Shown here one piece after another: positions 1-64,000 of a DNA stretch of 64,000 nucleotides. The notes beneath the pieces were generated by a model. It was not told where the DNA came from. It did not search any database and saw only the letters and a program-made list of their open reading frames with translations. Made by a program: the position numbers and the translations under genes. Within the stretch, counting starts at the first letter, position 1; each line of letters begins with the position of its first letter. Source of the DNA: Microbulbifer sp. HZ11 (GTDB lineage: Bacteria > Pseudomonadota > Gammaproteobacteria > Pseudomonadales > Cellvibrionaceae). The stretch is from the NCBI RefSeq assembly GCF_000708675.1, contig NZ_JELR01000002.1, positions 1,566,228 through 1,630,227 of the forward strand. The letters run 5' to 3'.

Positions 1-310
1 CATCGGTGGTACCGTCGATTTCACGGTACAGTGCCCTGGCCTGTTGCAGGCCCTCGGTATCACCAAATGCCTGCCCTTCCTGAATCAGTTGGTCGTAGAC
101 CTCAAAGTGACCCGCGGAAACGTAATCCACCAGTTGCTGACATAGGGTGCGCACACTGGCTTCAGCCTCTTTATCGCCGTCGGCAAACTCCTTGTGCTCT
201 GACAGCTGACAAAAGCTCACCAACAGCGCCTGACGGGATTGCAGCCAGCGGTCGATGATCTGGCTGACGCCGCCCCAACGCTCTTGCGCGTTCTTACAGT
301 TCTCCAACAT
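1..310 (-). CDS. rsd: Rsd/AlgQ anti-sigma-70 regulator (3' part missing)
   Basis: The gene runs off the left edge, so only the first 103 codons are present. The translation begins MLENCKNAQERWGG, then IIDRWLQSRQALLVSFCQL and LVDYVSAGHFEVYDQL, the helical signature of the Rsd/AlgQ family. Members bind region 4 of sigma-70 and favour alternative sigma factors; in Pseudomonas AlgQ also affects alginate. The ATG at 308-310 is preceded on the minus strand by a purine-rich GGAAACTTGGAG, a usable ribosome site. About 60 bases upstream is a palindrome AGAAGCTTCT (373-382) that could be regulatory. dsbB lies a few genes upstream, as algQ and a dsbB homologue do in Pseudomonas. It reads in frame to the window edge. 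Confidence 0.85.
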   Translation of the reverse strand, partial: MLENCKNAQERWGGVSQIIDRWLQSRQALLVSFCQLSEHKEFADGDKEAEASVRTLCQQLVDYVSAGHFEVYDQLIQEGQAFGDTEGLQQARALYREIDGTTD

Positions 311-444
311 CTCCAAGTTTCCTTTTGTGACTTTTACAACTGCTCTACTTCTACAAGTGCTTTTAGGAATGTAGAAGCTTCTGCCGCCGCGGGCAAGGTT
401 AGCGATGGAAAATAACCAGTATCGGGAAACAGGTCAGGTTTGCT

Positions 445-1203
445 TTACGCAGAGATCAATACCGGAAGTAGCAATGCGGTCAGTGCTCCGCAAAGTCCCA
501 TGGCCAGTGCGGAAAAGGCTCCGCACAGGGCGCTGATTTCCAGTGCGCGGACGGTGCCGATAGCGTGGGCATTCACTCCCAGAGCAAAGCCGGTGACCCG
601 TTCGTCGGTAATACCCAGCAGCTTCAGCAGCGCGGGACCGCACACTGCGCCCACAACACCGGTAAATGCCACCACGCCCGCTGCGAGACTCTGGATACCG
701 TTCATCTGCTCGGTCAGTGCCAGGGCCACCGGGGTGGTGACGGATTTGGTGGTCAGCGCGATCAGTACCGCAGCGCTGCCGTTTAGTAACATAGCAATCA
801 ATACCGCCACCAGCGGCGCCAGTATCGCGCCCACCGCGAGGCCCAGTATCAGCGGCCAGCCGACTCTCCGCACCATTGTCAGGTTCTGTTTCAGTGGAAT
901 GGCCAGTGCGACGACCGCGGGCCCCAGCAACAGATACAGCAGGCCGCTGCCGCGCTGGTAACCGGCGAAGTCCACGTTCATTAGCAGCAGCCCGGCAAAC
1001 ACCAGCAGGCTGCCGCCAACCACCGGGTGCAGTATCGGTGTACCGGCGCGACGGTAAATCTTCAGCGCCAGCCAGAAGCCGAGAATATTGAGCGGCAGGA
1101 TTACCAGCGGGTGTGCGAAGGAAAGTGGCTCCGCAAAGTTGATGGCAACCTGCTGCACCTGTGCCAGCCACTCGCGCAGCGGTGTGAATGCGTTACTCGC
1201 CAT
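445..1203 (-). CDS. lrgB: LrgB/CidB-family membrane protein
   Basis: A 252-residue very hydrophobic protein with about seven membrane segments and the LrgB-type stretches ALTEQMNG, AAGVVAFTGVVGAVCGP and GVNAHAIGTVRALE near the C-terminus. LrgB/CidB proteins act in the inner membrane with small LrgA/CidA partners, and are tied to murein hydrolase control or to export of pyruvate or glycolate-type metabolites depending on organism. The start is placed at ATG 1201-1203, with GGAGAGG nine bases upstream; an in-frame GTG at 1210-1212 sits too close to that site. The start overlaps the end of lrgA by 11 bases, suggesting translational coupling. The family call is firm, the physiological role is not. 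Confidence 0.85.
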   Translation of the reverse strand: MASNAFTPLREWLAQVQQVAINFAEPLSFAHPLVILPLNILGFWLALKIYRRAGTPILHPVVGGSLLVFAGLLLMNVDFAGYQRGSGLLYLLLGPAVVALAIPLKQNLTMVRRVGWPLILGLAVGAILAPLVAVLIAMLLNGSAAVLIALTTKSVTTPVALALTEQMNGIQSLAAGVVAFTGVVGAVCGPALLKLLGITDERVTGFALGVNAHAIGTVRALEISALCGAFSALAMGLCGALTALLLPVLISA

Positions 1204-1591
1204 CGTTGCCACCCTCTCCGTCTCGTCCGCTGCGCCGGATCAGATGATTCAGCAGCAGCGCGGTCAGCGCGATGCTGATCAGGGTACCCACGACCATGGC
1301 GACGATCAGGGCAATCCAGTCTCCGCCGGACAGGTCGCGCAGGAAGTAGATACCCACGGTCGCGGGAAGGAAAATCAGCACCAGCAGGCGCAGGATCTGC
1401 TCGCCCACCAGCCCCAGCCCGCGGGGTACGCGACCGTAGAGCATCATCGCGATCAGCAACAGGAGCATGCCCAGCACCGGGCCGGGCAATGGCAATGACA
1501 GTGCGGCAACGAGGACGCGGCCAGTCAGGTCAAAGGCAAGCAGCAGGCCGGCCCCCAACAGCCAGCGCGGGAGTGCGCGCAGGAAAGACAC
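1193..1591 (-). CDS. lrgA: LrgA/CidA-family holin-like protein
   Basis: A 132-residue protein with four predicted membrane helices. The features PLPGPVLGMLLLL, RVPRGLGLVGEQILRLLVLIFLPATVGI and a short charged C-terminus match the LrgA/CidA (UPF0299) family, the partner of LrgB. The start is a GTG at 1589-1591 only 12 bases downstream of the dsbB stop, so dsbB, lrgA and lrgB probably form one transcript. The usual length of the family is 110-150 residues, so it looks complete. In other bacteria the pair is placed in programmed lysis or in small-metabolite transport; the sequence cannot decide between these. Confidence 0.85.
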   Translation of the reverse strand: MSFLRALPRWLLGAGLLLAFDLTGRVLVAALSLPLPGPVLGMLLLLIAMMLYGRVPRGLGLVGEQILRLLVLIFLPATVGIYFLRDLSGGDWIALIVAMVVGTLISIALTALLLNHLIRRSGRDGEGGNDGE

Positions 1592-1603
1592 GGGAAGAAT
1601 CGG

Positions 1604-2104
1604 TCAGTGCTTGCGGAAGGCTTGCCACAGGCCGAACAGGATCAGGCCCACAAAGCCCACCGCGGCCCAGCCGGCGATAGACAGGCCGAGCATGGTCCAC
1701 TGCACTTCTGCGCAGTTGCCGTCACCGGTGAGCAGGGTTTTGATCACTTCCGCCATGGGGAATACATCCACCATATAGCTGATGCCGGGGCCGCAGGCGG
1801 GCACCTGGTCTTCCGGCAGGCTCTGCAGCCACAGCTGGCGCCCGGAGAAGTAGAGACCGCCGATGGCCCACAGGGAGACCAGCAGACCGTAGACGCGGCG
1901 ACCGATATTGGTGGTGCCGGTGGGGTTGTGCAGAAATGCGATCAGGGAGGTGAGGCCGACACCCAGAAACATGATCCGCTGGGTGATGCACAGCGGGCAG
2001 GGCTCGAGGCCCATCGCATATTCCATGTAAAAGGCGACACTGAGTACGGCGATGACCGCAAGGAACATGATCAGGAAGGTGGTGCGTGGGCTGGGCAGGG
2101 TCAT
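1604..2104 (-). CDS. dsbB: Disulfide bond formation protein DsbB
   Basis: A 166-residue inner-membrane protein with four helices. It reoxidises periplasmic DsbA and passes electrons to quinone. The first periplasmic loop holds the CPLC redox motif (in GLEPCPLCITQRIMF, residues about 36-39). The second loop holds the other pair: Cys in PACGPGISYM and Cys in GDGNCAEVQW, a little over 25 residues apart. These are the two cysteine pairs needed for DsbB activity. Length agrees with E. coli DsbB (176). The start ATG at 2102-2104 has only a weak GGAAAA upstream. It leads the dsbB-lrgA-lrgB group. Placement of an oxidase gene in front of lrgAB is unusual but may be only proximity. Confidence 0.92.
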   Translation of the reverse strand: MTLPSPRTTFLIMFLAVIAVLSVAFYMEYAMGLEPCPLCITQRIMFLGVGLTSLIAFLHNPTGTTNIGRRVYGLLVSLWAIGGLYFSGRQLWLQSLPEDQVPACGPGISYMVDVFPMAEVIKTLLTGDGNCAEVQWTMLGLSIAGWAAVGFVGLILFGLWQAFRKH

Positions 2105-2151
2105 GTGATTATTTTCCGGATGCGTTGAGCAATTCTTTAGCAGGCGATTTT

Positions 2152-2739
2152 CTAATAAATAGTTTGTCGGAACTGTTCGGCCTGTTGGCTGAGGTCGGCA
2201 AACAGTTGCCGGAATTCCTGTTCCAGTGCGGCCTGGTCTCGCTGCAGTAGTGGCAGCATGTCGGCGAGTGGCTGCGGGCGTCGCAGGCGCAGGCCGACCC
2301 GTTCGAGGGTGCGCTGGATGACGTCTACCTCGCGGTAGCCAGGCAGGAGTTTAAATTGCTCGGCTCTTTGAATAAACGTTTGTGCGTTTTTGGGGATCCA
2401 CTGGTTGCGCTGGTGGAAGTTGGACCAGCAGTTCTGGGTAAAGGTTTCCAGCGGTTGCGGGTGCCAGTGGTGCCAGTCGTTGGCGAGCAGGTGGTCGAAC
2501 CAGATATCGAGGGCGATGCCGCCGAGGCGGCGCCACTGGGGGCCGAGGCGTTTGAGGGCGCTCAGGTAGGCGGGGTGCTGGTCGCTCAGCAGGTCGATGC
2601 GGCGGTGCAGGCGGATGCCGTCTTCGATGGCTTTGGGGCGCTCCCCTTTCATGGGGCCTTTGACGAAGTCACCCAATAGGCCACCGAGCTGCCAGTCCGG
2701 GTCCGGGCCTGATAGTAGCAGGTGGGCCAGGTAGTTCAT
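2152..2739 (-). CDS. acpH: Acyl carrier protein phosphodiesterase AcpH
   Basis: A 195-residue cytosolic protein. AcpH removes 4'-phosphopantetheine from holo-ACP. The N-terminal MNYLAHLLLSG, the GGLLGDFVKG stretch, the basic IRLHRRIDLLSDQHP segment and the RLGGIALDIWFDHLLANDWHH motif, rich in Asp and His for metal binding, are hallmarks of the family and lie in the expected order. Length matches E. coli AcpH (193). The ATG at 2737-2739 follows a GGGGACC ribosome site. The gene lies 48 bases upstream of dsbB on the same strand. Downstream of gshA it is separated by a structured repeat at 2791-2884. Confidence 0.88.
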   Translation of the reverse strand: MNYLAHLLLSGPDPDWQLGGLLGDFVKGPMKGERPKAIEDGIRLHRRIDLLSDQHPAYLSALKRLGPQWRRLGGIALDIWFDHLLANDWHHWHPQPLETFTQNCWSNFHQRNQWIPKNAQTFIQRAEQFKLLPGYREVDVIQRTLERVGLRLRRPQPLADMLPLLQRDQAALEQEFRQLFADLSQQAEQFRQTIY

Positions 2740-2790
2740 TTCAGGTCCCCTGGCTTGCGTTCTTAATTGGATTGAGTGGCGGCGCTGCTA

Positions 2791-2884
2791 CCGGGTACGG
2801 CCTTGCGAGACACGCCGTGAACCCATCCATGGGGGCTCTTCCGCGAGGTCCCTCTCGCAGAAGGTCTCGCAAGGCCGTACCCGG
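2791..2884 (+). repeat. Structured intergenic repeat, copy A
   Basis: Perfect 21-bp inverted arms (2791-2811 and 2864-2884) enclose a 52-base interior with the conserved core GTGAACCCATCC (2816-2827) followed by ATGGGGGCTC. A second small hairpin, GCGAG/CTCGC, lies at about 2843-2858. Partial further pairing extends outside the arms. The arms differ from those of copies C and D but share ACCGGGT-type sequence with B. It sits between gshA and acpH, both transcribed on the minus strand, so it is read as antisense to the core in that transcript. It lacks a terminal U-run, so it is not a standard terminator. Confidence 0.85.
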
Positions 2885-2906
2885 CATCAGCACCTGCGCT
2901 TCGACC

Positions 2907-4514
2907 TCAGAGCCCCTTCTGGCAGAACACATATTGCGCGTAATACTTGCCGAGAAAGTCTTCGAAGCTGCCGGTATCGGCGTCTTCTACCTGTTTTTGC
3001 TTGTCGAGTGACTCTTTTGCGAGGCGCTCGAAATCCGCCTGCTCTTCCTCGTTCAGCGGGCGGTCCAGGAAATACTGGCGGTGCTGTTCCGCTTTGGCCT
3101 TGGCCCACTGGAAGAAGGTTTGGTTGTGCTCGTGCATCTCCGCGAGCATTTGTGCAGCCGGGGTGGGTGCTTTGCCGTCGACCTTGTCACGCTGTGCGGA
3201 GACGGCGCGCTGGTAGTCGTGGCTGTCCCACGCCTGGTCAAGCAGTTCGGCCATGGGGGTGATCTGATCGAGGAGTTCACCGGCCCAGTCGGTAAGTTTG
3301 CGCTCGCTGCCGTTGTGGATAAGTTGCAGATCGGGCTCGCGGCCGCGGTCGACGATGCGGGTCTGGTTTTCCTGTACCGCGCGGTAGTCGGCTTCATCGG
3401 TTACCGGGCTTTCGCTCAGCAGGCAGTGCAGCAGGAAGGCGTCGAGGAAGCGCATTTGCGGGGCTTCGATACCGAGCGGGACGAAGGGGTTCAGGTCGAG
3501 GCAGCGCACTTCGATATATTCGACACCGCGGGCGTCGAGGGCGGAGAGTGCGGTTTCGCCCATGCCGGCCGGGTTTTTCGGGCGGATCGGGGAGTAGAAC
3601 TCGTTTTCGATCTGCAGCAGGCCAGTGGAGAGCTGCTGGTATTCGCCATTCGCGTCTTTCACACCCTGCTGGTGGTACTCCGGGTAAGGCTTGCTGATGG
3701 CTGCGCAGAGGGTAGACAGGTAAGTCTGCAGATCGTTGTAACACACGATCAGGGACTTCTGTGCGTCGCTGGTATAGCCGAGGCCGCCCATGCGCAGGGA
3801 GGTGGCCTGGGGGGCATACAGGGTGCGGCCATCGCCATCGAAGGACTGCAGCTGGTGTTCGCGATTCTGCACGAAGGTGCCGCACACGGCGGGGGCGGCA
3901 CCAAACAGGTAGATCAGCAGCCAGTAGTGGCGGCGGAAGTTGCGGATCAGGTCGAAATAGCGGCGGGTTTTGAAGTCTTTCAGGGACTCTTCCTGGCCGC
4001 CTGTATCGCTACCGCGCTCTTTTTCCTGCAGCCAGCTCCAGAAGGCGTCCGGCAGGGAAAAGTTGTAGTGGATACCTGCGATGGTCTGCATGGCGCGGCC
4101 GTAGCGCAGGCCCAGTCCGAGCCGGTAGATGGTCTTCATGGTGCCGCTGTTGGAGCTACCATAGCGGGCCACGGGAATGTCTTCATCGCGGCCGAGTTTG
4201 CCGGGCATGCTGTTTACCCACAGGCGCTCGTCGCCGATCTGACTGTAGGTGTAGCGGTGGATCTGGTCCAGTGTTTCCAGCGCCTGCTCCGGTGTTGCCA
4301 CCGGCGGCGTAATGAATTCCAGCAGGGCTTCGGAGAAGTCGGTGGTGATGTACTCGTGGGTGAGCGCGGAGCCGAGGCCGATCGGGTGATCGGTCTGCGC
4401 CAGCTCACCTTCCGCGGAGACCCGCAGGCCCTCTTTCTCAATGCCGCGGCGGATGCCCTTTAACAGCGCTAAACCTTGCGGCTGGGCCAGATCGGCCAGA
4501 TCGAGTTTGGACAA
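2907..4514 (-). CDS. gshA: Glutamate--cysteine ligase GshA
   Basis: A 535-residue enzyme making gamma-glutamylcysteine, the first step of glutathione synthesis, in the cytosol. The N-terminal LLKGIRRGIEKEGLRV, ITTDFSEALLEFITPP, SMPGKLGRDEDIPVARYGSSNSGTMKTIYR-type region and YIEVRCLDLNPFVPLGI are diagnostic for the gammaproteobacterial type-1 GshA. Length is close to E. coli (518). The start is a TTG at 4512-4514 preceded by a strong AGGAGA at the right distance; no ATG fits as well. It stands alone, with the structured repeat copy A downstream. A long open frame on the opposite strand across this gene is a codon-bias shadow. Confidence 0.95.
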   Translation of the reverse strand: MSKLDLADLAQPQGLALLKGIRRGIEKEGLRVSAEGELAQTDHPIGLGSALTHEYITTDFSEALLEFITPPVATPEQALETLDQIHRYTYSQIGDERLWVNSMPGKLGRDEDIPVARYGSSNSGTMKTIYRLGLGLRYGRAMQTIAGIHYNFSLPDAFWSWLQEKERGSDTGGQEESLKDFKTRRYFDLIRNFRRHYWLLIYLFGAAPAVCGTFVQNREHQLQSFDGDGRTLYAPQATSLRMGGLGYTSDAQKSLIVCYNDLQTYLSTLCAAISKPYPEYHQQGVKDANGEYQQLSTGLLQIENEFYSPIRPKNPAGMGETALSALDARGVEYIEVRCLDLNPFVPLGIEAPQMRFLDAFLLHCLLSESPVTDEADYRAVQENQTRIVDRGREPDLQLIHNGSERKLTDWAGELLDQITPMAELLDQAWDSHDYQRAVSAQRDKVDGKAPTPAAQMLAEMHEHNQTFFQWAKAKAEQHRQYFLDRPLNEEEQADFERLAKESLDKQKQVEDADTGSFEDFLGKYYAQYVFCQKGL

Positions 4515-4696
4515 GGGAATCTCCTGTGGCAGCCGGTTGGCTGATGGGCCGGGTGCGCCACCGGGACGCGGTACTTCTTACTCACAAAAAACGTCAATCA
4601 CCAAAATGGCGATCCGGCCTAAATGGGGGCGCCTGCTGCTATCTCAAGTAAGTGGGCTCAGTAAACAAGCTCAAGAGTAGGCTCAAGGCAGGTCTG

Positions 4697-5071
4697 TCAG
4701 GGGCTCGGGAGCGGTTGGTCGGGCTGGCTCTCTGCTGCCTCGGTTTGCGGCAGCTTTTCGGGCTCGGCGACGTCATTCGCTTCCGCGACAATTTCGGGCT
4801 CATCCACTGCTTCTTCTGGCACCGCTGACTCAAGCGGTGTCTCGCTCAGGGCTTCTTCCGGGACGATGGGCTGGCGCTTGGTGTCCAGCTCGCACTCCAG
4901 CAGCTCAATGCGCAGGGCGACGTTGCGAGTATTGGCCTCGAACATCTGATTGATGGCGACGTCCTTGTGTTCGGTGCGGAACAGCTTGGTGTTCTCGCGG
5001 CCGTCGATCCATTCGTTGCTTTTGCTTAAAAACTGCTGGTGCTGATTGGTCAGCACATAGACGTGGCTCAT
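4697..5071 (-). CDS. Small uncharacterised protein with acidic, Pro/Glu-rich tail
   Basis: A 124-residue protein. The first 65 residues (MSHVYVLTNQHQQFLSK, then DGREN, LFRTEHKDVAINQMFEANTRNV and IELLECELD) look folded and conserved in style. They read like a short beta-rich domain shared by marine gammaproteobacteria and pseudomonads, but I cannot name it. The last 60 residues are low complexity and acidic (PEEALSE, EEAVDEPEIVAE, PQTEAAESQPDQP), probably disordered. No signal peptide or membrane segment. The ATG at 5069-5071 was chosen; an in-frame TTG at 5083 would add four residues. Neither has a strong ribosome site. Same strand as gshA, 180 bases upstream of it. Confidence 0.6.
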   Translation of the reverse strand: MSHVYVLTNQHQQFLSKSNEWIDGRENTKLFRTEHKDVAINQMFEANTRNVALRIELLECELDTKRQPIVPEEALSETPLESAVPEEAVDEPEIVAEANDVAEPEKLPQTEAAESQPDQPLPSP

Positions 5072-5171
5072 GCGGGGGGACAACTTTGCTCAGACATGGA
5101 ACGCAGTTTAGCGGCGGTGGGAGGGAGGCTCAAGGCTGGCGGGATATGTGGTTCTGTTAAGGACTAGAGGC

Positions 5172-5284
5172 GGCGGTGCTACCGGGTGCAACCTTGCCAG
5201 ACACACCGTGAACCCATCCCTGGGGGCTCTGCAAAAACATCCTGTTTTTGAAGGTCTGACAAGGTTGCACCCGGTAGCACCGCC
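5172..5284 (+). repeat. Structured intergenic repeat, copy B
   Basis: Inverted arms of 31 bp (5172-5202 and 5254-5284) with one mismatch enclose a 51-base interior. The interior has the shared core GTGAACCCATCC followed by CTGGGGGCTC, then a second hairpin, CAAAAACA/TGTTTTTG, around a short TCC-type loop at about 5231-5249. The inner hairpin sequence has nothing in common with that of copy A, yet occupies the same place. It lies between the malic enzyme gene and the small gene at 4697, both minus strand, in the same orientation relative to them as copy A is to its neighbours. Confidence 0.85.
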
Positions 5285-5329
5285 TTCGCCCGAAGCGACA
5301 GCCTTGATCTGGTCGGTGGGGGAACGTAG

Positions 5330-6583
5330 TTACACCGGCTTCAACGGATAGTGCGCCGGATACGGCAAGCGCGCCGCGCCGCTGTCCACCGCCGCGCGGG
5401 CCACTGCCGCCGCCACTTCCGGCAGCAGGCGCGGATCTGTGGGCTTGGGCAGGATGTACTCGGCCCCAAAGCTCATTTCCACACCGCCGTAACCCGCGCG
5501 CACCGCCTCCGGCACCTCCTCGCGGGCTAGCTTGCGGATCGCCTCGATGGCGGCGAGCTTCATGTCTTCGTTGATGCGCGTGGCGCGTACATCCAGGGCA
5601 CCGCGGAAAATAAACGGAAAGCACAGCACGTTGTTCACCTGGTTCGGGTAGTCCGAACGGCCGGTGGCCATGATCAGGTCTTTGCGGGTCTGGTGCGCCA
5701 GCTCCGGGGAGATTTCCGGGTTGGGGTTGGAGCAGGCGAATACCACCGGCTTGTCCGCCATATGTGCCAGTTGCTCCGCTGATAACAGGTCCGGGCCAGA
5801 CACGCCGAGGAATACATCGGCGCCCTCGATGGCATCATCCAGAGTGCGCATCTCGGTATCCCGCGCCCACTCACCCTTGTAAGCGTTGATATCACTGCGC
5901 CCGGAGTGAATGACCCCGCGGCTGTCCAGCATGGTGATCTGGTCTTTCTTGGCGCCGGCGGCCAGCAGCAGTTTGCAGCAGGCAGTTGCGGCGGCACCGG
6001 CACCCAGGCACACGATACGCACGTCTTCGATCTGCTTACCCTGGATTTCCAGCGCATTCAGCATTCCCGCCACGGTCACGATCGCCGTGCCGTGCTGGTC
6101 GTCGTGGAACACCGGTACCGAGCAGCGCTGGATCAGCGCCTCTTCGATGTGGAAACACTCCGGGGCCTTGATGTCTTCGAGATTGATACCGCCGAAGGTA
6201 TTGGCAATCGCCGCGACGGTCTCAATAAACCGCTCGGGGCTGGGGCATTCCACCTCGATATCCACGGAGTTGATATCCGCAAAGCGCTTGAACAGCAGGG
6301 ACTTGCCTTCCATCACCGGCTTGGAGGCCAGTGGGCCCAGGTTGCCGAGGCCGAGGATGGCACTGCCGTTGGAGATGACCGCGACCAGATTGCCCTTGCC
6401 GGTATACAGGTAGGCGGCCTCCGGGTCCTTGGCGATTTCGCGCACCGGTTCGGCCACGCCCGGGCTATAGGCCAGGGACAGATCCTCCTGGGTGTGGGCA
6501 GGGGTCGTGAGTTCCACCGAAAGTTTGCCCGGTGTCGGCAAGGCGTGGTAATCGAGCGCGGCCTGGCGCAGTGAGTCGGTCAT
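5330..6583 (-). CDS. Short malic enzyme (MaeB-type catalytic core)
   Basis: A 417-residue oxidative decarboxylase converting malate to pyruvate with reduction of NAD(P). The N-terminus has YHALPTPGKLSV and LAYSPGVAEPVREIA. The catalytic part has FADINSVDIEVECPSPERFI, LEDIKAPECFHIEE and VFHDDQHGTA for divalent metal and malate. The Rossmann domain has VCLGAGAAATACCKLL, then FACSNPNPEISPE and YPNQVNNVLCFPFIFRGALD. It ends where the catalytic core ends, lacking the phosphotransacetylase-like domain of E. coli MaeB (759 residues). The same short form occurs next to rpmE-priA in Pseudomonas. A second, unrelated-length malic enzyme lies at 43678. Start ATG 6581-6583 has a weak ribosome site. Confidence 0.9.
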   Translation of the reverse strand: MTDSLRQAALDYHALPTPGKLSVELTTPAHTQEDLSLAYSPGVAEPVREIAKDPEAAYLYTGKGNLVAVISNGSAILGLGNLGPLASKPVMEGKSLLFKRFADINSVDIEVECPSPERFIETVAAIANTFGGINLEDIKAPECFHIEEALIQRCSVPVFHDDQHGTAIVTVAGMLNALEIQGKQIEDVRIVCLGAGAAATACCKLLLAAGAKKDQITMLDSRGVIHSGRSDINAYKGEWARDTEMRTLDDAIEGADVFLGVSGPDLLSAEQLAHMADKPVVFACSNPNPEISPELAHQTRKDLIMATGRSDYPNQVNNVLCFPFIFRGALDVRATRINEDMKLAAIEAIRKLAREEVPEAVRAGYGGVEMSFGAEYILPKPTDPRLLPEVAAAVARAAVDSGAARLPYPAHYPLKPV

Positions 6584-7048
6584 CAGGATGTCATCTCTTG
6601 GTTTGGAAAGCGGCCAACATTCTGCGGTTGGCGGCAGGTTACAGCGGACGTATTGATTTTATTGTGGGTCTGCAGGCTCGCCTCTCAAGCGAGAGCGACG
6701 CCGTGGCAGGAAGGATAACCGAGACCGCGGAAAATCCACAAGCTCAAAAAAACAGCGGTACGAAATACCTGTACTAAATATGCTGTAAAATCTTCTTAAT
6801 GGTGCATTTATTTATGTAGTTTAATTACATAATTAGGATGGACTTGCGGTTCTCCGGGTTGCCGTTTGCCGGTCTGTTCTTTTGCGCGCATTGCCAATAG
6901 GCCTTTTGTTGTGGCCAGAATCCAGTGCCCTGCCCCTAGATGCAGTGCTGATTTTCCCCTTCTCTGCGCGACGCCGGCCTTCATTCTTCTGTCATCCGCT
7001 GACGTTAGGGTCATGGACGCTCAATTCCTTCACCATGGCTAATCAAAA
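6584..7048. other. Divergent intergenic region, malic enzyme / cytochrome
   Basis: 465 bases without a convincing gene. The half nearest the malic enzyme is GC-rich like the coding sequence, with a small CTCTC/GAGAG inverted repeat near 6682-6695. From about 6765 to 6840 the sequence turns AT-rich and holds the palindrome described at 6812-6832, the likely promoter area. An open frame at 6808-7014 on the minus strand has no domain features, is basic and low quality, and is not annotated. Confidence 0.6.
6812..6832. promoter_or_regulatory. Operator-like palindrome TTATGTA-N7-TACATAA
   Basis: A perfect 7-bp inverted repeat, TTATGTA and TACATAA, separated by seven AT-rich bases, in the most AT-rich stretch of the divergent region. 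It is about 215 bases upstream of the cytochrome gene start and 230 from the malic enzyme start. Size and symmetry fit a dimeric repressor or activator site; the cognate regulator is unknown. Confidence 0.4.
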
Positions 7049-8704
7049 ATGTCGTTCTCTTACATTTTCCGCCGGGCTTGCTGGAGCCTCGCTGGTCTGC
7101 TTCTGGCCGGCTGCGGGCAGGACGCTGCGGAACTCGCTCACGATTTGGATACGGCGGCTCTGTTGCCGGCCGTCCCTCTGGCTGCGCGCCTGCCGGAAAC
7201 CGGTACCCACGAAGCCAACCCGGAGGCGCCAGTGCCGCCCATGTGTTACACCAAGACAGAGGGGCGACATAACCCCTGTTATGTGTGTCACCAGCTGTAC
7301 GAGCGGGATCCTCAGCAACCGCGCATGAATATGCTGGATGACGGGGGGATTCAGGGGAATTACCTCTTTTCTGATGAAGGCCTGAAAAATCACTGGGCAA
7401 ACCTGTTTGTAGATCGCAGCGACTGGCTGCAACAGGTGAGTGACGATGCCATCGTCGACTACATCAATCAGGACAACTACAGTGCCTTGCCGCAGCGATT
7501 GAGAGCGCAAGGCTGGAAGGGTTTCATTCCGGATCTTGCGGATTTCGATCAGGCTGCGGCGGCATTCGATGCGCAGGGTTTTGCCCGTGATGGCAGCGGT
7601 TGGGTAGCCTTCAATTACAAGCCGTTGCCGAGCACCTTCTGGCCGACCAATGGCAATACCGACGATGTGGCCATCCGGCTGCCACGAGAGTTTCAGCGGA
7701 TTGAGGGAGAGAACTCACGGGAAATCTACCTGCTGAACCTGGCGCTGGCAGAACTCAATATCAAACAGCTGCCACGCATGCCCATTGCGGCGATGGATGA
7801 GCGTCTGGTGGATCGGGACCTGGACGGAGACGGAGCGCTGCGAGGGGATACGCGCTGGCTGGCTCCGCAATCCCACTACTTTGGCGATGCTGCCGCGGTC
7901 GCGGTGGTGGATCAGCAATTCCCCAAAGGGACCGAATTCATCCACTCCGTGCGCTACGTGGGGGTGGATGAGGCGGGCAATATTGGCGTGCCCGCGCGCA
8001 TGAAAGAACTGCGCTATATGAAGAAGATTCGCGAGCTCACGGTCACCGACCTGGATAACCGTTACCGCACCGAGCGCAAGGAAAAGGTGCTCGGTGAGTT
8101 GCCCTACTATGTGGATCATGGCGATAAGGGCCGGGAAAACGGTATGGGCTGGCTGCTCACTGGCTTTATCGAAGACTACGATGGCCATCTGCGCCCGCAA
8201 AACCGCGAAGAGATGCTGTTCTGTATGGGGTGTCATGCGGCGATCGGCACAACCATCGATCAGACCTTCTCGTTCTCGCGCAAGGTCACCGGCCCACAGG
8301 GCTGGGGCTACATTAACCTGCGGGGCATGCCGGACGTACCCAACGTCAATCAACAGGAAGGTGAAATCCTCCAGTATCTGAAGCGCGCCGGCGGCGGCAG
8401 CGAGTTCCGGGAAAACCCTGAAATGCTCGACCGCTGGTACAACGAAGATGGCTCGGTGAAAGAAGCGGAAGTAAAGGCCGCAGACGTCTACACACTGATT
8501 ACACCATCGCGGGAGCGCGCACTGGCCATGAACAAGGCCTATACCCATATTGTTCGCCACCAGAGCTACGTGCAGGGGCGCGATGCCAGCTGGTTGCCCG
8601 CGCAGAATGTTCTGCAGCAGATTGACGACGCCACGCCACCCCTGCAGGCGGAGCACCGCTTCTTCGGCTGGGATATGCGCTTGCGCTGGGCGCAGGCGGA
8701 ATAG
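7049..8704 (+). CDS. Secreted diheme cytochrome c-type lipoprotein
   Basis: A 551-residue protein with a lipoprotein signal (LAGC, acyl-Cys at residue 22) and two haem c attachment sites, CYVCH at residues 77-81 and CMGCH at 392-396. They are more than 300 residues apart, so this is not a tandem class I diheme cytochrome. Between them is a Trp-, Asp- and Arg-rich region (WLAPQSHYFGDAAAVAVVDQQF, FIHSVRYVGVDE) that I do not recognise as a named domain. The product should be anchored to an envelope membrane, facing the periplasm or outside. It is followed 165 bases later by a PhoX-like lipoprotein, a likely functional partner. The substrate is unknown; electron transfer or peroxidase-like work is possible. 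Confidence 0.75.
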   Translation: MSFSYIFRRACWSLAGLLLAGCGQDAAELAHDLDTAALLPAVPLAARLPETGTHEANPEAPVPPMCYTKTEGRHNPCYVCHQLYERDPQQPRMNMLDDGGIQGNYLFSDEGLKNHWANLFVDRSDWLQQVSDDAIVDYINQDNYSALPQRLRAQGWKGFIPDLADFDQAAAAFDAQGFARDGSGWVAFNYKPLPSTFWPTNGNTDDVAIRLPREFQRIEGENSREIYLLNLALAELNIKQLPRMPIAAMDERLVDRDLDGDGALRGDTRWLAPQSHYFGDAAAVAVVDQQFPKGTEFIHSVRYVGVDEAGNIGVPARMKELRYMKKIRELTVTDLDNRYRTERKEKVLGELPYYVDHGDKGRENGMGWLLTGFIEDYDGHLRPQNREEMLFCMGCHAAIGTTIDQTFSFSRKVTGPQGWGYINLRGMPDVPNVNQQEGEILQYLKRAGGGSEFRENPEMLDRWYNEDGSVKEAEVKAADVYTLITPSRERALAMNKAYTHIVRHQSYVQGRDASWLPAQNVLQQIDDATPPLQAEHRFFGWDMRLRWAQAE

Positions 8705-8869
8705 TAGTACTGGTAATTATTTTTATTGAGGGTAAAACGTTAGCAATAAAATTCCCCAAAAATCGTCACTGAATGATCGCCAATTCTTCATGGCAGATGT
8801 GGATCCTTGGTCTAAGCGCCGCCGTTCTGGTTGGCGCTTTCTATTTTTGCATTCCACGGGGGCAAGACC

Positions 8870-10621
8870 ATGCACAATAAGGATTCTCTGTTTACCAAAA
8901 ATACGCTCGCCATCGCCGTGCTCAGCGCGTTGCTGCTGGGTGGTTGTGCGGACGATGGGTCGAACGGATCGGCCGGCGTAGACGGCGCCAATGGCGTTGA
9001 TGGAATTGATGGCGTCGATGGCAGCGACGGTGCCGATGGGGCCGATGGCGAAGACCTCACCGCAGCACCGGCTCTGGTGAGAGTGGCCACCCTGCCTTTG
9101 GGCGCAGAAGTCACCGGTGTATTCAAGACCGACAACGGCGAAGTCTTCTTCAATGTTCAGCACCCTTCCGACACCCTTCCCGACGGCTGGAATGACGCCG
9201 CTGTAGGCGCCTGGACCGGTGTGGACATCGACAATCTGGACCCGCGCCTGGAATCGGTGCCGGTGCCCGCATCCGACTCTCCTCAGGCGCAGGTGGTACA
9301 GGTAGCCACCGGTGATTATCAGGTGCTGGGCCGCAGTGGCGACACCTTCGCCGGCGCTTTGCCGTTCGGTTTTGGTGCCATCGTCAAAGGTGACGCCAGT
9401 ATGGCTCTGAAGCAATCCCAGAACCCGGACTTCAACGCCTTTATCCCTACCAACGCCGATGGCAGTGAAGGTATGCTGTACGTGGCCTGGGAAGACCGCC
9501 CGGGTGCCATGAATCGGGTAAATCTGCAGCGCCAGCAGGATGGCAGCTGGCAGGTGACCGGTGCCGCCGACGTGGACTTCTCAGGGGTGCAGGGCACGCT
9601 GATCAACTGCTTTGGCAGCGTTTCTCCCTGGGGTACTCCGCTGACGTCGGAAGAGAATTACGAAGCGGAAAACACGGCGCACTGGAATGACCCCGATTAC
9701 TCCACCGGTTATCCCAACAATGCGGATATCGATCTGCTCACCGACTATCTGGGTGGCACCTACCCCAACCCGTACCGCTACGGCTACATCGTGGAAATTA
9801 CCGAGCCCACCAGCGAGGCGCCCGTCCCGGTCAAGCTGTTCACCCTGGGTCGTATGGCGCACGAAAACCCGGTGGTTATGCCGGATCGCAAAACCGTATA
9901 CCTGACCGACGACGGTGGCAATAAAGGCTTCTTCAAGTTTGTGGCGGACACCGCCGGCGATCTGGGTGCGGGCACGCTATACGCAGCCAAAGTGCAGCAG
10001 GATGCCACTCGCGACCCCGCCAAAGCCGGCTTTGACATCCGCTGGATCGAGTTGGGCCATGCCTCAAATGCCGAGCTGGAAAGCTGGATCGCCGAGTACG
10101 ATGAGATCGATCGCAGTGACTACGTAGAGGGTGAAACCAGCTACATCAGTGACGCGGAAATCGAGGAATACGCCGCGGGTACCGCAGCGGACAGTCGCGT
10201 GGCTTTCCTGGAAACCCTGCGCGCGGCGGAAGCCAAGGGCGCGACCGTGGAATTCAATAAAATGGAAGGCATCAACATCAACTTCAATGGCGCAGCAGAT
10301 AACAGCGTGCCCTACATGTATGTGGCCATGTCTTCCGTGGACTACGCCATGGCTGACGACGAAGGGGATATCCAGGTCGATGCCAACAAGTGTGGTGTGG
10401 TTTATCGCCTGGGTCTGCAGGCAGATTACGACGTGTTGCGTATGGAGCCGGTGGTCGTGGGTGGCGCCTATGACGGCGGTGCCGAAAACCGCTGCCCGGT
10501 GGATGCCATTGCCAGCCCGGATAACATCGAGGTATTGGACGACGGTCGTGTGCTGATTGGTGAAGACACCGGTTACCACGTCAACAACGCGCTGTGGGTG
10601 TACAACCCCGCAGGCGAATAA
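8870..10621 (+). CDS. PhoX-like (DUF839) lipoprotein with GxD collagen-like linker
   Basis: A 583-residue lipoprotein (LLGGC, acyl-Cys at residue 26). Residues about 30-62 are a run of Gly-x-Asp/Gly-Val/Ala-Asp triplets resembling a short collagen-like stalk. The remainder resembles the PhoX/DUF839 beta-propeller family of calcium-dependent phosphatases: CFGSVSPWGTPLTSEENYEAEN, GRMAHENPVVMPDRKTVYLTDDGGNKGFFKFVAD, and a late SPDNIEVLDDGRVLIGED. The ENP and SPDN segments are where PhoX members bind metal. The start ATG 8870-8872 replaces an upstream TTG (8831) because signal peptide geometry fits. Phosphatase activity is inferred from family only. A strong terminator follows. Confidence 0.8.
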   Translation: MHNKDSLFTKNTLAIAVLSALLLGGCADDGSNGSAGVDGANGVDGIDGVDGSDGADGADGEDLTAAPALVRVATLPLGAEVTGVFKTDNGEVFFNVQHPSDTLPDGWNDAAVGAWTGVDIDNLDPRLESVPVPASDSPQAQVVQVATGDYQVLGRSGDTFAGALPFGFGAIVKGDASMALKQSQNPDFNAFIPTNADGSEGMLYVAWEDRPGAMNRVNLQRQQDGSWQVTGAADVDFSGVQGTLINCFGSVSPWGTPLTSEENYEAENTAHWNDPDYSTGYPNNADIDLLTDYLGGTYPNPYRYGYIVEITEPTSEAPVPVKLFTLGRMAHENPVVMPDRKTVYLTDDGGNKGFFKFVADTAGDLGAGTLYAAKVQQDATRDPAKAGFDIRWIELGHASNAELESWIAEYDEIDRSDYVEGETSYISDAEIEEYAAGTAADSRVAFLETLRAAEAKGATVEFNKMEGININFNGAADNSVPYMYVAMSSVDYAMADDEGDIQVDANKCGVVYRLGLQADYDVLRMEPVVVGGAYDGGAENRCPVDAIASPDNIEVLDDGRVLIGEDTGYHVNNALWVYNPAGE

Positions 10622-10656
10622 GTCGTTTCCCGCTACGGGTACGCTGTATCCTGGAG

Positions 10657-10685
10657 CCCGCGGCGCTGTGCGTCGCGGGTTTTTT
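10657..10685 (+). terminator. Intrinsic terminator after PhoX-like gene
   Basis: A nine-pair GC-rich stem (CCCGCGGCG with CGTCGCGGG, one G-U pair) and a five-base loop are followed directly by six T. It is 36 bases after the stop codon of the PhoX-like gene and six bases before the convergent nuclease stop. Confidence 0.85.
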
Positions 10686-10690
10686 GCTAC

Positions 10691-11524
10691 TCAGTTGCGC
10701 AACAGATCAACGGTTTGCGCCGAATCCACCGCGATGAACCAGCGTTTGTGGCCCGGGTTCTTGCGCGCATAATTCGCACCGCGGTCCACAAGCCAGCCGC
10801 GCACCATCAATTTGCGCCCTTTCCAGCCGTTGCGTTTCGCCAAAAGCGGTGCTCCCTTCGGATCCAGCCGCAGCGCCACTGGGCCGTCCAGATCCAGCCA
10901 GATAAAGCGGTTTTTGTGAACTTTCCGCACCTGGCCGGTGAGCAGTGTGAAGCCGCCATCTCCTTCGCGTACATCCTCTGCCCGCAGTGTCGGCCAGGCT
11001 CCCGGTCGCCATACCCCCCGCTGGCGCAGGCGGGCTTCATCTTCGCGGCTCGACAGGCACTCCGCCAGCGACAGGTTGGGGGCTACTGCGATATGAAAGG
11101 CCAGTCCGGCGGCCAGTAATGCGGATTCCAGGCTGTCCCCGCGGTGGTTGTACACATGGGCGAGTACCCGCCCGTGATTGTCGTAGCGGTCTCTGTCGTA
11201 CACCAGCTCCAGGTCACCCCCGGCGAGAAAGCGCTGAACAAACTCCCGCGACTCCTCTGCGAACGGCTGTGCCGGGCGTTTGCCGCGGGCCAGCTCCGGT
11301 GTGTTTACCCCGATAAGGCGAACCCGACGGCCGTCTTTAAGGCGCAGGGTGTCACCGTCCACCACCTTCTGTAGGGCGACGACCTCATCTGCCTCCCCCA
11401 GCACACAGTCGGCGAGTGCCGCGGTGGGGTTGAGGATGCAGGTCAGCAGCAGGCAGGCACAAAAAAAGACGCCACGGTATGTCCGGGGCGTCTTTTTTAT
11501 TGCTACCGGTGAAGCGCAGGGCAT
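10691..11524 (-). CDS. Secreted thermonuclease (SNase-like domain)
   Basis: A 277-residue protein with a signal peptide (hydrophobic VFFCACLLLTCIL, then ALA before DCVLG). The staphylococcal-nuclease-like OB fold follows: VVDGDTLRLKDGRRVRLIGVNTPEL, then FVQRFLAGGDLELVYDRDRYDNHGRVLAHVY and LLAAGLA. The catalytic Arg/Asp/Glu positions appear retained. About 100 further residues at the C-terminus may form a second nucleic-acid-binding OB-like part (LTGQVRKVHKNRFIWLDLDGPVALRL). A nuclease sits beside rpmE in Pseudomonas too. ATG 11522-11524 is the only sensible start, placing the rpmE terminator inside the signal peptide codons. A longer reading back to 11866 would overlap rpmE and is rejected. 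Confidence 0.8.
   Translation of the reverse strand: MPCASPVAIKKTPRTYRGVFFCACLLLTCILNPTAALADCVLGEADEVVALQKVVDGDTLRLKDGRRVRLIGVNTPELARGKRPAQPFAEESREFVQRFLAGGDLELVYDRDRYDNHGRVLAHVYNHRGDSLESALLAAGLAFHIAVAPNLSLAECLSSREDEARLRQRGVWRPGAWPTLRAEDVREGDGGFTLLTGQVRKVHKNRFIWLDLDGPVALRLDPKGAPLLAKRNGWKGRKLMVRGWLVDRGANYARKNPGHKRWFIAVDSAQTVDLLRN
11461..11498 (-). terminator. rpmE terminator nested in nuclease signal-peptide codons
   Basis: Arms 11462-11473 and 11487-11498 are a perfect 12-bp inverted repeat beginning and ending in A6/T6 (AAAAAAGACGCC and its complement) with a 13-base loop. Read on the minus strand it is a classic GC stem followed by seven T, about 55 bases after the rpmE stop. It lies wholly within codons of the nuclease gene that starts at 11524. 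The symmetry makes it potentially bidirectional. Confidence 0.85.
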
Positions 11525-11553
11525 ACCGGAGCGGGTCTCGATTGCGCGATCTC

Positions 11554-11766
11554 TTACTTGGAGATGCGGCTGCCGAAACGCTTCTTGAAGCGGTCTACAC
11601 GGCCGCCGGTGCTGGCTTCGCGCTGCTTGCCGGTGTAGAAGGGGTGGCAGTTTGAGCATACGTCCAGCTGGATGTCCTTGCCCAGAGTGGAACCCATTTT
11701 GAAGGAGTTGCCACAGGAGCAGGTTGCGGTAATTTCGGCGTAATTCGGGTGGATGTCGTTCTTCAT
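11554..11766 (-). CDS. rpmE: Ribosomal protein L31 (zinc-binding form)
   Basis: A 70-residue protein of the large ribosomal subunit. It begins MKNDIHPNY and carries the zinc-binding cysteines of the C+ type: the CSCGN pair near residues 16-18 and [12 protein letters not shown] near residues 37-40. Length is exactly in the family range. The start has an acceptable purine-rich leader. Upstream (11829-11842) is the palindrome GGGGAAGCTTCCCC, within the likely promoter or leader, of unknown role. C+ L31 is the form used under zinc sufficiency in organisms that also have a C- paralogue; no paralogue is in the window. Confidence 0.96.
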
Positions 11767-11912
11767 GATGGCCTCTAATCGATACCGCCACCCAGTCGTT
11801 TGCTGAGCACGGGATCGTCATTGGTGTAGGGGAAGCTTCCCCGGGCTGTTTAAAAAGTCGGCGCATACTATCAGATTAGCCCGCCGATTCAAGCGCAAAT
11901 GCGGCTATAGGG

Positions 11913-12227
11913 TCACGGCTCCCCGCCGGTGGCGCCCGCCGCGTCGATCAGTGATCGCAGCGCCGCCGTATGGGACTGCAACGCGGCGCGCCCCCTGTCA
12001 CTCAGGTGGTACCAGGTCGTCGGTTTGCGCTCGACGAAATCCTTGCGACTTAGCAGGTAACCCCGCTCTTCCAGCTTGCGCAATTGTGCTCCCAGATTGC
12101 CGTCGGTAGCCTGCAGTTGGCTCTTGAGGCGGGCGAAACTGAGTTCGCCGTGCTTGCCCAGCAACACGCAGGCGCCAAGGCGGATACGGTGCTCCAGCAG
12201 CGGGTCCAGGGAGGTCAGCGCCTTCAT
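11913..12227 (-). CDS. Small winged-helix transcriptional regulator
   Basis: A 104-residue protein. LDPLLEHRIRLGACVLLGKHGELSFARLKSQLQATDGNLGAQLRKLEERGYLLSRKDFVERKPTTWYHLSDRGRAAL is a clear winged helix: recognition helix DGNLGAQLRKLEERGY and a wing FVERKPTTWYHLSDRG. It belongs to the small MarR/ArsR-like stand-alone regulators often paired with a membrane protein. Its start codon overlaps the stop of the membrane protein gene upstream (ATGA, 12224-12227), so the two are translationally coupled. Two palindromes built from one half-site, TAGAGT, in front of the operon are the likely autoregulatory operator. No sensor domain is visible. Confidence 0.8.
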   Translation of the reverse strand: MKALTSLDPLLEHRIRLGACVLLGKHGELSFARLKSQLQATDGNLGAQLRKLEERGYLLSRKDFVERKPTTWYHLSDRGRAALQSHTAALRSLIDAAGATGGEP

Positions 12228-12799
12228 TGGGAATCGCCCGCGTTCAGCGCCGCCCGGCGGCTGAAGCCCGCCCAGCACAGAGCGATACCCACACTGATCC
12301 CGGTGATTGTCCAGATAAATGGAGGCATGAGCACCACCAGGACTCCGTAGGCGATCAGCATCAGGATGCCGCACCACAACAGCGGCCGCTCCAGGTGAAC
12401 TCCGGCGAGGCTGTAGGCAATACCGGTCACCAGCAGGAAGTTGGCGCCTCCCATCTCGGGGGTGACACGCCCAAGCATCAGCGGCAGAAAGCACAGTAGA
12501 AATGCGGCACCCACGAGGCACCAGTGCAGGCCGTAGCGCCGTCCCAGTTGTGTATTGTTGTAGCCGTGACGTCGGCTCTCGCGGGCGCCCAGCCACCAGC
12601 TGAACAGGCCCCCGCCCACACCGGCAAACAGCCAGTAGATACCGGCGAATCGGGGGGCCAGATCCGGCAGGCTGAAGCCCACCGCAATCAGCGCGGCCCA
12701 TAGAAAATACAGGGCCGGGATACCGCCGCTGGTGGCGTCCCCGTCGATGGCGCCGCGAATATAGTCCAGGTCACTTTGCAGTTTGTTTACGTCGGTCAT
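12224..12799 (-). CDS. Integral membrane protein partnered with winged-helix regulator
   Basis: A 191-residue protein with a short hydrophilic N-terminus (LQSDLDYIRGAIDG) and about six membrane helices, including ALYFLWAALIAVGFSL, FAGIYWLFAGVGGGLFSWWLG and LLWCGILMLIAYGVLVVLMPPFIWTI. No known catalytic motif. Pairs of such a protein with a small wHTH regulator occur in many proteobacteria, but no function is established to my knowledge. ATG 12797-12799 has AAGGA nine bases upstream; GTG at 12803-12805 is an alternative two codons longer. Coupled by a 4-base overlap to the regulator downstream. Confidence 0.7.
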   Translation of the reverse strand: MTDVNKLQSDLDYIRGAIDGDATSGGIPALYFLWAALIAVGFSLPDLAPRFAGIYWLFAGVGGGLFSWWLGARESRRHGYNNTQLGRRYGLHWCLVGAAFLLCFLPLMLGRVTPEMGGANFLLVTGIAYSLAGVHLERPLLWCGILMLIAYGVLVVLMPPFIWTITGISVGIALCWAGFSRRAALNAGDSQ

Positions 12800-12850
12800 G
12801 CTCACAGATCCTTGGTGATGAGGGGGGGGATTACCAGTAGCCCCGTTGTT

Positions 12851-12886
12851 ACTCTATAAATTAGAGTTGCTGTGTAGAGTACTCTA
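12851..12886. promoter_or_regulatory. Double operator of TAGAGT half-sites
   Basis: ACTCTA-TAAAT-TAGAGT (12851-12867) and TAGAGT-ACTCTA (12875-12886) are two perfect palindromes made from the same 6-base half-site in opposite arrangements. They lie in an AT-rich promoter zone 50-90 bases upstream of the membrane protein/regulator operon. Four identical half-sites in 36 bases strongly suggest binding of a dimeric regulator, most simply the wHTH protein encoded by the operon. Confidence 0.7.
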
Positions 12887-13090
12887 ATATTTAAAGTATG
12901 CAAGTGGCTAGGACTGTAATGGTTGAACAAGATGCCAGTCATTGAACGCAGAAGGGGGACGGTGCCGGCTGTAACAAGGGTCGGCAGCCGTTAAACTAGC
13001 GCGCTCTGAAAAATTCGCACAATAGAAACCGTCATTGGGGGCCGTTTGCAGGTACAACCGGAACAACACCCGGAACACCATCGCTCGGGT

Positions 13091-15301
13091 ATGGCTAGCG
13101 AGCGCCCGCGTGCCATTTTGCGCCTGGCAGTGCCGGTACCTCTGCGCCGCCTGTTTGATTACCTGCCGCCGGCGGGTATGCGCGAGCAGGACCTTCGCCC
13201 TGGTCAGCGTTTTCACGTGCCTTTTGGGAAGCGGGACCTGGTGGCGGTACTGGTGGACGTGGTGGCGGAATCACCATTGGCGGAGCTGAAGCCCGCCAGT
13301 CAGTGCATTGATCACCAGCCTATTTTTGACGCCCGCAGCCGTCACTTTCTGCAGTGGGCTGCAGACTATTACCAGGCACCCATCGGAGAACTTTACGCAG
13401 CGGCCCTGCCGGTGGCTCTGCGCAAAGGTAAACCGGCGGATCACTGGGCGGAGCAGTGGCTGGAGCTGACCACCGAAGGCAAGGGGCTGCCGGAAACCGC
13501 ACTGGCGAGGGCGAAGAAACAGCAGGAGTTGCTGCAGCTGCTGTTGAGTAGCGGGCGCCAGAGCCGTACCGCGCTGAATGCACGCGGGCTCAACAGCAGT
13601 GTGTGCAAGGCGTTGATCGAGCGCGGGCTGGCCCACTGGGTGTCCGGCCCTACGGCACCGCCACCCATGGAAGCGGTAGAGCCGCGTCCCGCGCCAACGC
13701 TGAACGACGAGCAGCGGCAGGTTATTGACGCGGTCCCGGCCACTGGCTTCAGCGCCTCACTATTGGAGGGCACCACCGGCAGTGGCAAGACCGAAGTCTA
13801 TCTGCGGCTGATGGCGCGCGCCCTGCGCGACGGCCATCAGGCGCTGTTGCTGGTGCCGGAGATCGGTCTTACCCCGCAGACCCTGCGCCGTATCGCCGCG
13901 CGCTTTCCGGATTTTCGCATCGCGGCTCTGCACTCTGGGCTCGCCGATGGCGAGCGCGCCCGCGCCTGGCTATCCGCCGCCAGCGGTGTGGCCGATATCG
14001 TGATCGGTACCCGTTCGGCGATTTTTACCCCGCTGCCGCGCCTCGGTGTGATCCTGATCGACGAGGAGCACGACGGCTCGTTCAAGCAACAGGACGGTGT
14101 GCGCTATTCCGCCCGCGACCTGTCGGTGGTACTGGCAAAAAATGCCGGTGTACCGGTGCTGCTTGGCTCGGCAACCCCGTCTCTGGAGAGCCTGCACAAC
14201 GCGCTTTCTGGTCGCTATCAGCATCTGCGCCTGCGCCACCGCGCCGGCAACGCGCGCCCGCCGGAAATCAGCCTGGTGCCCATATTGCACCAGCAGCTTC
14301 AGGAGGGGTTTGCCCCGCAGGTGTTGCGGCATATCGGCGAAACCCTGAACCGCGGTGAGCAGGCGCTGGTGTTTATCAACCGCCGTGGTTATTCACCCGC
14401 GCTGACCTGCGACGATTGTGGCTGGCTTGCCGACTGCCCCCACTGCTCCGCCAAACTTACCCTGCACCGGCGCCAGCGCCATCTGCGCTGCCACCACTGC
14501 GACTATCGCATGCCGGAGGTGCACAGCTGTCCGCAATGTCACAGTCGCAATCTCAATGCACTGGGTGCGGGTACCGAGCGCAGTGAGGACTTCCTTACCC
14601 AAAGCTTCGGGAATTTCCCGGTGATCCGCGTAGATCGCGACACCACCGCCAGCAAACAGGCCCTGGACAAATTGCTGGAGCCGGCGCGCAATGGCGAGCC
14701 CTGCCTGCTGCTGGGTACCCAGATGCTGGCCAAGGGGCATCATTTACCCAAAGTGACCCTGGTAGTGATCCAGGACGCCGACGGCGGCCTGTTCAGTGCC
14801 GATTTTCGCGCGCCCGAGCGCATGGGGCAGTTGTTAGAGCAGGTCGCCGGCCGCGCCGGCCGTGGCGACCTGCGTGGTCATGTGCTGGTACAGAGCCGCT
14901 ACCCGGAACACCCTCTGCTTCAGCTATTGCTCAACAAGGGCTACGGGGCTTTCGCCCGCCAACTGATGGAAGAGCGCAAGATCGCCCAGCTGCCGCCACT
15001 GCGGGCCATGGCGCTGGTGCGTGCCGAGTGTGAGGAGCCGCGTTGGGCGGAGGAGTTCCTGGTCAGTGCCCGGGAATATCTGCAGGCGATGGCACCACCT
15101 TCACCGGAGCTCCAGTACCTCGGCCCGGTGCCCGCGTTGCTGGAGCGCAAGTCCGGCCGTTTCCGCTTCTATCTCCAGGTCACCGCGGAAAAGCGCGGTC
15201 TGCTGCAGAAGCTATTGGCGCAATTCAGCCATTGGGCGGAAGGTAATCGGAACCGCAGGCTGCGCTGGGCAGTGGATATGGATGCGCAGGAGTTATCTTA
15301 A
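13091..15301 (+). CDS. priA: Primosomal protein N' (replication restart helicase PriA)
   Basis: A 736-residue helicase that recognises stalled forks and reloads DnaB. The N-terminal 3'-DNA-binding domain (AILRLAVPVPLRRLFDYLPP, GQRFHVPFGKRD) is followed by Walker A GTTGSGKTEVYL, Walker B IDEEHDGSFKQQDG, motif GSATPSLESL, and eight zinc cysteines in two groups (CDDCGWLADCPHC and CHHCDYRMPEVHSCPQCH). The C-terminal helicase motif VAGRAGRGDLRGHVLVQSRYPEHP follows. Length agrees with the family (about 730). ATG 13091 was chosen over a TTG at 13046 because homologous N-termini begin just before AILRLAVP. In Pseudomonas argS follows priA; here it is absent. Confidence 0.96.
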   Translation: MASERPRAILRLAVPVPLRRLFDYLPPAGMREQDLRPGQRFHVPFGKRDLVAVLVDVVAESPLAELKPASQCIDHQPIFDARSRHFLQWAADYYQAPIGELYAAALPVALRKGKPADHWAEQWLELTTEGKGLPETALARAKKQQELLQLLLSSGRQSRTALNARGLNSSVCKALIERGLAHWVSGPTAPPPMEAVEPRPAPTLNDEQRQVIDAVPATGFSASLLEGTTGSGKTEVYLRLMARALRDGHQALLLVPEIGLTPQTLRRIAARFPDFRIAALHSGLADGERARAWLSAASGVADIVIGTRSAIFTPLPRLGVILIDEEHDGSFKQQDGVRYSARDLSVVLAKNAGVPVLLGSATPSLESLHNALSGRYQHLRLRHRAGNARPPEISLVPILHQQLQEGFAPQVLRHIGETLNRGEQALVFINRRGYSPALTCDDCGWLADCPHCSAKLTLHRRQRHLRCHHCDYRMPEVHSCPQCHSRNLNALGAGTERSEDFLTQSFGNFPVIRVDRDTTASKQALDKLLEPARNGEPCLLLGTQMLAKGHHLPKVTLVVIQDADGGLFSADFRAPERMGQLLEQVAGRAGRGDLRGHVLVQSRYPEHPLLQLLLNKGYGAFARQLMEERKIAQLPPLRAMALVRAECEEPRWAEEFLVSAREYLQAMAPPSPELQYLGPVPALLERKSGRFRFYLQVTAEKRGLLQKLLAQFSHWAEGNRNRRLRWAVDMDAQELS

Positions 15302-15381
15302 AATCCGCCCACAGCACCGCGTGCAGGCGGTACAATTTCCCACCTGCAGGAATAACGATTTACAAGACCGAGAGAACGCCC

Positions 15382-15942
15382 ATGGCCCGCCGCAATACCC
15401 GCCGCCAACAATCCACCGGTAAACCCGCCTGGGTATGGTTTGTGCTAGGCAACTTCGTGGGTGGCTTCGCGGTCTTCGTGTTTCTGCTGAACGACCTCAA
15501 GACCGGTCAGTCCCAGGTCGCCAAGCGCGCGGAGAAACCTGCCGCGGAAAAGCCGGCACCCGGCGAATCCAAACCGCGTTTCGATTTCTATAAGCTGCTG
15601 GAAGAGAACGAAGTTAAAGTGCCGCAACCCAAGAACCAGCAGGTGCGGGTGCGTGACGGCGACAGCGACGACGCCCCGGTACGCAGCGAGCCCAGGTCCG
15701 ATCTCGTGTATATCCTGCAGGCTGCCAGCTTTCGCGACAAAGAAGAAGCCGAACGCCTGCGCGCTCAGCTGATGCTGGCCAACCTTGACGTCAAGGTCGA
15801 ATCCGCCACGGACAACAGAGGTACCTGGCATCGGGTTCTCGTCGGCCCCTATACCAATCGTTCCAAAATGGCCGCCGCGCGAGGCGTACTCGCCGAACAC
15901 CGGCTGATGCCACTGGTCCTCAAACGCCCCGCCCAGGGTTAG
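15382..15942 (+). CDS. SPOR-domain membrane protein (FtsN-like)
   Basis: A 186-residue protein with a basic cytoplasmic N-terminus (MARRNTRRQQ), one membrane helix (WVWFVLGNFVGGFAVFVFLLND, residues about 14-33), a charged, Pro-rich periplasmic linker and a C-terminal SPOR domain (residues about 110-183: YILQAASFRDKEEAERLRAQLMLANLDVKVESATDNRGTWHRVLVGPYTNRSKM). SPOR domains bind denuded glycan strands at the division septum. This is the FtsN-like gene that sits before hslV in Pseudomonas. It begins 80 bases after priA. Whether it is the essential FtsN cannot be judged from sequence. Confidence 0.85.
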   Translation: MARRNTRRQQSTGKPAWVWFVLGNFVGGFAVFVFLLNDLKTGQSQVAKRAEKPAAEKPAPGESKPRFDFYKLLEENEVKVPQPKNQQVRVRDGDSDDAPVRSEPRSDLVYILQAASFRDKEEAERLRAQLMLANLDVKVESATDNRGTWHRVLVGPYTNRSKMAAARGVLAEHRLMPLVLKRPAQG

Positions 15943-16019
15943 TGTCCAATAGCGAACGTTGAAATCCGCCCTCATCGACCACACTTAGTGCACTCGAATT
16001 GAAAAACACCGAGGCACAC

Positions 16020-16559
16020 GTGGAACAATATCGCGGCACTACCATTCTCTCCTGTCGCCGAAACGGCAAAGTCGTCATCGGCGGTGACGGGCAAGTCTCC
16101 ATGGGCAACACCATCATGAAAGGCAACGCCCGCAAGGTCCGCCGCCTGTACAACGACAAAGTCATCGCCGGATTCGCCGGCGGTACCGCCGACGCCTTCA
16201 CCCTGTTCGAGCGCTTCGAAGCCAAACTCCAGGCCCACAACGGCCAGCTCACCCGCGCTGCCGTCGAACTCGCCAAAGACTGGCGCACCGACCGCGCCCT
16301 GCGCCGGCTAGAGGCGCTCCTCGCCGTCGCCGACGAAACCGCCAGCCTGATCGTCACCGGCAACGGCGACGTGATCCAGCCGGAAGACGACCTCATCGCC
16401 ATCGGCTCCGGCGGCCCCTTCGCCCAGTCCGCGGCGCGCGCGCTGCTCGACAATACCGAACTGGATGCGAGAACGATTGTGGAGCAGGGATTGAAGATTG
16501 CCGGTGACATCTGTGTGTACACCAACCACAACAACACCGTTGAAGAGTTGAGTTACTGA
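16020..16559 (+). CDS. hslV: ATP-dependent protease subunit HslV
   Basis: A 179-residue proteasome-like peptidase that forms the HslUV chamber. The core [49 protein letters not shown] and [25 protein letters not shown] is near invariant in the family. The catalytic N-terminal Thr is in [11 protein letters not shown]; here it is preceded by VEQYRG rather than by Met alone, so a six- or seven-residue propeptide must be removed. GTG 16020-16022, with GAGG six bases upstream, was chosen over TTG 15999. A structured repeat (copy D) separates it from hslU by 213 bases. Confidence 0.95.
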
Positions 16560-16597
16560 TCGCAAACCAGCAACGAAGTAATTCACCACGAACTGAA

Positions 16598-16708
16598 GGC
16601 GGGGTACCGGGTACTGTTTTTTGAAAGCGTCAGCGACAGGAGGTCGCTGCCGCAGCGCCCAGGGATGGGTTCACAGCGGTTTCAAAAAACAGTACCCGGT
16701 GCCCCGCC
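16598..16708 (-). repeat. Structured intergenic repeat, copy D, inside hslV-hslU
   Basis: Arms 16598-16626 and 16680-16708 pair over 29 bp; the single non-Watson-Crick position is a G-U pair in RNA. The interior carries the core reversed: on the minus strand GTGAACCCATCC then CTGGGCGCT, followed by an inner hairpin CAGCGAC/GTCGCTG with a five-base loop. The arms share no sequence with copy C. Unlike A and B it lies within what is normally a tight two-gene operon, where a long stem should affect transcript processing or the HslV:HslU ratio. Confidence 0.85.
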
Positions 16709-16772
16709 GCCACCGCGCCAGCGATAGAACTTTCGAGGCTGGAACGAAGCGAAAAGAATCCGAGTAAAGACC

Positions 16773-18086
16773 ATGTCCATGACCCCTAGAGAAATCGTCC
16801 ACGAACTCGACCGCCATATTGTCGGCCAGAACGACGCCAAGCGCGCCGTTGCCATCGCCCTGCGCAATCGCTGGCGCCGCATGCAGGTCAACGAAGAGCT
16901 GCGCGCGGAAATCACCCCGAAAAATATCCTGATGATCGGTCCTACCGGCGTCGGTAAAACCGAAATCGCCCGCCGCCTCGCCAAGCTTGCCGGCGCGCCG
17001 TTTATCAAAGTCGAAGCCACCAAATTCACCGAAGTCGGTTACGTCGGCCGCGATGTGGAATCCATCGTCCGCGACCTCGTCGAAATGGCCATCAAGCTCG
17101 AACGCGAGCGCGCCACCGAAGGCGTCAAACAGCGCGCCATGGACGCCGCCGAAGACCGTGTCCTCGACGCCCTGCTGCCGCCGGCACGCAACACCGACCC
17201 CAGTGAGAAAGATTCCAGTACCCGCCAGGTCTTCCGCAAAAAACTGCGCGAAGGCGAGCTGAACGACAAAGAAATCGAAATCGAAGTCTCCGCCGGTCCA
17301 ATGGGTGTGGAAATCATGGCGCCCCCCGGCATGGAGGAAATGACCAATCAGCTGCAGGGCATGTTCTCCAATATGTCCAAGGGCAAAACACAAAAGCGTA
17401 AACTCACCGTCAAGCAGGCGCTCAAACAGCTGACCGACGATGAAGCCGCCAAGCTGATCAACGACGAAGAAATCAAAACCAAAGCGATCCAGTCTGCCGA
17501 GCAGAACGGTATCGTATTTATCGATGAAATAGACAAAGTGGCCAAACGCCAGGAAAGCGGCGGTGCCGACGTATCCCGTGAAGGCGTACAGCGCGATCTG
17601 CTGCCACTGATTGAAGGCTGCACCGTCACCACCAAATACGGCATGCTCAAAACAGACCACATCCTGTTTATCGCCTCAGGGGCCTTCCATTTGTCCAAAC
17701 CCTCCGACCTGATACCAGAGCTGCAGGGTCGTTTACCAATTCGTGTGGAGCTGAGCTCACTCACCTCCAAAGACTTCCAGCGTATCCTGACCGAACCCAG
17801 CGGATCGCTTACCGAGCAGCAGAAAGCACTGTTGGGCACCGAAGGTGTCAATCTGGAATTTGCCGACGACGGCATCCAGCGTATCGCCGAAGTGGCGTTT
17901 GAGGTGAATGAGTCCACCGAGAATATCGGCGCCCGCCGTCTGCACACCGTACTGGAAAGGCTGCTGGAAGAAGTTTCCTTTGCCGGTGGTGATGGCGATA
18001 CCGCGATCACCATTGATGCAGCCTATGTGGACAAGCAATTGGGCGAGCTCAGCAAAGACGAAGACCTCTCGCGCTTTATTCTCTGA
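16773..18086 (+). CDS. hslU: HslU, AAA+ ATPase of the HslUV protease
   Basis: A 437-residue unfoldase that feeds HslV. Features in order: [17 protein letters not shown], Walker [18 protein letters not shown], the pore-loop region [15 protein letters not shown], the intermediate domain (residues about 110-235, charged helices [27 protein letters not shown]), Walker [14 protein letters not shown], the sensor region [22 protein letters not shown], and the C-terminal DLSRFIL tail, which docks into HslV. All conserved residues appear present and length matches E. coli (443). An internal Met two codons after the first ATG is an alternative start. Probably co-transcribed with hslV through repeat D. 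Confidence 0.96.
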
Positions 18087-18100
18087 TGCATTCCACTCAG

Positions 18101-18125
18101 TAGGAGCCTGCAGGGCAGGCTCCTA
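18101..18125. repeat. Compact GC hairpin (REP-like) after hslU
   Basis: TAGGAGCCTGC and GCAGGCTCCTA form a perfect 11-bp stem with a three-base loop, starting 15 bases after the hslU stop. There is no T-run, so it is not a textbook terminator. The GTAGGAGC start resembles short REP-type palindromes widespread in pseudomonads. It may protect the 3' end of the hslVU message. Confidence 0.6.
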
Positions 18126-18152
18126 TCAAACGCGATTCCCCGGAATACCCCA

Positions 18153-18530
18153 ATGCCCCCACCCCAGAAAATTCGGCTACAGAAAGCCGACAAAAAACTC
18201 ACCCTCCATTACCCGGACGCAGAATACGATCTTCCTGCCGAGTACCTCCGCGTTTACTCTCCCAGTGCTGAAGTGCGCGGTCACGGTGCCGACGAAGGCA
18301 AACTGGTGACCGGAAAACTGCATGTGGGCATTGAGCGAGTAGCTGCCGCCGGTCGTTATGCCCTGCAGATCTTTTTCGATGACGGTCACGATAGCGGTAT
18401 CTACACCTGGGACTATCTGCAGGAGCTGTGTGAAACCCGGCAGGAAAAGTGGCAGGCTTATCTTGAGCGCCTGGCAAACGCCGGTCAGGGCCGTGACCCT
18501 GACGAAAGCCCAGTCAAACTGATTGGCTGA
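18153..18530 (+). CDS. DUF971 (GBBH-like N-terminal domain) protein
   Basis: A 125-residue cytosolic protein made essentially of one DUF971 domain, related to the N-terminal domain of gamma-butyrobetaine hydroxylase: IRLQKADKKLTLHY, YDLPAEYLRVYSPSAEVRGHG, VGIERVAAAGRYALQIFFDDGHDSGIYTWDYLQELC. Members sit after hslU in Pseudomonas, and the same order here supports orthology. The GBBH domain in eukaryotic enzymes binds zinc, but the Cys/His set is not obvious here. No catalytic function is established. It lies 66 bases after hslU, across the hairpin at 18101. Confidence 0.85.
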   Translation: MPPPQKIRLQKADKKLTLHYPDAEYDLPAEYLRVYSPSAEVRGHGADEGKLVTGKLHVGIERVAAAGRYALQIFFDDGHDSGIYTWDYLQELCETRQEKWQAYLERLANAGQGRDPDESPVKLIG

Positions 18531-18633
18531 ATCCGAAGCAAATCTGACGCATATTTCCGGTATCCTCCCACCCCAATCACCCGGCCACGCCGGAGAGGTA
18601 TCACTCATTAAATTGCTACTGGGGGGATCACTC

Positions 18634-20238
18634 GTGCAATTGAACCGCTTCACACTGGCTTTCGCACTGGCCTTTGGCGTCACACTGGCCGCTTGCCACA
18701 GCGGCAAATCTGAAACAGTCGCCGCGGAAAGCTCTTCAGCCAAACCCGCCTCACCCAGGCTACCTGATAACCAGCGCAACAGTAGCTGGTTCGACGGTGC
18801 TCGCGACGCGATCGCCAAAGCGAGCGCAGTTACTATCAACAACCAGCCCGGTGCGGCAAAAAATGTCATTCTGTTCGTGGGTGATGGGATGGGTATTTCC
18901 ACGGTGACCGCCGCACGGATTCTGGCGGGGCAGCTGCAAGGGAAGCCTGGTGAGGAGTACCAGCTCAGCTTTGAGAAAATGCCCTTTGCGGGCCTGATCA
19001 AGACTTACAATACCAATCAGCAGACCCCGGACTCCGCTGGTACTGCTACCGCCATGCTCTCGGGGGTGAAAACCAAAGCGGGTGTCCTCAATGTCGATGA
19101 AACGGTAGCGCGCGGCGACTGTGCGGGCAGTCTCGAGCGACCGCTGACCACCGCGGTGGAGCTTGCGGAAGAACTGGGTAAGCGCACCGGTATCGTGAGC
19201 ACCGCGCGCATCACTCACGCCACCCCGGCCGCCGCCTATGCCAAAGTACCAGAGCGTGGCTGGGAGCATGCTGCACCCGCAGAATGCAAGGATATCGCTA
19301 CCCAGATGGTGGAGTTCGCCGCGGGTGACGGTGTGGACGTCATCATGGGTGGTGGCCGTCGCAGTTTTCTGCCAAAGGACGTCACCGATATCGAGGGGAA
19401 AAACGGCAAACGCGAAGACGGCATCAACCTGATTGACGCCTGGCGGGAGCGCTACGGCGGCGAGTCAGGCAGCGCGGTGTATATCGAGGACCAGGCGGGC
19501 TTTGATGCGATTGATGTTACCGGCACCGACAAACTATTGGGCTTATTTGCCAGTTCCCATATGCGCTATGAGGCGGATCGTAAAAACGATAAAGCCGGCG
19601 AGCCTTCTCTGTCGGCGATGACCGGCAAAGCCATAGAACTACTGAACAAATCAGATAAAGGCTACTTCCTGCTGGTCGAGTCCGGCCGCATCGACCATGG
19701 GCATCACGCCGGCAGCGCGTTTAATGCGTTGACCGATGCTGTCGAAATGGCCAAAGCGGTACAGGTCGCCATGGACAGTACCAGCGCCGAAGATACCCTG
19801 ATTATCGTGACCGCGGATCACAGCCACGTGATGACCATCGCCGGCTACCCCACCCGCGGCAATCCGATACTCGGCAAGGTGGTCACCAACAATAGTGAGG
19901 GTGCTCCGGAACCGGTGGTGGCGCTCGCCGCTGACGGCAAGCCCTATACCACTATTACCTACGCCAACGGTCTCGGCCATGCACACTACGGAGACAGCGC
20001 CGACGCAGATGATCGCTACGAAGACCCCGTCAGCGCCGGACGCCACGACATTTCTGCCAGCGATACCGAATCTTCCGGTTACCACCAGGAAGCACTGGTG
20101 CCCCTGGGAAGTGAAACCCACGCAGGAGAAGATGTAGGAGTATGGGCCCGCGGCCCCGGGGCGCATCTGTTATCTGGTACCAATGAGCAGAGCCTGATTT
20201 TTCATGTGATGACGCATGCGGGTGGGTTGCTGGAATAG
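18634..20238 (+). CDS. Alkaline phosphatase, PhoA family, lipoprotein
   Basis: A 534-residue protein with a lipoprotein signal (VTLAAC, acyl-Cys at residue 21). It has the alkaline phosphatase fold motifs: NVILFVGDGMGISTVTAAR for metal binding, DSAGTATAM with nucleophile Ser134, RITHATPAAAYAKVPERGWE, LLVESGRIDHGHHAG and IIVTADHSHVM for zinc ligands. A late ETHAGEDVGVWARGP supplies the third zinc His. The activity is release of phosphate from monoesters in the envelope. GTG 18634 with GGGGGGAT upstream was chosen; a longer reading from 18523 would overlap the preceding gene and lacks a signal peptide at its start. No Pho-box is evident upstream. Confidence 0.92.
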   Translation: MQLNRFTLAFALAFGVTLAACHSGKSETVAAESSSAKPASPRLPDNQRNSSWFDGARDAIAKASAVTINNQPGAAKNVILFVGDGMGISTVTAARILAGQLQGKPGEEYQLSFEKMPFAGLIKTYNTNQQTPDSAGTATAMLSGVKTKAGVLNVDETVARGDCAGSLERPLTTAVELAEELGKRTGIVSTARITHATPAAAYAKVPERGWEHAAPAECKDIATQMVEFAAGDGVDVIMGGGRRSFLPKDVTDIEGKNGKREDGINLIDAWRERYGGESGSAVYIEDQAGFDAIDVTGTDKLLGLFASSHMRYEADRKNDKAGEPSLSAMTGKAIELLNKSDKGYFLLVESGRIDHGHHAGSAFNALTDAVEMAKAVQVAMDSTSAEDTLIIVTADHSHVMTIAGYPTRGNPILGKVVTNNSEGAPEPVVALAADGKPYTTITYANGLGHAHYGDSADADDRYEDPVSAGRHDISASDTESSGYHQEALVPLGSETHAGEDVGVWARGPGAHLLSGTNEQSLIFHVMTHAGGLLE

Positions 20239-20800
20239 TTGGCAGCGTTTGAAAGGTAGGAGTTGACTTCGAGTCGATGTGGTCCAGCACATTTTCCCGT
20301 GCCCCTCATATTAGCTTGATCTTCTGCCTTATTCTTTTACGTGTCTATTGGAGTATCCCGGTCGGGCAGCGAAGCCAGTTTCGGCGTGTTTCAAAAACGG
20401 TTGCAGCCGATGCCGTGATGTTTTGCTGAAACGATGGGTCATGGGTTTGAGTGGTTTTTTGTGCCTACTTTTTCGCTATTTAAGTTTTTTATCTTGATAT
20501 TTTGCAAAACTATGGTTTTTTAGTTTGCCATTGGGGTTGGTTAATAATTGCTCGACAGGCCAAATCTCCAGATAAGGATGTCCGTCCCAACTATTATACT
20601 TTTGATGTTATATGTTCTCTTTTTGGTGGGCTTTTTAAGTATGAATAGCTCGACTTCAAAATGAGTAGAGCACTTTCGTTATTTATTATTCGGTCGTCAA
20701 AAAATATATATGAGGGGTTAGGGAGGTTAGTCGTCAAACTTTTGTAGCGAAATCTTTCGCTACAAAATACTGACAAGAGCCTAATTGGGGGGCTAACCAA
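20239..20800. other. AT-rich intergenic/promoter region before TonB receptor
   Basis: 562 bases with markedly lower GC than the surroundings and no credible gene. It contains TTTTGCAAAA (20500-20509), a direct repeat GTCGTCAAA (20693-20701 and 20730-20738), and a 13-bp inverted repeat at 20740-20767 near the receptor start. The long AT-rich leader suggests a regulated promoter with upstream binding sites. A 68-codon minus-strand frame at 20594-20800 has no supporting features and covers the regulatory repeats, so it is not called. Confidence 0.6.
20740..20767. promoter_or_regulatory. 13-bp inverted repeat upstream of TonB receptor
   Basis: TTTTGTAGCGAAA and its exact complement are separated by two bases, ending 33 bases before the receptor start codon. 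As DNA it is a long symmetric operator; as RNA it would be a 5' UTR hairpin next to the GGGGGG ribosome site. It is palindromic enough to act either way. Confidence 0.55.
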
Positions 20801-23800
20801 TTGAATAAATTAAAAAAAATGTTCGAGAGCGCAGGGACTCCGCTCAAGGTAAGCGTGTCCACTGCTGTGCTGGCAGCAGTACTTTCTCCTATTACTTTCG
20901 CACAAGAAGATGACGCCTCTGTTACTGAAACTAACGTAGTCGCCGAACAGCAGCCTGCTGTTCCCGTTCCTCAGGGAGTGGAAGACGATTCGGGGGTAGA
21001 AGAGGTCGTCGTTACCGGCTCTCGTCTGAAACGAGACACATTTTCAAGCATTGCACCTCTACAGATAATTAACGCCGAGGGGGCACGAGAGGCTGGTGCC
21101 ATCGATACCTCCACCATTCTGCAGAGCAGTGGTGCGGCTTCTGGCCAGCAGATTGATCTGACCTTTTCTGGTTACGTTTTGGATAATGGCCCTGGTGCTT
21201 CAACCGTAGACCTGCGTGGTCTGGGTGCTGGTCGTACCCTGGTACTGTTGAACGGGCGTCGCCTTTCACCAGCAGGTGTTGAAGGTGCGCCAGTCGCTGC
21301 AGACCTGAACCTTATCCCCTCCTCGCTGGTACAGCAGTATGACCTGCTGCTGGACGGAGCATCCTCCATTTACGGCTCCGACGCCGTAGCCGGTGTAACC
21401 AACATCATCCTGAAGAAAGACTTTGACGGTTTCGATTTCGAAGTCTTTGGTACTGGCCCTACACAGGGCAATGGTGAAGAAACCACTATGAGCCTGAGTT
21501 GGGGTCAGAATTTTGACCGCGGCTTTATTGGTGTGGGTGCGGAATACTATCAGGCACAGGCAGTGACTCTGGCCGATCGCGAGTGGACTGACAGCTGTGC
21601 GCGCAACCGCGAAATCGGCACCGACGGCAAGATCTACACCCAGGATGCCTACTACAGCAATGTGCTGGGTATGGATACCTCTGATGGTTGTGCCATCGGC
21701 TCACTGGCTGGCCGAGTATCCACCCCAGTATCCGGTAGCATCTACTACACACCGGGGAATGGTCACGGCGGTTGGAGTGACTTTTCTGAGTCCAACCTTT
21801 TTGGCTTCGGAGTTGATGCGGATGGTGACGGTGTAACCGATGTGAACTTCCGCAATCACGATATCAATGGCCGTGATCTGTTTGCACATTTGTACCCAGA
21901 GCAAGAACGCACGAGCATCATGACCTTTGGTGAGTACACTTTTGAAGGCGACATGAACCTAACTCCGTTCTTTGAAGCCAGTTACGCCAAACGTGAAAAC
22001 TATATCGATAGTGGCGCATTCCAGCTGTTCCCGTCTGTGCCAGGTTCCAACCCATTCAACATTTGTAACCCAGATGGAGTTCGTGGCGTCGATTGTGGCT
22101 TGGCCTACGATGCCCTGCTGGATGACCCAGAGTTTCAAGAGCAGTTTTATAATACCTATGGGGCTCTGCCAGCAGACTACGATCTTTACTACGGAGCTAT
22201 TGGCCCCCAAAGTACCCAGCCGATTGTTTCGGTGCGAGGTGATCGTACTACCGCAGATGTAGAAGTAGCGCAGATGCGCTTCGTCACCGGTATGCGCGGC
22301 GACCTGCCGATGCTGAATATCGGTTCTATGTCTGACTGGAGCTTTGAACTGTCCGGATCCATTACCAAATCTGAAGGTAAATCCAGCCGCTACGGGATTC
22401 GCGGTGACCGCCTGACCCAGTCTCTGGCGACCACTGTTGAGGATCCGAATAATCCGGGTACCTACACCTGTGAACCGCTTCCGGGCGAGTCTACCTGTGT
22501 GCCGATCGATATGTTCGCGGCTTCTCTGTATGAAGGCGTCATTGGTGACTTCGCCACCCAAGCGGAACGCGATTACCTGTTCGACAGCCGCGACTTTGAC
22601 ACCTCTTACTACCAGACGATCTTCTCCGCATATACCACCGGTACCGTGGCAACCTTGCCTGCAGGTGACGTAATTGTTGGTTTCGGTGCTGAGCTGCGCA
22701 ATGACCGTATCAAGTCTCTGCCGGACGATATCGCCCGCGATGGCCTGTTCTTCGGTTACTTCTCTGATGGTGGCGCGACCGGTAGTAAGGACACCAAAGA
22801 GGCATTTGCTGAGATTGAAATCCCACTGCTCGCAGGTAAATTCATGGCAGAAGAGTTGACCACTAACGTGTCTGCTCGGTATACCAAGGATGAGTTCTAC
22901 GGTGGCGCTTGGACCAATGCCGCGAAGATTGCCTATCGTCCGGTAGAGTCACTGCTGCTGCGATCAACTTACGGTACCTCCTACCGTGCGCCCAACTTGC
23001 GTGAAAACTTCCTGATGAATCAGACCGGTTTCAATAATATTTTTGACCCGTGCATGATTCCGGATGCAGCCCTGGATCCGATCAGTGGTGGATATAACGC
23101 GGACTTGGATACCCGTAGCCCCGAAGTTCTGTCCAACTGTCTCGCCAATGGTGTAGATCCCACCACTCTCGAGAACGATGGTTTTAACACCTACAGTGTT
23201 GAAGTGGCTCGCGGCGGTAACCTGGACTTGGAGGAAGAGACCTCTGAATCTTTCACTTTTGGTTTCTCTTTCGAGCAGCCGTTCTTTGAGAGTTTTGGTC
23301 TGACTCTGGGTATGACCTACTACGAAATCGATATCGAGAATTCGATCATCGAGCCGTCCGCCCAATTTCTTGTAAATGACTGTTTCAATAACCCGAATGG
23401 CAACAGCGCATTTTGTTCCATGTTCTCTCGTGATGATGAAGGCTTCCTGGATGTTATCGATGCGGCCTTTGTTAACCGCGATAACGAAGTGGCTCGTGGT
23501 TTCGACTACAACATTCGTTACGAGCAGCCGGTTACCGTATTCGGTGCGCCGGTAGACCTGTCTGCAAACCTGACCTTCAACCGCGTGATGGAACGCACCC
23601 TGACCTATGTAGCCGACGACGGTACCCCAGATGTCGAGCGGTATCAGGGCACCTTCGGCTTCCCCGAGTGGAACGGTCGTGGTGAATTCCGCGCGGAATA
23701 CGATAACTACCGCTTTACCTGGACTACCCAGTACCTGGGTGCTGTGGAGCAGGCGGACGAGTACATCGACGAGTTCAGTGATATCTATGACACCAATGGG

Positions 23801-24073
23801 ACGGGCGAATTCTCCGATACCTGTGTCGGTGCTGCGAACGGTGGCGTTGATTGTCGCGACGTTGGTTTTGCTGACGACTATATGATCCACCACGCGTCCC
23901 TGTACTATTACGCAGATACTTGGACTGCTGGTCTTGGTGTGCGGAACGTCTTCAACGAAGCGCCTCCGCAGGTAGATGGCAACGAAGTAACCGCTATCAA
24001 CAACACCCCGATCGGTTACGGCTACGATCTGCAAGGCCGCACGGTCTTCATGAACCTTCAGAAGAACTTCTGA
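20801..24073 (+). CDS. TonB-dependent outer-membrane receptor
   Basis: A 1090-residue receptor with a signal peptide (VSVSTAVLAAVLSPITFAQ) and an acidic linker. A TonB box-like EEVVVTGSRLKRD comes first. The plug domain has PLQIINAEGAREAGAIDTSTILQSS, ASTVDLRGLGAGRTLVLLNGRRL and DLLLDGASSIYGSDAVAGVTNIILKKDFDG. The 22-strand barrel ends in the outer-membrane signature VFMNLQKNF. It is of the long type (about 1000 residues) common for peptide or glycan uptake in marine bacteria. The start is a TTG at 20801 with a GGGGGG ribosome site eight bases upstream; ATG 20819 is possible but would clip the basic n-region. A secreted S9 peptidase follows, suggesting oligopeptide substrates (inference). Confidence 0.92.
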   Translation: MNKLKKMFESAGTPLKVSVSTAVLAAVLSPITFAQEDDASVTETNVVAEQQPAVPVPQGVEDDSGVEEVVVTGSRLKRDTFSSIAPLQIINAEGAREAGAIDTSTILQSSGAASGQQIDLTFSGYVLDNGPGASTVDLRGLGAGRTLVLLNGRRLSPAGVEGAPVAADLNLIPSSLVQQYDLLLDGASSIYGSDAVAGVTNIILKKDFDGFDFEVFGTGPTQGNGEETTMSLSWGQNFDRGFIGVGAEYYQAQAVTLADREWTDSCARNREIGTDGKIYTQDAYYSNVLGMDTSDGCAIGSLAGRVSTPVSGSIYYTPGNGHGGWSDFSESNLFGFGVDADGDGVTDVNFRNHDINGRDLFAHLYPEQERTSIMTFGEYTFEGDMNLTPFFEASYAKRENYIDSGAFQLFPSVPGSNPFNICNPDGVRGVDCGLAYDALLDDPEFQEQFYNTYGALPADYDLYYGAIGPQSTQPIVSVRGDRTTADVEVAQMRFVTGMRGDLPMLNIGSMSDWSFELSGSITKSEGKSSRYGIRGDRLTQSLATTVEDPNNPGTYTCEPLPGESTCVPIDMFAASLYEGVIGDFATQAERDYLFDSRDFDTSYYQTIFSAYTTGTVATLPAGDVIVGFGAELRNDRIKSLPDDIARDGLFFGYFSDGGATGSKDTKEAFAEIEIPLLAGKFMAEELTTNVSARYTKDEFYGGAWTNAAKIAYRPVESLLLRSTYGTSYRAPNLRENFLMNQTGFNNIFDPCMIPDAALDPISGGYNADLDTRSPEVLSNCLANGVDPTTLENDGFNTYSVEVARGGNLDLEEETSESFTFGFSFEQPFFESFGLTLGMTYYEIDIENSIIEPSAQFLVNDCFNNPNGNSAFCSMFSRDDEGFLDVIDAAFVNRDNEVARGFDYNIRYEQPVTVFGAPVDLSANLTFNRVMERTLTYVADDGTPDVERYQGTFGFPEWNGRGEFRAEYDNYRFTWTTQYLGAVEQADEYIDEFSDIYDTNGTGEFSDTCVGAANGGVDCRDVGFADDYMIHHASLYYYADTWTAGLGVRNVFNEAPPQVDGNEVTAINNTPIGYGYDLQGRTVFMNLQKNF

Positions 24074-24088
24074 TCGCTCACAGGTCGG

Positions 24089-24120
24089 AAAAAGCCCGCA
24101 GTTACTGCGGGCTTTTTTTT
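24089..24120 (+). terminator. Intrinsic terminator after TonB receptor
   Basis: A 13-bp perfect stem (AAAAAGCCCGCAG and its complement) with a TTA loop is followed by a total of eight T. It begins 16 bases after the receptor stop codon. The S9 peptidase gene beyond it therefore likely depends on partial read-through or its own promoter in the 44 bases left. Confidence 0.92.
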
Positions 24121-24163
24121 CCAGGGAAATTAGGTAATAGCAGAAAAAATAGCGGAATCTGAA

Positions 24164-26116
24164 ATGAAAATAATCAAAGGTCTGGCCGTGGTGCTGACGA
24201 TGATCGTCGCAACACAGGTGATCGCCAAAGAAGCTAAGCCCTATCCTCTGGATTTTTGGGCACTTCGCGATGTGATCAGTAATGTCTCTATCTCTCCAGA
24301 TGGCAAGCATCTGGCTTTGTTGAAAATCCCTACTAAAGATGGCGACCCAATAATCGAAGTCTACCCCGCCGGGGATCTCGAAGCAGAGCCCTACCGCATA
24401 AATTCCGACCCGATGGAAATCCAGCAGTTTTTCTGGTTGAGTAATGATGTGATCGGCATGCAATTACGCCAGAAAGTGCGCGACAAAATCGAGGGTTTCA
24501 ACGAAGGTGTTTACGAATATCTACTTGCGTCAGTGGATATCAAACGCAAGAAACTGAAAAAGTATGATCAGGCCGGTGCCGAACTGGATCACCCCCTGCC
24601 CAACAATGATCGTCGGATTATTTTCTCATATCTACCTGGTGGTGAGAAAAGCCGAATTGCTGCTGCATTCCGTCCGCGTACTTATTACGAACTGGATCTA
24701 AAAAGCGGTGCCAAGAAGCTGCTGCTGCGCGGCAAACTGGCGATGGGGCAGGTCGAGTTCGACGAAACCGGTAACCCATGGCTGGCACGTGGATTCGATG
24801 TCGCCAAAGGTGAGTATGTCTGGTACGAACGCATCACCGATAAAAAGCGATGGACCGAATTCCACCGCATGAGCGAAGACAGTTTTGAAACATTTTCCGT
24901 AAAGGGCTTCGACACCCAAAATCCGAACATTTTCTTTGTTACTGCCAATAATGGTAATGACAAGGTCGGTCTATGGGAGTTTGACGTCAAAGCCAAAAAA
25001 TTTGGCGAGTTAGTCTATCTCCGAACCGATGTAGATGTGAGCGGAGTGCGAAAGCATAGCAACAGCTGGAGATATCGCGATCAGATCGTAGGCGTTGTAT
25101 ACGCGGAAAAAAATGTCGAAGTAGAATATTTTGACGAAGTTGAAATGGCGACGCAGCGTCAGTTAGAGCAAGTGATTCCAAATGCGCACTATCTGCGAAT
25201 CAATAGCCGCTCCCGCGACGGTGCAACCATGACCATCTACAATGTCGGTCCGCGGGATCCCGGCAGCTATTACCTGTTGCACAAGGGCAAGCTGACAAAA
25301 GTCGGTAGCCGCCAGCCCCTGCTGGAACCGGAAAAGCTCGCCGATGTACGCTACATCAAATATAAATCCCGCGACGGCCGCACTATTCCGGCCTATCTGA
25401 CGGTACCCAATGGTGAGCCGCCCTTCCCGGCGATTGTCCTGCCGCACGGTGGTCCGTTTGTTTCAGAGCTGGTGATCTACGATGAGTGGGCACAGTTCCT
25501 GGCGAACAATGGTTACTTGGTACTGCAGCCGCAGTATCGTGGCTCCAAAGGCCTGGGCATTGAGCACTACACGTCCGCCTTTAAAGAAGGCGGTCAAGGT
25601 GGCTATAAGATGCAGGACGACAAGGACGACGGGATGCTCTACCTGGTGGAGCAGGGTTTGGCAGAAAAGGATCGGCTAGCCATGTTCGGCTGGTCATACG
25701 GTGGCTACGCCGCCCTTGTGGCTGCCGCCCGTGAAGACCAGATTTACCAATGCGTGATCGCTGGTGCAGCTGTGTCAGATAACCAGATGCAAGTGAATTA
25801 CTATCGTGATCGTCTGCGTGGTGCCGGTAAAATCGAGCAGCTCGGTATGTGGGATGACAGTATCTCGCCGATTGAGCAGGCAGCCAAAGTCAATGTGCCT
25901 ATCCTATTGATTCACGGAAGTGTAGATCAGCGTGTCCCTCCAGAGCACGCTGAGCGATACAGAAAGGCACTTGATGAAAACGGCAAGGTCTACAAATACG
26001 TAGAGCTGGATGGCGCTGATCACTTCAGCAACACCCTGTTTTATGATCACCAGAAGACTCTTTATGAGTCCATGATCTCGTATCTTGCTTCTGATTGTGG
26101 GCCTGACGGCCTCTAA
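24164..26116 (+). CDS. Secreted S9-family (DPP/acylaminoacyl-type) peptidase
   Basis: A 650-residue peptidase with a signal peptide (MKIIKGLAVVLTMIVATQVIA, then KEAKPYPLDFWALRDV). The N-terminal half is a beta-propeller of WD-like repeats. The C-terminal alpha/beta-hydrolase domain begins VRYIKYKSRDGRTIPAYLTVP. The catalytic triad is readable: Ser511 in GWSYGGYAALVAA, Asp588 in HGSVDQRVPPEHAERY, His620 in DGADHFSN. Activity is cleavage of short peptides in the periplasm. Its position right after a TonB-dependent receptor suggests processing of imported peptides. The family call is firm, the exact specificity unknown. Confidence 0.9.
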   Translation: MKIIKGLAVVLTMIVATQVIAKEAKPYPLDFWALRDVISNVSISPDGKHLALLKIPTKDGDPIIEVYPAGDLEAEPYRINSDPMEIQQFFWLSNDVIGMQLRQKVRDKIEGFNEGVYEYLLASVDIKRKKLKKYDQAGAELDHPLPNNDRRIIFSYLPGGEKSRIAAAFRPRTYYELDLKSGAKKLLLRGKLAMGQVEFDETGNPWLARGFDVAKGEYVWYERITDKKRWTEFHRMSEDSFETFSVKGFDTQNPNIFFVTANNGNDKVGLWEFDVKAKKFGELVYLRTDVDVSGVRKHSNSWRYRDQIVGVVYAEKNVEVEYFDEVEMATQRQLEQVIPNAHYLRINSRSRDGATMTIYNVGPRDPGSYYLLHKGKLTKVGSRQPLLEPEKLADVRYIKYKSRDGRTIPAYLTVPNGEPPFPAIVLPHGGPFVSELVIYDEWAQFLANNGYLVLQPQYRGSKGLGIEHYTSAFKEGGQGGYKMQDDKDDGMLYLVEQGLAEKDRLAMFGWSYGGYAALVAAAREDQIYQCVIAGAAVSDNQMQVNYYRDRLRGAGKIEQLGMWDDSISPIEQAAKVNVPILLIHGSVDQRVPPEHAERYRKALDENGKVYKYVELDGADHFSNTLFYDHQKTLYESMISYLASDCGPDGL

Positions 26117-26302
26117 TTGAAGAGCCGCTCCTCGGTCTATCTCGGCAGCGTCACTCACATCACTCGGACTTGAGTGGCGCTTGCTGCTTTCTCTCCCTCT
26201 GCATCTTCAATCCTCAAGCTCAGGCAACCCTTTGGCGTCACTCGTACCGTTTGCCGGTTCCCATGTACAATACGGTCCTGAATTAGGTACAGCAGGCTCA
26301 CA

Positions 26303-27052
26303 ATGACGGAACGCAAAACAACCCATTTCGGCTACCAGCAGGTGCCGGTGGAAGAGAAAGCCGGACGGGTGGCGGATGTTTTTCACTCGGTGGCGGCGCG
26401 CTACGATGTGATGAACGACCTGATGTCTGGGGGCATTCATCGCCTGTGGAAGCGTTTTACCATCGAGCTGTCCGCGGCGCGGCCCGGGCAGACGATTCTG
26501 GATATTGCCGGTGGTACCGGGGACCTGACGGCGCGCTTTTCCCGCATCGTGGGGCCGACGGGCAAGGTGGTGTTGGCGGATATCAATGCGTCGATGCTGA
26601 AGGTGGGCCGTGATCGCCTGCTGGACCGGGGCATTGCGGGCAATGTGGAGACGGTGCAGGCGGATGCCCAGTACCTGCCTTTCCCGGACAATACCTTTGA
26701 CTGCATTACCATTGCCTTCGGCCTGCGCAATGTGACGGATAAGGATCTGGCGCTGCGTTCGATGTTGCGGGTGCTGAAGCCCGGTGGCCGGCTGCTGGTG
26801 CTGGAGTTTTCCAAGCCGGAGTCGAAACTGCTGGAGAAGGTGTACGATCAGTATTCTTTCCGCCTGTTGCCGTTTATGGGCAAGCTGGTGGCGGACGATG
26901 CGGACAGTTACCGCTATCTCGCCGAGAGCATCCGTATGCACCCGGATCAGGAAACCCTGAAAGGCATGATGAGCGAGGCCGGTTTCGTGGACTGTGAGTT
27001 TCACAATATGACCGGTGGCATTGTGGCCCTGCACAAAGGCATCAAGCCCTAG
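26303..27052 (+). CDS. ubiE: Ubiquinone/menaquinone C-methyltransferase UbiE
   Basis: A 249-residue SAM-dependent methyltransferase acting on the quinone ring. Signatures: [40 protein letters not shown] loop [69 protein letters not shown], and a C-terminal [12 protein letters not shown]. Length equals E. coli UbiE (251). It heads the ubiE-ubiJ-ubiB group, as in Pseudomonas and E. coli, with structured repeat C between ubiE and ubiJ. The 187-base upstream gap is the likely promoter. Confidence 0.97.
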
Positions 27053-27075
27053 TTCTTAAGTTGATCTCGTGGCGG

Positions 27076-27184
27076 TGTGGCTGCCGGTGGACATTCGCGG
27101 GACACGCCGTGAACCCATCCATGGGGGCTCGGCTGCGGCCATCCAGGCCGCAGACGGTCCCGCGAATGTCCACCGGCAGCCACA
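27076..27184 (+). repeat. Structured intergenic repeat, copy C, between ubiE and ubiJ
   Basis: Arms 27076-27103 and 27157-27184 are a perfect 28-bp inverted repeat. The interior has the shared core GTGAACCCATCC followed by ATGGGGGCTC, then a second hairpin, CTGCGGCC/GGCCGCAG, around an ATCCA loop. Arm sequence is unlike copies A, B and D apart from a few bases next to the core. It lies between two same-strand genes that are normally co-transcribed, in the sense orientation. Confidence 0.88.
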
Positions 27185-27226
27185 TCTTCGCATCAGCGTA
27201 ATTCGCACGGACAAGTCTTTAGAATA

Positions 27227-27874
27227 ATGACCGACCCCACCTTCCGCGCCGGCTTCGACGCCACCCTGGAAACCGCCATCAACACCGCCCTGCGCTACGA
27301 CCCGGGTAGCCGCCAGCGCCTGGCCAGGCTGGCGGGCAAGGTGCTGGCGGTAAACCTTACTGCGCCGACCCTGTCACTGTTTCTGGTCATCGACGACGAA
27401 GATGGTGAAGAAGGGGGCTATATCGAGGTCCACAGCCGCTGGAGCGGCGAGGTCACCACGGAGCTGTCGGGCTCCGCGCTGGCGTTTATCCAACTGTTGA
27501 GAAACCGCGATGCCACCCCGGCCAAACTGGGGGTGACGGTGCGTGGTTCCAGTGCCCTGTTGGCGGAACTGCAGTCGATCCTGCGAGATCTGGATATCGA
27601 CTGGGAGGAGCCGTTGGCGAAGCTGATCGGCGATTCACCGGCACACCAGCTGGGTACAGGCGTGAGGCTGGCGGCGAGCTGGTTGAAGGATGCACTGGGT
27701 GCCGCGCCGCGGGCGACGGCGGAGGCGGTGAGTGAAGAGTGGCGCATGACACCGCCGCAGGCGCAGTTCGAGGCGTTCGCGGAAGATGTGGCCGCGTTTG
27801 CCCAGGGTGTAGATCGGCTGGAGGCGCGCCTGGCCCTGCTTAAGAGCAAGCTGGACGCGCGGGGGAAAAACTGA
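27227..27874 (+). CDS. ubiJ: UbiJ, SCP2-domain ubiquinone biosynthesis accessory protein
   Basis: A 215-residue protein with an N-terminal SCP2-like lipid-binding domain ([94 protein letters not shown]-type core) and a C-terminal helical part ([27 protein letters not shown]). UbiJ helps the soluble Ubi complex hold its hydrophobic intermediates. Its position between ubiE and ubiB is diagnostic. The stop codon is separated from the ubiB start by one base, so coupling is expected. ATG 27227 follows the repeat element by about 40 bases. Confidence 0.9.
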
Positions 27875-27875
27875 C

Positions 27876-29510
27876 GTGCCAATTGCAAGAAGCCTGACCA
27901 TTGCGCGCGTGTTTCTGCGCTACCGCCTGAATGAACTGGTTCCTGCGGAACACCAGCCGCTGTGGCTGCGCACTTTGTGGGCCCCGGCAAAGCTGTTGCC
28001 GGCGGGCGCAGTAAAAGATATGGGGCGCGGCGAGCGCCTGCGCCGGGCTCTGGAAGATCTCGGACCTATTTTTGTGAAGTTCGGCCAGCTGCTGTCGACG
28101 CGCCCGGATCTGCTGCCGCCGGATATGGTGCAGGAGCTGAACCAGCTGCAGGACAATGTGCCGCCCTACCCGGCGGATCAGTGTATCGCGCGTATTGAAG
28201 CAGCACTGGGTGCTCCGGTGGATGAGCTGTTTGCGGAGTTCGAGCGGGAGCCGCTGGCGTCCGCTTCCGTGGCCCAGGTGCACGGTGCGCGCCTGAAGGG
28301 TGACAACGGCGAGCCCGGTGCATCCGTGGTGGTGAAGGTGCTGCGCCCGGGGATCGATAAGATCATCCAGCAGGACCTGGAGCTGCTGGGTTTTATTGCC
28401 CGTTGGATTCAGCGTTATCTTCCCGATGGCCGCCGTATGCGCCCGGTGGAGGTGGTGGAAGACTATCGCCACACCATCGAGGGTGAGCTGGATCTAGTGC
28501 GCGAGGCATCCAACGGCTCGGAATTGAAGCGCAACTTCGCAAATTCCCCACTCCTTTATATCCCCGAGGTCTTCTGGGATTACACCCGCGAGAATGTACT
28601 GGTGCTGGAGCGTATTGACGGTATCCCGGTCACCGACCTGGCGCAGTTGCGTGCGCAGAATACCGATATGGCGCTGTTGGCCGAGCGCGGGGTGGAGATC
28701 TTCTTCAAGCAGGTGTTTGAACACAACTTCTTCCACGCCGACATGCACCCGGGGAATATCTTTGTATCCCGCGAACACCCCGAGCGCCCCAAGTACATCG
28801 CGATTGATACCGCCATTGTCGGCAGCCTGACCCGTGAGGATCAGTATTATCTGGCGCGCAACTTGCTGGCGATGTTCCGGCGGGATTATCGCATGGTGGC
28901 GGAGCTGCACGTGCAGAGTGGCTGGGTGCGCAAGGACACGCCGATCAATGCCTTTGAGTCGTCCATTCGCGCGGTGTGCGAGCCGATTTTCGAGAAGCCC
29001 CTGGGGGAAATTTCCTTCGCGCGGGTGCTCATCAGCCTGTTCCAGACCGCCCGGCGATTCGATATGGAAGTGCAGCCTCAGCTGGTACTTTTACAGAAAA
29101 CTTTACTCAATATAGAAGGATTAGGGCGACAGCTGTATCCTCAGCTGGATCTGTGGAAGACTGCCCATCCGTTTCTCGAGCGCTGGATGCGTGAGCGGGT
29201 TCACCCGAAAACGATCGTCGGCGAAATTCGGCGATACGGGCCAGAATGGCTGGAAAAATTTCCCCAGTTGCCACAAATGGCATTTGCCGCACTGGAGCAG
29301 GGGCAGGAGCTGGGGCCGCGGTTGCAGCAGCTCAGTGAACAATTGGCCGGCAGCCGGCAACGGGGCCGCACACGCTATGCGCGTATGATCGTCGGTGGTT
29401 TACTGGCGGCGGGGGCCGCACTGGTGGCCTCCCCAGGGTTGCTGGCACAAATACCCGCGGTCAGTTGGGTGATGGGCGCGGCCGCGTTGGCCCTATTGCT
29501 CTGGCCATAA
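27876..29510 (+). CDS. ubiB: UbiB, ABC1/ADCK-type atypical kinase for ubiquinone synthesis
   Basis: A 544-residue membrane-associated atypical kinase/ATPase. The family KxGQ motif is in [19 protein letters not shown], the Ala-rich nucleotide loop in [15 protein letters not shown], the catalytic and metal residues in [12 protein letters not shown] and [12 protein letters not shown], and two C-terminal membrane helices end the protein ([35 protein letters not shown]). Length matches E. coli UbiB (546). The start is a GTG at 27876 immediately after ubiJ, with GGGGGAAAA as ribosome site. UbiB supports early membrane-extraction steps of CoQ precursors. Confidence 0.96.
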
Positions 29511-29573
29511 GGTAACGGGGTCCTGAACCGGACCTGTGAGCCTACACTATCGAATGCACTAAGGACGCAAACA

Positions 29574-29972
29574 GTGAGCGATACCGATTTCACCCAGGCT
29601 GTCAGCTGGAACAGCGACGGCCTGGTTCCCGCCATCGCCCAGGACTTCAAGACAGGCCGGGTATTGATGATGGCGTGGATGAACGCCGAGTCCCTGCGCC
29701 TGACCGTCGAAGAGGGGCGTGCGGTCTACTGGTCGCGCTCCCGCGGCAAGCTCTGGCGCAAAGGAGAGTCCTCCGGGCATGTGCAGCAGGTGCGGGAAAT
29801 CCGGCTCGACTGCGATGGTGACACCATCGTGCTGATGGTGGAACAGCTGGGCGGCATTGCCTGTCATACCGGGCGCACCAGCTGTTTTTATCAGGTGTTG
29901 GAAGATGGCCAGTGGCAGGTCCGCCAGCCGGTAATTACCGACCCCAAAGAGATCTATTCAGGGGAGAAATAG
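29574..29972 (+). CDS. hisI: Phosphoribosyl-AMP cyclohydrolase HisI
   Basis: A 132-residue enzyme opening the purine ring in histidine synthesis. Motifs: [66 protein letters not shown] and [10 protein letters not shown], which hold the conserved Cys and His metal ligands. It is a stand-alone HisI, as in Pseudomonas, not the HisIE fusion of enterics. GTG start at 29574 with AAGGA upstream. hisE follows eight bases after its stop. Confidence 0.95.
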
Positions 29973-29980
29973 ACCGCGTC

Positions 29981-30328
29981 ATGAGTAATATGCTGACACA
30001 ACTGGACCGGGTATTGCGGATGCGTATGCAACAGGGGGATGCGGAGTCGTCTTACGTTGCCAGCCTGCACCGCAAAGGCCTGAACAAGATTCTGGAAAAA
30101 GTGGGTGAGGAAGCGACCGAGTTGGTGCTCGCCGCCAAGGATGCCGAAGGCAAGCCTGCGGAGAGCGACGAGCACCAGGCAATGATCTCGGAAACCGCAG
30201 ATCTTTGGTTTCACTCACTGGTGATGCTGAATCACCTGGGTGCGGATTCCCGCGCAGTATTGGATGAACTGGGGCGCCGATTCGGGCTCTCCGGGCTGGA
30301 TGAAAAAGCGTCGCGAAGTCAGGACTGA
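29981..30328 (+). CDS. hisE: Phosphoribosyl-ATP pyrophosphatase HisE
   Basis: A 115-residue alpha-helical pyrophosphatase, second step of histidine synthesis. Key segments are [32 protein letters not shown], with the Glu residues that bind magnesium, and [43 protein letters not shown]. The ATG at 29981 follows hisI closely; the longer frame reading back to 29912 overlaps hisI and is not used. tatA follows 77 bases later, as in Pseudomonas. Confidence 0.93.
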
Positions 30329-30405
30329 GCTCGGGGCGGCGGCAGCGGCGGGCGCGATGCAGGTGTCAGGCCGCGCATTAACGTATTTAATCAGGAGCAA
30401 TTCTC

Positions 30406-30654
30406 ATGGGTATTAGCTGGCAACAATTACTGATCCTGCTGGTCATCGTCCTGCTGATCTTCGGCACTAAACGTCTGCGCAATCTGGGCGGCGACCTTGG
30501 GGGGGCCATCAAGGGCTTCAAGAAAGCCATGAAAGAAGAAGATAAAAAGGACGAGGATCAGGAAGACAAAGAACCAGAGCTGCTGGAAAAAGACGAAACC
30601 AGCAAGCCACAGCAGAAAACGTCCAGCGAAGAAAAGCAGTCCCAGGACAAATAA
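30406..30654 (+). CDS. tatA: Sec-independent translocase subunit TatA
   Basis: An 82-residue protein with the TatA plan: a single N-terminal membrane helix ([20 protein letters not shown]), the [27 protein letters not shown] amphipathic hinge and a charged, disordered tail rich in Lys and Glu. TatA oligomers form the protein-conducting path for folded Tat substrates. The ATG is preceded by AGGAG. It is first in tatABC and close behind hisE. Confidence 0.95.
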
Positions 30655-30705
30655 ACCCCGGCAAGCCCAACGGATTTAACCGGTGGTTAACTGAGCGAGT
30701 TGCCC

Positions 30706-31407
30706 GTGTTTGATATCGGATTTTTTGAACTGCTGTTGATCGGTGTCGTTGGCCTTGTGGTCATCGGCCCCGAGCGCCTGCCTGACGCTGTGCGTACCAC
30801 GGTGCGCTGGTGGACGCAGATTAAGCAGACCCTCGGTAGTGCCAAGGAAGAGCTTGAGCGGGAAGTGGGCGCCGATGATATTCGTCGTGAGCTGCACAAC
30901 GAGCGCGTACTCAAGGAGCTACGTGAAAGCCAGCAGGCCATGGAGCGCACCTTCAGCGAGGCTGAACGCAGATTCGAGCAGGACCTGAAAGCGGTCGAAG
31001 CGCAGGCACAGGCATTGAAAGATAGCGGCGACTCCACCGACCCGGCACCTTCAGAGCCAGACCCCGAGGCGGATCAGCGCCGTCGCGCTGCGGACTACCT
31101 GCCGGAAGAGGATCGCAACGCACCCGCCGATGAAAAGCCTGAAGAAGACTACCTGCCGGAAGAAGAGGAAGATGACGAGGATCTGGAGGACCCGGAATAT
31201 CCGGAGCACCTGCACGATCACGGTGACCCTGAGCACAACCCCCATCATCCGGACCATTTCAAGCATGAAGAGGATGAGGCCTGGGCCGAGGTCGACCGTC
31301 TGGACCCGGAAACTCCTCAGCAAGAACGCCCGGAAACTGATGACGCCGAACCTGTCAGGTCATCCGAAAGTGACCGTTCCACCGATCCGGAAGACAAACG
31401 TCAATGA
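30706..31407 (+). CDS. tatB: Sec-independent translocase subunit TatB with long acidic/His tail
   Basis: A 233-residue TatB. The start MFDIGFFELLLIGVVGLVVIGPERLPDAVRT is the standard TatB membrane helix and hinge; GTG 30706 gives exactly this N-terminus, and a TTG two codons earlier is possible. An amphipathic helix and coiled region reach about residue 105. The tail (residues 115-233) is unusual: two DYLPEE repeats, a run of Glu/Asp and a His-rich stretch (HLHDHGDPEHNPHHPDHFKH). E. coli TatB is 171 residues. Its stop overlaps the tatC start by four bases. Confidence 0.93.
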   Translation: MFDIGFFELLLIGVVGLVVIGPERLPDAVRTTVRWWTQIKQTLGSAKEELEREVGADDIRRELHNERVLKELRESQQAMERTFSEAERRFEQDLKAVEAQAQALKDSGDSTDPAPSEPDPEADQRRRAADYLPEEDRNAPADEKPEEDYLPEEEEDDEDLEDPEYPEHLHDHGDPEHNPHHPDHFKHEEDEAWAEVDRLDPETPQQERPETDDAEPVRSSESDRSTDPEDKRQ

Positions 31408-32144
31408 GTGAAAAAGACCAGCCGTTTATCGAGCACCTGATCGAGATGCGGGATCGCCTGCTGAAAACCCTGCTGGTAGTGGTGGCGATTTTTGCCTGTA
31501 TGGTGCCCTTCGCCAACGACATCTACAACTTTGTTGCAGAACCACTGCAGGCGCGGTTGACCGAAGGTGCCGGCATGATTGCCACCGAGGTTACCTCCCC
31601 CTTTCTGACACCATTCAAAACCTCATTTGTACTGGCATTTTTTGTCGCCATTCCATTTGTGTTGTACCAGTTCTGGGCATTCATTGCCCCAGGTCTGTAC
31701 AAGCATGAGAAGCGCCTTATCGCACCGCTGATGATTTCCAGTATTTTCCTGTTTTATGCGGGAATGGCGTTTGCGTACTTTGTGGTGTTCCCGCTCATCT
31801 TCGAATTTTTTATCAGTTCGGCGCATGCAGATATCAAGGTTCTGCCGGATATTCGCAGCTATCTGGATCTCGCGCTGAAACTGTTTTTTGCCTTCGGTTT
31901 TGCCTTCGAAATCCCCATTGCCACCCTGCTGCTTATCTGGAGCGGTGCGGTAACCGCGAAAGACCTGGCCAAGAAGCGCCCTTACGTGATCGTTGCCTGT
32001 TTCGCCATGGGAATGCTGCTCACCCCGCCGGATGTCATTTCCCAGACTCTGTTGGCCGTACCCATGTGGATTCTGTTCGAGGTGGGTATTTTCTTCGGGC
32101 GATGGGTGAAACGGGGCAAAGCGGAAGAGATGGAAGCCCAGTAG
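31404..32144 (+). CDS. tatC: Sec-independent translocase subunit TatC
   Basis: A 246-residue inner-membrane protein with six helices, the receptor for twin-arginine signal peptides. MSEKDQPFIEHLIEMRDRLLKTLL is the conserved N-terminus with HLxExRxR-type residues. The PLxxxL motif, SPFLTPFKTSFVLAFFVAIPFVLYQFWAFIAPGLY loop, FAFGFAFEIPI and LTPPDVISQTLLAVPMWILFEVGI are typical. Four-base overlap with tatB (ATGA) gives translational coupling. Length matches E. coli TatC (258). Confidence 0.96.
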   Translation: MSEKDQPFIEHLIEMRDRLLKTLLVVVAIFACMVPFANDIYNFVAEPLQARLTEGAGMIATEVTSPFLTPFKTSFVLAFFVAIPFVLYQFWAFIAPGLYKHEKRLIAPLMISSIFLFYAGMAFAYFVVFPLIFEFFISSAHADIKVLPDIRSYLDLALKLFFAFGFAFEIPIATLLLIWSGAVTAKDLAKKRPYVIVACFAMGMLLTPPDVISQTLLAVPMWILFEVGIFFGRWVKRGKAEEMEAQ

Positions 32145-32224
32145 CAATCCGAACCCCCCCGCACCGACGTAAGCAATAGGGCATGGTTGTCCAGTTTATT
32201 GGCAGGCGCGAGGGACATTACTCC

Positions 32225-33016
32225 GTGATCAGGCAGTGCGGTTCGACCCAACATACGAGGTTTTCTTTTTCCCTTCTGGCTCTGGTTGTACTGGCACTAC
32301 TTGTCAGCGCCCATAGCGCCTACGCCAACAGTCACGACCGGCCCGAAAAGCCCTGTGTCGTATTGATTCACGGAATCACCAAGGACTCGCGCTCCATGGA
32401 GGCGATCGCCGCGGCTCTGCGTGAGGCCGGCTTTCACGCGGTCAACCTCGACTACCCCTCCAGAGAATTCCCGATCGAAACCCTTGCTGATATGACCATT
32501 CCACTCGGCATCAATGCCTGTAAGGAAGCGGGTGCCGCACCACTTCATTTTGTCACCCACTCAATGGGCGGGCTGTTGTTGCGGCAATATTACGAGCATC
32601 GTGATGCCAACGAAATCGCTCGGGCGGTCATGCTTGGCCCGCCAAATCAGGGAAGCCGTCTGGGAAACTTTCTTTCCTGTATTCCGGTCATCAAGGATGT
32701 AAATGGACCTGCGGGAAAACAGATGGGTATCGATGAACGGAGTCTGCCCAGTCGATTGGGCCCGGTAAAGTTTCCACTGGGCGTCATTGCCGGCACCCGT
32801 TCATTCAATCCATTCTTTTCAGCGATTATCAGTGGTGATGACGATGGGATCGTGGGACTGCCGAGCACCTATGTAGAGGGTACCTGTGCGCGCGTGACGT
32901 ATCCGTTGACGCACAATGGGTTAACCGGCAGTGCGCAGGCCATTGTTCAAGTGGTGACGTTTTTGAAGTCTGGGAAATTTAGTGGCCCAGAAGTGCAGAA
33001 TTACGCGTGTGATTAA
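32225..33016 (+). CDS. Secreted alpha/beta-hydrolase, lipase-like
   Basis: A 263-residue protein from GTG 32225, with a signal peptide (FSFSLLALVVLALLVSAHSAYA, then NSHDR). The hydrolase core begins PCVVLIHGITKDSRSMEAIAAALREAGF. The nucleophile elbow is HFVTHSMGGLLLRQYY (Ser in THSMGG). LGPPNQGS resembles the lipase class with PPNxGS motifs. SGDDDGIVGLPSTYVEGT would supply the acid and HNGL the His, which fits a lipase/acyltransferase arrangement. ATG 32183 is an alternative start 14 codons upstream. Substrate probably esters or lipids; not proven. Confidence 0.78.
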   Translation: MIRQCGSTQHTRFSFSLLALVVLALLVSAHSAYANSHDRPEKPCVVLIHGITKDSRSMEAIAAALREAGFHAVNLDYPSREFPIETLADMTIPLGINACKEAGAAPLHFVTHSMGGLLLRQYYEHRDANEIARAVMLGPPNQGSRLGNFLSCIPVIKDVNGPAGKQMGIDERSLPSRLGPVKFPLGVIAGTRSFNPFFSAIISGDDDGIVGLPSTYVEGTCARVTYPLTHNGLTGSAQAIVQVVTFLKSGKFSGPEVQNYACD

Positions 33017-33050
33017 AATATCGATTAGAGGGTGGACTGTGTACGACAAC

Positions 33051-33074
33051 AAAAAAGCGCCCTGCAGGGCGCTT
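33051..33074 (-). terminator. Intrinsic terminator for the minus-strand lipoprotein gene
   Basis: AAGCGCCCTG and its complement form a perfect 20-bp palindrome (33055-33074). On the minus strand it is followed by six T. It is 19 bases beyond the stop of the gene at 33094 and also lies 38 bases after the convergent lipase stop. Confidence 0.85.
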
Positions 33075-33093
33075 CAAAATACAATCTCGTGTC

Positions 33094-35304
33094 TTAGGGG
33101 GTGGGAGTGAAACGATCGATGTAACTAGAAATAAACACCTCTTCTCCCTCACCCGTGCCGTATTGCTTGGAGTAATCTATCTCCTGGTAGATACGCACAA
33201 AATAGTCACCACCCACCTGCGCCAGCGGCTCAATTTCGCGGTATCGATATTCTACGCAATCCGGGTCATCCTCAGCACAATTGGACGGATAGGGATCGGA
33301 ATTGTCGCTGCGGTGATGGAAGTAGCGCATGTCAAGATATCCCGTATCTTCCGTCCACTGATAACCTGAAATAGCGCTTCGGTAAGTACCATTGGAGCGA
33401 TACAGCTGCGAGCCGGTGCCGTCTGCAAAAAACTCAAAACCAAAACCGCTTGCGCTGTACTTGGATGCTTCGTCAAGCACCGCGAACTGCTGATCTTTAA
33501 TAACCAGTGACCCCGGAACCGGTAGTCTCAACCCTTGTGTGACGGGTACAAGGTAGTCGCCGCCCACAGAGGCGATAGAACCATCGGCACGCCTGACGAC
33601 TCCCAAAGTCCTGAGCCCGTGCCCTTGCGTTCCTAGTGCAACATATTCCACTGTGATACCACGGTTCATGGCAAGCACAAGCCGCCCATTTTCGTCGAGC
33701 GACATGACCCCGCTATCGGTATAGTCATTTTTGAAATCAAACCGCTGGGTGATGGTACCGTTTGCGTTCGGTGATACGAGCACCGCCTGCCAATGATAAG
33801 GGCCCTGATAAATGGTCTCGTCTTTGTCGAGGTATGTACCGATAGCAAAAGTGTTTTGCGTGGCAGCGGAAAAATCGCCAAACTTGACGTTGTTTAGCTG
33901 GAGAAAGTTGGGGGCTGCGGCAAAAATGGCTTTGGTTTCGTCACAGCGGTATTGAGTCGTTTGTTGATAGGTTGAAAATACACTGGTATCCAACACCTTG
34001 CTCAATACAGTTTTGATCGGTGTGGCGGTGTAGCTGATCACTTCCGGCGTAGTACACTCTTCTCGGCCATCATAAAAATAAACAGCATCCAGCACTCCGT
34101 CCACATCAATTGAGATCGTATTGCCTGCAACATGCATTTGAACCTGATTGTCCTGCTGGCTCTTTGTCGAGTTGGTCGCGTAATATCCGAATTCCGACTC
34201 CGCGGCCGGCAACTGAACACTGATTCCCGTCGCACGAGTAGCGCTAAGGTCGCCAAGATCGATAAACAGGAGCTCCTGCTCCGGTGCTGTTTCAAGCGCC
34301 TTGATTTGCTTAGAGTTACTGAGAATCTGGTTACGATAGGTCGTGTATTTTTCGGGGTTGCTCGCTTCTAACTGCTCAGCGAGGGTCACGGCTTTTGGAT
34401 GATCTATCAAAAAATCGTAAGTGTTGAGCTGAGTGAATTCACTCCATTGGTCCCCTGCTAATAGGGATTTGAGGGCAATGGCACTTTCCATCACCAATTT
34501 TTGCGGCAAAGTTTGTGCGGAGTTTGTCAGGACATCGAGTGAATGAATTTCGCCTCCCGCCACCATTTCCATATAAGCGCTGGCGCTGGTCCCTGCGGCA
34601 GAGAGGTACAGAGTTGGCAGAGTATCCTCAGTGACGATGCCATCATTTGCCTGGGACTTTAGGAAGCCTAAAGTACCTAAATATGACTTCAGTCTTATCC
34701 CTTTATTGATGTCGGTATTTTGGTGTTCTGACTGGACGGCGACTAACGCACTGTCATCTTCCACAGGGAGCTCCAGCTGGAACCGGCGGCCATCGAGATT
34801 TGCCTGGTATTCCCTGGTGCCCACGGTAACTGTGACGGTACCAATACCGCTAACTGACTCTCCGATAGTCCCGGAGAGGGTCAACAGCGAGTCAATATTG
34901 ATAATAACCGTAGCCTGCGATTCATCGGTGCCATCGCTTATGGTGTAGGAAAACCTGTCCGTACCGTGGACGCCATTTTTAAGGGTGTAGCGAATCTTAT
35001 CGCCTTCAATAGCGGGGTCTGTTCCAAATTCCGATGACTCGACCGCAGTCAGGCTCAACGCGTCACCGTCGGCGTCGGAGTCATTGGCCAGTACATCAAT
35101 CACGATTGACGTTTCCCGGGCGGAGACGGAGACACTGTCATTGTTTGCTATCGGAGCGGTATTGGTTGGTGATGCTGGACCGGATGGTGCATCGCTCCCG
35201 CCACCGCCACCGCCACCGCCACAGGCTGCAATGGCAAGACAAAAAGGCAGATAAAAAAGTGGTTTGAGTGTGCTAACAAGCATGCCCGAATCAGGCCTGT
35301 ACAT
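33094..35304 (-). CDS. Lipoprotein with poly-Gly linker and cadherin-like domain
   Basis: A 736-residue protein. A lipoprotein signal (CLAIAAC) is followed by eight Gly and a Ser/Pro/Thr linker. Residues about 45-140 are a cadherin-like/Big-type domain with NTAPIANNDSVSV, DVLANDSDADGDALSL, GTDRFSYTISDGTDES and a calcium-binding DxDxD-like motif. The remaining 590 residues have no domain I recognise: beta-rich, many Tyr and Thr, with a pair of Cys (YRCDE; EECTTPE) and CAEDDPDCVEYRY near the end. ATG 35302-35304 has AGGGGG upstream; a reading 47 codons longer has no signal peptide at its start. It looks like a surface adhesin or scaffold; function unknown. Confidence 0.75.
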   Translation of the reverse strand: MYRPDSGMLVSTLKPLFYLPFCLAIAACGGGGGGGGSDAPSGPASPTNTAPIANNDSVSVSARETSIVIDVLANDSDADGDALSLTAVESSEFGTDPAIEGDKIRYTLKNGVHGTDRFSYTISDGTDESQATVIINIDSLLTLSGTIGESVSGIGTVTVTVGTREYQANLDGRRFQLELPVEDDSALVAVQSEHQNTDINKGIRLKSYLGTLGFLKSQANDGIVTEDTLPTLYLSAAGTSASAYMEMVAGGEIHSLDVLTNSAQTLPQKLVMESAIALKSLLAGDQWSEFTQLNTYDFLIDHPKAVTLAEQLEASNPEKYTTYRNQILSNSKQIKALETAPEQELLFIDLGDLSATRATGISVQLPAAESEFGYYATNSTKSQQDNQVQMHVAGNTISIDVDGVLDAVYFYDGREECTTPEVISYTATPIKTVLSKVLDTSVFSTYQQTTQYRCDETKAIFAAAPNFLQLNNVKFGDFSAATQNTFAIGTYLDKDETIYQGPYHWQAVLVSPNANGTITQRFDFKNDYTDSGVMSLDENGRLVLAMNRGITVEYVALGTQGHGLRTLGVVRRADGSIASVGGDYLVPVTQGLRLPVPGSLVIKDQQFAVLDEASKYSASGFGFEFFADGTGSQLYRSNGTYRSAISGYQWTEDTGYLDMRYFHHRSDNSDPYPSNCAEDDPDCVEYRYREIEPLAQVGGDYFVRIYQEIDYSKQYGTGEGEEVFISSYIDRFTPTP

Positions 35305-35444
35305 CGGATTTCCCCCTAAAGATGTGGATTGTTCAATTATTAGTCGGTTAGCCACATCCCTGGCGCAAAAATCAACACAGAAAAATACCCCAAAGAATTG
35401 CCGAAATACAGATTTTCCTGTGGTTGCAGCCGGACCGCTGGTCA

Positions 35445-35470
35445 AAAAATGCTGCCGGCGAATGGCCGGC
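35445..35470 (-). terminator. Probable terminator of the small membrane protein gene
   Basis: GCCGGC-GAATG-GCCGGC hairpin (35454-35470) is followed on the minus strand by AGCA and six T. It is 30 bases beyond the stop of the gene at 35500. The gap of four bases between stem and T-run makes it weaker than canonical. Confidence 0.55.
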
Positions 35471-35499
35471 CTCGCTCACCGTGTTGCAGGTAATCAGGG

Positions 35500-35733
35500 T
35501 TAGTCGGGGAGAGCGACTATGCTGGAAAGCAGTAAGATCGCCACAGACAACAGAGCCAGTTGTCTCCTATGCTCAGAGTTTGCGAGTAGCAGAAGCAGGG
35601 GAAGAGGTGGGAAAATCAGCGCAGCGATACCCATTACTGTAGAAATACCAAAAGAAAGCCGTATCAGATAAATCCACAGCACGGCACTGAGTACCAGTAA
35701 AAACACCAGCGAAACAGCGGCAACGGGCGGCAT
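35500..35733 (-). CDS. Small membrane protein, uncharacterised
   Basis: A 77-residue protein with three hydrophobic segments (VSLVFLLVLSAVLWIYLIRL, VMGIAALIFPPLPLLLLLA, LALLSVAILLLSSIVAL) separated by short basic turns. No family recognised. The ATG at 35731-35733 is preceded by GGGAG at good spacing, and a hairpin terminator lies beyond its stop, so it looks like a real unit. Its start codon shares the tetranucleotide CATG with the start of the divergent aminopeptidase gene. Orientation and hydrophobicity would also suit a small toxin-like or accessory membrane peptide, but there is no evidence for that. Confidence 0.5.
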   Translation of the reverse strand: MPPVAAVSLVFLLVLSAVLWIYLIRLSFGISTVMGIAALIFPPLPLLLLLANSEHRRQLALLSVAILLLSSIVALPD

Positions 35734-36949
35734 GGACGACTCCCTGATTCAACGTTTTCTCTCCAGAGTTAAATTAGCCGCTCAACCGCGGCTCTTCATC
35801 TTTGCCTGTGAAAAGGGGCGCCCACTGCTGCGCCTTTTGGTACTGGTGGGCGCAATTTTGGCCGGCGGCTGTGAGACCGTGTATTTCTATTCTCAGGCTA
35901 CCACTGGCCAGCTGAAGATTTTGGCGGGTCGCGAGTCAATTGACCGCCTGGTGCAGGAGGAGCAGACGGACCCAAAGCTGCGGCGGCAGTTGGAGTGGGT
36001 GCAGTCGATCCGCGCTTATGCAGCCGGCGAGCTGCACCTGCCTGTGGGTACGGCCTACAGCGACTTTACCCAGCTGGAAGACGAATACGTACTGTATAAC
36101 GTCGTGGCTGCGCCGGAGTTCTCCCTGTCTCCCAAACGCTGGTGCTACCCCATTGCCGGCTGCGCCAGTTACCGCGGCTACTTCGACAAACGCGATGCCC
36201 AGACCCAGGCGGGACAGCTGAGGGCCCAGGGCTACGACGTGTATCTGGGGCCGGTGCCGGCCTACAGTACCCTCGGCTGGTTTGACGATCCGGTGCTCTC
36301 GAGTTTTGTTGACTGGAAGCCGGATCGATTGGCCAGTTTGCTATTCCATGAATTGGCGCACCGCCGGGTTTATATTGCTGGAGATACTCAGTTTAACGAG
36401 AGTTTTGCCACGGCTGTGTCGCGTATCGCCCTGCCGGCGTGGCGCAAGCGCAATGGTATTCCCGCTCCCAGGGTGGCGAACGTGGAGCAGGCTCGGCGGG
36501 TGAACGGTTTGATGGTAAGTGCGCGCAGGCAACTGCAGGATATTTACCGTTCGGATTTGACCGATGACGAGAAGCGCGAGCGCAAGGCCAATACCCTGCA
36601 GCGGCTGCGCCACTGCTATCGCAAAGAGTCTGAAGGCTGGACCCAGGACGAAAAATTCGCCCAGATGATCGAGAAAACCAACAATGCCACCCTCGCTCTG
36701 GTTAGCGAATATCAGTCACAGGTGCCGGCTTTCGTGCAGCTGTACAAAGATAGCGGCAGCGACTGGGAAGCATTCTATCGAGCGGTAGAGCAACTGGGCG
36801 CCCAGTCCAAAGCGCAGCGCAAGGCGCAGCTGGAATCCCTTGGCAAGCGTGCCCAAACCTACCAGAATAAGGCGCAGAATCACGCCTCCAGCAAAAAGGT
36901 CACGGGCCCGTCATTACACAGTGATACCTGCATGTCCGCAGCGAACTGA
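35732..36949 (+). CDS. Predicted zinc aminopeptidase lipoprotein (COG4324 type)
   Basis: A 405-residue protein. A rather long N-terminus precedes a lipoprotein signal ([11 protein letters not shown], acyl-Cys at 47). It continues [74 protein letters not shown] and the zinc motif HELAH (residues 206-210) in [27 protein letters not shown]. This is the predicted aminopeptidase family with a gluzincin-like site. Metal use and peptidase activity are inferred. The last 23 codons run antisense into dtd. Its start is interlocked with the divergent small gene. Confidence 0.82.
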
Positions 36950-37326
36950 CCACCGGCGACAGGGCAGCCGTCGGCAATTTTGCTCTGCGCCTCCGCGAGG
37001 AAGTATTCATACAGTTCATTGGCCCGCTCTGGACTGGCTCCGCGGCTGAAGCTTGGGCGCAGCCCCCTGGCGGTGTCTGCCACAAGTGTGAACTGACTGA
37101 CCACAAGCAGTCCGCCAGCGGCCTGTTGCACATTCAGGTTCATCTTGCCCTGGCCGTCGCTGAAAATCCGGTAGTGCAAAACCTTGTGCAGCAGCTTGTC
37201 TGCGGTGGCTTCCGTATCGGTGGCCTCGACACCGAGCAACAGCAGGATTCCGTGATCAATGGCGCCGACGGATTCACTGCCGACTTCCACTTTCGCGTGT
37301 TTTACCCGCTGAATCAGGCCTTTCAT
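36880..37326 (-). CDS. dtd: D-aminoacyl-tRNA deacylase Dtd
   Basis: A 148-residue cytosolic enzyme that removes D-amino acids from tRNA. It has the family N-terminus [13 protein letters not shown], the [33 protein letters not shown] signature with the catalytic SQFTL, and the [12 protein letters not shown]-terminus with the GP cis-peptide motif. Length equals E. coli Dtd (145). It converges on the aminopeptidase gene and overlaps it tail to tail by 70 bases; the conserved NxGPVTF end shows the overlap belongs to dtd. Confidence 0.95.
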
Positions 37327-37422
37327 CGATAACCTCTTCTAAAATTCTGTTGCCCGCTGGATGCTTGGCAGCGAATTTTCTAGATTAGCCCACTGATCGC
37401 CAATAAAAAACCGGAAGTCTCC

Positions 37423-39561
37423 ATGAACAAGACCGCTTTGACTCTCATAGCCGGAGCTGCCATTCCCGTGCTGGCCGCAGTGGCTGCCATCGCCGCGCAT
37501 AGCGACAAACCCGCGCTGGAATACCCCGAAACCGCAACCGTCGCGCAGAAAGATGATTACTTTGGCACCAGTGTCAGCGATCCCTACCGCTGGCTCGAAG
37601 ACCAGGAATCCAAGCCGGTCAAAGACTGGGTAACCGCCCAGAACGACTTCTCGCTGCCCAAACTCAAGGCACTGCCCGGTTGGGACAAGATCAACAAGCG
37701 TCTTACCGAGCTGTGGCAGTACGAACGATACGGAGTGCCCTACAAGAAAGCCGGACAGGTTTTTTACGAGTACAACGATGGCACCTGGGACCAGAGCGTT
37801 TTTTACAGCACCCGCGATATCCACAAGGATGGCGGCGTGGTACTGGATCCCCGCGCACTCAGTGAGGATGGCACTATTGCGGCCAAACGTTATTCGGTCA
37901 GCCCCAATGGCCGCTACCTCGCCTATGGTACCTCCGACGGCGGTACTGACTGGACCGATTACCATGTGCGCGACCTGAAAACGCGCCGCCTGATTCCGGA
38001 TCGCCTGACCGGGATCAAATTCAGCGGCGCCAGCTGGGCCAAGGACGAGTCTGGTTTTTACTATAGCCGCTACCCGTTTAACCAGGACGGCAGTGCCGAC
38101 GACAGCAAGCAGGTCTCCGTCTACTTCCATAAAATCGGCGAGCCCCAGAGCAAGGATCAGCTGGTTTACCAGATTACCGATCATCCCACCCGCAACCCGG
38201 GCGCAGAAGTCAGTGATGACGGCAAATACCTGATCCTCGGTATTTTCGATGGCTATGACAGCAACGGGGTGTACTACAAGGATCTGACCGATCCCAAGGC
38301 CGAAGTCGTCAAACTACTGGACGGCTGGGACGCTCTCTACACCTTCCTCGGCAACGACGGCAAAACGTTCTTTTTCGAAACCAATGCCGACGCAACCAAT
38401 GGTCGCATTGTCGCCATCGATCTGGACAAGCCGGAAAAAGCCCACTGGAAAACCCTGGTGCCAGAGCAGAAAAATGCCCTGCAGGGCGCCAGCCTGATCG
38501 GTGGTCGCTTTGTGCTGCACTACCTGGAGGATGCGAAATCCAAGGTGCTGGTAACCGATCTGAATGGCAAGCAGCAGTACGAACTGAAATTGCCCGGTAT
38601 GGGCACCGTGGAAGGCTTCTACGGTGATCCGGAAGACAGCGAAACTTACTATGCGTTTAGCAATTTCCTGACCCCGCCCAGCATTTACAAGCTGGATGTG
38701 GCCAGTGGCAAAAGCGAAAAGGTCAAAGCGCCGAAATACCCGGCCGACTTTTCCAGCTACACCGTTAGCCAACACTTTTTCACCAGTGAAGACGGTACCC
38801 GTGTGCCCCTGTTCCTGGTGAGCAAGAAAGGCCTGAAAAAAGACGGTGAAAATCCCACGCTGCTGTACGGCTACGGCGGCTTCAATGCGGCGCAGCTGCC
38901 CCAGTTCTACACCCGCTTTGCCGGCTGGCTGGATATGGGCGGTACCTTTGCCATGGTGAGCCTGCGCGGAGGCAGTGAATACGGTGGCGACTGGCACAAG
39001 GCTGGTACCAAATTGCAGAAACAGAATGTGTTTGATGACTTTATCGGCGCGGCGCAATGGCTGATCGGTGAAAAGATCACCTCGCCGGAAAAGCTCGGCA
39101 TCATGGGCCGCTCCAATGGCGGGCTATTGGTGGGTGCTACCGAAGTACAGCGCCCGGAACTGTTCAAGGTAGCCCTGCCCATCGTCGGCGTGCTGGATAT
39201 GCTGCGTTATCACACGGCCTCGGCCAATGCGCGCCAGTGGTCGAGCGACTATGGCCTGTCGGAAAACAAGGACGAGTTCAAAGCGCTCTACGCCTACTCC
39301 CCGGTGCACAACACCAAAAAGGGTACCTGCTATCCGGCCACTCTGATTACTACCGCGGACCGCGATGACCGTGTGGTGCCCTGGCACAGCTACAAGTTCG
39401 CCGCGGCACTGCAACGGGACCAGGGTTGTGACAACCCGATCTATCTAGCAGTGGAAACCCGCGCGGGCCACGGTGCCGGCAAGCCGGTGTGGATGCAGGT
39501 GGAAGACTTTACCAACCAGTATGCGTTTCTTGCCCATGAATTGGGGCTGGAGATCAAGTAG
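37423..39561 (+). CDS. Prolyl oligopeptidase, S9A family, secreted
   Basis: A 712-residue peptidase cleaving after proline in short peptides. An N-terminal signal-like helix (ALTLIAGAAIPVLAAVAAIAA) suggests export. The propeller domain begins DDYFGTSVSDPYRWLED. The catalytic domain has LLYGYGGFNAAQLPQF, SLRGGSEYGGDWHKAG, Ser564 in GIMGRSNGGLLVGATEVQRPELF, Asp648/649 in TADRDDRVVPWHS and His683 in TRAGHGAGKP. All three triad residues are present. It is the second S9-type peptidase in the window, with a secreted aminopeptidase and a DUF885 peptidase nearby, pointing to protein-rich nutrition. Confidence 0.95.
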   Translation: MNKTALTLIAGAAIPVLAAVAAIAAHSDKPALEYPETATVAQKDDYFGTSVSDPYRWLEDQESKPVKDWVTAQNDFSLPKLKALPGWDKINKRLTELWQYERYGVPYKKAGQVFYEYNDGTWDQSVFYSTRDIHKDGGVVLDPRALSEDGTIAAKRYSVSPNGRYLAYGTSDGGTDWTDYHVRDLKTRRLIPDRLTGIKFSGASWAKDESGFYYSRYPFNQDGSADDSKQVSVYFHKIGEPQSKDQLVYQITDHPTRNPGAEVSDDGKYLILGIFDGYDSNGVYYKDLTDPKAEVVKLLDGWDALYTFLGNDGKTFFFETNADATNGRIVAIDLDKPEKAHWKTLVPEQKNALQGASLIGGRFVLHYLEDAKSKVLVTDLNGKQQYELKLPGMGTVEGFYGDPEDSETYYAFSNFLTPPSIYKLDVASGKSEKVKAPKYPADFSSYTVSQHFFTSEDGTRVPLFLVSKKGLKKDGENPTLLYGYGGFNAAQLPQFYTRFAGWLDMGGTFAMVSLRGGSEYGGDWHKAGTKLQKQNVFDDFIGAAQWLIGEKITSPEKLGIMGRSNGGLLVGATEVQRPELFKVALPIVGVLDMLRYHTASANARQWSSDYGLSENKDEFKALYAYSPVHNTKKGTCYPATLITTADRDDRVVPWHSYKFAAALQRDQGCDNPIYLAVETRAGHGAGKPVWMQVEDFTNQYAFLAHELGLEIK

Positions 39562-39609
39562 TCTCTGTTATCCAGGGGCGCATTCCGCGCCCCGGAATCG
39601 GAAGACACG

Positions 39610-40620
39610 ATGCGCGCATTTGTAACCGGTGGCACCGGCTTTCTCGGCGCCAACCTGATCGAACAGCTGATTGGCGATGGCTGGCAAGTCACCGCCATGC
39701 ACCGTCCCGACTCCAGTACCCGGCGTCTGCGGATGCTGGGGGCCACTCCGGTGCAGGCCTCTCTCGACAGTCTGGAGTCCCTGCAAAATGCCTTGCCGGC
39801 GGAGCTGGATGCGGTGTTCCATCTCGCCGGTAATACCAGTATGTGGCGTGGTGGCGATGCGCAACAGTGGCAGGATAACGTGGTGGGGTCTGCCAACCTC
39901 GCGCAGGCGGTGCGGCAGCATTTTGCCCGCCAGAGCAAACCGGGGCGCATGATCGTCACCAGTTCCATCTCGGCCTACGGTCACCAGCAAGGTGTCATCA
40001 GCGAGGCCAGTCCGCAACTGGCCACCAATCCCCGTTTCCACTACCACTATTCAAAACTGCACGCGGAGCTTGCAGTGCGTGACGAGATTGCGCGCGGTCT
40101 CGACGCGGTGCTTCTCAACCCCTGTGCCATTGTGGGTAAGTACGATGTGTCCAGCTGGGCGCAGACATTTTTCCTGCTGGCGGAGAACAGGTTGCCGGGG
40201 GTGCCGCCTGGAGCCAGTTCGTTCTGCCACGCGGGTGCCGTGGCGCGGGCGCATATCGAGGCTTTCCACCGCGGTCGCCGCGGTGAGAACTATATTCTCG
40301 CCGGTACCGATGCGAGCTTTCTGGAGTTCTTCCGCACCATTGCCGAGTTGGTGGGAGTGCCGGCCCCACGGCGCACCACCCCCGCGCTGTTCATTCATGG
40401 TATCGCTGCAGTGTCCGACGCGGTATCCCGTATCAGCGGCCGTGAACCTGCGGTAACGCCACAGAAGGCCAGTATGTTGACCAGTCGCGCGCTGGCTGAC
40501 TCCACCCGCGCGGAGCGTGAACTGGGCTATCGCAATGCGATGCCGCTTGCGGATATGCTGCGCGAATCCCGGGACTGGCTGGTAGCCGAAGGCCTGCTGA
40601 CTCTGCCCGCTTCAGGTTGA
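39610..40620 (+). CDS. NAD(P)-dependent epimerase/reductase (extended SDR)
   Basis: A 336-residue Rossmann enzyme. The nucleotide-binding GGTGFLGANL motif at residues 7-16, VFHLAGNTSMWRGGDAQQ with the NADP-site Ala-Gly-Asn, SSISAYGHQQG with the catalytic Ser, and YHYSKLHAELAV with Tyr and Lys (YxxxK) give an extended SDR of the dihydroflavonol-4-reductase/3-beta-HSD type. The substrate is not readable. It lies 48 bases after the prolyl oligopeptidase on the same strand, perhaps co-transcribed. Confidence 0.85.
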   Translation: MRAFVTGGTGFLGANLIEQLIGDGWQVTAMHRPDSSTRRLRMLGATPVQASLDSLESLQNALPAELDAVFHLAGNTSMWRGGDAQQWQDNVVGSANLAQAVRQHFARQSKPGRMIVTSSISAYGHQQGVISEASPQLATNPRFHYHYSKLHAELAVRDEIARGLDAVLLNPCAIVGKYDVSSWAQTFFLLAENRLPGVPPGASSFCHAGAVARAHIEAFHRGRRGENYILAGTDASFLEFFRTIAELVGVPAPRRTTPALFIHGIAAVSDAVSRISGREPAVTPQKASMLTSRALADSTRAERELGYRNAMPLADMLRESRDWLVAEGLLTLPASG

Positions 40621-40642
40621 CAATTATTTTCAGATACCGGTT

Positions 40643-40732
40643 ATGAATCGCCAAAATCTTATTTTTATTCTGGTACTTACCCTGCTCGTACTGCAGCTGG
40701 TACAGCACTATTTCTTCTCAGGGGCCCCATAG
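40643..40732 (+). CDS. Candidate 29-residue single-span microprotein
   Basis: An open frame of 30 codons (MNRQNLIFILVLTLLVLQLV, then QHYFFSGAP) with a basic N-terminus and one clean membrane helix. It sits 22 bases after the reductase gene and 59 before mscS, on the same strand. There is no strong ribosome site, and a GGCCCC/GGGGCC hairpin covers its stop codon and the following bases. The composition fits the small bitopic membrane proteins often missed by annotation, but chance in a short spacer cannot be excluded. Confidence 0.35.
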   Translation: MNRQNLIFILVLTLLVLQLVQHYFFSGAP

Positions 40733-40791
40733 CCCTCGGGGCCTTCCCTGCCTTATGCTTCGCACTGAACTTTGAATCGGGAGATTACGCT

Positions 40792-41631
40792 GTGGACGGA
40801 CTGAAAGCGCAAATGGAAGAGCTGTGGCCGGTACTTATCGACGTGGGCCTGAATATTCTATGGGCCCTGTTGGCCCTGCTGGTAACCTGGATTGCGGCAA
40901 AAATCGTCTCCCGCGCAGTGAACCGTCTTACCGAACGCGGCATCGATGAGACTCTGGTACCGGTACTGGAAACCCTCGCGGTGTGGGGCACCTATGTGGT
41001 GGGTGGCCTGGTGGTACTGGATATTTTCGGTGCCAATACCACCTCGCTGGTCGCTCTGCTGGGTGCCGCCGGTCTCGCGGTGGGTCTCGCATTGAAAGAC
41101 ACCCTGCAAAGCATTGCAGCCGGATTTGTGCTTTTGGGGCTGCGCCCGTTTCGCGTAGGTGAAACCATTCAGTTTGGCAGCACCATCGGCACCGTACGCA
41201 AGATCGGACTGTTCACCACCGAAATGGACACGCCCGACGGGCTGCGTATATCCGCTCCCAATGACAAGGTGTGGGGCGAGACCCTGACTAATTTCACCCG
41301 CAACTCCAGTCGGCGGATCGAAATCATCGCCAGTATCGCCTATGGCGATGACATCGAAACCGGTATGCGCGTGCTGCGCAATCTGGTGGCGCAGGAGCCG
41401 CGGATTCTCACTGACCCGGAGCCCGCTTACGCGGTGCGTGCACTTGCGGACAGTTCGGTAAACCTGCACCTGCGGGCCTGGGCCAAGACCGATGATTATT
41501 GGGATGTGTACTGGGAGTTGATGAAGAAGCTCAAGCCGGCGCTGGAAGCCGAGGGGCTCACCATTCCCTTCCCTCAGCGGGAACTGCACATCGTTAACAG
41601 TGAAGAAAAGAAGGTAGCGAAAATCGGCTGA
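40792..41631 (+). CDS. mscS: Small-conductance mechanosensitive channel MscS
   Basis: A 279-residue channel. Three membrane segments: a first helix (VLIDVGLNILWALLALLVTWIAAKIV), a second (VWGTYVVGGLVVLDIFGANT) and the pore helix TM3 LVALLGAAGLAVGLALKDTLQSIAAGF, with the Gly/Ala packing pattern typical of MscS. Beta domain: LLGLRPFRVGETIQF, SAPNDKVWGETLTNFTRNSSRRIEI. The C-terminal alpha/beta cap ends in FPQRELHIVN. It releases solutes under hypo-osmotic shock in the inner membrane. GTG 40792 has GGGAG eight bases upstream. Length is near E. coli MscS (286). Confidence 0.93.
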   Translation: MDGLKAQMEELWPVLIDVGLNILWALLALLVTWIAAKIVSRAVNRLTERGIDETLVPVLETLAVWGTYVVGGLVVLDIFGANTTSLVALLGAAGLAVGLALKDTLQSIAAGFVLLGLRPFRVGETIQFGSTIGTVRKIGLFTTEMDTPDGLRISAPNDKVWGETLTNFTRNSSRRIEIIASIAYGDDIETGMRVLRNLVAQEPRILTDPEPAYAVRALADSSVNLHLRAWAKTDDYWDVYWELMKKLKPALEAEGLTIPFPQRELHIVNSEEKKVAKIG

Positions 41632-41733
41632 TATTTTTCATCGAATCGATACTGTTACATTCCATATCCTACCCCTGATATTGAGTGTGGATCGGTTTCC
41701 TATTTATAAAACGCTTTTACAAGAGGCTAAATT

Positions 41734-43620
41734 ATGCGCAAAGCGCTCCTGAGTCTGGTGATCGCAGCGGCTGTGGCTGGCTGTCAGCAGAGTGACGACC
41801 CCAATAAGCAATCTGAGCAGGCCGTGGCGGCCAAGTCCGGTGAACAGGCAAACCAGCTCCCGGAGACCGCGGAGTCGCAACAGGATGAAACCAAACGTCT
41901 TACCGAATGGTTCGATGCAAAGTTCGAAGAAAAACTGCAGTTCAGCCCGATTCAGCTCAGCTACCTGGGCCGCAAGGAGCAGTACGACAAGATCGACGAT
42001 ATGACCAAGGCCGCGGACGAACGCGAGCTGGCGTGGAAGAAAGCGACCGTCGAGGAAATGAAAAAGCAGTTTGATTACGACAAGCTCTCCGCCGAGGGTA
42101 AAGAGTCCTACGATCTGTGGATTCAGCAATACGAGCAGGAAAAGGCAAACCAGCCTTTCGCGGACCACAGCTACTTCGCCAGCGAGCTGGGTGGGCCGGA
42201 AGCCCAGTTGCCGACCTTTATGATCAACCAGCACAAAGTGGAAACCGAGCAGGATATGCGCGATTACATCGCCCGTATCGGCGGTATCAGCACCGCCCTC
42301 GGCCAGCTGCTGGAGCGTGCCCAGGGCTCCGCGAAAAAGGGTATCCGCCCGCCGCAATTTGCCTATGACCTGGCGATTGAGCGCGCCCAGAAAGTCACCA
42401 CAGGTCAACCGTTCAGCGATGGCGAAGACGCACCGCTGATGGGCGACGCGAAGAAAAAGATCGCGGCGTTGAAAGAGGCCGGCACCATCGACGATGCCAC
42501 TGCGAAGGAATTACAGGAACAGGTCGCGGAAGCCCTGACCAGTAAAATGAAACCTTCCTACGATGCCTATATCGCGTGGCTGAAAGAAGACCGGGTAAAC
42601 GCCGACGAGGAGCCGCGTGGCGTTTCCAACCTGCCGGACGGAGACAGCTACTACGCCAACCGCCTGGCCCATTACACCACCCTGCCGATGACCGCCGATG
42701 AGGTGCACCAGCTCGGCCTGGATGAGGTGGCACGTATCCGCAAGGAAATGGAAGCGATCAAGGACCAGGTGGAGTTTGACGGCGACCTGCAGGAATTCTT
42801 TACCTACATCCGCACCGACGACAAATTCTATTACCCCAACACCGATGAGGGTCGCAAGGAATATCTCGAAGAGGTCGAAGGCTACCTCGCCGACATCGAA
42901 GCCAAGCTGCCGGAATACTTCGGCATCCTGCCCAAGGCGGATCTGGTGGTGAAACGCGTTGAGCCCTTCCGTGAAGTACCCGGTGGTGCGCAGCACTATT
43001 CATCAGCTACTCCGGATGGATCCCGCCCCGGTACTTACTATGTGCATATGTCTGACATGAGTGCGCTGTCCAAGGCGGATATGGAGACAGTGACCTATCA
43101 CGAGGGGAACCCGGGTCACCATATGCAGATTTCCATCGCCCAGGAGCTGGAAAATATTCCGCAATTCCGTACCCAGGCACACTTCACGCCGTATATCGAA
43201 GGCTGGGCGCTCTACTCGGAAAAACTTTCCAAGGAAATGGGACAGTTTAAAGACCCCTATCGCGACTTCGGCCGCCTGACCGCAGAAATGTGGCGTGCGA
43301 TTCGCCTGGTAGTGGATACCGGCATGCACGCCAAAGGCTGGAGCCAGGAGCAGGCGGTGGAGTACTTCCTGGAGAATTCTGCGATTCCGGAGGGCGCGGT
43401 ACGCTCCGAGGTGCGTCGTTACCTGACTTATCCCGGACAGGCGACTTCCTACAAAATCGGTATGCTGAAAATTGAAGAGCTGCGCGCCAACGCAGAAAAA
43501 GAATTGGGCGATCAATTCGATATTCGCGCCTTCCACGACACGGTCCTTGGTGGCGGCGCGCTGCCATTGCCGCTGCTGGAGAAGCGGGTGAATGCCTGGG
43601 TAGAAAGCGTAAAAAACTGA
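41734..43620 (+). CDS. DUF885 metallopeptidase-like lipoprotein
   Basis: A 628-residue protein with a lipoprotein signal (VIAAAVAGC, near residue 17). A hydrophilic Gln/Glu-rich linker precedes the DUF885 domain: LTEWFDAKFEEKLQFSPIQLSYLGRKEQYDKIDDM, YVRI-like regions and VTYHEGNPGHHMQISIAQEL. The HEGxPGHH (His456-Glu457 to His461) motif is the gluzincin-like metal site of this family. TPYIEGWALYSEKLSKEMG carries the downstream Glu. Members are thought to be secreted metallopeptidases. It has its own strong terminator and is convergent with maeA. Confidence 0.9.
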   Translation: MRKALLSLVIAAAVAGCQQSDDPNKQSEQAVAAKSGEQANQLPETAESQQDETKRLTEWFDAKFEEKLQFSPIQLSYLGRKEQYDKIDDMTKAADERELAWKKATVEEMKKQFDYDKLSAEGKESYDLWIQQYEQEKANQPFADHSYFASELGGPEAQLPTFMINQHKVETEQDMRDYIARIGGISTALGQLLERAQGSAKKGIRPPQFAYDLAIERAQKVTTGQPFSDGEDAPLMGDAKKKIAALKEAGTIDDATAKELQEQVAEALTSKMKPSYDAYIAWLKEDRVNADEEPRGVSNLPDGDSYYANRLAHYTTLPMTADEVHQLGLDEVARIRKEMEAIKDQVEFDGDLQEFFTYIRTDDKFYYPNTDEGRKEYLEEVEGYLADIEAKLPEYFGILPKADLVVKRVEPFREVPGGAQHYSSATPDGSRPGTYYVHMSDMSALSKADMETVTYHEGNPGHHMQISIAQELENIPQFRTQAHFTPYIEGWALYSEKLSKEMGQFKDPYRDFGRLTAEMWRAIRLVVDTGMHAKGWSQEQAVEYFLENSAIPEGAVRSEVRRYLTYPGQATSYKIGMLKIEELRANAEKELGDQFDIRAFHDTVLGGGALPLPLLEKRVNAWVESVKN

Positions 43621-43636
43621 TCTCCCCAATCTCGTG

Positions 43637-43668
43637 AAAATAGCGGGCCTGGCGCCCGCTATTTTTTT
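43637..43668 (+). terminator. Intrinsic terminator between DUF885 gene and maeA
   Basis: A 12-bp perfect stem (AAAATAGCGGGC and its complement) with a five-base loop is followed by a total of seven T on the plus strand. It is 17 bases after the DUF885 stop and ten before the convergent maeA stop. The A/T flanks allow function in both directions. Confidence 0.92.
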
Positions 43669-43677
43669 ACGAGTGTC

Positions 43678-45357
43678 TCAAAAAGCCACGCGACGGTAGC
43701 GCCGATAATTGGGCGACCAGAAATTCTTTTCGATATTCTTTTCCAGTTTTTCCCGGGTGATACCCGGAGCCACGCCGTCTTCCTGTGCCTGCAGCCCCAC
43801 CGCCATGGCGATGGCTTTGCCCACATCGCGGATATCTGATAGCGACGGCAGCAGCGCGCCACTGCCCTTCTGCACCACCGGCGCATTTTCTGCCAGCGCG
43901 TTGGATGCCGCCATCAGCATATTTTCGGTTACCCGGCTGGCGTTGGCCGCGATGACCCCGAGGCCGATACCGGGGAAGATATACACGTTGTTGCACTGGG
44001 CAATCGGATACTTCTTGCCGTTGAGTTCAACCGGCTCGAACGGGCTGCCAGTGGCCACCATGGCTTCGCCCTGGGTCCACGCCATCACTTCCTGGGGCGT
44101 CGCTTCTGCACGGGAAGTGGGGTTGGACAGGGGCATGACCAGCGGGCGCTTGCAGCCCTTGTGCAGCGCTTCGATTACCGGTTGGGTAAACAGACCGCCC
44201 TGGCCGGATACGCCGATCAGTATCGTGGGCTTCACCTGTTCGATCAGGGTTTGCAGATCCCACTCCGGCGCCTGCGGATATTTGTCGGTGCTCTGAGCGA
44301 GCTTTTCCTGGAAGTCGTGCAGGCCTTTCATGTCACTGGTGACCAGGCCGTAGCGGTCGAACATGAAGATACGCTCGCGGGCCTGGGCGTCGCTCAGGCC
44401 GTCATTCACCATCGCCGCGACCACCTGCTCGGCGATGCCACAACCGGCGGAGCCGGCGCCCACTACCAGCACTTTCTGTTTGCAGAGCTTCTCGTCTTTC
44501 GCCTTGCAGGCCGCCAGCATGGTGCCCAGTGCCACGGAAGCAGTGCCCTGGATGTCGTCATTGAAGCAGCACACCTTGTCGCGGTAGCGATTCAGGATGG
44601 GCATGGCATTGGTCTGGGCGAAATCCTCAAACTGAATCAATACCTTGGGCCAGCGGCGTTTTACCGCGGCGATAAACTCTTCGATAAACTCGTCGTACTC
44701 CTCCTGGGAGATACGCTCGTTGCGCCAGCCCATGTACATGGGGTCATTCAGCAGGGTGCGGTTGTTGGTGCCCACATCCAGCGTCACCGGCAGCGTGTAG
44801 GCCGGGCTGATGCCGCCACAGGCGGTGTACAGGGACAGTTTGCCGATGGGAATTCCCATACCGCCGATGCCCTGATCGCCGAGACCGAGGATCCGTTCGC
44901 CGTCGGTGACCACAATGACTTTTACATTCTGTTTGGTCGCGCTGCGCAGAATGTCGTCCATATGCTTGCGGTCCGGATAGGACACAAACAGGCCGCGGTG
45001 GTTGCGGTAGATATTCGAAAATTCCTCACAGGCGGCGCCTACGGTGGGCGTGTAGATGATTGGCAGCATCTCTTCAATGTGCTGCTCGATCAGGCGAAAG
45101 AACAGCGTCTCGTTGTCGTCCTGAATCGCACGCAGGTAAATATGGCGTTCCAGATCGGTATTGCACTGTTGATATTGGTGATAGGCGCGGCGCACCTGCT
45201 CGTCGATGGATTCCACATTGGTGGGCAACAACCCGATCAGATTGAACTCGATGCGCTCCTGCAGAGTGAAGGCGCTGCCCTTGTTGAGCAGGGGAATCTC
45301 CAGCAGGGAGGGGCCGGCGTGCGGAATATACAGGGGGCGTTTATCTTTTTGACTCAT
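43678..45357 (-). CDS. maeA: NAD-dependent malic enzyme MaeA
   Basis: A 559-residue decarboxylating malate dehydrogenase of the large, SfcA-type family. [30 protein letters not shown] is the conserved N-terminal signature, followed by [65 protein letters not shown] (metal and malate), [18 protein letters not shown] (NAD fold), [18 protein letters not shown] and [21 protein letters not shown]. Length matches E. coli MaeA (565). ATG 45355-45357 begins [15 protein letters not shown]; the frame extends upstream without support. A second malic enzyme of the short type is at 5330. Confidence 0.96.
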
Positions 45358-45593
45358 AAATCGATTCTGGTCGTTTAGATGCTGCAGACTGGGCGTGGAC
45401 CGAAAACACAGCGTAGCGGATTCGGGCGCAGATTTTACGCGGACTTGATCAGATATGCCGCAGCCGATTGCAAATGCAAACAATTGTCCGGAGTATCGGC
45501 GATTTACGGCCGATGATGTCTGGATGATGGGGCCGCCAGCTGATTAAATCTGCGCTGCCGCATTTAATCCGTTTAGGCGAGAGAAAAAAATCG

Positions 45594-45983
45594 ATGTTCA
45601 CTTACCAGATAGAGCCGCGCTTCAGCGAGACCGACGCCCTCGGGCATATCAACAATACCGTGATACCCGTGTGGTTCGAGCAGGGGCGCACGCCGATTTT
45701 TCAGCTATTCAATCCGGATCTGAACCTGAACCAGTGGAACCTCATCCTGAAAAAAATGGATGTGGATTTTGTCGCGCAGATTTATCTCTACTCACCGGTA
45801 GAGATTCGTACCAGCCTGAGTGCGGTGGGCAGTACCTCGATGACCATCCATCAGGAGGTATGGCAAAAAGGCAAGCTGGTTGCACAGGGGGATTGTGTGA
45901 TGGTGCACTTCGACTATGCACAGCAGGGTAAAGCGCCGATTCCCCAGGAGGTCAGGGAAAAGCTGCTGCAGCACGTCGCGTGA
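45594..45983 (+). CDS. Acyl-CoA thioesterase, YbgC/FadM hot-dog family
   Basis: A 129-residue single hot-dog domain. PRFSETDALGHINNTVIPVWFEQGRTPIF contains the Asp-x-x-Gly-His-x-Asn signature with the catalytic Asp, and the rest (MDVDFVAQIYLYSPVEIRTSLSAVGSTSMTIHQEVWQKGKLVAQGDCVMVHFDY) follows the typical strand order. It hydrolyses acyl-CoA thioesters in the cytosol; chain-length preference is unknown. ATG 45594 with an upstream GCGAGAG. Divergent from maeA across 236 bases. Confidence 0.88.
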   Translation: MFTYQIEPRFSETDALGHINNTVIPVWFEQGRTPIFQLFNPDLNLNQWNLILKKMDVDFVAQIYLYSPVEIRTSLSAVGSTSMTIHQEVWQKGKLVAQGDCVMVHFDYAQQGKAPIPQEVREKLLQHVA

Positions 45984-46108
45984 TTCGGCAGTGGTGCCGC
46001 ATAGCGGCAACCACAGATATAGTCGCGAGTTAATTTCACAGCGCGCGGAAGCGGAGCCGGTAATCAGCAGGCGTCTGTTGGCGGATGTCTGGTGTCTGTG
46101 GGTTCCGG

Positions 46109-47203
46109 TCAGTCGGTGCTGATGACCTGATTGCGCCCAGCAGTTTTGGCTCGATACATCCGCGAGTCCGCCTCCGCCAGCAGTTGACTCTGGCTTTGCG
46201 GGAGGCTGGAGTTGGCGCCACCTTCGGCAACCCCAAAGCTGATGGATATGTGTACATCTTCCTCGTAGCGCGCGCTCAGTGCTTCCACCTTGTGGCGCAG
46301 TTTCTCTGCCAGAATGCCGCCACCCTGGACATCGGTATTGGGCAGCAGAATCAGAAACTCCTCCCCACCCCAGCGCGCGACTATGTCATCGGCGCGGGTG
46401 TTGTTGCGCAGCACATCCGCCACATCCTGCAGAACCTGATCGCCAAAACCGTGGCCGTAGGTATCGTTGATCGCCTTGAAGCTGTCGAGATCACCGATGA
46501 GTACGGTGTAGCGCCCTGCCAGCTCGCGGTTGCGGCGTTCCAGTTCGTCGATGGCGCGGTAAGCCTCGCGGCGGTTTGCCAGCCCGGTCAGCGCATCGGT
46601 ACTGGCATGGCTCTCAAGCTCCGCGGTGAGCTTGTGCAGCATCTGCTGGGTCTGGTGGCGGCTGCTGTCGAGAATCGCGGTGAGTGCCGTCAGGGCACCG
46701 AATACGGCGATGAAGCGCGCGCGGTGGGCGGTGTCGTAGCTCGCCAGCAGGCCGGGGAAATCCGGGTAAAACAGAATCAATGCGGTGGCGCCGCCGATAC
46801 CGGCGAGGGTAACCGTGCCCCATTTGTAGCCGTACAGATTGATAAACCCGGGCACCAGCATCACTGCCCACATCAGGCCGGTGTTGTTCACTCCACCGGA
46901 CAGCAGCAGGTAGAAATACAGCACTAAAAGTAAAGCCCCCACCAACAATGGGGTTTTACTGCTGGGGCCGGCGACATTGACGCCCACATAGGACAGCAGG
47001 ATCACGCCGGCCACGGCGAACAGGCTGGCGGACAGAAACAGGTCGGCGCCCATTAGTGCGATCACGCCCATGGCGCCGGTGATGGCGAGGGCGAAAATCA
47101 GCATGTAGCCGGAAGCCTGGATGCGCCGCCGCAGTTCCAGGGCGCGTGCTTGAGTGACCGGGTCGGAGCATCCGGTCGAGGATCTTCGTGTGGTAGTTTC
47201 CAT
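46109..47203 (-). CDS. Membrane-bound diguanylate cyclase (GGDEF)
   Basis: A 364-residue protein with about six N-terminal membrane helices (residues 30-180, for example YMLIFALAITGAMGVIALMG and TPLLVGALLLVLYFYLLLSGG). The C-terminal GGDEF domain has DALTGLANRREAYRAIDELE, TVLIGDLDSFKAINDTYGHGFGDQVLQDVADVL and the active-site WGGEEFLILLPNTD. It makes cyclic di-GMP from two GTP. The I-site RxxD upstream of GGEEF reads NTRADDIVARWGGEEF (RADD), so product inhibition is likely. The N-terminus is an MASE-like sensor of unknown ligand. Confidence 0.92.
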   Translation of the reverse strand: METTTRRSSTGCSDPVTQARALELRRRIQASGYMLIFALAITGAMGVIALMGADLFLSASLFAVAGVILLSYVGVNVAGPSSKTPLLVGALLLVLYFYLLLSGGVNNTGLMWAVMLVPGFINLYGYKWGTVTLAGIGGATALILFYPDFPGLLASYDTAHRARFIAVFGALTALTAILDSSRHQTQQMLHKLTAELESHASTDALTGLANRREAYRAIDELERRNRELAGRYTVLIGDLDSFKAINDTYGHGFGDQVLQDVADVLRNNTRADDIVARWGGEEFLILLPNTDVQGGGILAEKLRHKVEALSARYEEDVHISISFGVAEGGANSSLPQSQSQLLAEADSRMYRAKTAGRNQVISTD

Positions 47204-47311
47204 GGAGTTGTCGTTTTTCTAGATGGCCTGGTCCTTCAGCCCTTAGTCCCGCCGGCAGCGGGGGTCGAGCGGGCTATAGTAATGGCGAAAGCCTTAGGCG
47301 CGGAGAGGCCC

Positions 47312-47824
47312 ATGGGACAGCTGCAACTAATTTGTGATGACGTTCTCACTCTGGAGGCGGATGCACTGGTGTGTCCGGCGCACAAGCATCTGATTCGCGG
47401 GCGAGGGCTGTCGGAGCAGATCTTCGAACGGGCCGGTGAGGCGCTGGTGAGTGAGTGCTCGCAGCTGCCGGAGTGCCCGGTGGGAGAGGCGCGGATCACC
47501 ACCGCCCCCGATCTATTCGTGAACCACTTGATTCACACGGTCACACCCCAGTGGAGCAGCGGTGACCAGTGGGGAGCCGAGGCACTGGTGCAACTGCGCC
47601 GGTGTTACGAGAGTGTGCTGGGACTCGCCCGTGAACAAGGACTGCAGCGCCTGTTGTTTCCGGCCCTGGGGGCGGGCACCAATCGCTTCCCCCATGAAAT
47701 CGCTGCTCACCAGGGGCTGGATGTGCTGAACAAGGCGCGGGGGGATTTCGAGATGCTGACCGTGTGCCTGCACAGCCAAAGCGCGCTCGCTACCTGGCAG
47801 CAGGTGCGGGAGCGCTTTAGCTAA
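47312..47824 (+). CDS. Macrodomain protein
   Basis: A 170-residue single macrodomain. Recognisable segments: VLTLEADALVCPAHKHLIRGRGLSEQIFERAGEALVSEC (the Asn-rich ADP-ribose loop is altered, with PAHKHL where many have VNAANS), CPVGEARITTAPDLFVNHLIHTVTPQW, and LLFPALGAGTNRFPHEIAAHQGLDVLN with the GAGxNRFP phosphate loop. It may bind or hydrolyse ADP-ribose derivatives. ATG 47312 with GGAGAGG is clear; the frame open to 47150 is not needed. It stands alone, divergent from the cyclase. Confidence 0.85.
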   Translation: MGQLQLICDDVLTLEADALVCPAHKHLIRGRGLSEQIFERAGEALVSECSQLPECPVGEARITTAPDLFVNHLIHTVTPQWSSGDQWGAEALVQLRRCYESVLGLAREQGLQRLLFPALGAGTNRFPHEIAAHQGLDVLNKARGDFEMLTVCLHSQSALATWQQVRERFS

Positions 47825-47849
47825 CCGCACGGCGAAGTCAGGCTGGTAT

Positions 47850-48470
47850 TCAGTCGCGGCCCAGATTATCGCGGACTTCCAGCGCGTCGTAACTCTCGAT
47901 AGCTTCCTCGCTCCCGCTGGTGCCCGCCGGTCGCACCCCGCGACCCATGCGAATTTCCAGGCTGGCCTCGGTGCTGGTGCGGTGGCTGGGCTGCGCATGG
48001 CTTCCACTGTGCAGGCTGGCGGCGTAGCTTGTGGAGGCCGGGCGTGTGCGGCTGGTGCACGTGAGCAACCCACATTCGCGGGTAGTCACGTAGTCGGGGC
48101 CACTGCGGTAGCTGGTACTGGCACTAATTCCGCCGTGGGCATTGGGATCCATATCGCCCCGGTCCACCTGGGTATCCTCGCGCACCACCACAAACCAGTC
48201 GTAACCCTCGAGCAGTGTCAGTTCGGCGGCGCGCAGCATGGCGTAGTCCCGGGCATCGCCGCGCTTGTTGCCACGGCCCTTGTAACTCACCCGGTAACGG
48301 TCTTCGGCGATCTTGCGCTCCTGGTAGCCGTAGCCCGCGCCCTTGGCCGCCCGGTAATCCGGAGACTCACCGGAAGACGCGCAGCCGGTGCTCAGTGACA
48401 GTGTGACCAGGATGGCGGCAATGGTGGTGACGGTTTTAGTAGTGACGAATGTTTTACTGATACTGGTCAT
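47850..48470 (-). CDS. CC0125/CC1285-type lipoprotein in the sigma operon
   Basis: A 206-residue protein with a lipoprotein signal (LSLSTGC). The segment YGYQERKIAEDRYRVSYKGRGNKRGDARDYAMLRAAELTLLEGYDWFVVV is typical of the CC0125/CC1285 lipoprotein family. The C-terminal half is Ser/Thr-rich with one Cys pair (ECGLLTC). Such lipoproteins often travel with ECF sigma factors. It starts 40 bases after the anti-sigma gene on the same strand, so it is probably the third gene of the sigma operon. The function is unknown. Confidence 0.78.
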   Translation of the reverse strand: MTSISKTFVTTKTVTTIAAILVTLSLSTGCASSGESPDYRAAKGAGYGYQERKIAEDRYRVSYKGRGNKRGDARDYAMLRAAELTLLEGYDWFVVVREDTQVDRGDMDPNAHGGISASTSYRSGPDYVTTRECGLLTCTSRTRPASTSYAASLHSGSHAQPSHRTSTEASLEIRMGRGVRPAGTSGSEEAIESYDALEVRDNLGRD

Positions 48471-48510
48471 GGTTGTTTTCCCTTTCTTTGCCGAAGCGTG
48501 AGCGTGTCAT

Positions 48511-49290
48511 TTACCGGGTTGACGGCTCGGCTCCGGTTTTATTCCAGCCTTTTCCAATTATTTTTTGTTCCTGTGCCGGGGCCAGGGTTTCTGCGGCCAT
48601 CGCATCCAGTGCGCTGTCCAGCAGCGAGCCGCCGGTGGCGGTCTGGTAACTGCCGGGGGCCTGCACCGCATCCAGCTGTACCGAGGCCGCCAGCTGCCAC
48701 TGGCCGCCGTCGTTGCGACAGGCAATATTCTCCGAGCCTCCGTTTGCTTCGCGCAGCTGGAACTGGCGACAGTAGTCCCCCTGCTGATTGCGGAAGGTCA
48801 GGCGCGGGGTGATGGCGCGGCCGTCTGGCAGTGTCAGGCTGGCGCCGCTGGGAGCCTGTTCCAGGCCGGCGGCGACGGTCTGCCACTGCCCTTCGTTGTT
48901 GTCGGTAGTCGGCAGCAACCAGCCGGCACCGAGGCCGATGGCCAGGGCAATGGCGGCGGCCATGCCGGCGTGGCGTTGCAGTTGCTGGTGCACCTGCCGC
49001 TGGGCTCGCCGCCACAGGGGAAAGGCGATGACCTGCGCGCTGCCGGCTCGCTCTTTTTCCAGCAGGCTGGTGATCCCATCGGGCATGGGTCGCTGGTCGA
49101 TGGCGGAGTAGGTCTGGCGCACGGTCTGGTCTACTGCCGCCAGTTGCGCCAGGCGATCCGCGAGGGATTCGTGCTCGAGCAAAAGCGCGCGGATCTCGTC
49201 CATCTGCGGTTCCGGCAGCTCTCCATCGAGAAAGGCACTCAGCTGTTTATCGGTGACCGCCGGTGGTTGTGTCTGTCTGTGCTCGTTCAT
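48511..49290 (-). CDS. Anti-sigma factor (single-span)
   Basis: A 259-residue protein. Cytoplasmic N-terminus LSAFLDGELPEPQMDEIRALLLEHESLADRLAQLAAVDQTVRQTY is the anti-sigma domain pattern that holds ECF factors. One membrane helix (AAAIALAIGLGAGWLLP, residues about 110-126) is followed by a periplasmic domain (LEQAPSGASLTLPDGRAITPRLTFRNQQGDYCRQFQLREANGGSENIACR) with two Cys. The His/Cys zinc motif of zinc anti-sigma factors is absent. It is encoded 10 bases after the sigma gene. The periplasmic part probably senses an envelope signal. Confidence 0.88.
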   Translation of the reverse strand: MNEHRQTQPPAVTDKQLSAFLDGELPEPQMDEIRALLLEHESLADRLAQLAAVDQTVRQTYSAIDQRPMPDGITSLLEKERAGSAQVIAFPLWRRAQRQVHQQLQRHAGMAAAIALAIGLGAGWLLPTTDNNEGQWQTVAAGLEQAPSGASLTLPDGRAITPRLTFRNQQGDYCRQFQLREANGGSENIACRNDGGQWQLAASVQLDAVQAPGSYQTATGGSLLDSALDAMAAETLAPAQEQKIIGKGWNKTGAEPSTR

Positions 49291-49300
49291 CGGGTGGTCC

Positions 49301-49819
49301 TCAGTGGGCGGTTCTTGCCTGTTTGTGTGGAGGCGTGTTCAGGGCGTCGCAGAGGGCGGCGCGGGCCCGCGCCAGACGACTCATTACGGTGCCGATGGGT
49401 ATCTCCAGGGTGGCGGCCACATCCTTGTAGGACAGCCCCTGCAGCGCCACCAGAGACAGAATCGAGCGCTGCTCATCCGGCAGCTGGTGCATGGCGCGGT
49501 TGACCCGCTCCAGTTCCATTTCCCCGGCCATCGCGCGCTCGCCGTCCACAATCTGGCCCTCGCTCAGCTCCGGCTGTTCTGCCGCCTGTTGGCGCACCTT
49601 GCGCGCCCGGTATTCATCGATCCACAGGTTGCGGCATACCCGGAAGGCCCATTTCGCCAGCGCCACATCCTCCGGAACCCTGCGGTCCAGCAACCGCTCT
49701 ACGGTGCTCTGCAGCAGGTCGTCGGCATCCGCCATGGATCCGGTGAGGGAAAACGCAAAGCGCCTGAGCCCGGGGAGTAGCTCTGGCAGCTGTGACGTCA
49801 ACTCGTCTTGCATGATCAT
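49301..49819 (-). CDS. ECF-family RNA polymerase sigma factor
   Basis: A 172-residue ECF sigma with region 2 (LPELLPGLRRFAFSLTGSMADADDLLQSTVERLLDRR, KWAFRVCRNLWIDEYRARK) and region 4 (LPDEQRSILSLVALQGLSYKDVAATLEIPIGTVMSRLARARAAL). These give -10 and -35 recognition. The start is ATG 49817-49819, with another Met two codons later. It precedes the anti-sigma and lipoprotein genes. A GGGAATAA-N13-CCGTT motif stands right upstream, so it probably transcribes its own operon. Confidence 0.93.
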   Translation of the reverse strand: MIMQDELTSQLPELLPGLRRFAFSLTGSMADADDLLQSTVERLLDRRVPEDVALAKWAFRVCRNLWIDEYRARKVRQQAAEQPELSEGQIVDGERAMAGEMELERVNRAMHQLPDEQRSILSLVALQGLSYKDVAATLEIPIGTVMSRLARARAALCDALNTPPHKQARTAH

Positions 49820-49842
49820 TATCTCGTTCCCGTTTCTCCAGT

Positions 49843-49868
49843 AACGGCCCGGTGCCCGGTTTATTCCC
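49843..49868 (-). promoter_or_regulatory. ECF-type promoter of the sigma operon
   Basis: On the minus strand, GGGAATAA (49861-49868), 13 bases, then CCGTT (49843-49847). The same two boxes at the same spacing occur in front of the subtilisin and Ala-rich genes. The GGGAAT -35 and CCGT -10 look like those of ECF sigma factors. The leader to the start codon is short, about 20 bases. Confidence 0.7.
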
Positions 49869-49894
49869 GGAAAATCGAAATAGTTTCGGGCGGC

Positions 49895-49920
49895 GGGAAT
49901 TTTACCGCCGTTGGGCCGTG
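49895..49920 (+). promoter_or_regulatory. ECF-type promoter of the subtilisin gene
   Basis: On the plus strand, GGGAATTT (49895-49902), 13 bases, then CCGTG (49916-49920). It is divergent from the sigma promoter, with 26 bases between the two -35 boxes. The start codon is about 55 bases downstream. Confidence 0.65.
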
Positions 49921-49977
49921 ATACCGGTATGCGCCGCGCATTTTCCCAAGCGGCGGGCTAATGCGAGAATGCCACCC

Positions 49978-51396
49978 ATGAAAACGCCACTGAAGAAACC
50001 CACCACACATCCACTGCGCACCGGTATGACTGCGCTGGCGCTGCTGCTTCCCCTGCCGATGGCGGCGAGCGCTCAGCTCGTCAATCTGGATCCGGTGGTG
50101 GACGCCGTGGGACCGGCTATCTCTGACGGCATCAGCGAAAGCGAGCGGCTGGCCCGGGACCTGGAGCGTCGTGCCGCGCAAGCGGCGCGGCAGGCCGAGC
50201 GCCGGGCACAACAGCAGGCTCGGCAGTTATCGGACACCGCGCAACAGGTTACCGGCGCAGCCACAGATACCCTGCGCCGGATCCCGGTGCTGAATGGCGG
50301 AGGTGCCGTGGCGCTGGTGGAGGTCGAGGTGGCGCCGGGGGAATGGGCGGTGGAGCGCCAGTGGCTGGCGATGCTGGATACTGGGGAACTGGCCCTGCTG
50401 CAGAAGCTGGATATCGAGATTCTGGAGCAGACCGATTACACCCGGCTGGGTCTCAGCCTGCTGCGCTTTCGCGTGCCGGCGGCCATGGACTCCCGGGCCG
50501 CCCTGTCCAGGCATCTGCCGGCGTCCCTGGTGGAGCGCTTCGACCGCAACCATATTTTCCGGCCGCAGAACGCCAGTGAGTCCTCCGTTGGGGGTGACGC
50601 ACCGGCGGAGGTTTCCAGCATCTGCGACGCGCCCGTGTCCATCGGAATGGTGGATACCGCGATTCAACTGGATCACCCTGCGTTTCGCGGCCACCGTATC
50701 GAACAACAGTCGTTTGTGGATCCCTCATTGCCACAACCGGATGCCCACGGCACCGCAGTGGCCGGTGTACTGATCGGCGCCGCACCGGCGGGCCTGTCGC
50801 GGCTGCCCAAAGCGACCCTGTACAACGCTTCGGTATTCTACCCGCGGGACCAGTTTGCCCAGGGCGCCACCATGATGCACTTGGTCGGCGCGCTCGACTG
50901 GTTGCTGTCGGTGGATGTACAGGTCATCAATATGAGCCTGAGCGGTCCCGGCAACCGGGTACTGGAAACGACACTGAAGCGGGTACTGGCGCAGGGGAAA
51001 ATCGTGGTGGCCGCCGCGGGCAATGGCGGCCCGGCGGCGCCACCGTTGTATCCCGCGGCCTACCCGGGAGTGATTTCCGCCACGGCGGTGGATGAGCAGA
51101 TGAATGTTTACCGCTGGGCCAACCGCGGGGACTATGTGGACTTTGCCGCGCACGGCGTGCGAGTAATGACCGCGCGCAGCGGCAGCCGCTTTGGTCGCGA
51201 GAGCGGCACTTCCATTGCCGCACCGATCGTGTCCGCCTTTGCCGCCTGTGAACAGGCGACCAACCCGGGCCTGGCAACCGACCCGGAGGTGACGACAAAA
51301 ACAAGCAGTGCAGTAATGGAAAAGCTGGCCGCACGGGCCAGCGATCTGGGGGAGCCGGGCCGCGACCCGGTGTTTGGTTACGGCTTTCTCGATTAA
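49978..51396 (+). CDS. Secreted subtilisin-family (S8) serine protease
   Basis: A 472-residue protease. Signal peptide (TGMTALALLLPLPMAASA), then a long helical, Arg/Ala/Gln-rich segment (residues about 60-110, ERLARDLERRAAQAARQAERR), then a beta-rich pro-region. The catalytic triad is Asp226 in SIGMVDTAIQ, His257 in DAHGTAVAGVL and Ser412 in SGTSIAAP, with the oxyanion Asn in AAAGNGGPA. It faces the ECF sigma operon and shares its promoter motif. The helical N-terminal region is unusual for S8 proteases and may bind a partner or the cell wall. ATG 49969 is an alternative start three codons upstream. Its stop overlaps the convergent beta-barrel gene by four bases. Confidence 0.9.
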   Translation: MKTPLKKPTTHPLRTGMTALALLLPLPMAASAQLVNLDPVVDAVGPAISDGISESERLARDLERRAAQAARQAERRAQQQARQLSDTAQQVTGAATDTLRRIPVLNGGGAVALVEVEVAPGEWAVERQWLAMLDTGELALLQKLDIEILEQTDYTRLGLSLLRFRVPAAMDSRAALSRHLPASLVERFDRNHIFRPQNASESSVGGDAPAEVSSICDAPVSIGMVDTAIQLDHPAFRGHRIEQQSFVDPSLPQPDAHGTAVAGVLIGAAPAGLSRLPKATLYNASVFYPRDQFAQGATMMHLVGALDWLLSVDVQVINMSLSGPGNRVLETTLKRVLAQGKIVVAAAGNGGPAAPPLYPAAYPGVISATAVDEQMNVYRWANRGDYVDFAAHGVRVMTARSGSRFGRESGTSIAAPIVSAFAACEQATNPGLATDPEVTTKTSSAVMEKLAARASDLGEPGRDPVFGYGFLD

Positions 51397-52391
51397 AAAC
51401 GCAGGTTGAGCATCAGCGAGGCAAGCGTCTCGTCGTAATCTGCACCGGCCAGTGGTGAGCTGTGATTGCCGTGGCTGAGCTTGCCGGTGACAGAGAGTGC
51501 TTCGTTAAAGGCCAGTTCCCAGCTGGCATCCAGGGTGCGGCGCAGGTCCCGGCGCGTTTCCTCATCCGTGGTCGTCACCGCCGGCTCCTGCCAGGGCAGG
51601 TTAGGGGAATCCAGCGGTGTATCCATCAGCGAAAATTCCGATACGTATTCCCGTTCGCTCAACCGCCCTCCCAGCTGCAGGGTATTTTCGGTACCGGCGA
51701 GCGCGAACTTGTGGGAGAGGCGTGCGCGCAGGCTGCGCCCGTTGAAATCGAGACTTTCGGAGGCCGCGTCCTCGCGCTCCCAACCGGCGCCGAGTGAGAA
51801 ATAACTTTGCGCTCCGGCAAAAAACACAAACATATCGCCATCAAAAATATCGGCCTTTGCGTCGCGCAACGGATTGTCGGAGAAATTTTTGTCACGCTGA
51901 CCCAGGGCGCCGCGCAGGTATACCCGGCCGCCAATCAGTTTGCCCGCGTACACACCGCTCTGGACAAGCGTTAGGAATGGCTCGCTGTCCAGTGCGGCAT
52001 CGGCGCGGTGCGCGCTGGCACCGAGGGTCAATGCGGTGAAATCGTAGCGGGCATCCACCGAGCAGGTGCCGGTGCGCTGATCGAACTCCTCGAAAGTCTG
52101 ATAGTTCTTCCACTGGTGACGATAGCCGCCCTTAACGGTAAATGCTTCGTCAACGGTTAACTTCCCCTGCAGGTCGGTGTTCAGCAGAAAAGCGCTGTCC
52201 CCCGTATTTTGTGCTCGGTCCAGCTCCTGGATGGAAAGGTTGCTATCGTGTTCCATGCCTGCACCCGCTTCAAAAGAAAAATCGGTTTTTACTTCTGCAG
52301 CCGATGCGCCGGAACACAAGGCGCAGGAAAGTGCGAGCACGCCCGGATAAAAAATCCCGCAGTTTTTCTGAAATTTGTTTGTCGTGTTCAT
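51393..52391 (-). CDS. Outer-membrane beta-barrel protein
   Basis: A 332-residue protein with a signal peptide (LALSCALCSGASA, then AEVKTDFSFEAGAG). The mature part alternates polar and hydrophobic residues as in barrel strands (FTVKGGYRHQWKNY, FVFFAGAQSYFSLGAGWE, NTLQLGGRLSEREYVSEFSL) and ends with TLASLMLNLRF, a C-terminal Phe typical of BAM substrates. EHDSNLSIQELDR resembles the first strand of secreted-polysaccharide/surface barrels, but no family is certain. It lies 107 bases after the Ala-rich gene on the same strand, probably under the same promoter at 53225. Confidence 0.75.
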   Translation of the reverse strand: MNTTNKFQKNCGIFYPGVLALSCALCSGASAAEVKTDFSFEAGAGMEHDSNLSIQELDRAQNTGDSAFLLNTDLQGKLTVDEAFTVKGGYRHQWKNYQTFEEFDQRTGTCSVDARYDFTALTLGASAHRADAALDSEPFLTLVQSGVYAGKLIGGRVYLRGALGQRDKNFSDNPLRDAKADIFDGDMFVFFAGAQSYFSLGAGWEREDAASESLDFNGRSLRARLSHKFALAGTENTLQLGGRLSEREYVSEFSLMDTPLDSPNLPWQEPAVTTTDEETRRDLRRTLDASWELAFNEALSVTGKLSHGNHSSPLAGADYDETLASLMLNLRF

Positions 52392-52498
52392 TGTCTGGAT
52401 TCCATGTGATCTGTTGCGACTTCCCTGCGCGAAGCCGGAGCCGCCTGTGCGGCCCGGCATTGGCATTATTTGAAAAGTCTGGAAAAGATGACTGCGGT

Positions 52499-53164
52499 TT
52501 AAAGGTCGCCCAGTACAGAGGTGTCCATAGCCTGCGCCACACTCGCCTCGACGGATTCCTCGACTGCCGCGGCGATTTCACCGTTCACCGCTGCGGCGAC
52601 CTGCCCGACGATTTCTGCATCCAGGGCACTTTGCGTGGTCGCAGCCACGGTAGAGGAGATCGTCTGATCCACACTGCTGGCTACCGCTCCGGTGACATTG
52701 GCAGTGGCATCGGCATCCAGTTTTTCTGCGGCGTTTGCAGCGACATGGGTTGAAAGGCTGTTGGCGGTACTGGCAGCAATATTGGTTGCGGCACCCGCGG
52801 CACCCGCAGTCGCAGCCTCCAGATTACTGCTGGCGGTCTCGATCGATGAATCGGCACGTTGCTCGGCAGTTTGCGCCGCACCCTGCCCATCCCCTGCTTC
52901 GGTAACGGCTGCGGTCTGCCCAGATTTACTGCTGTGAATACTGGCGCTGGTGGACGCCTGCATACTGGCCTGGGCCTGCACGCCGGCGTTGGCATTGGTG
53001 TTGATGTTGGAGTTGATGTTGGTGTTGATGTTGGCGCTACTGTGCATATCTGCTGATACGCTGTGCTGGGGTTGGGCGTGGGCGCTGGCCACCAGTAGCA
53101 GGCTGGCTGCAGTAATCAGCTGGGTTTTAACAAACGAGCGGGAAATGGCTTTGAAATTTGGCAT
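52499..53164 (-). CDS. Ala-rich low-complexity secreted protein
   Basis: A 221-residue protein with a signal peptide (LITAASLLLVASAHA). The mature chain is Ala/Ser/Thr/Asn-rich: an N-terminal Asn-Ile-Asn-Thr repeat block (residues about 44-60), then Ala-rich stretches spaced by Ser, Thr, Asp and Glu (AATAGAAGAATNIAAST, AAVNGEIAAAVEESVEAS). No Cys, Trp, Phe or Tyr in most of the mature part. It may be a repetitive surface or fibre-like component. ATG 53162-53164 follows an AGAGGA ribosome site. The GGGAATAA-N13-CCGTT promoter lies 61 bases upstream of the start. No family recognised. Confidence 0.65.
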   Translation of the reverse strand: MPNFKAISRSFVKTQLITAASLLLVASAHAQPQHSVSADMHSSANINTNINSNINTNANAGVQAQASMQASTSASIHSSKSGQTAAVTEAGDGQGAAQTAEQRADSSIETASSNLEAATAGAAGAATNIAASTANSLSTHVAANAAEKLDADATANVTGAVASSVDQTISSTVAATTQSALDAEIVGQVAAAVNGEIAAAVEESVEASVAQAMDTSVLGDL

Positions 53165-53224
53165 CGGGTTGTCCTCTTGGTAAACCTCTGGGTTTTGGTG
53201 CAATCTGTTGGCTTGCACAGGGAC

Positions 53225-53250
53225 AACGGCTGGGAAGGTGACTTATTCCC
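53225..53250 (-). promoter_or_regulatory. ECF-type promoter of the Ala-rich/beta-barrel genes
   Basis: On the minus strand, GGGAATAA (53243-53250), 13 bases, then CCGTT (53225-53229), identical in both boxes and spacing to the promoter of the sigma operon. It places the Ala-rich and barrel genes in the same regulon. Confidence 0.72.
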
Positions 53251-53393
53251 GAAAGATGTGAAAATTTTTAATGTGCTTTCCTGATCGACGATCGGAAATA
53301 TCCATTTGCAGGCTGCGGAGCTTTTCGAGATCATCCCTGAATCAATCACGCTCACCCGAACACCGTGAAATCAAAGAAAAGGAACACCCGGAG

Positions 53394-53957
53394 ATGAAAC
53401 TATTTGGCAGCCTGACTTCCCCCTTCGTGCGCCACTGCCGCCTGGCACTGATGCAATCCGGCCTGGACTGGGAAATGGTGGAGCTGGATATCCATAGCAC
53501 CCAGAACCCGGATACCCCCACCATGCGGGTTCCGTTTCTCGAAGACGGCGACATCAAACTGACCGACTCCACTTCCATTGTGAAATACGTGCGTGAAAAA
53601 TCCGCGCAGGGGTTTATTCCAGACGCGCGGGATATGGATCGCTACTGCCTAGCGAATACTTTGCTGGATGCTGCCATCAACCTGTTCCTGCTGGAGCGCA
53701 GCGGTCTGGATATCAAGGAAAATGTCTACACCCGTCGCCAGCAGGCTCGGGTAGAGCGAATTCTCAGTGAGCTGGATTCGGCGCCACTGCCTGAGGTGGG
53801 AAAGCTGAACGATGCGGATTATCGCGTGGCGGTGGGTGTGGCCTGGGGTGCGTTCCGCCAGCGTTTCTCCATAGAAAACTGCAAGAATCTGCAGCAGCTA
53901 CTGGCCATTGCCGGTGAGGATGTGGCCTTTGCCAACACAGCGCCCCCTGCAGCCTAG
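53394..53957 (+). CDS. Glutathione S-transferase-like protein
   Basis: A 187-residue protein with a thioredoxin-fold N-terminus (MKLFGSLTSPFVRHCRLALMQSGLDWEMVELD, MRVPFLEDGDIKLTDSTSIVKYV), containing the cis-Pro in VPFL and the Ser of the glutathione site (TDSTSI). A short all-helical C-terminus follows (AAINLFLLERSGLDIKENVYTRRQQARVERIL). It is shorter than typical GSTs (200-220). A role in detoxification is possible. ATG 53394 with GGAG upstream. It is convergent with the LuxR gene, 13 bases away. Confidence 0.82.
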   Translation: MKLFGSLTSPFVRHCRLALMQSGLDWEMVELDIHSTQNPDTPTMRVPFLEDGDIKLTDSTSIVKYVREKSAQGFIPDARDMDRYCLANTLLDAAINLFLLERSGLDIKENVYTRRQQARVERILSELDSAPLPEVGKLNDADYRVAVGVAWGAFRQRFSIENCKNLQQLLAIAGEDVAFANTAPPAA

Positions 53958-53970
53958 GAGGACGGGAGAT

Positions 53971-54768
53971 TCAGCTGTTATGCCCCAGCCACAGCGCCAT
54001 CAGTGCTGCGCGGCTTGTGACATTGAACTTGCGGTAAATATTCATTACGTGCTTGTGGGTGGTGTCTGGCTTCAGGTCGAGTCTGGAGGAAATCTCTTTT
54101 TCCGTCAGGTCGGTCAGGAGCCAGTGCAGCACTTTCTTCTCAGAGGGGGTCAGGGGGTTTTCCGCCACCAGCAGGCCGTGGGCCAGTAGTAGCTTGCGAT
54201 GGAACCAGCCCAGGGGGCGCAGTACTTCCATCGCCAGGAGCAGATCCCCCATTGTAAACGGTGGCTGGCCATCCATGCGGTTGAAACAGTAATAGGATTC
54301 CGCATCCTCGCCCGAGGGTGCCACCACAAACAGCGTATCGGCCACTCGCTTGTCCCGATAAAATTCGTGATAGTGCGCGGTGTCGTAGAAGGCTGCAGAT
54401 ACGTGATCACGCATCAGTGTGCCGCGAAACTGACCCGCCTGGCGAATGTGATTGAGGGTGCTCTCATCCACTTCATATTTCCCCGCCGTCACCTCTCTGG
54501 TGTAGTGCTTGTGCAGCTGGCGATCCGAGGGGAGCTCCCGATAAAAATACACCGGCCCGGGCCGCCAGCCGAGCATATAGTCCCGCTCGGGATTGAGATG
54601 TTCGAGGCACACAGCGCTGAGCCAGTAACCGTGGTCGGCACTGATCGTCTGGCTGATCGATTCCAGCAGAAACTGCAGACCGTCACTGGCCAGTCTCGCT
54701 GCGGGTAAACCGGCGAGGTGATCCCAGATTCTGTGTGCGTGGTTCTCTGGCGAAACGTGCGGGGGCAA
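53971..54768 (-). CDS. LuxR-family transcriptional regulator
   Basis: A 265-residue protein with a C-terminal LuxR-type helix-turn-helix (residues about 200-258: LTPSEKKVLHWLLTDLTEKEISSRLDLKPDTTHKHVMNIYRKFNVTSRAALMALWLG). The N-terminal 190 residues (FYDTAHYHEFYRDKRVADTLFVVAPSGEDAESYYCFNR) resemble a sensory module of unknown type, without a phosphoreceiver Asp pattern or classic autoinducer domain. It follows the large lipoprotein gene by 65 bases on the same strand and may be in its operon or control it. Confidence 0.82.
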   Translation of the reverse strand: MPPHVSPENHAHRIWDHLAGLPAARLASDGLQFLLESISQTISADHGYWLSAVCLEHLNPERDYMLGWRPGPVYFYRELPSDRQLHKHYTREVTAGKYEVDESTLNHIRQAGQFRGTLMRDHVSAAFYDTAHYHEFYRDKRVADTLFVVAPSGEDAESYYCFNRMDGQPPFTMGDLLLAMEVLRPLGWFHRKLLLAHGLLVAENPLTPSEKKVLHWLLTDLTEKEISSRLDLKPDTTHKHVMNIYRKFNVTSRAALMALWLGHNS

Positions 54769-54833
54769 AATGTCGATCCCTGTGGTAATGGCCCGTTGAA
54801 AGCGCCCAATTTACCACAGGGACAGACACTGGC

Positions 54834-57800
54834 TTAGTGATACATGCCGTCCAGCATGCGGAAGGCGGCGTTGATGATTTCCGCACGCACCTCTTCACTG
54901 TGCTCTACACCGGTAAAATCGCTGAGATCCTCAAAGCGTGCGTTATTGTCCTGAATAAATGCGTTATACGCCGCTTCATTTTCTCCCGCCTCAATCAGAT
55001 TGGATACCGAGACCACGGTACACACAATACCGACCGTGACCAGCACCGCTGGGAGCGCGGCGACACTGGCACTGCCCGAGATAAAGGCAGACACCGTCAC
55101 CCCTGCTTTGGCCGCGGTAGCCGCGGTATGCACCATGGCGGTGGAGAGCACCACACTGGAGGTCAGGGTGAAATAGGTTCCCACCCCACCGGCTACGGCG
55201 ACACCGCCGAGGGCGCCCGCAGCGATCAGGTCCGCGTCGGTACTGGCGATGGCGTCTGAAAGAACCTGGGGGAACCCTTTGGATACGTAGACGCAGTGCA
55301 GGCCGAAACAATCACTTTTTTCGGCGAAATAGGCATCTACACGATCCTCTGCGTTGGTTACCAGAAGTTCGCGGCGATCATTGATGTGGGCCATGGCAAT
55401 AGTCAGCAGCCAGACTTCGTCGTTGCTCAGTTCGCTTTGCTCTTTCGCCGTCAGCGACAGCAGCAGTTCATTCAGCGCGGCAAAAAGCGAGGCTCCGGCT
55501 TCCTGGTTGCCGTTGCCAGCATCCTCGACAAACGTTTCCATAATGTCGCTGACCGGTGCGCCGGAATCCACCAGCGCCAATACATAGTCGCGCCAGGGTA
55601 CAACCGTGGAATCCTCGCTGGCATCTTCAATCAGCGATGTGCGCAGGGTCTCGAGAAAATCCCCGAGAATCTGCTGGCTGGCATCGCTGCGCACAACATC
55701 CCGAAACAGCTGCCGGCTCAGGTCGACACCATAGGCCGGGGTGGTGGGTACTTCCACCACTATCCCCGGCGTGTTGAATTCGATCTCGATGGGATCGGTC
55801 ACTGGGATGGTGTCCCCCGGATCTATATCCGGGGGGTCGGAAAGTTTAATCCGCGTGCACAGATGCGGTGACGGGCAGATTTCATGGGAGAACTCACCGG
55901 TCGATACCTGGAACGCCTGGCAGCGCATGACATTTTCAAAGTAGTCGCCGTCGCGGTAGTCGCACTCGTACTTCAAATCCACCGAAGGTGCCGAGTTTAC
56001 GGCGATACAGCGCTCGTCGTCGCAACCGATCTCCCAGCCGGATTCCCAGTTACACAGGTTGTAAGGCACCAGCTCGGGGTGGGGGTAATCCTCGCAATAG
56101 TGTGCGAGCCGGTTTTGCTCGGAAGTACTACTGCCCGTCAGTTCAAAATACACCGGTGCGGCCTCATCGGTATTTGCGCGAATACGCACATACAGTGTTT
56201 CGTCCCGGTGATTGGCGGCCTCGAAATAGGCGCCGTCACTGGCGGTAACCTGTGTCAGGGGGGAGCCGGAAAAATCCGCAGTGGTGAACACGTCGAAGGT
56301 GTAGTGACTTGATTGGGGCGAGCGCGTGTTTTGCATGGCGAGGAGGTAACGGACATCCTGCAGAATATCCGTATTGCCGGGCACGCTGACTTTCAGGTAG
56401 CCCTCGACCTTATCGTCGTCGCTGGTATCGTCTTCGAGCAACAGGGGCAGTGGCGCCTCCGGACTCAGCTGACTGAGGGAAACCGGCGTAGGTGCTGCCG
56501 GATTGGGGCTTACCGTTGGCGCCACGCCAATACGCACCGTGGCGGTTTGTGACGTTTTGGTGCCGTCGCTTACGGTAAACGTGAAGCTGTCTTCGCCGAT
56601 AAAACCTTCGTCGAGGATGTACTGGAGATCGGGTGCGTCGCCCTGGAGATCCCCATGTTGTGGCTCGGAGACCAGTGTGAAGGTGAGGCTGTCGCCGTCG
56701 GGGTCTTCACCGGTGAGCGTGATATCCAGTTTTTTTCGCCCCAGAAGCGGTGCAAGTGCCATGTGCTCCGGGGCAACACCAAAGTGCTGTGGTATCGCAA
56801 TCGGAGACTGATTACCACTTACCAGGCGCAGATTCAGCCCCTCGAAGGGTTCCCGCAGCACTGCCTCGCCGCTGGAGAAATCCATCGCCAACGCGTACCG
56901 CCGGTCACCACCATTGGCGCTCCAGTAGGGCACACCGGCTCCACCGTTAAGACCTGGGAAATGGCTCGCGGCAATGTGGTAAGCGCTGGCCTCAGATTCC
57001 TCGGCCACCAGGGTGATGAGCTCTTCGATACTGGGGACCCGCCAGTTGCTCAGGCCGCACAGGTTGGCGGTGCGCACGCGCTCGACGAATGCCTGTGTAT
57101 TGCATGGGGCGCCGCTGGTTGGCCCTTCCGCCAGTTGGCACTGCCCAAGACCGTTGGCCTTGTTCAGTGTGGTACTGAGTGGATCGTGCCAGCTATAGCG
57201 GTTGCCCGCGTGGTGAATACCTGCCAGTGTGGTGCGCTTTACCTCCCAAATGAGTCCGCTCTCGATGTCGAGAACGCAGGACCACTGATTGCCTACCGTT
57301 TCGCTGCCCGAGTCACTCCAGGCGAGGTTCTGTACTGCCAGTGGTAAACCGTCGGCGCCAAGCTTCACCAGGTGTGCCGGTCCCGGAGCTGTGGGTTCTT
57401 CTGGGTCGACGGCATCGGGGTCCTGCGGGTCTTCAGGAGGGATCAGGCAGTCATAGGGAGCCGGGCATATCTCATACAGAAATTCACCGGAGGAAGCCTG
57501 GTAGGCGCGGCAGCGCATAACCGGGCCGAGTTCTGGCGAGTCTCGATAGGCGCACTCGAACTTGAGATCTACCGACTCCGAGTAATTGACCGCGCTGCAG
57601 GATGCGTCGTCGCAATTGATTTCCCACGCCGTATCCCCATTGCACAGCGCATCGGGCAAAAGCTCAGGGTGCTCGAATTCCTCACAGTATTGTTGCAGGG
57701 TGTTTTCCTGGGGCGCCTGATCAGTACTGACCAGCCGCAGGTTCAATGCGGTGGATGGGGGTGTCGCCACGGCCTCGCCACTGGCGAAGTCCAGCGCCCA

Positions 57801-58541
57801 GGCGGTCTGTGCGTCGGCGCCGTCGGCGCTCCAATAGGGCGTGCCCCCTTTGGCCTCGATACTGGGGAATACCCCATTACCTGTGTGGCGGTATTGCCCT
57901 GCAGCCTGCTGCTCCACCAGTGTGTGCAGTTCATCCGCACTGGGAACCCGCCAGTTACTGCGGCCACACAGACCCTCCGCGCGAACGCGATCTGCGAATG
58001 CGCGGCTGTTGCAGTCGGCACTACTGGTAAGCGCCCCGTCGAGGTAGCACTGTCCCTGGCCGTTGGCATCGCTGTTTGTATCACTTTCCGGGTCGAACCA
58101 GCTGTAACTGCTGTCGGCGGAATGAGCATGGCCGGAGCCGGGGCGTTTTACCTCCCACACCAGCCCGCTTTCGAGGTCTTCAATACAGGCCCATTGGGAG
58201 CCTTCTTCCTCACTGCCGGTATCACTCCAGGTCTCGGTCTGGATTTGTAAGGGCGCACCACTCGCCGCGAGCTTGATCAGGTTCGCAGGCTGGGAAGGCG
58301 GGGTATCCTCCTCGACCGGTTCCTCCTTCTGGTCTTCTCCTGGGTTTTCTTCCTGGTCGCCGTCTTCGCTCTGTTCATCTTCATCTTCATCTTCATCTTC
58401 TTCGCCGTCATCGGGTGTTTCCGGGGAGGAGTCGGATGTCGGTGGCGGCAGGTACCGGCGGCTATCGAGGTTCAGCCCGCGATCGCAGGCGGTGAGCGTC
58501 AGAACCAGCAGGAGTAGAACAAGGCAATTGCGAATGAACAT
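54834..58541 (-). CDS. Giant modular lipoprotein with two DUF1566/Lcl modules and hydrophobic C-terminus
   Basis: A 1235-residue lipoprotein (LTLTAC, acyl-Cys at 19). An acidic linker (residues about 38-80, EDEDEDEDE) is encoded by a simple repeat. Two homologous Lcl/DUF1566-type modules follow (about 85-275 and 390-585), each with SGLVWEVKR-like, CGxSNWRVPS and NLRLVS motifs. Two six-Cys modules (about 283-370 and 820-905) share WEINCDD/WEIGCDD and CPAP/CPSP motifs. A cadherin-like domain (about 600-695, GEDPDGDSLTFTLVSEP) and a beta-sandwich region separate them. The last 300 residues are helical, with a Gly/Ala-rich hydrophobic stretch (about 1120-1205: AAGALGGVAVAGGVGTYFTL). No function recognised. 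Likely a surface adhesin; membrane insertion by the C-terminus is possible. Confidence 0.75.
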   Translation of the reverse strand: MFIRNCLVLLLLVLTLTACDRGLNLDSRRYLPPPTSDSSPETPDDGEEDEDEDEDEQSEDGDQEENPGEDQKEEPVEEDTPPSQPANLIKLAASGAPLQIQTETWSDTGSEEEGSQWACIEDLESGLVWEVKRPGSGHAHSADSSYSWFDPESDTNSDANGQGQCYLDGALTSSADCNSRAFADRVRAEGLCGRSNWRVPSADELHTLVEQQAAGQYRHTGNGVFPSIEAKGGTPYWSADGADAQTAWALDFASGEAVATPPSTALNLRLVSTDQAPQENTLQQYCEEFEHPELLPDALCNGDTAWEINCDDASCSAVNYSESVDLKFECAYRDSPELGPVMRCRAYQASSGEFLYEICPAPYDCLIPPEDPQDPDAVDPEEPTAPGPAHLVKLGADGLPLAVQNLAWSDSGSETVGNQWSCVLDIESGLIWEVKRTTLAGIHHAGNRYSWHDPLSTTLNKANGLGQCQLAEGPTSGAPCNTQAFVERVRTANLCGLSNWRVPSIEELITLVAEESEASAYHIAASHFPGLNGGAGVPYWSANGGDRRYALAMDFSSGEAVLREPFEGLNLRLVSGNQSPIAIPQHFGVAPEHMALAPLLGRKKLDITLTGEDPDGDSLTFTLVSEPQHGDLQGDAPDLQYILDEGFIGEDSFTFTVSDGTKTSQTATVRIGVAPTVSPNPAAPTPVSLSQLSPEAPLPLLLEDDTSDDDKVEGYLKVSVPGNTDILQDVRYLLAMQNTRSPQSSHYTFDVFTTADFSGSPLTQVTASDGAYFEAANHRDETLYVRIRANTDEAAPVYFELTGSSTSEQNRLAHYCEDYPHPELVPYNLCNWESGWEIGCDDERCIAVNSAPSVDLKYECDYRDGDYFENVMRCQAFQVSTGEFSHEICPSPHLCTRIKLSDPPDIDPGDTIPVTDPIEIEFNTPGIVVEVPTTPAYGVDLSRQLFRDVVRSDASQQILGDFLETLRTSLIEDASEDSTVVPWRDYVLALVDSGAPVSDIMETFVEDAGNGNQEAGASLFAALNELLLSLTAKEQSELSNDEVWLLTIAMAHINDRRELLVTNAEDRVDAYFAEKSDCFGLHCVYVSKGFPQVLSDAIASTDADLIAAGALGGVAVAGGVGTYFTLTSSVVLSTAMVHTAATAAKAGVTVSAFISGSASVAALPAVLVTVGIVCTVVSVSNLIEAGENEAAYNAFIQDNNARFEDLSDFTGVEHSEEVRAEIINAAFRMLDGMYH
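58374..58397. repeat. Hexanucleotide repeat TTCATC x4
   Basis: Four tandem TTCATC units, continued by TTCTTC, encode the alternating Glu/Asp run of the giant lipoprotein. Six-base units keep the frame if copy number changes, so slippage would only change the length of the acidic linker. Confidence 0.8.
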
Positions 58542-58681
58542 GCGTTCCCCAAATTAATATATCCAGCGATATTTTTCGGCGGGAAACTATCAGATGGTCG
58601 CGAAGTGTCCATTCCCTATTCAGGTACTGCGTGGGGAATTCAGTGGGATTGTGGTGATAAAAACACATTGGCGGCCAATAA

Positions 58682-58707
58682 AAAACGGGGCCAGTTGGCC
58701 CCGTTTT
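58682..58707 (-). terminator. Intrinsic terminator of typA
   Basis: An 11-bp perfect stem (AAAACGGGGCC and its complement) with a four-base loop is followed on the minus strand by six T. It is 16 bases beyond the typA stop. Confidence 0.92.
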
Positions 58708-58723
58708 CCATCTTTTGCGCGAA

Positions 58724-60532
<1,809 letters not shown>

Positions 60533-60725
60533 TGGGGGCCTCTGGGCGTAATGCGTGATTGGGTGGGACACTGTCTTGAAGAGAGCGGTCACACCGGAAA
60601 ATTGGGCAGGCGGGGAATGGGCTGAGGTTTGAAACAGCGGCTATCCGGCCAAAGCGCGCGCATTATAGAGGTGAAGTGTGGCAATTGGGAGTCGGATTGG
60701 CGGAAATTTGTGCGGTTTTGAGGGG

Positions 60726-60777
60726 GCCGGGCCGGGGCCCGGCGTTGAAACTGGGCAAAATCTCGGAGATTTCGCCC
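60726..60777 (-). terminator. Tandem hairpins between the VOC gene and typA
   Basis: Two inverted repeats: GCCGGGC/GCCCGGC (60726-60743, four-base loop) and a stem of GGGC plus AAATC against GATTT plus GCCC (60753-60777, one A-C mismatch, five-base loop). They follow the minus-strand VOC gene stop by 9 bases. No long T-run is present, so termination is possible but not certain. Confidence 0.4.
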
Positions 60778-60786
60778 GGACCCGGT

Positions 60787-61164
60787 TTACAGACGGTGCA
60801 TCGCGCAGATTTTGTTGCCTGCCGGGTCACGCAGGTAGGCCAGGTACAGCTTCAGGCCGCCGCCCTCGCGCACCGCGGGTGGATCTTCACATTCGCTACC
60901 ACCATTGGCCAGGCCCGTCGCGTGCCAGCGATCGCCCTGCTCCGGGCTCTGCACCGCGAAGCCGATGGTACTGCCATTGCCGCAGGAGGCCGGCTCACCA
61001 TTGATGGGTTTGGTGATCGCAAAGACTCCAGTATCGGTGAAATAGAAGCAGCGTCCCTTTTGGTCGATCACCCCGGGCTTGTAACCCAGCTCGCCGAGAA
61101 CCGCATCGTAAAACGCTTTGGACTCCTGGATATCGTTTGCGCCGAGCATAACGTGGCTAAACAT
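60787..61164 (-). CDS. VOC-family (glyoxalase/dioxygenase fold) protein
   Basis: A 125-residue single VOC domain. FSHVMLGANDIQESKAFYDAVLGELGYKPG is the first beta-alpha-beta unit; KGRCFYFTDTGVFAITKPINGEPASCGNGSTIGFAVQSPEQ and LYLAYLRDPAGNKICAMHRL the second. His in FSHV and a late Glu/Asp could bind metal, but the third ligand is unclear. Two VOC units usually pair by dimerisation. ATG 61162-61164 has GGAG eight bases upstream; a start two codons earlier (61170) sits too near it. It is divergent from the CBM6 gene. The substrate is unknown. Confidence 0.85.
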   Translation of the reverse strand: MFSHVMLGANDIQESKAFYDAVLGELGYKPGVIDQKGRCFYFTDTGVFAITKPINGEPASCGNGSTIGFAVQSPEQGDRWHATGLANGGSECEDPPAVREGGGLKLYLAYLRDPAGNKICAMHRL

Positions 61165-61510
61165 GAACATGTCTCCGGACGATTGAATAGTGGGGCGAGT
61201 GTATAGGGTTTTGGCAGCGCTGCCGCGGATAAATTGGCTCAACAACATATGCCGGCTGGGTTTTGTCCGGAAACACCGGAATTGATGAAAAGCGCTGGAA
61301 AACAGCCGATTTTGTACATCGGTACAAAGCAGAAATGCCCATTCATCACAAAACGCTCAGTGTCGCCTGGCACCACATAAATTCGCGCGATAGTTAACTG
61401 TTAGCAATATTCGAGGAGGCTAGAGTCGCGGCTCTCTTTGCACGCCCGTGTGCGGGAGATTTAACTCGCTTAACCAGCGAAAATTAATGTGAAACAACGG
61501 AGCCGCCATT
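61165..61510. other. Divergent intergenic region, VOC gene / CBM6 gene
   Basis: 346 bases without a gene. It contains TCCGG-AAACA-CCGGA (61266-61280) and the more striking TTTGTAC-ATCG-GTACAAA (61311-61328), plus a mildly AT-rich stretch from 61330 to 61420 likely to hold the promoters of both genes. Confidence 0.6.
61311..61328. promoter_or_regulatory. Operator-like palindrome TTTGTAC-N4-GTACAAA
   Basis: A perfect 7-bp inverted repeat with a four-base centre, positioned in the divergent region about 145 bases from the VOC start and 180 from the CBM6 gene start. The symmetry and size suit a dimeric regulator; none is encoded next to it. Confidence 0.45.
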
Positions 61511-62941
61511 ATGCGTTCGCTATTGTTCCGATCCTTGACCAGTATCGCTTCCGCGGTCTTCGCACTTTCTGCTTTCGCGCAGGACCAGTGCGATTACACC
61601 GCTCAGTGCAAAGCCCAGTACGGAAATCAGGCAACAGACTGCGCCAACAGTCGCTCATTGTTCAGTGTGTGTATGTGTGGTTCTGTTCCCTGTGAGGACA
61701 GTGAGGAGCCCGGACAGCCGGATGAAAACCTGCTGATGGTTCCTGGTTTTATCCAGGCGGAAGACTACCACCGCTACTGGGATTCGACCGCCGATAACCT
61801 CGGTGGCGTTTATCGCGAAGATGGAGTGGATATACAGGATTCCAGCGACAACGGTGGCCAGTACAACGTGGGCTGGACGGCAACCAATGAGTGGCTGGAA
61901 TTTGATATCCATGTCGAACAGGCGGGTGTGTATCGCGCGAACGTCCGTGTTGCATCTGCACCCGGTGGCGGTCAATACACTGTGGAAATTGACGGACAGA
62001 CCCGTGGCAGTGCGATGCCGGTACCGGCAACCGGTGGCTGGCAGCAGTGGGTGACGCAGAGTCTGGATCTGGGGCAGCTGACCCAGGGGCAGCACACCCT
62101 GCGCTTGCAGATTCAGGCGGGCAATTTCAATATCAATTGGCTTGAACTGCGTCCGCTGACCGATACCGGAAGTGGGGAAATGATTGGTCGTTTCGATACC
62201 GGAAAAGATCTGTTTCTGGCGAATTTCGACAGCAAACCGGACCCGGATGACATCCACGCAGTGGCCGCAGTCGCTACCGTATTGAAGGATGCGCGTTTCA
62301 GCAATGTGAATTATTTTGCCGTGGCCGGTGCCTATGGGGATCAAGGTGGCGATTTTATCGAGGCGGATTATTTATTCGATCTCGCATTCGGCGCCAATGG
62401 CTGGACCAACGCGCACGTAAATTACAACGGCGCACTCGACACGGTATTCAATAAAGTGAAGTCCGCGCTCAACGCCGGTGGCGACATCTGGATCGCGGAA
62501 GCGGGGCAGTCGGACTTCAGTGCGGATCTGGTGCGTCGGGTGAAGGCGCAGTTGCCCTCGGTCAATACCAATGGTCGAATCCATATCATCCAGCACAGTA
62601 ACTGGAACCAGGACCATACCACTCCTAATGATCTGAGCTACGTGCGCAGCCACACCGATTACCAGAAAATTAGCGATGGAAACTCGGCAGGGAATGGTAC
62701 TCCCGGGTTCAATAACAAGAATACCAGCCACTGGAATCGTGTGCTCAATCACAGCGAGGTTGGCGTTCTCTGGACAGAAGCCAAGCGCGTTGCCGATCAC
62801 AGCATCGACAACCATGTAGGGTGGAAAAATCCATCCATCGCGGCAGGAGGAATGGACTTTTCCGACACGGTGGAAACCACCTGGATCTTCGGATTCAACT
62901 CGGTAGGGAATATCGGCGGTTTCTTTGACGAGTTTTTATAA
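61511..62941 (+). CDS. Secreted Cys-motif/CBM6 protein with nucleoside-hydrolase-like C-domain
   Basis: A 476-residue protein with a signal peptide (RSLTSIASAVFALSAFA). A short Cys-rich motif follows (about 26-62: CDYTAQCKAQYG, DCANSRSLFSVCMCGSVPC). A CBM6-type domain spans about 78-215 (FIQAEDYHRYWDST, EWLEFDIHVEQAGVYRANVRVA, GQHTLRLQIQAGNFNINWLELRPL). The C-terminal 250 residues begin FLANFDSKPDPDDIHAVAAVATVL, a DxxPDPDD pattern reminiscent of the Asp-rich calcium site of nucleoside-hydrolase-like folds, and contain IHIIQHSNWNQDHT and WTEAKRVADHSID. The target is probably a marine polysaccharide (inference). Confidence 0.75.
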   Translation: MRSLLFRSLTSIASAVFALSAFAQDQCDYTAQCKAQYGNQATDCANSRSLFSVCMCGSVPCEDSEEPGQPDENLLMVPGFIQAEDYHRYWDSTADNLGGVYREDGVDIQDSSDNGGQYNVGWTATNEWLEFDIHVEQAGVYRANVRVASAPGGGQYTVEIDGQTRGSAMPVPATGGWQQWVTQSLDLGQLTQGQHTLRLQIQAGNFNINWLELRPLTDTGSGEMIGRFDTGKDLFLANFDSKPDPDDIHAVAAVATVLKDARFSNVNYFAVAGAYGDQGGDFIEADYLFDLAFGANGWTNAHVNYNGALDTVFNKVKSALNAGGDIWIAEAGQSDFSADLVRRVKAQLPSVNTNGRIHIIQHSNWNQDHTTPNDLSYVRSHTDYQKISDGNSAGNGTPGFNNKNTSHWNRVLNHSEVGVLWTEAKRVADHSIDNHVGWKNPSIAAGGMDFSDTVETTWIFGFNSVGNIGGFFDEFL

Positions 62942-63600
62942 ATAGCGTGGCGGGCCGGTGTAGATCGGCCCGTCAAATTTCCGCTGCAGGGCTGCATATC
63001 GCCCCTCATTCCTTCTACCCTTTGCCTTCTCCGTTACTTCTATTCAGCCCCGCGGGGTGTGGGACACCCGTGTCCATCGCCTGCGCAGCAGTGTGCGGAT
63101 TGTGCGGCAAGGGGAATAGAGCTGTTGGAAATATGTACAGCTGCAATCCCTATCCGCGAACGTCCCAGTGTGGACCGGCGTGAGGGCGAGCAAAAATCGT
63201 TCAAAAAACGTGAAATTCTGTGAAAAGCAGCAATTTTCACAGCCATGCCGTGCATTTTTCACGTCTCGGGTGATAACCTCGTCACAAAGCTGCCTGTTGA
63301 TTCGTGTGAGTGCGGTGTTGAAGTCCGCGAATTGGCCATCTTGCTTCAATACAACAATCGACAACAACGCTTACACCTGACAGAGCAATGGCACCGTACT
63401 CTCCCGCCGCGATTCGCGCTACTCATCCGCCAGGCGCCAGCCGTCTCCCTTCCCGGAAGTCACGAATCTGCCCGCTCAAATCTTATGCCACCTGCAGACA
63501 GGTCCCTGTGCTTTGGGGGCGAGTGGGTTATGCGGGGCGCGCAAGTCCAGGGTGTAGGTCTTCGAAAATTAATCAAAACAACAGTCTATGGGGGTGAATT
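62942..63600. other. Intergenic region before the Ser/Thr kinase gene
   Basis: 659 bases with no convincing coding frame. It begins with a CGGGCCG/CGGCCCG hairpin (62951-62972), a weak terminator after the CBM6 gene. A cluster of GTGAAA/TTTTCAC boxes lies at 63210-63262. A long open frame at 63245-63604 on the plus strand has mixed, feature-poor composition and ends inside the kinase start, so it is not called. The rest shows nothing I can identify. Confidence 0.55.
63210..63262. promoter_or_regulatory. Cluster of four GTGAAA/TTTTCAC boxes
   Basis: GTGAAA at 63210-63215, GTGAAAA at 63220-63226, TTTTCAC at 63234-63240 and TTTTTCAC at 63255-63262. The middle pair forms CTGTGAAAA and TTTTCACAG with seven bases between. 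Four related boxes in 53 bases, two in each orientation, suggest a regulator-binding region some 340 bases upstream of the kinase gene. Confidence 0.45.
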
Positions 63601-64000
63601 TTGAACCGGGGTGAACTACTGGAAAAGCTGGGGCTGGAGTCTTCCGCGAGTAATGCGGAGATCGAGGCTGCGGTATCGGCAAAGTCCGAGGCGTTGAACC
63701 AGGCTATGGATGCGGCGCCTACGGAAGTTCTACGCAACAAGTATCAGCAGCAGCTGGATGGTCTCACCCGTGCCCTGGCGTCATTGCAGGATGAGCCGGC
63801 AGCCGTTGCGAAACCCTCCTTCTCGCAGACCAAGTTCGCCGACTTGCCACGCTCTGCGACCCAGTTTGATGATGGCGCCAATTCCGGTATTCAGCTGGAG
63901 CGTGGCCTGCTGCTCGCCGATCGCTACACCATTGAGGAGCGAATTGGCGAAGGTGGCATGGGCGCCGTGTTCCGCGCCCATGACAAGAACCGCGATCAGG
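63601..64000 (+). CDS. Serine/threonine protein kinase (5' part, C-terminus beyond window)
   Basis: 133 codons are present before the right edge. Residues 1-65 form a helical, J-domain-sized region (LLEKLGLESSASNAEIEAAVSAKSEALNQAMDAA, TEVLRNKYQQQLDGLTRALASL) without an HPD motif. A linker leads to the kinase N-lobe: LLLADRYTIEERIGEGGMGAVFRAHD, a Hanks-type glycine loop. The start is TTG 63601, preceded by GGGGGTGA at close spacing; no ATG lies nearby in frame. The downstream kinase domain, and anything after it, cannot be seen. Confidence 0.82.
   Translation, partial: MNRGELLEKLGLESSASNAEIEAAVSAKSEALNQAMDAAPTEVLRNKYQQQLDGLTRALASLQDEPAAVAKPSFSQTKFADLPRSATQFDDGANSGIQLERGLLLADRYTIEERIGEGGMGAVFRAHDKNRDQ

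Follow-up and report, generated by a model that had tools for sequence, protein, structure and literature searches.

TwoAYGGAY (RF01731), a predicted CsrA binder (PMC4333381), consists of an outer stem and two adjacent hairpins with AYGGAY-type loops, and is presented in the accessible passages of Weinberg et al. 2010 (PMC2864571) as a candidate RNA, not as a repeat family. GGA in hairpin loops also characterizes sRNAs of the CsrB/RsmZ type. According to the available part of PMC7652899, the CsrA site is an ANGGAN hexaloop, the SELEX consensus is RUACARGGAUGU and the CsrB repeat is CAGGA(U/A/C)G; SELEX ligands have mostly no more than 4 base pairs, and CsrB gathers many sites in one RNA, so that a single molecule binds roughly 18 CsrA subunits. 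The published distance over which CsrA bridges two sites is 10-63 nt, with an optimum above 18 nt. In Xanthomonas, the 3' UTR-derived RsmU binds and sequesters RsmA (accessible passages of PMC7694677). Abundant intergenic palindromic repeats are known from Yersinia as YPAL or RU-2; these are ~168 bp long, and their recent mobility was predicted from empty and filled sites (passages of PMC2229807; copy numbers are given in those of PMC2847712). The passages seen of these two papers make no mention of a link with CsrA. Here we analyse a repeat family that shares features with all of these systems, and its sequences suggest that the repeats are mobile elements whose folded RNA would bind CsrA.

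The window, a stretch of 64,000 nucleotides from Microbulbifer sp. HZ11, contains four structured intergenic repeats that had been singled out in an initial annotation. All four were confirmed at their reported positions, and the 64-kb window holds exactly four perfect matches to their shared 12-base core. The elements are ~110-130 nt long, and on the strand that carries GGA in the hairpin loops (the GGA strand) they fold into a long outer stem leading to a three-way junction with two hairpins. Folding z-scores for A to D ranged from -7.1 to -11.2, and none of 200 dinucleotide shuffles folded as well. Neighbouring genes, identified by codon-scored ORF calling followed by Pfam matching, were on the same strand on both sides of each element, as had been claimed. 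The features are as follows, the strand of an element being that of its GGA (functional) strand, in whose orientation loop and tip sequences are given.

2152..2739, minus: ACP phosphodiesterase gene (PF04336), adjoining element A
2771..2904, minus: element A, full covariance-model match (145.3 bits, plus folding)
2814..2836, minus: element A hairpin 1 (the core), stem GCC/GGC, bulge GTGAA, stem CCC/GGG; loop AUGGAU (2825-2830)
2838..2863, minus: element A hairpin 2; loop AGGGAC (2848-2853)
2907..4514, minus: glutamate-cysteine ligase gene (PF04262), adjoining element A
5162..5294, minus: element B, full model match (136.9 bits); its other neighbour, beside the malic enzyme gene, is a small ORF without Pfam match
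5213..5224, minus: element B hairpin 1; loop AGGGAU (5216-5221)
5232..5250, minus: element B hairpin 2; tip CAGGAUG, the motif that recurs in CsrB according to the available part of PMC7652899
5330..6583, minus: malic enzyme gene (PF00390/PF03949), adjoining element B
15999..16559, plus: HslV-like gene (PF00227), upstream of element C
16588..16718, plus: element C, full model match, type II; GGA strand sense to the flanking HslV-like and HslU-like genes
16631..16649, plus: element C hairpin 2; loop 16638-16642, AGGAG
16658..16669, plus: element C hairpin 1; loop 16661-16666, AGGGAU
16773..18086, plus: HslU-like AAA ATPase gene, downstream of element C
26303..27052, plus: UbiE gene (PF01209), upstream of element D
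27064..27196, minus: element D, full model match; GGA strand antisense to the UbiE and SCP2-domain genes
27114..27125, minus: element D hairpin 1; loop AUGGAU (27117-27122)
27133..27153, minus: element D hairpin 2; loop UGGAU (27141-27145)
27227..27874, plus: SCP2-domain gene (PF02036), downstream of element D

The initial annotation knew of no described function for this architecture, which was too strong as a statement that nothing similar had been described: TwoAYGGAY has the same outer stem and pair of adjacent hairpins, and the model of Ysr224 (RF02770), a Yersinia sRNA, contains the same hairpin pair, seen on the TCC strand. The TwoAYGGAY model aligned to the elements over its full length and on the GGA strand, and all 15 of its hits in the genome at E<=10 were these elements, again on the GGA strand. 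The best copy scored 36.4 bits, below the gathering cut-off of 43 bits, which was passed in 3 of 40 related genomes, at loci that also match the element model R2. The Ysr224 model reached at most 33.3 bits on the elements against a cut-off of 70, and we guess that Ysr224 is itself a YPAL. The YPAL repeats resemble the elements in being abundant, intergenic, palindromic and predicted to be mobile, a likeness of description in the available passages. Unlike TwoAYGGAY as described, the elements are dispersed repeats that number 133 or more in a single genome, keep the twin sites at a near-fixed spacing and turn over between species. The family is thus a new form of a known RNA motif, dispersed and present in high copy number.

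This copy number comes from the covariance model (140 rows minus 6 antisense duplicates and 1 partial match). The exact core followed by NTGG occurs 64 times in the genome, and the reversed control pattern not once. Matches were found in 77 of the 370 gammaproteobacterial genomes searched, own genome included. The exact core is absent from 12 of 24 other genomes of the same genus, so the family is dispensable, and viral contigs gave no exact match to a longer form of the core. Among the papers listed and passages covered by the literature searches, beyond whose reach most subscription papers lie, none described dispersed repeats with CsrA motifs; a search for the exact core on both strands returned papers that, by their titles, appear to contain it in primer tables.

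The arms had been proposed to covary under selection for structure, and this was borne out. Among 88 strong matches in other taxa the covariation score was 0.83, versus 0.18 in shuffles, and simple recent duplication is excluded; neither unpaired arms, nor a lack of covariation, nor identical arms in decay were observed. Arms do differ between copies in variable blocks, but these alternate with conserved blocks (GTGGCGG, CCGGGT, GCGAGAC), which qualifies the description of the arms as largely different. Mismatches in the arms are strongly asymmetric. On the GGA strand there are 149 G·U versus 18 A·C mismatches in own genome (109 of 119 copies) and 129 versus 47 in other taxa (116 of 127 copies). 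The constrained strand is therefore the opposite of the one on which the core had been read, and the latter was ruled out as the functional strand. By itself, the G·U bias cannot discriminate between RNA and single-stranded DNA.

Hairpin-templated gene conversion, by which a palindrome repairs itself, could also keep the arms complementary without the fold being under selection. Near-identical orthologues of 14 elements are in keeping with this, since their single changes comprised 13 G·U versus 7 A·C (p 0.26), a ratio that also counts against the RNA-fold explanation, and only one compensated pair was present among 679, paired changes occurring in more diverged orthologue pairs. However, such correction would be blind to strand, yet the standing mismatches are biased on one strand, and it would not retain GGA in loops carried by differing stems; we consider self-repair very improbable. 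Compensatory evolution in place was rejected because of the single compensated pair, and paired changes seem instead to arrive with the replacement of copies.

Conservation of the two inner hairpins centres on the loops. The reading of covarying stems had overlooked these A(N)GGA(N) hairpins, and with them the link to TwoAYGGAY and CsrA. Of 119 own copies, 111 have an A(N)GGA(N) loop on hairpin 1. The loop of hairpin 2 contains GGA in 106 of 115, across many different stems, part of these loops being one base shorter (AGGAN). In own copies, G is commoner than Y at the second loop position. The core had been taken as invariant, which proved an artefact of the search word: hairpin 1 stems differ among copies, with UAC/GUA replacing CCC/GGG in 19 of 111 copies whose hairpin 1 was recognised, and other stems being rare. 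In the 88 matches from other taxa, loops 2 and 1 contain GGA in 86 and 87 copies, and the closing pair is C-G in 85 of the 86 and all 88 of the 88 copies that have sequence there, respectively. As a control, ANGGAN was present in 5 of 150 hairpins outside the elements on either strand, versus 55 of 57 inside. The elements thus contain, by sequence, the ANGGAN hairpin loop closed by C-G that defines a CsrA/RsmA site, and the SELEX consensus is contained in the 7 copies whose hairpin 1 reads UAC-AGGGAU-GUA. In 104 of the 106 copies measured, 19-21 nt separate the two GGAs, a distance that falls within the published bridging range. Counting against the CsrA reading, hairpin 2 has up to 12 base pairs, unlike the short SELEX ligands. 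Moreover, an RsmU mutant in which all four GGAs had been changed to AAU still bound RsmA (accessible passages of PMC7694677), so GGA is only part of the story. ComEA, which was sought as a sign that RsmU belongs to the family, was not among the eight ORFs scanned beside Xanthomonas copies.

Each copy might act in cis within its mRNA, in stability, processing or attenuation, as proposed for YPAL and ERIC of Yersinia. Few copies lie in divergent promoter regions (5 of 115 versus 103 of 485 intergenic spaces >60 nt, p 3e-6), those in tandem contexts lie at a median of 41-67 nt past the upstream stop codon, and the long stems of the elements could serve as RNase III substrates, all of which would suit such a role. 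However, among tandem copies the GGA strand runs sense to the genes in 44 cases and antisense in 35 (p 0.37), and the loops and the G·U bias are preserved roughly equally well in antisense and sense copies, so a per-copy role in the host mRNA is unsupported. An apparent shortage of A·C mismatches in sense copies (1 versus 7, p 0.06) was not reproduced in another genome, G021 (7 versus 5; pooled p 0.35). At orthologous sites in related species the element may be missing, inverted or exchanged for another copy, which does not point to a gene-specific role, and we regard cis action as improbable. With no direction bias and about equal constraint in antisense copies, selection seems to act on the element lineage, i.e., on a mobile folded strand, and not on each copy in its host mRNA.

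The same observations would also fit a folded strand of single-stranded DNA. The family would then be REP- or MITE-like, and its transposase or recombinase would recognise the twin hairpins by contacts with their GGA loops, without any link to CsrA. Replication-strand bias is absent as well (46 versus 58, leading strand from local GC skew), and most close pairs share a single inverted arrangement (13 of 14; 16 of 19 when five copies from another model search are added), as in BIMEs. High copy number, extragenic position and GTGG at one end also recall REPs, GTGG being a degenerate form in some GTAG-tagged REPs according to the available text of PMC3733652. The elements differ from REPs and BIMEs in their three-way junction. 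The arms of REPs are conserved in sequence within a family, whereas those of the elements are variable. A search of the genome for Y1 transposases gave four hits, each ~8-21 kb away from the closest element among the copies listed, none of which has such a gene nearby. A transposase also gives no reason for two loops with the fixed and variable positions of a CsrA site, and TwoAYGGAY was judged to be probably RNA by its discoverers (table in PMC2864571). We see a DNA strand as a possible but doubtful explanation.

The reading that we favour, on about evenly balanced confidence, is that the repeats are dispersed and mobile and that they function as a folded single strand, which is most likely RNA and is predicted to act as a CsrA clamp. 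The 30 nt on either side gave no promoter-like or terminator-like signal in their consensus, nor did the consensus of 119 copies contain the conserved T-run after either end that marks an intrinsic terminator. Because the flanks revealed no conserved element-borne signal, we propose that the GGA strand is transcribed by read-through from the neighbouring gene. One CsrA/RsmA dimer could then clamp both hairpins, and each transcribed copy would be a small CsrA decoy that also tags its host transcript. The element lineage would have preserved the twin-hairpin fold across many rounds of spread and copy replacement. The inner module also differs between the copies of related species; element-free orthologous sites exist, with flanks too diverged to place ends or target duplications. 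Going further, and rather speculatively, the family might be a selfish element domesticated by, or parasitic on, the CsrA system, with more than 100 mobile clamps per genome forming a distributed chromosomal sponge whose size shifts as copies are gained and lost, and its spread might need the folded RNA, as in SINEs, or CsrA itself.

If the loops bind CsrA, two in each of 133 copies would amount to up to ~260 potential CsrA sites per genome, dispersed in contrast to those of CsrB, and the free level of a global regulator would depend on mobile elements. CsrA sites would then be supplied by repeats that are usually dismissed as intergenic clutter and that differ between sister species, and the orphan TwoAYGGAY motif would gain a testable function and a mode of spread. 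With respect to the protein, its co-occurrence with the elements speaks for the CsrA reading but is confounded by reduced genomes: csrA was missing from 45 of 293 genomes without a match, and was present in 76 of the 77 element-bearing genomes (all but G212; Fisher p 0.0003), own genome among them.

All four repeats that the initial annotation had placed in the window were present, as follows:

Element A, 2791-2884, repeat
Element B, 5172-5284, repeat
Element C, 16598-16708, repeat in reversed orientation
Element D, 27076-27184, repeat

Their fold z-scores against dinucleotide shuffles ranged from -7.1 to -11.2, and none of 200 shuffles did as well. The elements belong to a large family. In the 4.2 Mb of the Microbulbifer sp. 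HZ11 genome, the exact 12-base core followed by NTGG occurred 64 times and a reversed control pattern not once, and a covariance model of the family (R1, E<=1e-3) found at least 133 distinct copies, counted from 140 rows after removal of 6 antisense duplicates and 1 partial match, with 150 candidates scored. A separate model search added five more copies outside this count (L020, L032, L036, L056 and L058). By eye, without statistics, copies look denser at 1.38-1.91 Mb of C2 and 1.42-1.78 Mb of C1 than in the rest of these two large contigs.

On the strand opposite to the core, here called the GGA strand, the fold consists in order of an outer stem formed by the outer arms, hairpin 2, and the core-containing hairpin 1 with a UUCAC bulge. 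A first-pass search of 89 loci (E<=0.01) gave 129 rows, weak and antisense ones included. The alignment used for covariation contained 88 matches from other taxa, a selected set (72 of the 116 core-scan loci, E<=1e-9, with Microbulbifer and several weaker loci left out) that was fitted to the R1 structure; in it, 93.3% of cells were pairing versus 55.9% when shuffled, and the covariation score was 0.830 versus 0.179 shuffled and 0.09-0.12 with partners slid. Changes on both sides were seen in 43 of 46 pairs versus 41.4 in shuffles, a measure that adds little.

A palindrome mutating without constraint on one strand is expected to accumulate G·U and A·C mismatches about equally. Read on the GGA strand, the outer arms held 149 G·U versus 18 A·C mismatches in HZ11 (109 of 119 copies, the other 10 lacking an anchor or alignable arms) and 129 versus 47 in other taxa (116 of 127 copies, 11 with short arms being dropped); the binomial p-values, 7e-27 and 5e-10, are too small because copies share ancestry. 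Counted per copy, 72 leaned toward G·U and 2 the other way in HZ11, and 66 versus 16 did so in other taxa. The asymmetry thus indicates a constraint on one strand.

Gene context was taken from a codon-scored gene call for 115 copies, with 485 intergenic spaces longer than 60 nt as baseline. Only 3 of the 115 overlapped a predicted gene. Convergent spaces held 31 copies (65 of 485 in the baseline, p 0.001) and divergent spaces 5 (103 of 485, p 3e-6), while 79 copies lay between tandem genes, with the GGA strand sense in 44 and antisense in 35 (p 0.37). Replication-strand bias was absent (46 versus 58), and the flank consensus of the copies contained no promoter-like or terminator-like signal. 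On the GGA strand, 22 of 119 HZ11 copies are preceded by an ACGAAG hexamer, located 13-15 nt upstream of the element. G·U to A·C ratios were 49:7 antisense and 52:1 sense in HZ11, and 33:5 and 39:7 in the genome G021 (p 0.35, both genomes pooled), and loops and G·U bias were of similar quality in the two orientations. This independence from gene direction points to a constraint on the element lineage rather than on individual copies through the mRNA that contains them.

The loop of hairpin 1 reads A(N)GGA(N) in 111 of 119 copies, on stems that are nearly all CCC/GGG or UAC/GUA. Hairpin 2, on many different stems, carries GGA in its loop in 106 of 115 copies, and five of the nine exceptions contain a long insert. 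Among 88 copies from other taxa, loop 1 contained GGA in 87 and loop 2 in 86. As a control, hairpins with six-base loops in the same DNA were compared: inside elements 55 of 57 had an ANGGAN loop, outside them 5 of 150, with either strand counted. The published site of the RNA-binding regulator CsrA/RsmE is an ANGGAN hexaloop, with SELEX consensus RUACARGGAUGU and CsrB repeat CAGGA(U/A/C)G (PMC7652899), and by sequence the element loops match it. In 104 of 106 copies the two GGA motifs are separated by 19-21 nt, a distance within the published CsrA bridging range of 10-63 nt (optimum >18).

Taken together, the pair of CsrA-type hairpins, the distance between them and the constraint on a single strand are best read as an RNA clamped by CsrA, the binding being putative. 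A mobile element of the TwoAYGGAY type would then have a folded strand, most likely RNA, that binds CsrA, with transcription also putative. The chief alternative is an element of single-stranded DNA, with an enzyme that recognises these loops by coincidence.

The putative CsrA-bound RNA has a relative in Rfam. At gathering thresholds, Rfam gave no match in the window and none at the elements of 18 loci from other taxa, where a cobalamin riboswitch was found elsewhere. The TwoAYGGAY model (RF01731) at E<=10 gave 15 matches in the whole HZ11 genome, all full-length and on the GGA strand of elements, with a best score of 36.4 bits, under the cut-off of 43. One of 14 control genomes (Methanocaldococcus jannaschii) had a match, none above cut-off. 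Of 40 element-bearing genomes searched (from 77), 15 had a match at E<=0.01; loci above cut-off were present in 3, and one such locus from each of the three (L318-L320) also matches R2, a second family model, strongly at identical place and strand. The Yersinia sRNA model Ysr224 also contains this pair of hairpins, on the TCC strand; the elements score far under its cut-off. TwoAYGGAY was already matched to the CsrA motif and proposed as a CsrA-binding sRNA (PMC4333381). For TwoAYGGAY, architecture and CsrA idea are known; the portions of the literature searched described neither its occurrence as a dispersed high-copy repeat nor its strand asymmetry, its turnover or the nearly constant distance between the two GGA motifs.

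R2 (E<=1e-5) matched at least 77 of 370 gammaproteobacterial genomes, HZ11 included (at least 66 of 273 genera), with up to 9 candidates scored per genome in the rows listed. CsrA was encoded in 324 of the 370, namely in 76 of the 77 element-bearing genomes (all except G212) versus 248 of 293 others (lists compared by eye; Fisher p 0.0003), a co-occurrence confounded by small or incomplete genomes. An exact-core scan gave at least 116 stretches, in Stenotrophomonas, Xanthomonas, Halomonas, Marinobacter, Alteromonas, Shewanella and others; two rows named Paractinoplanes and Bacillus, perhaps through contamination or transfer. Closely similar copies occur in contigs named Microbulbifer. Since only 15 of 37 relatives other than HZ11 (12 of 24 within the genus) had the exact core, the family is patchy. 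In three Xanthomonas records (L139, L161 and L166) an element sits close to the 3' end of a gene for a 343-aa product; a scan of L139 and L161 identified this product as a KDPG aldolase-domain protein.

At the site of element A, the genomes G021, G018 and G001 have an element and several relatives short element-free spacers; at that of element B, the element of G001 is oriented as in HZ11, and those of G021 and G018 are reversed and have other arms. Of 116 HZ11 sites, 58 had an orthologous place in the G021 stretches; among these, 37 reached a coverage of 95% or more, of which 14 were near-identical, 18 had diverged and 5 differed greatly. Compensated double changes affected 1 of 679 pairs in the near-identical and 115 of 867 in the diverged group. 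At several of 13 sites inspected (e.g. 88, 95 and 99), the flanks align and the differences extend over the arms, hairpin 2 and the core alike, so copies seem to be replaced as whole units. Of 14 close pairs in the copy list, 13 share one inverted arrangement, as do 16 of 19 with the five further copies added.

Some copies carry inserts. A nested palindromic insert beginning GGCCGAAGGCGCCG occupies the hairpin-2 loop at C2:152051 (L018), C1:969579 (L272), C2:644873 (L256), C2:737372 (L255) and C2:1649023 (L241) of HZ11, and is a nested repeat that takes this loop as target. In L025, L041 and L054, hairpin 2 is separated from the arm by an insert of ~55 nt (TTTGGACGCC...GCGCCCGCAGGGTGAG...AATCAACG), and a GC-rich insert (CTAGGCG...CCCCCT type) adjoins the core bulge in L030, L034 and L035. 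In genome G015, the spacer at the site of element A (L224) has element-like outer hairpin ends but no inner junction, and may be either another type of repeat or a derivative formed by deletion.
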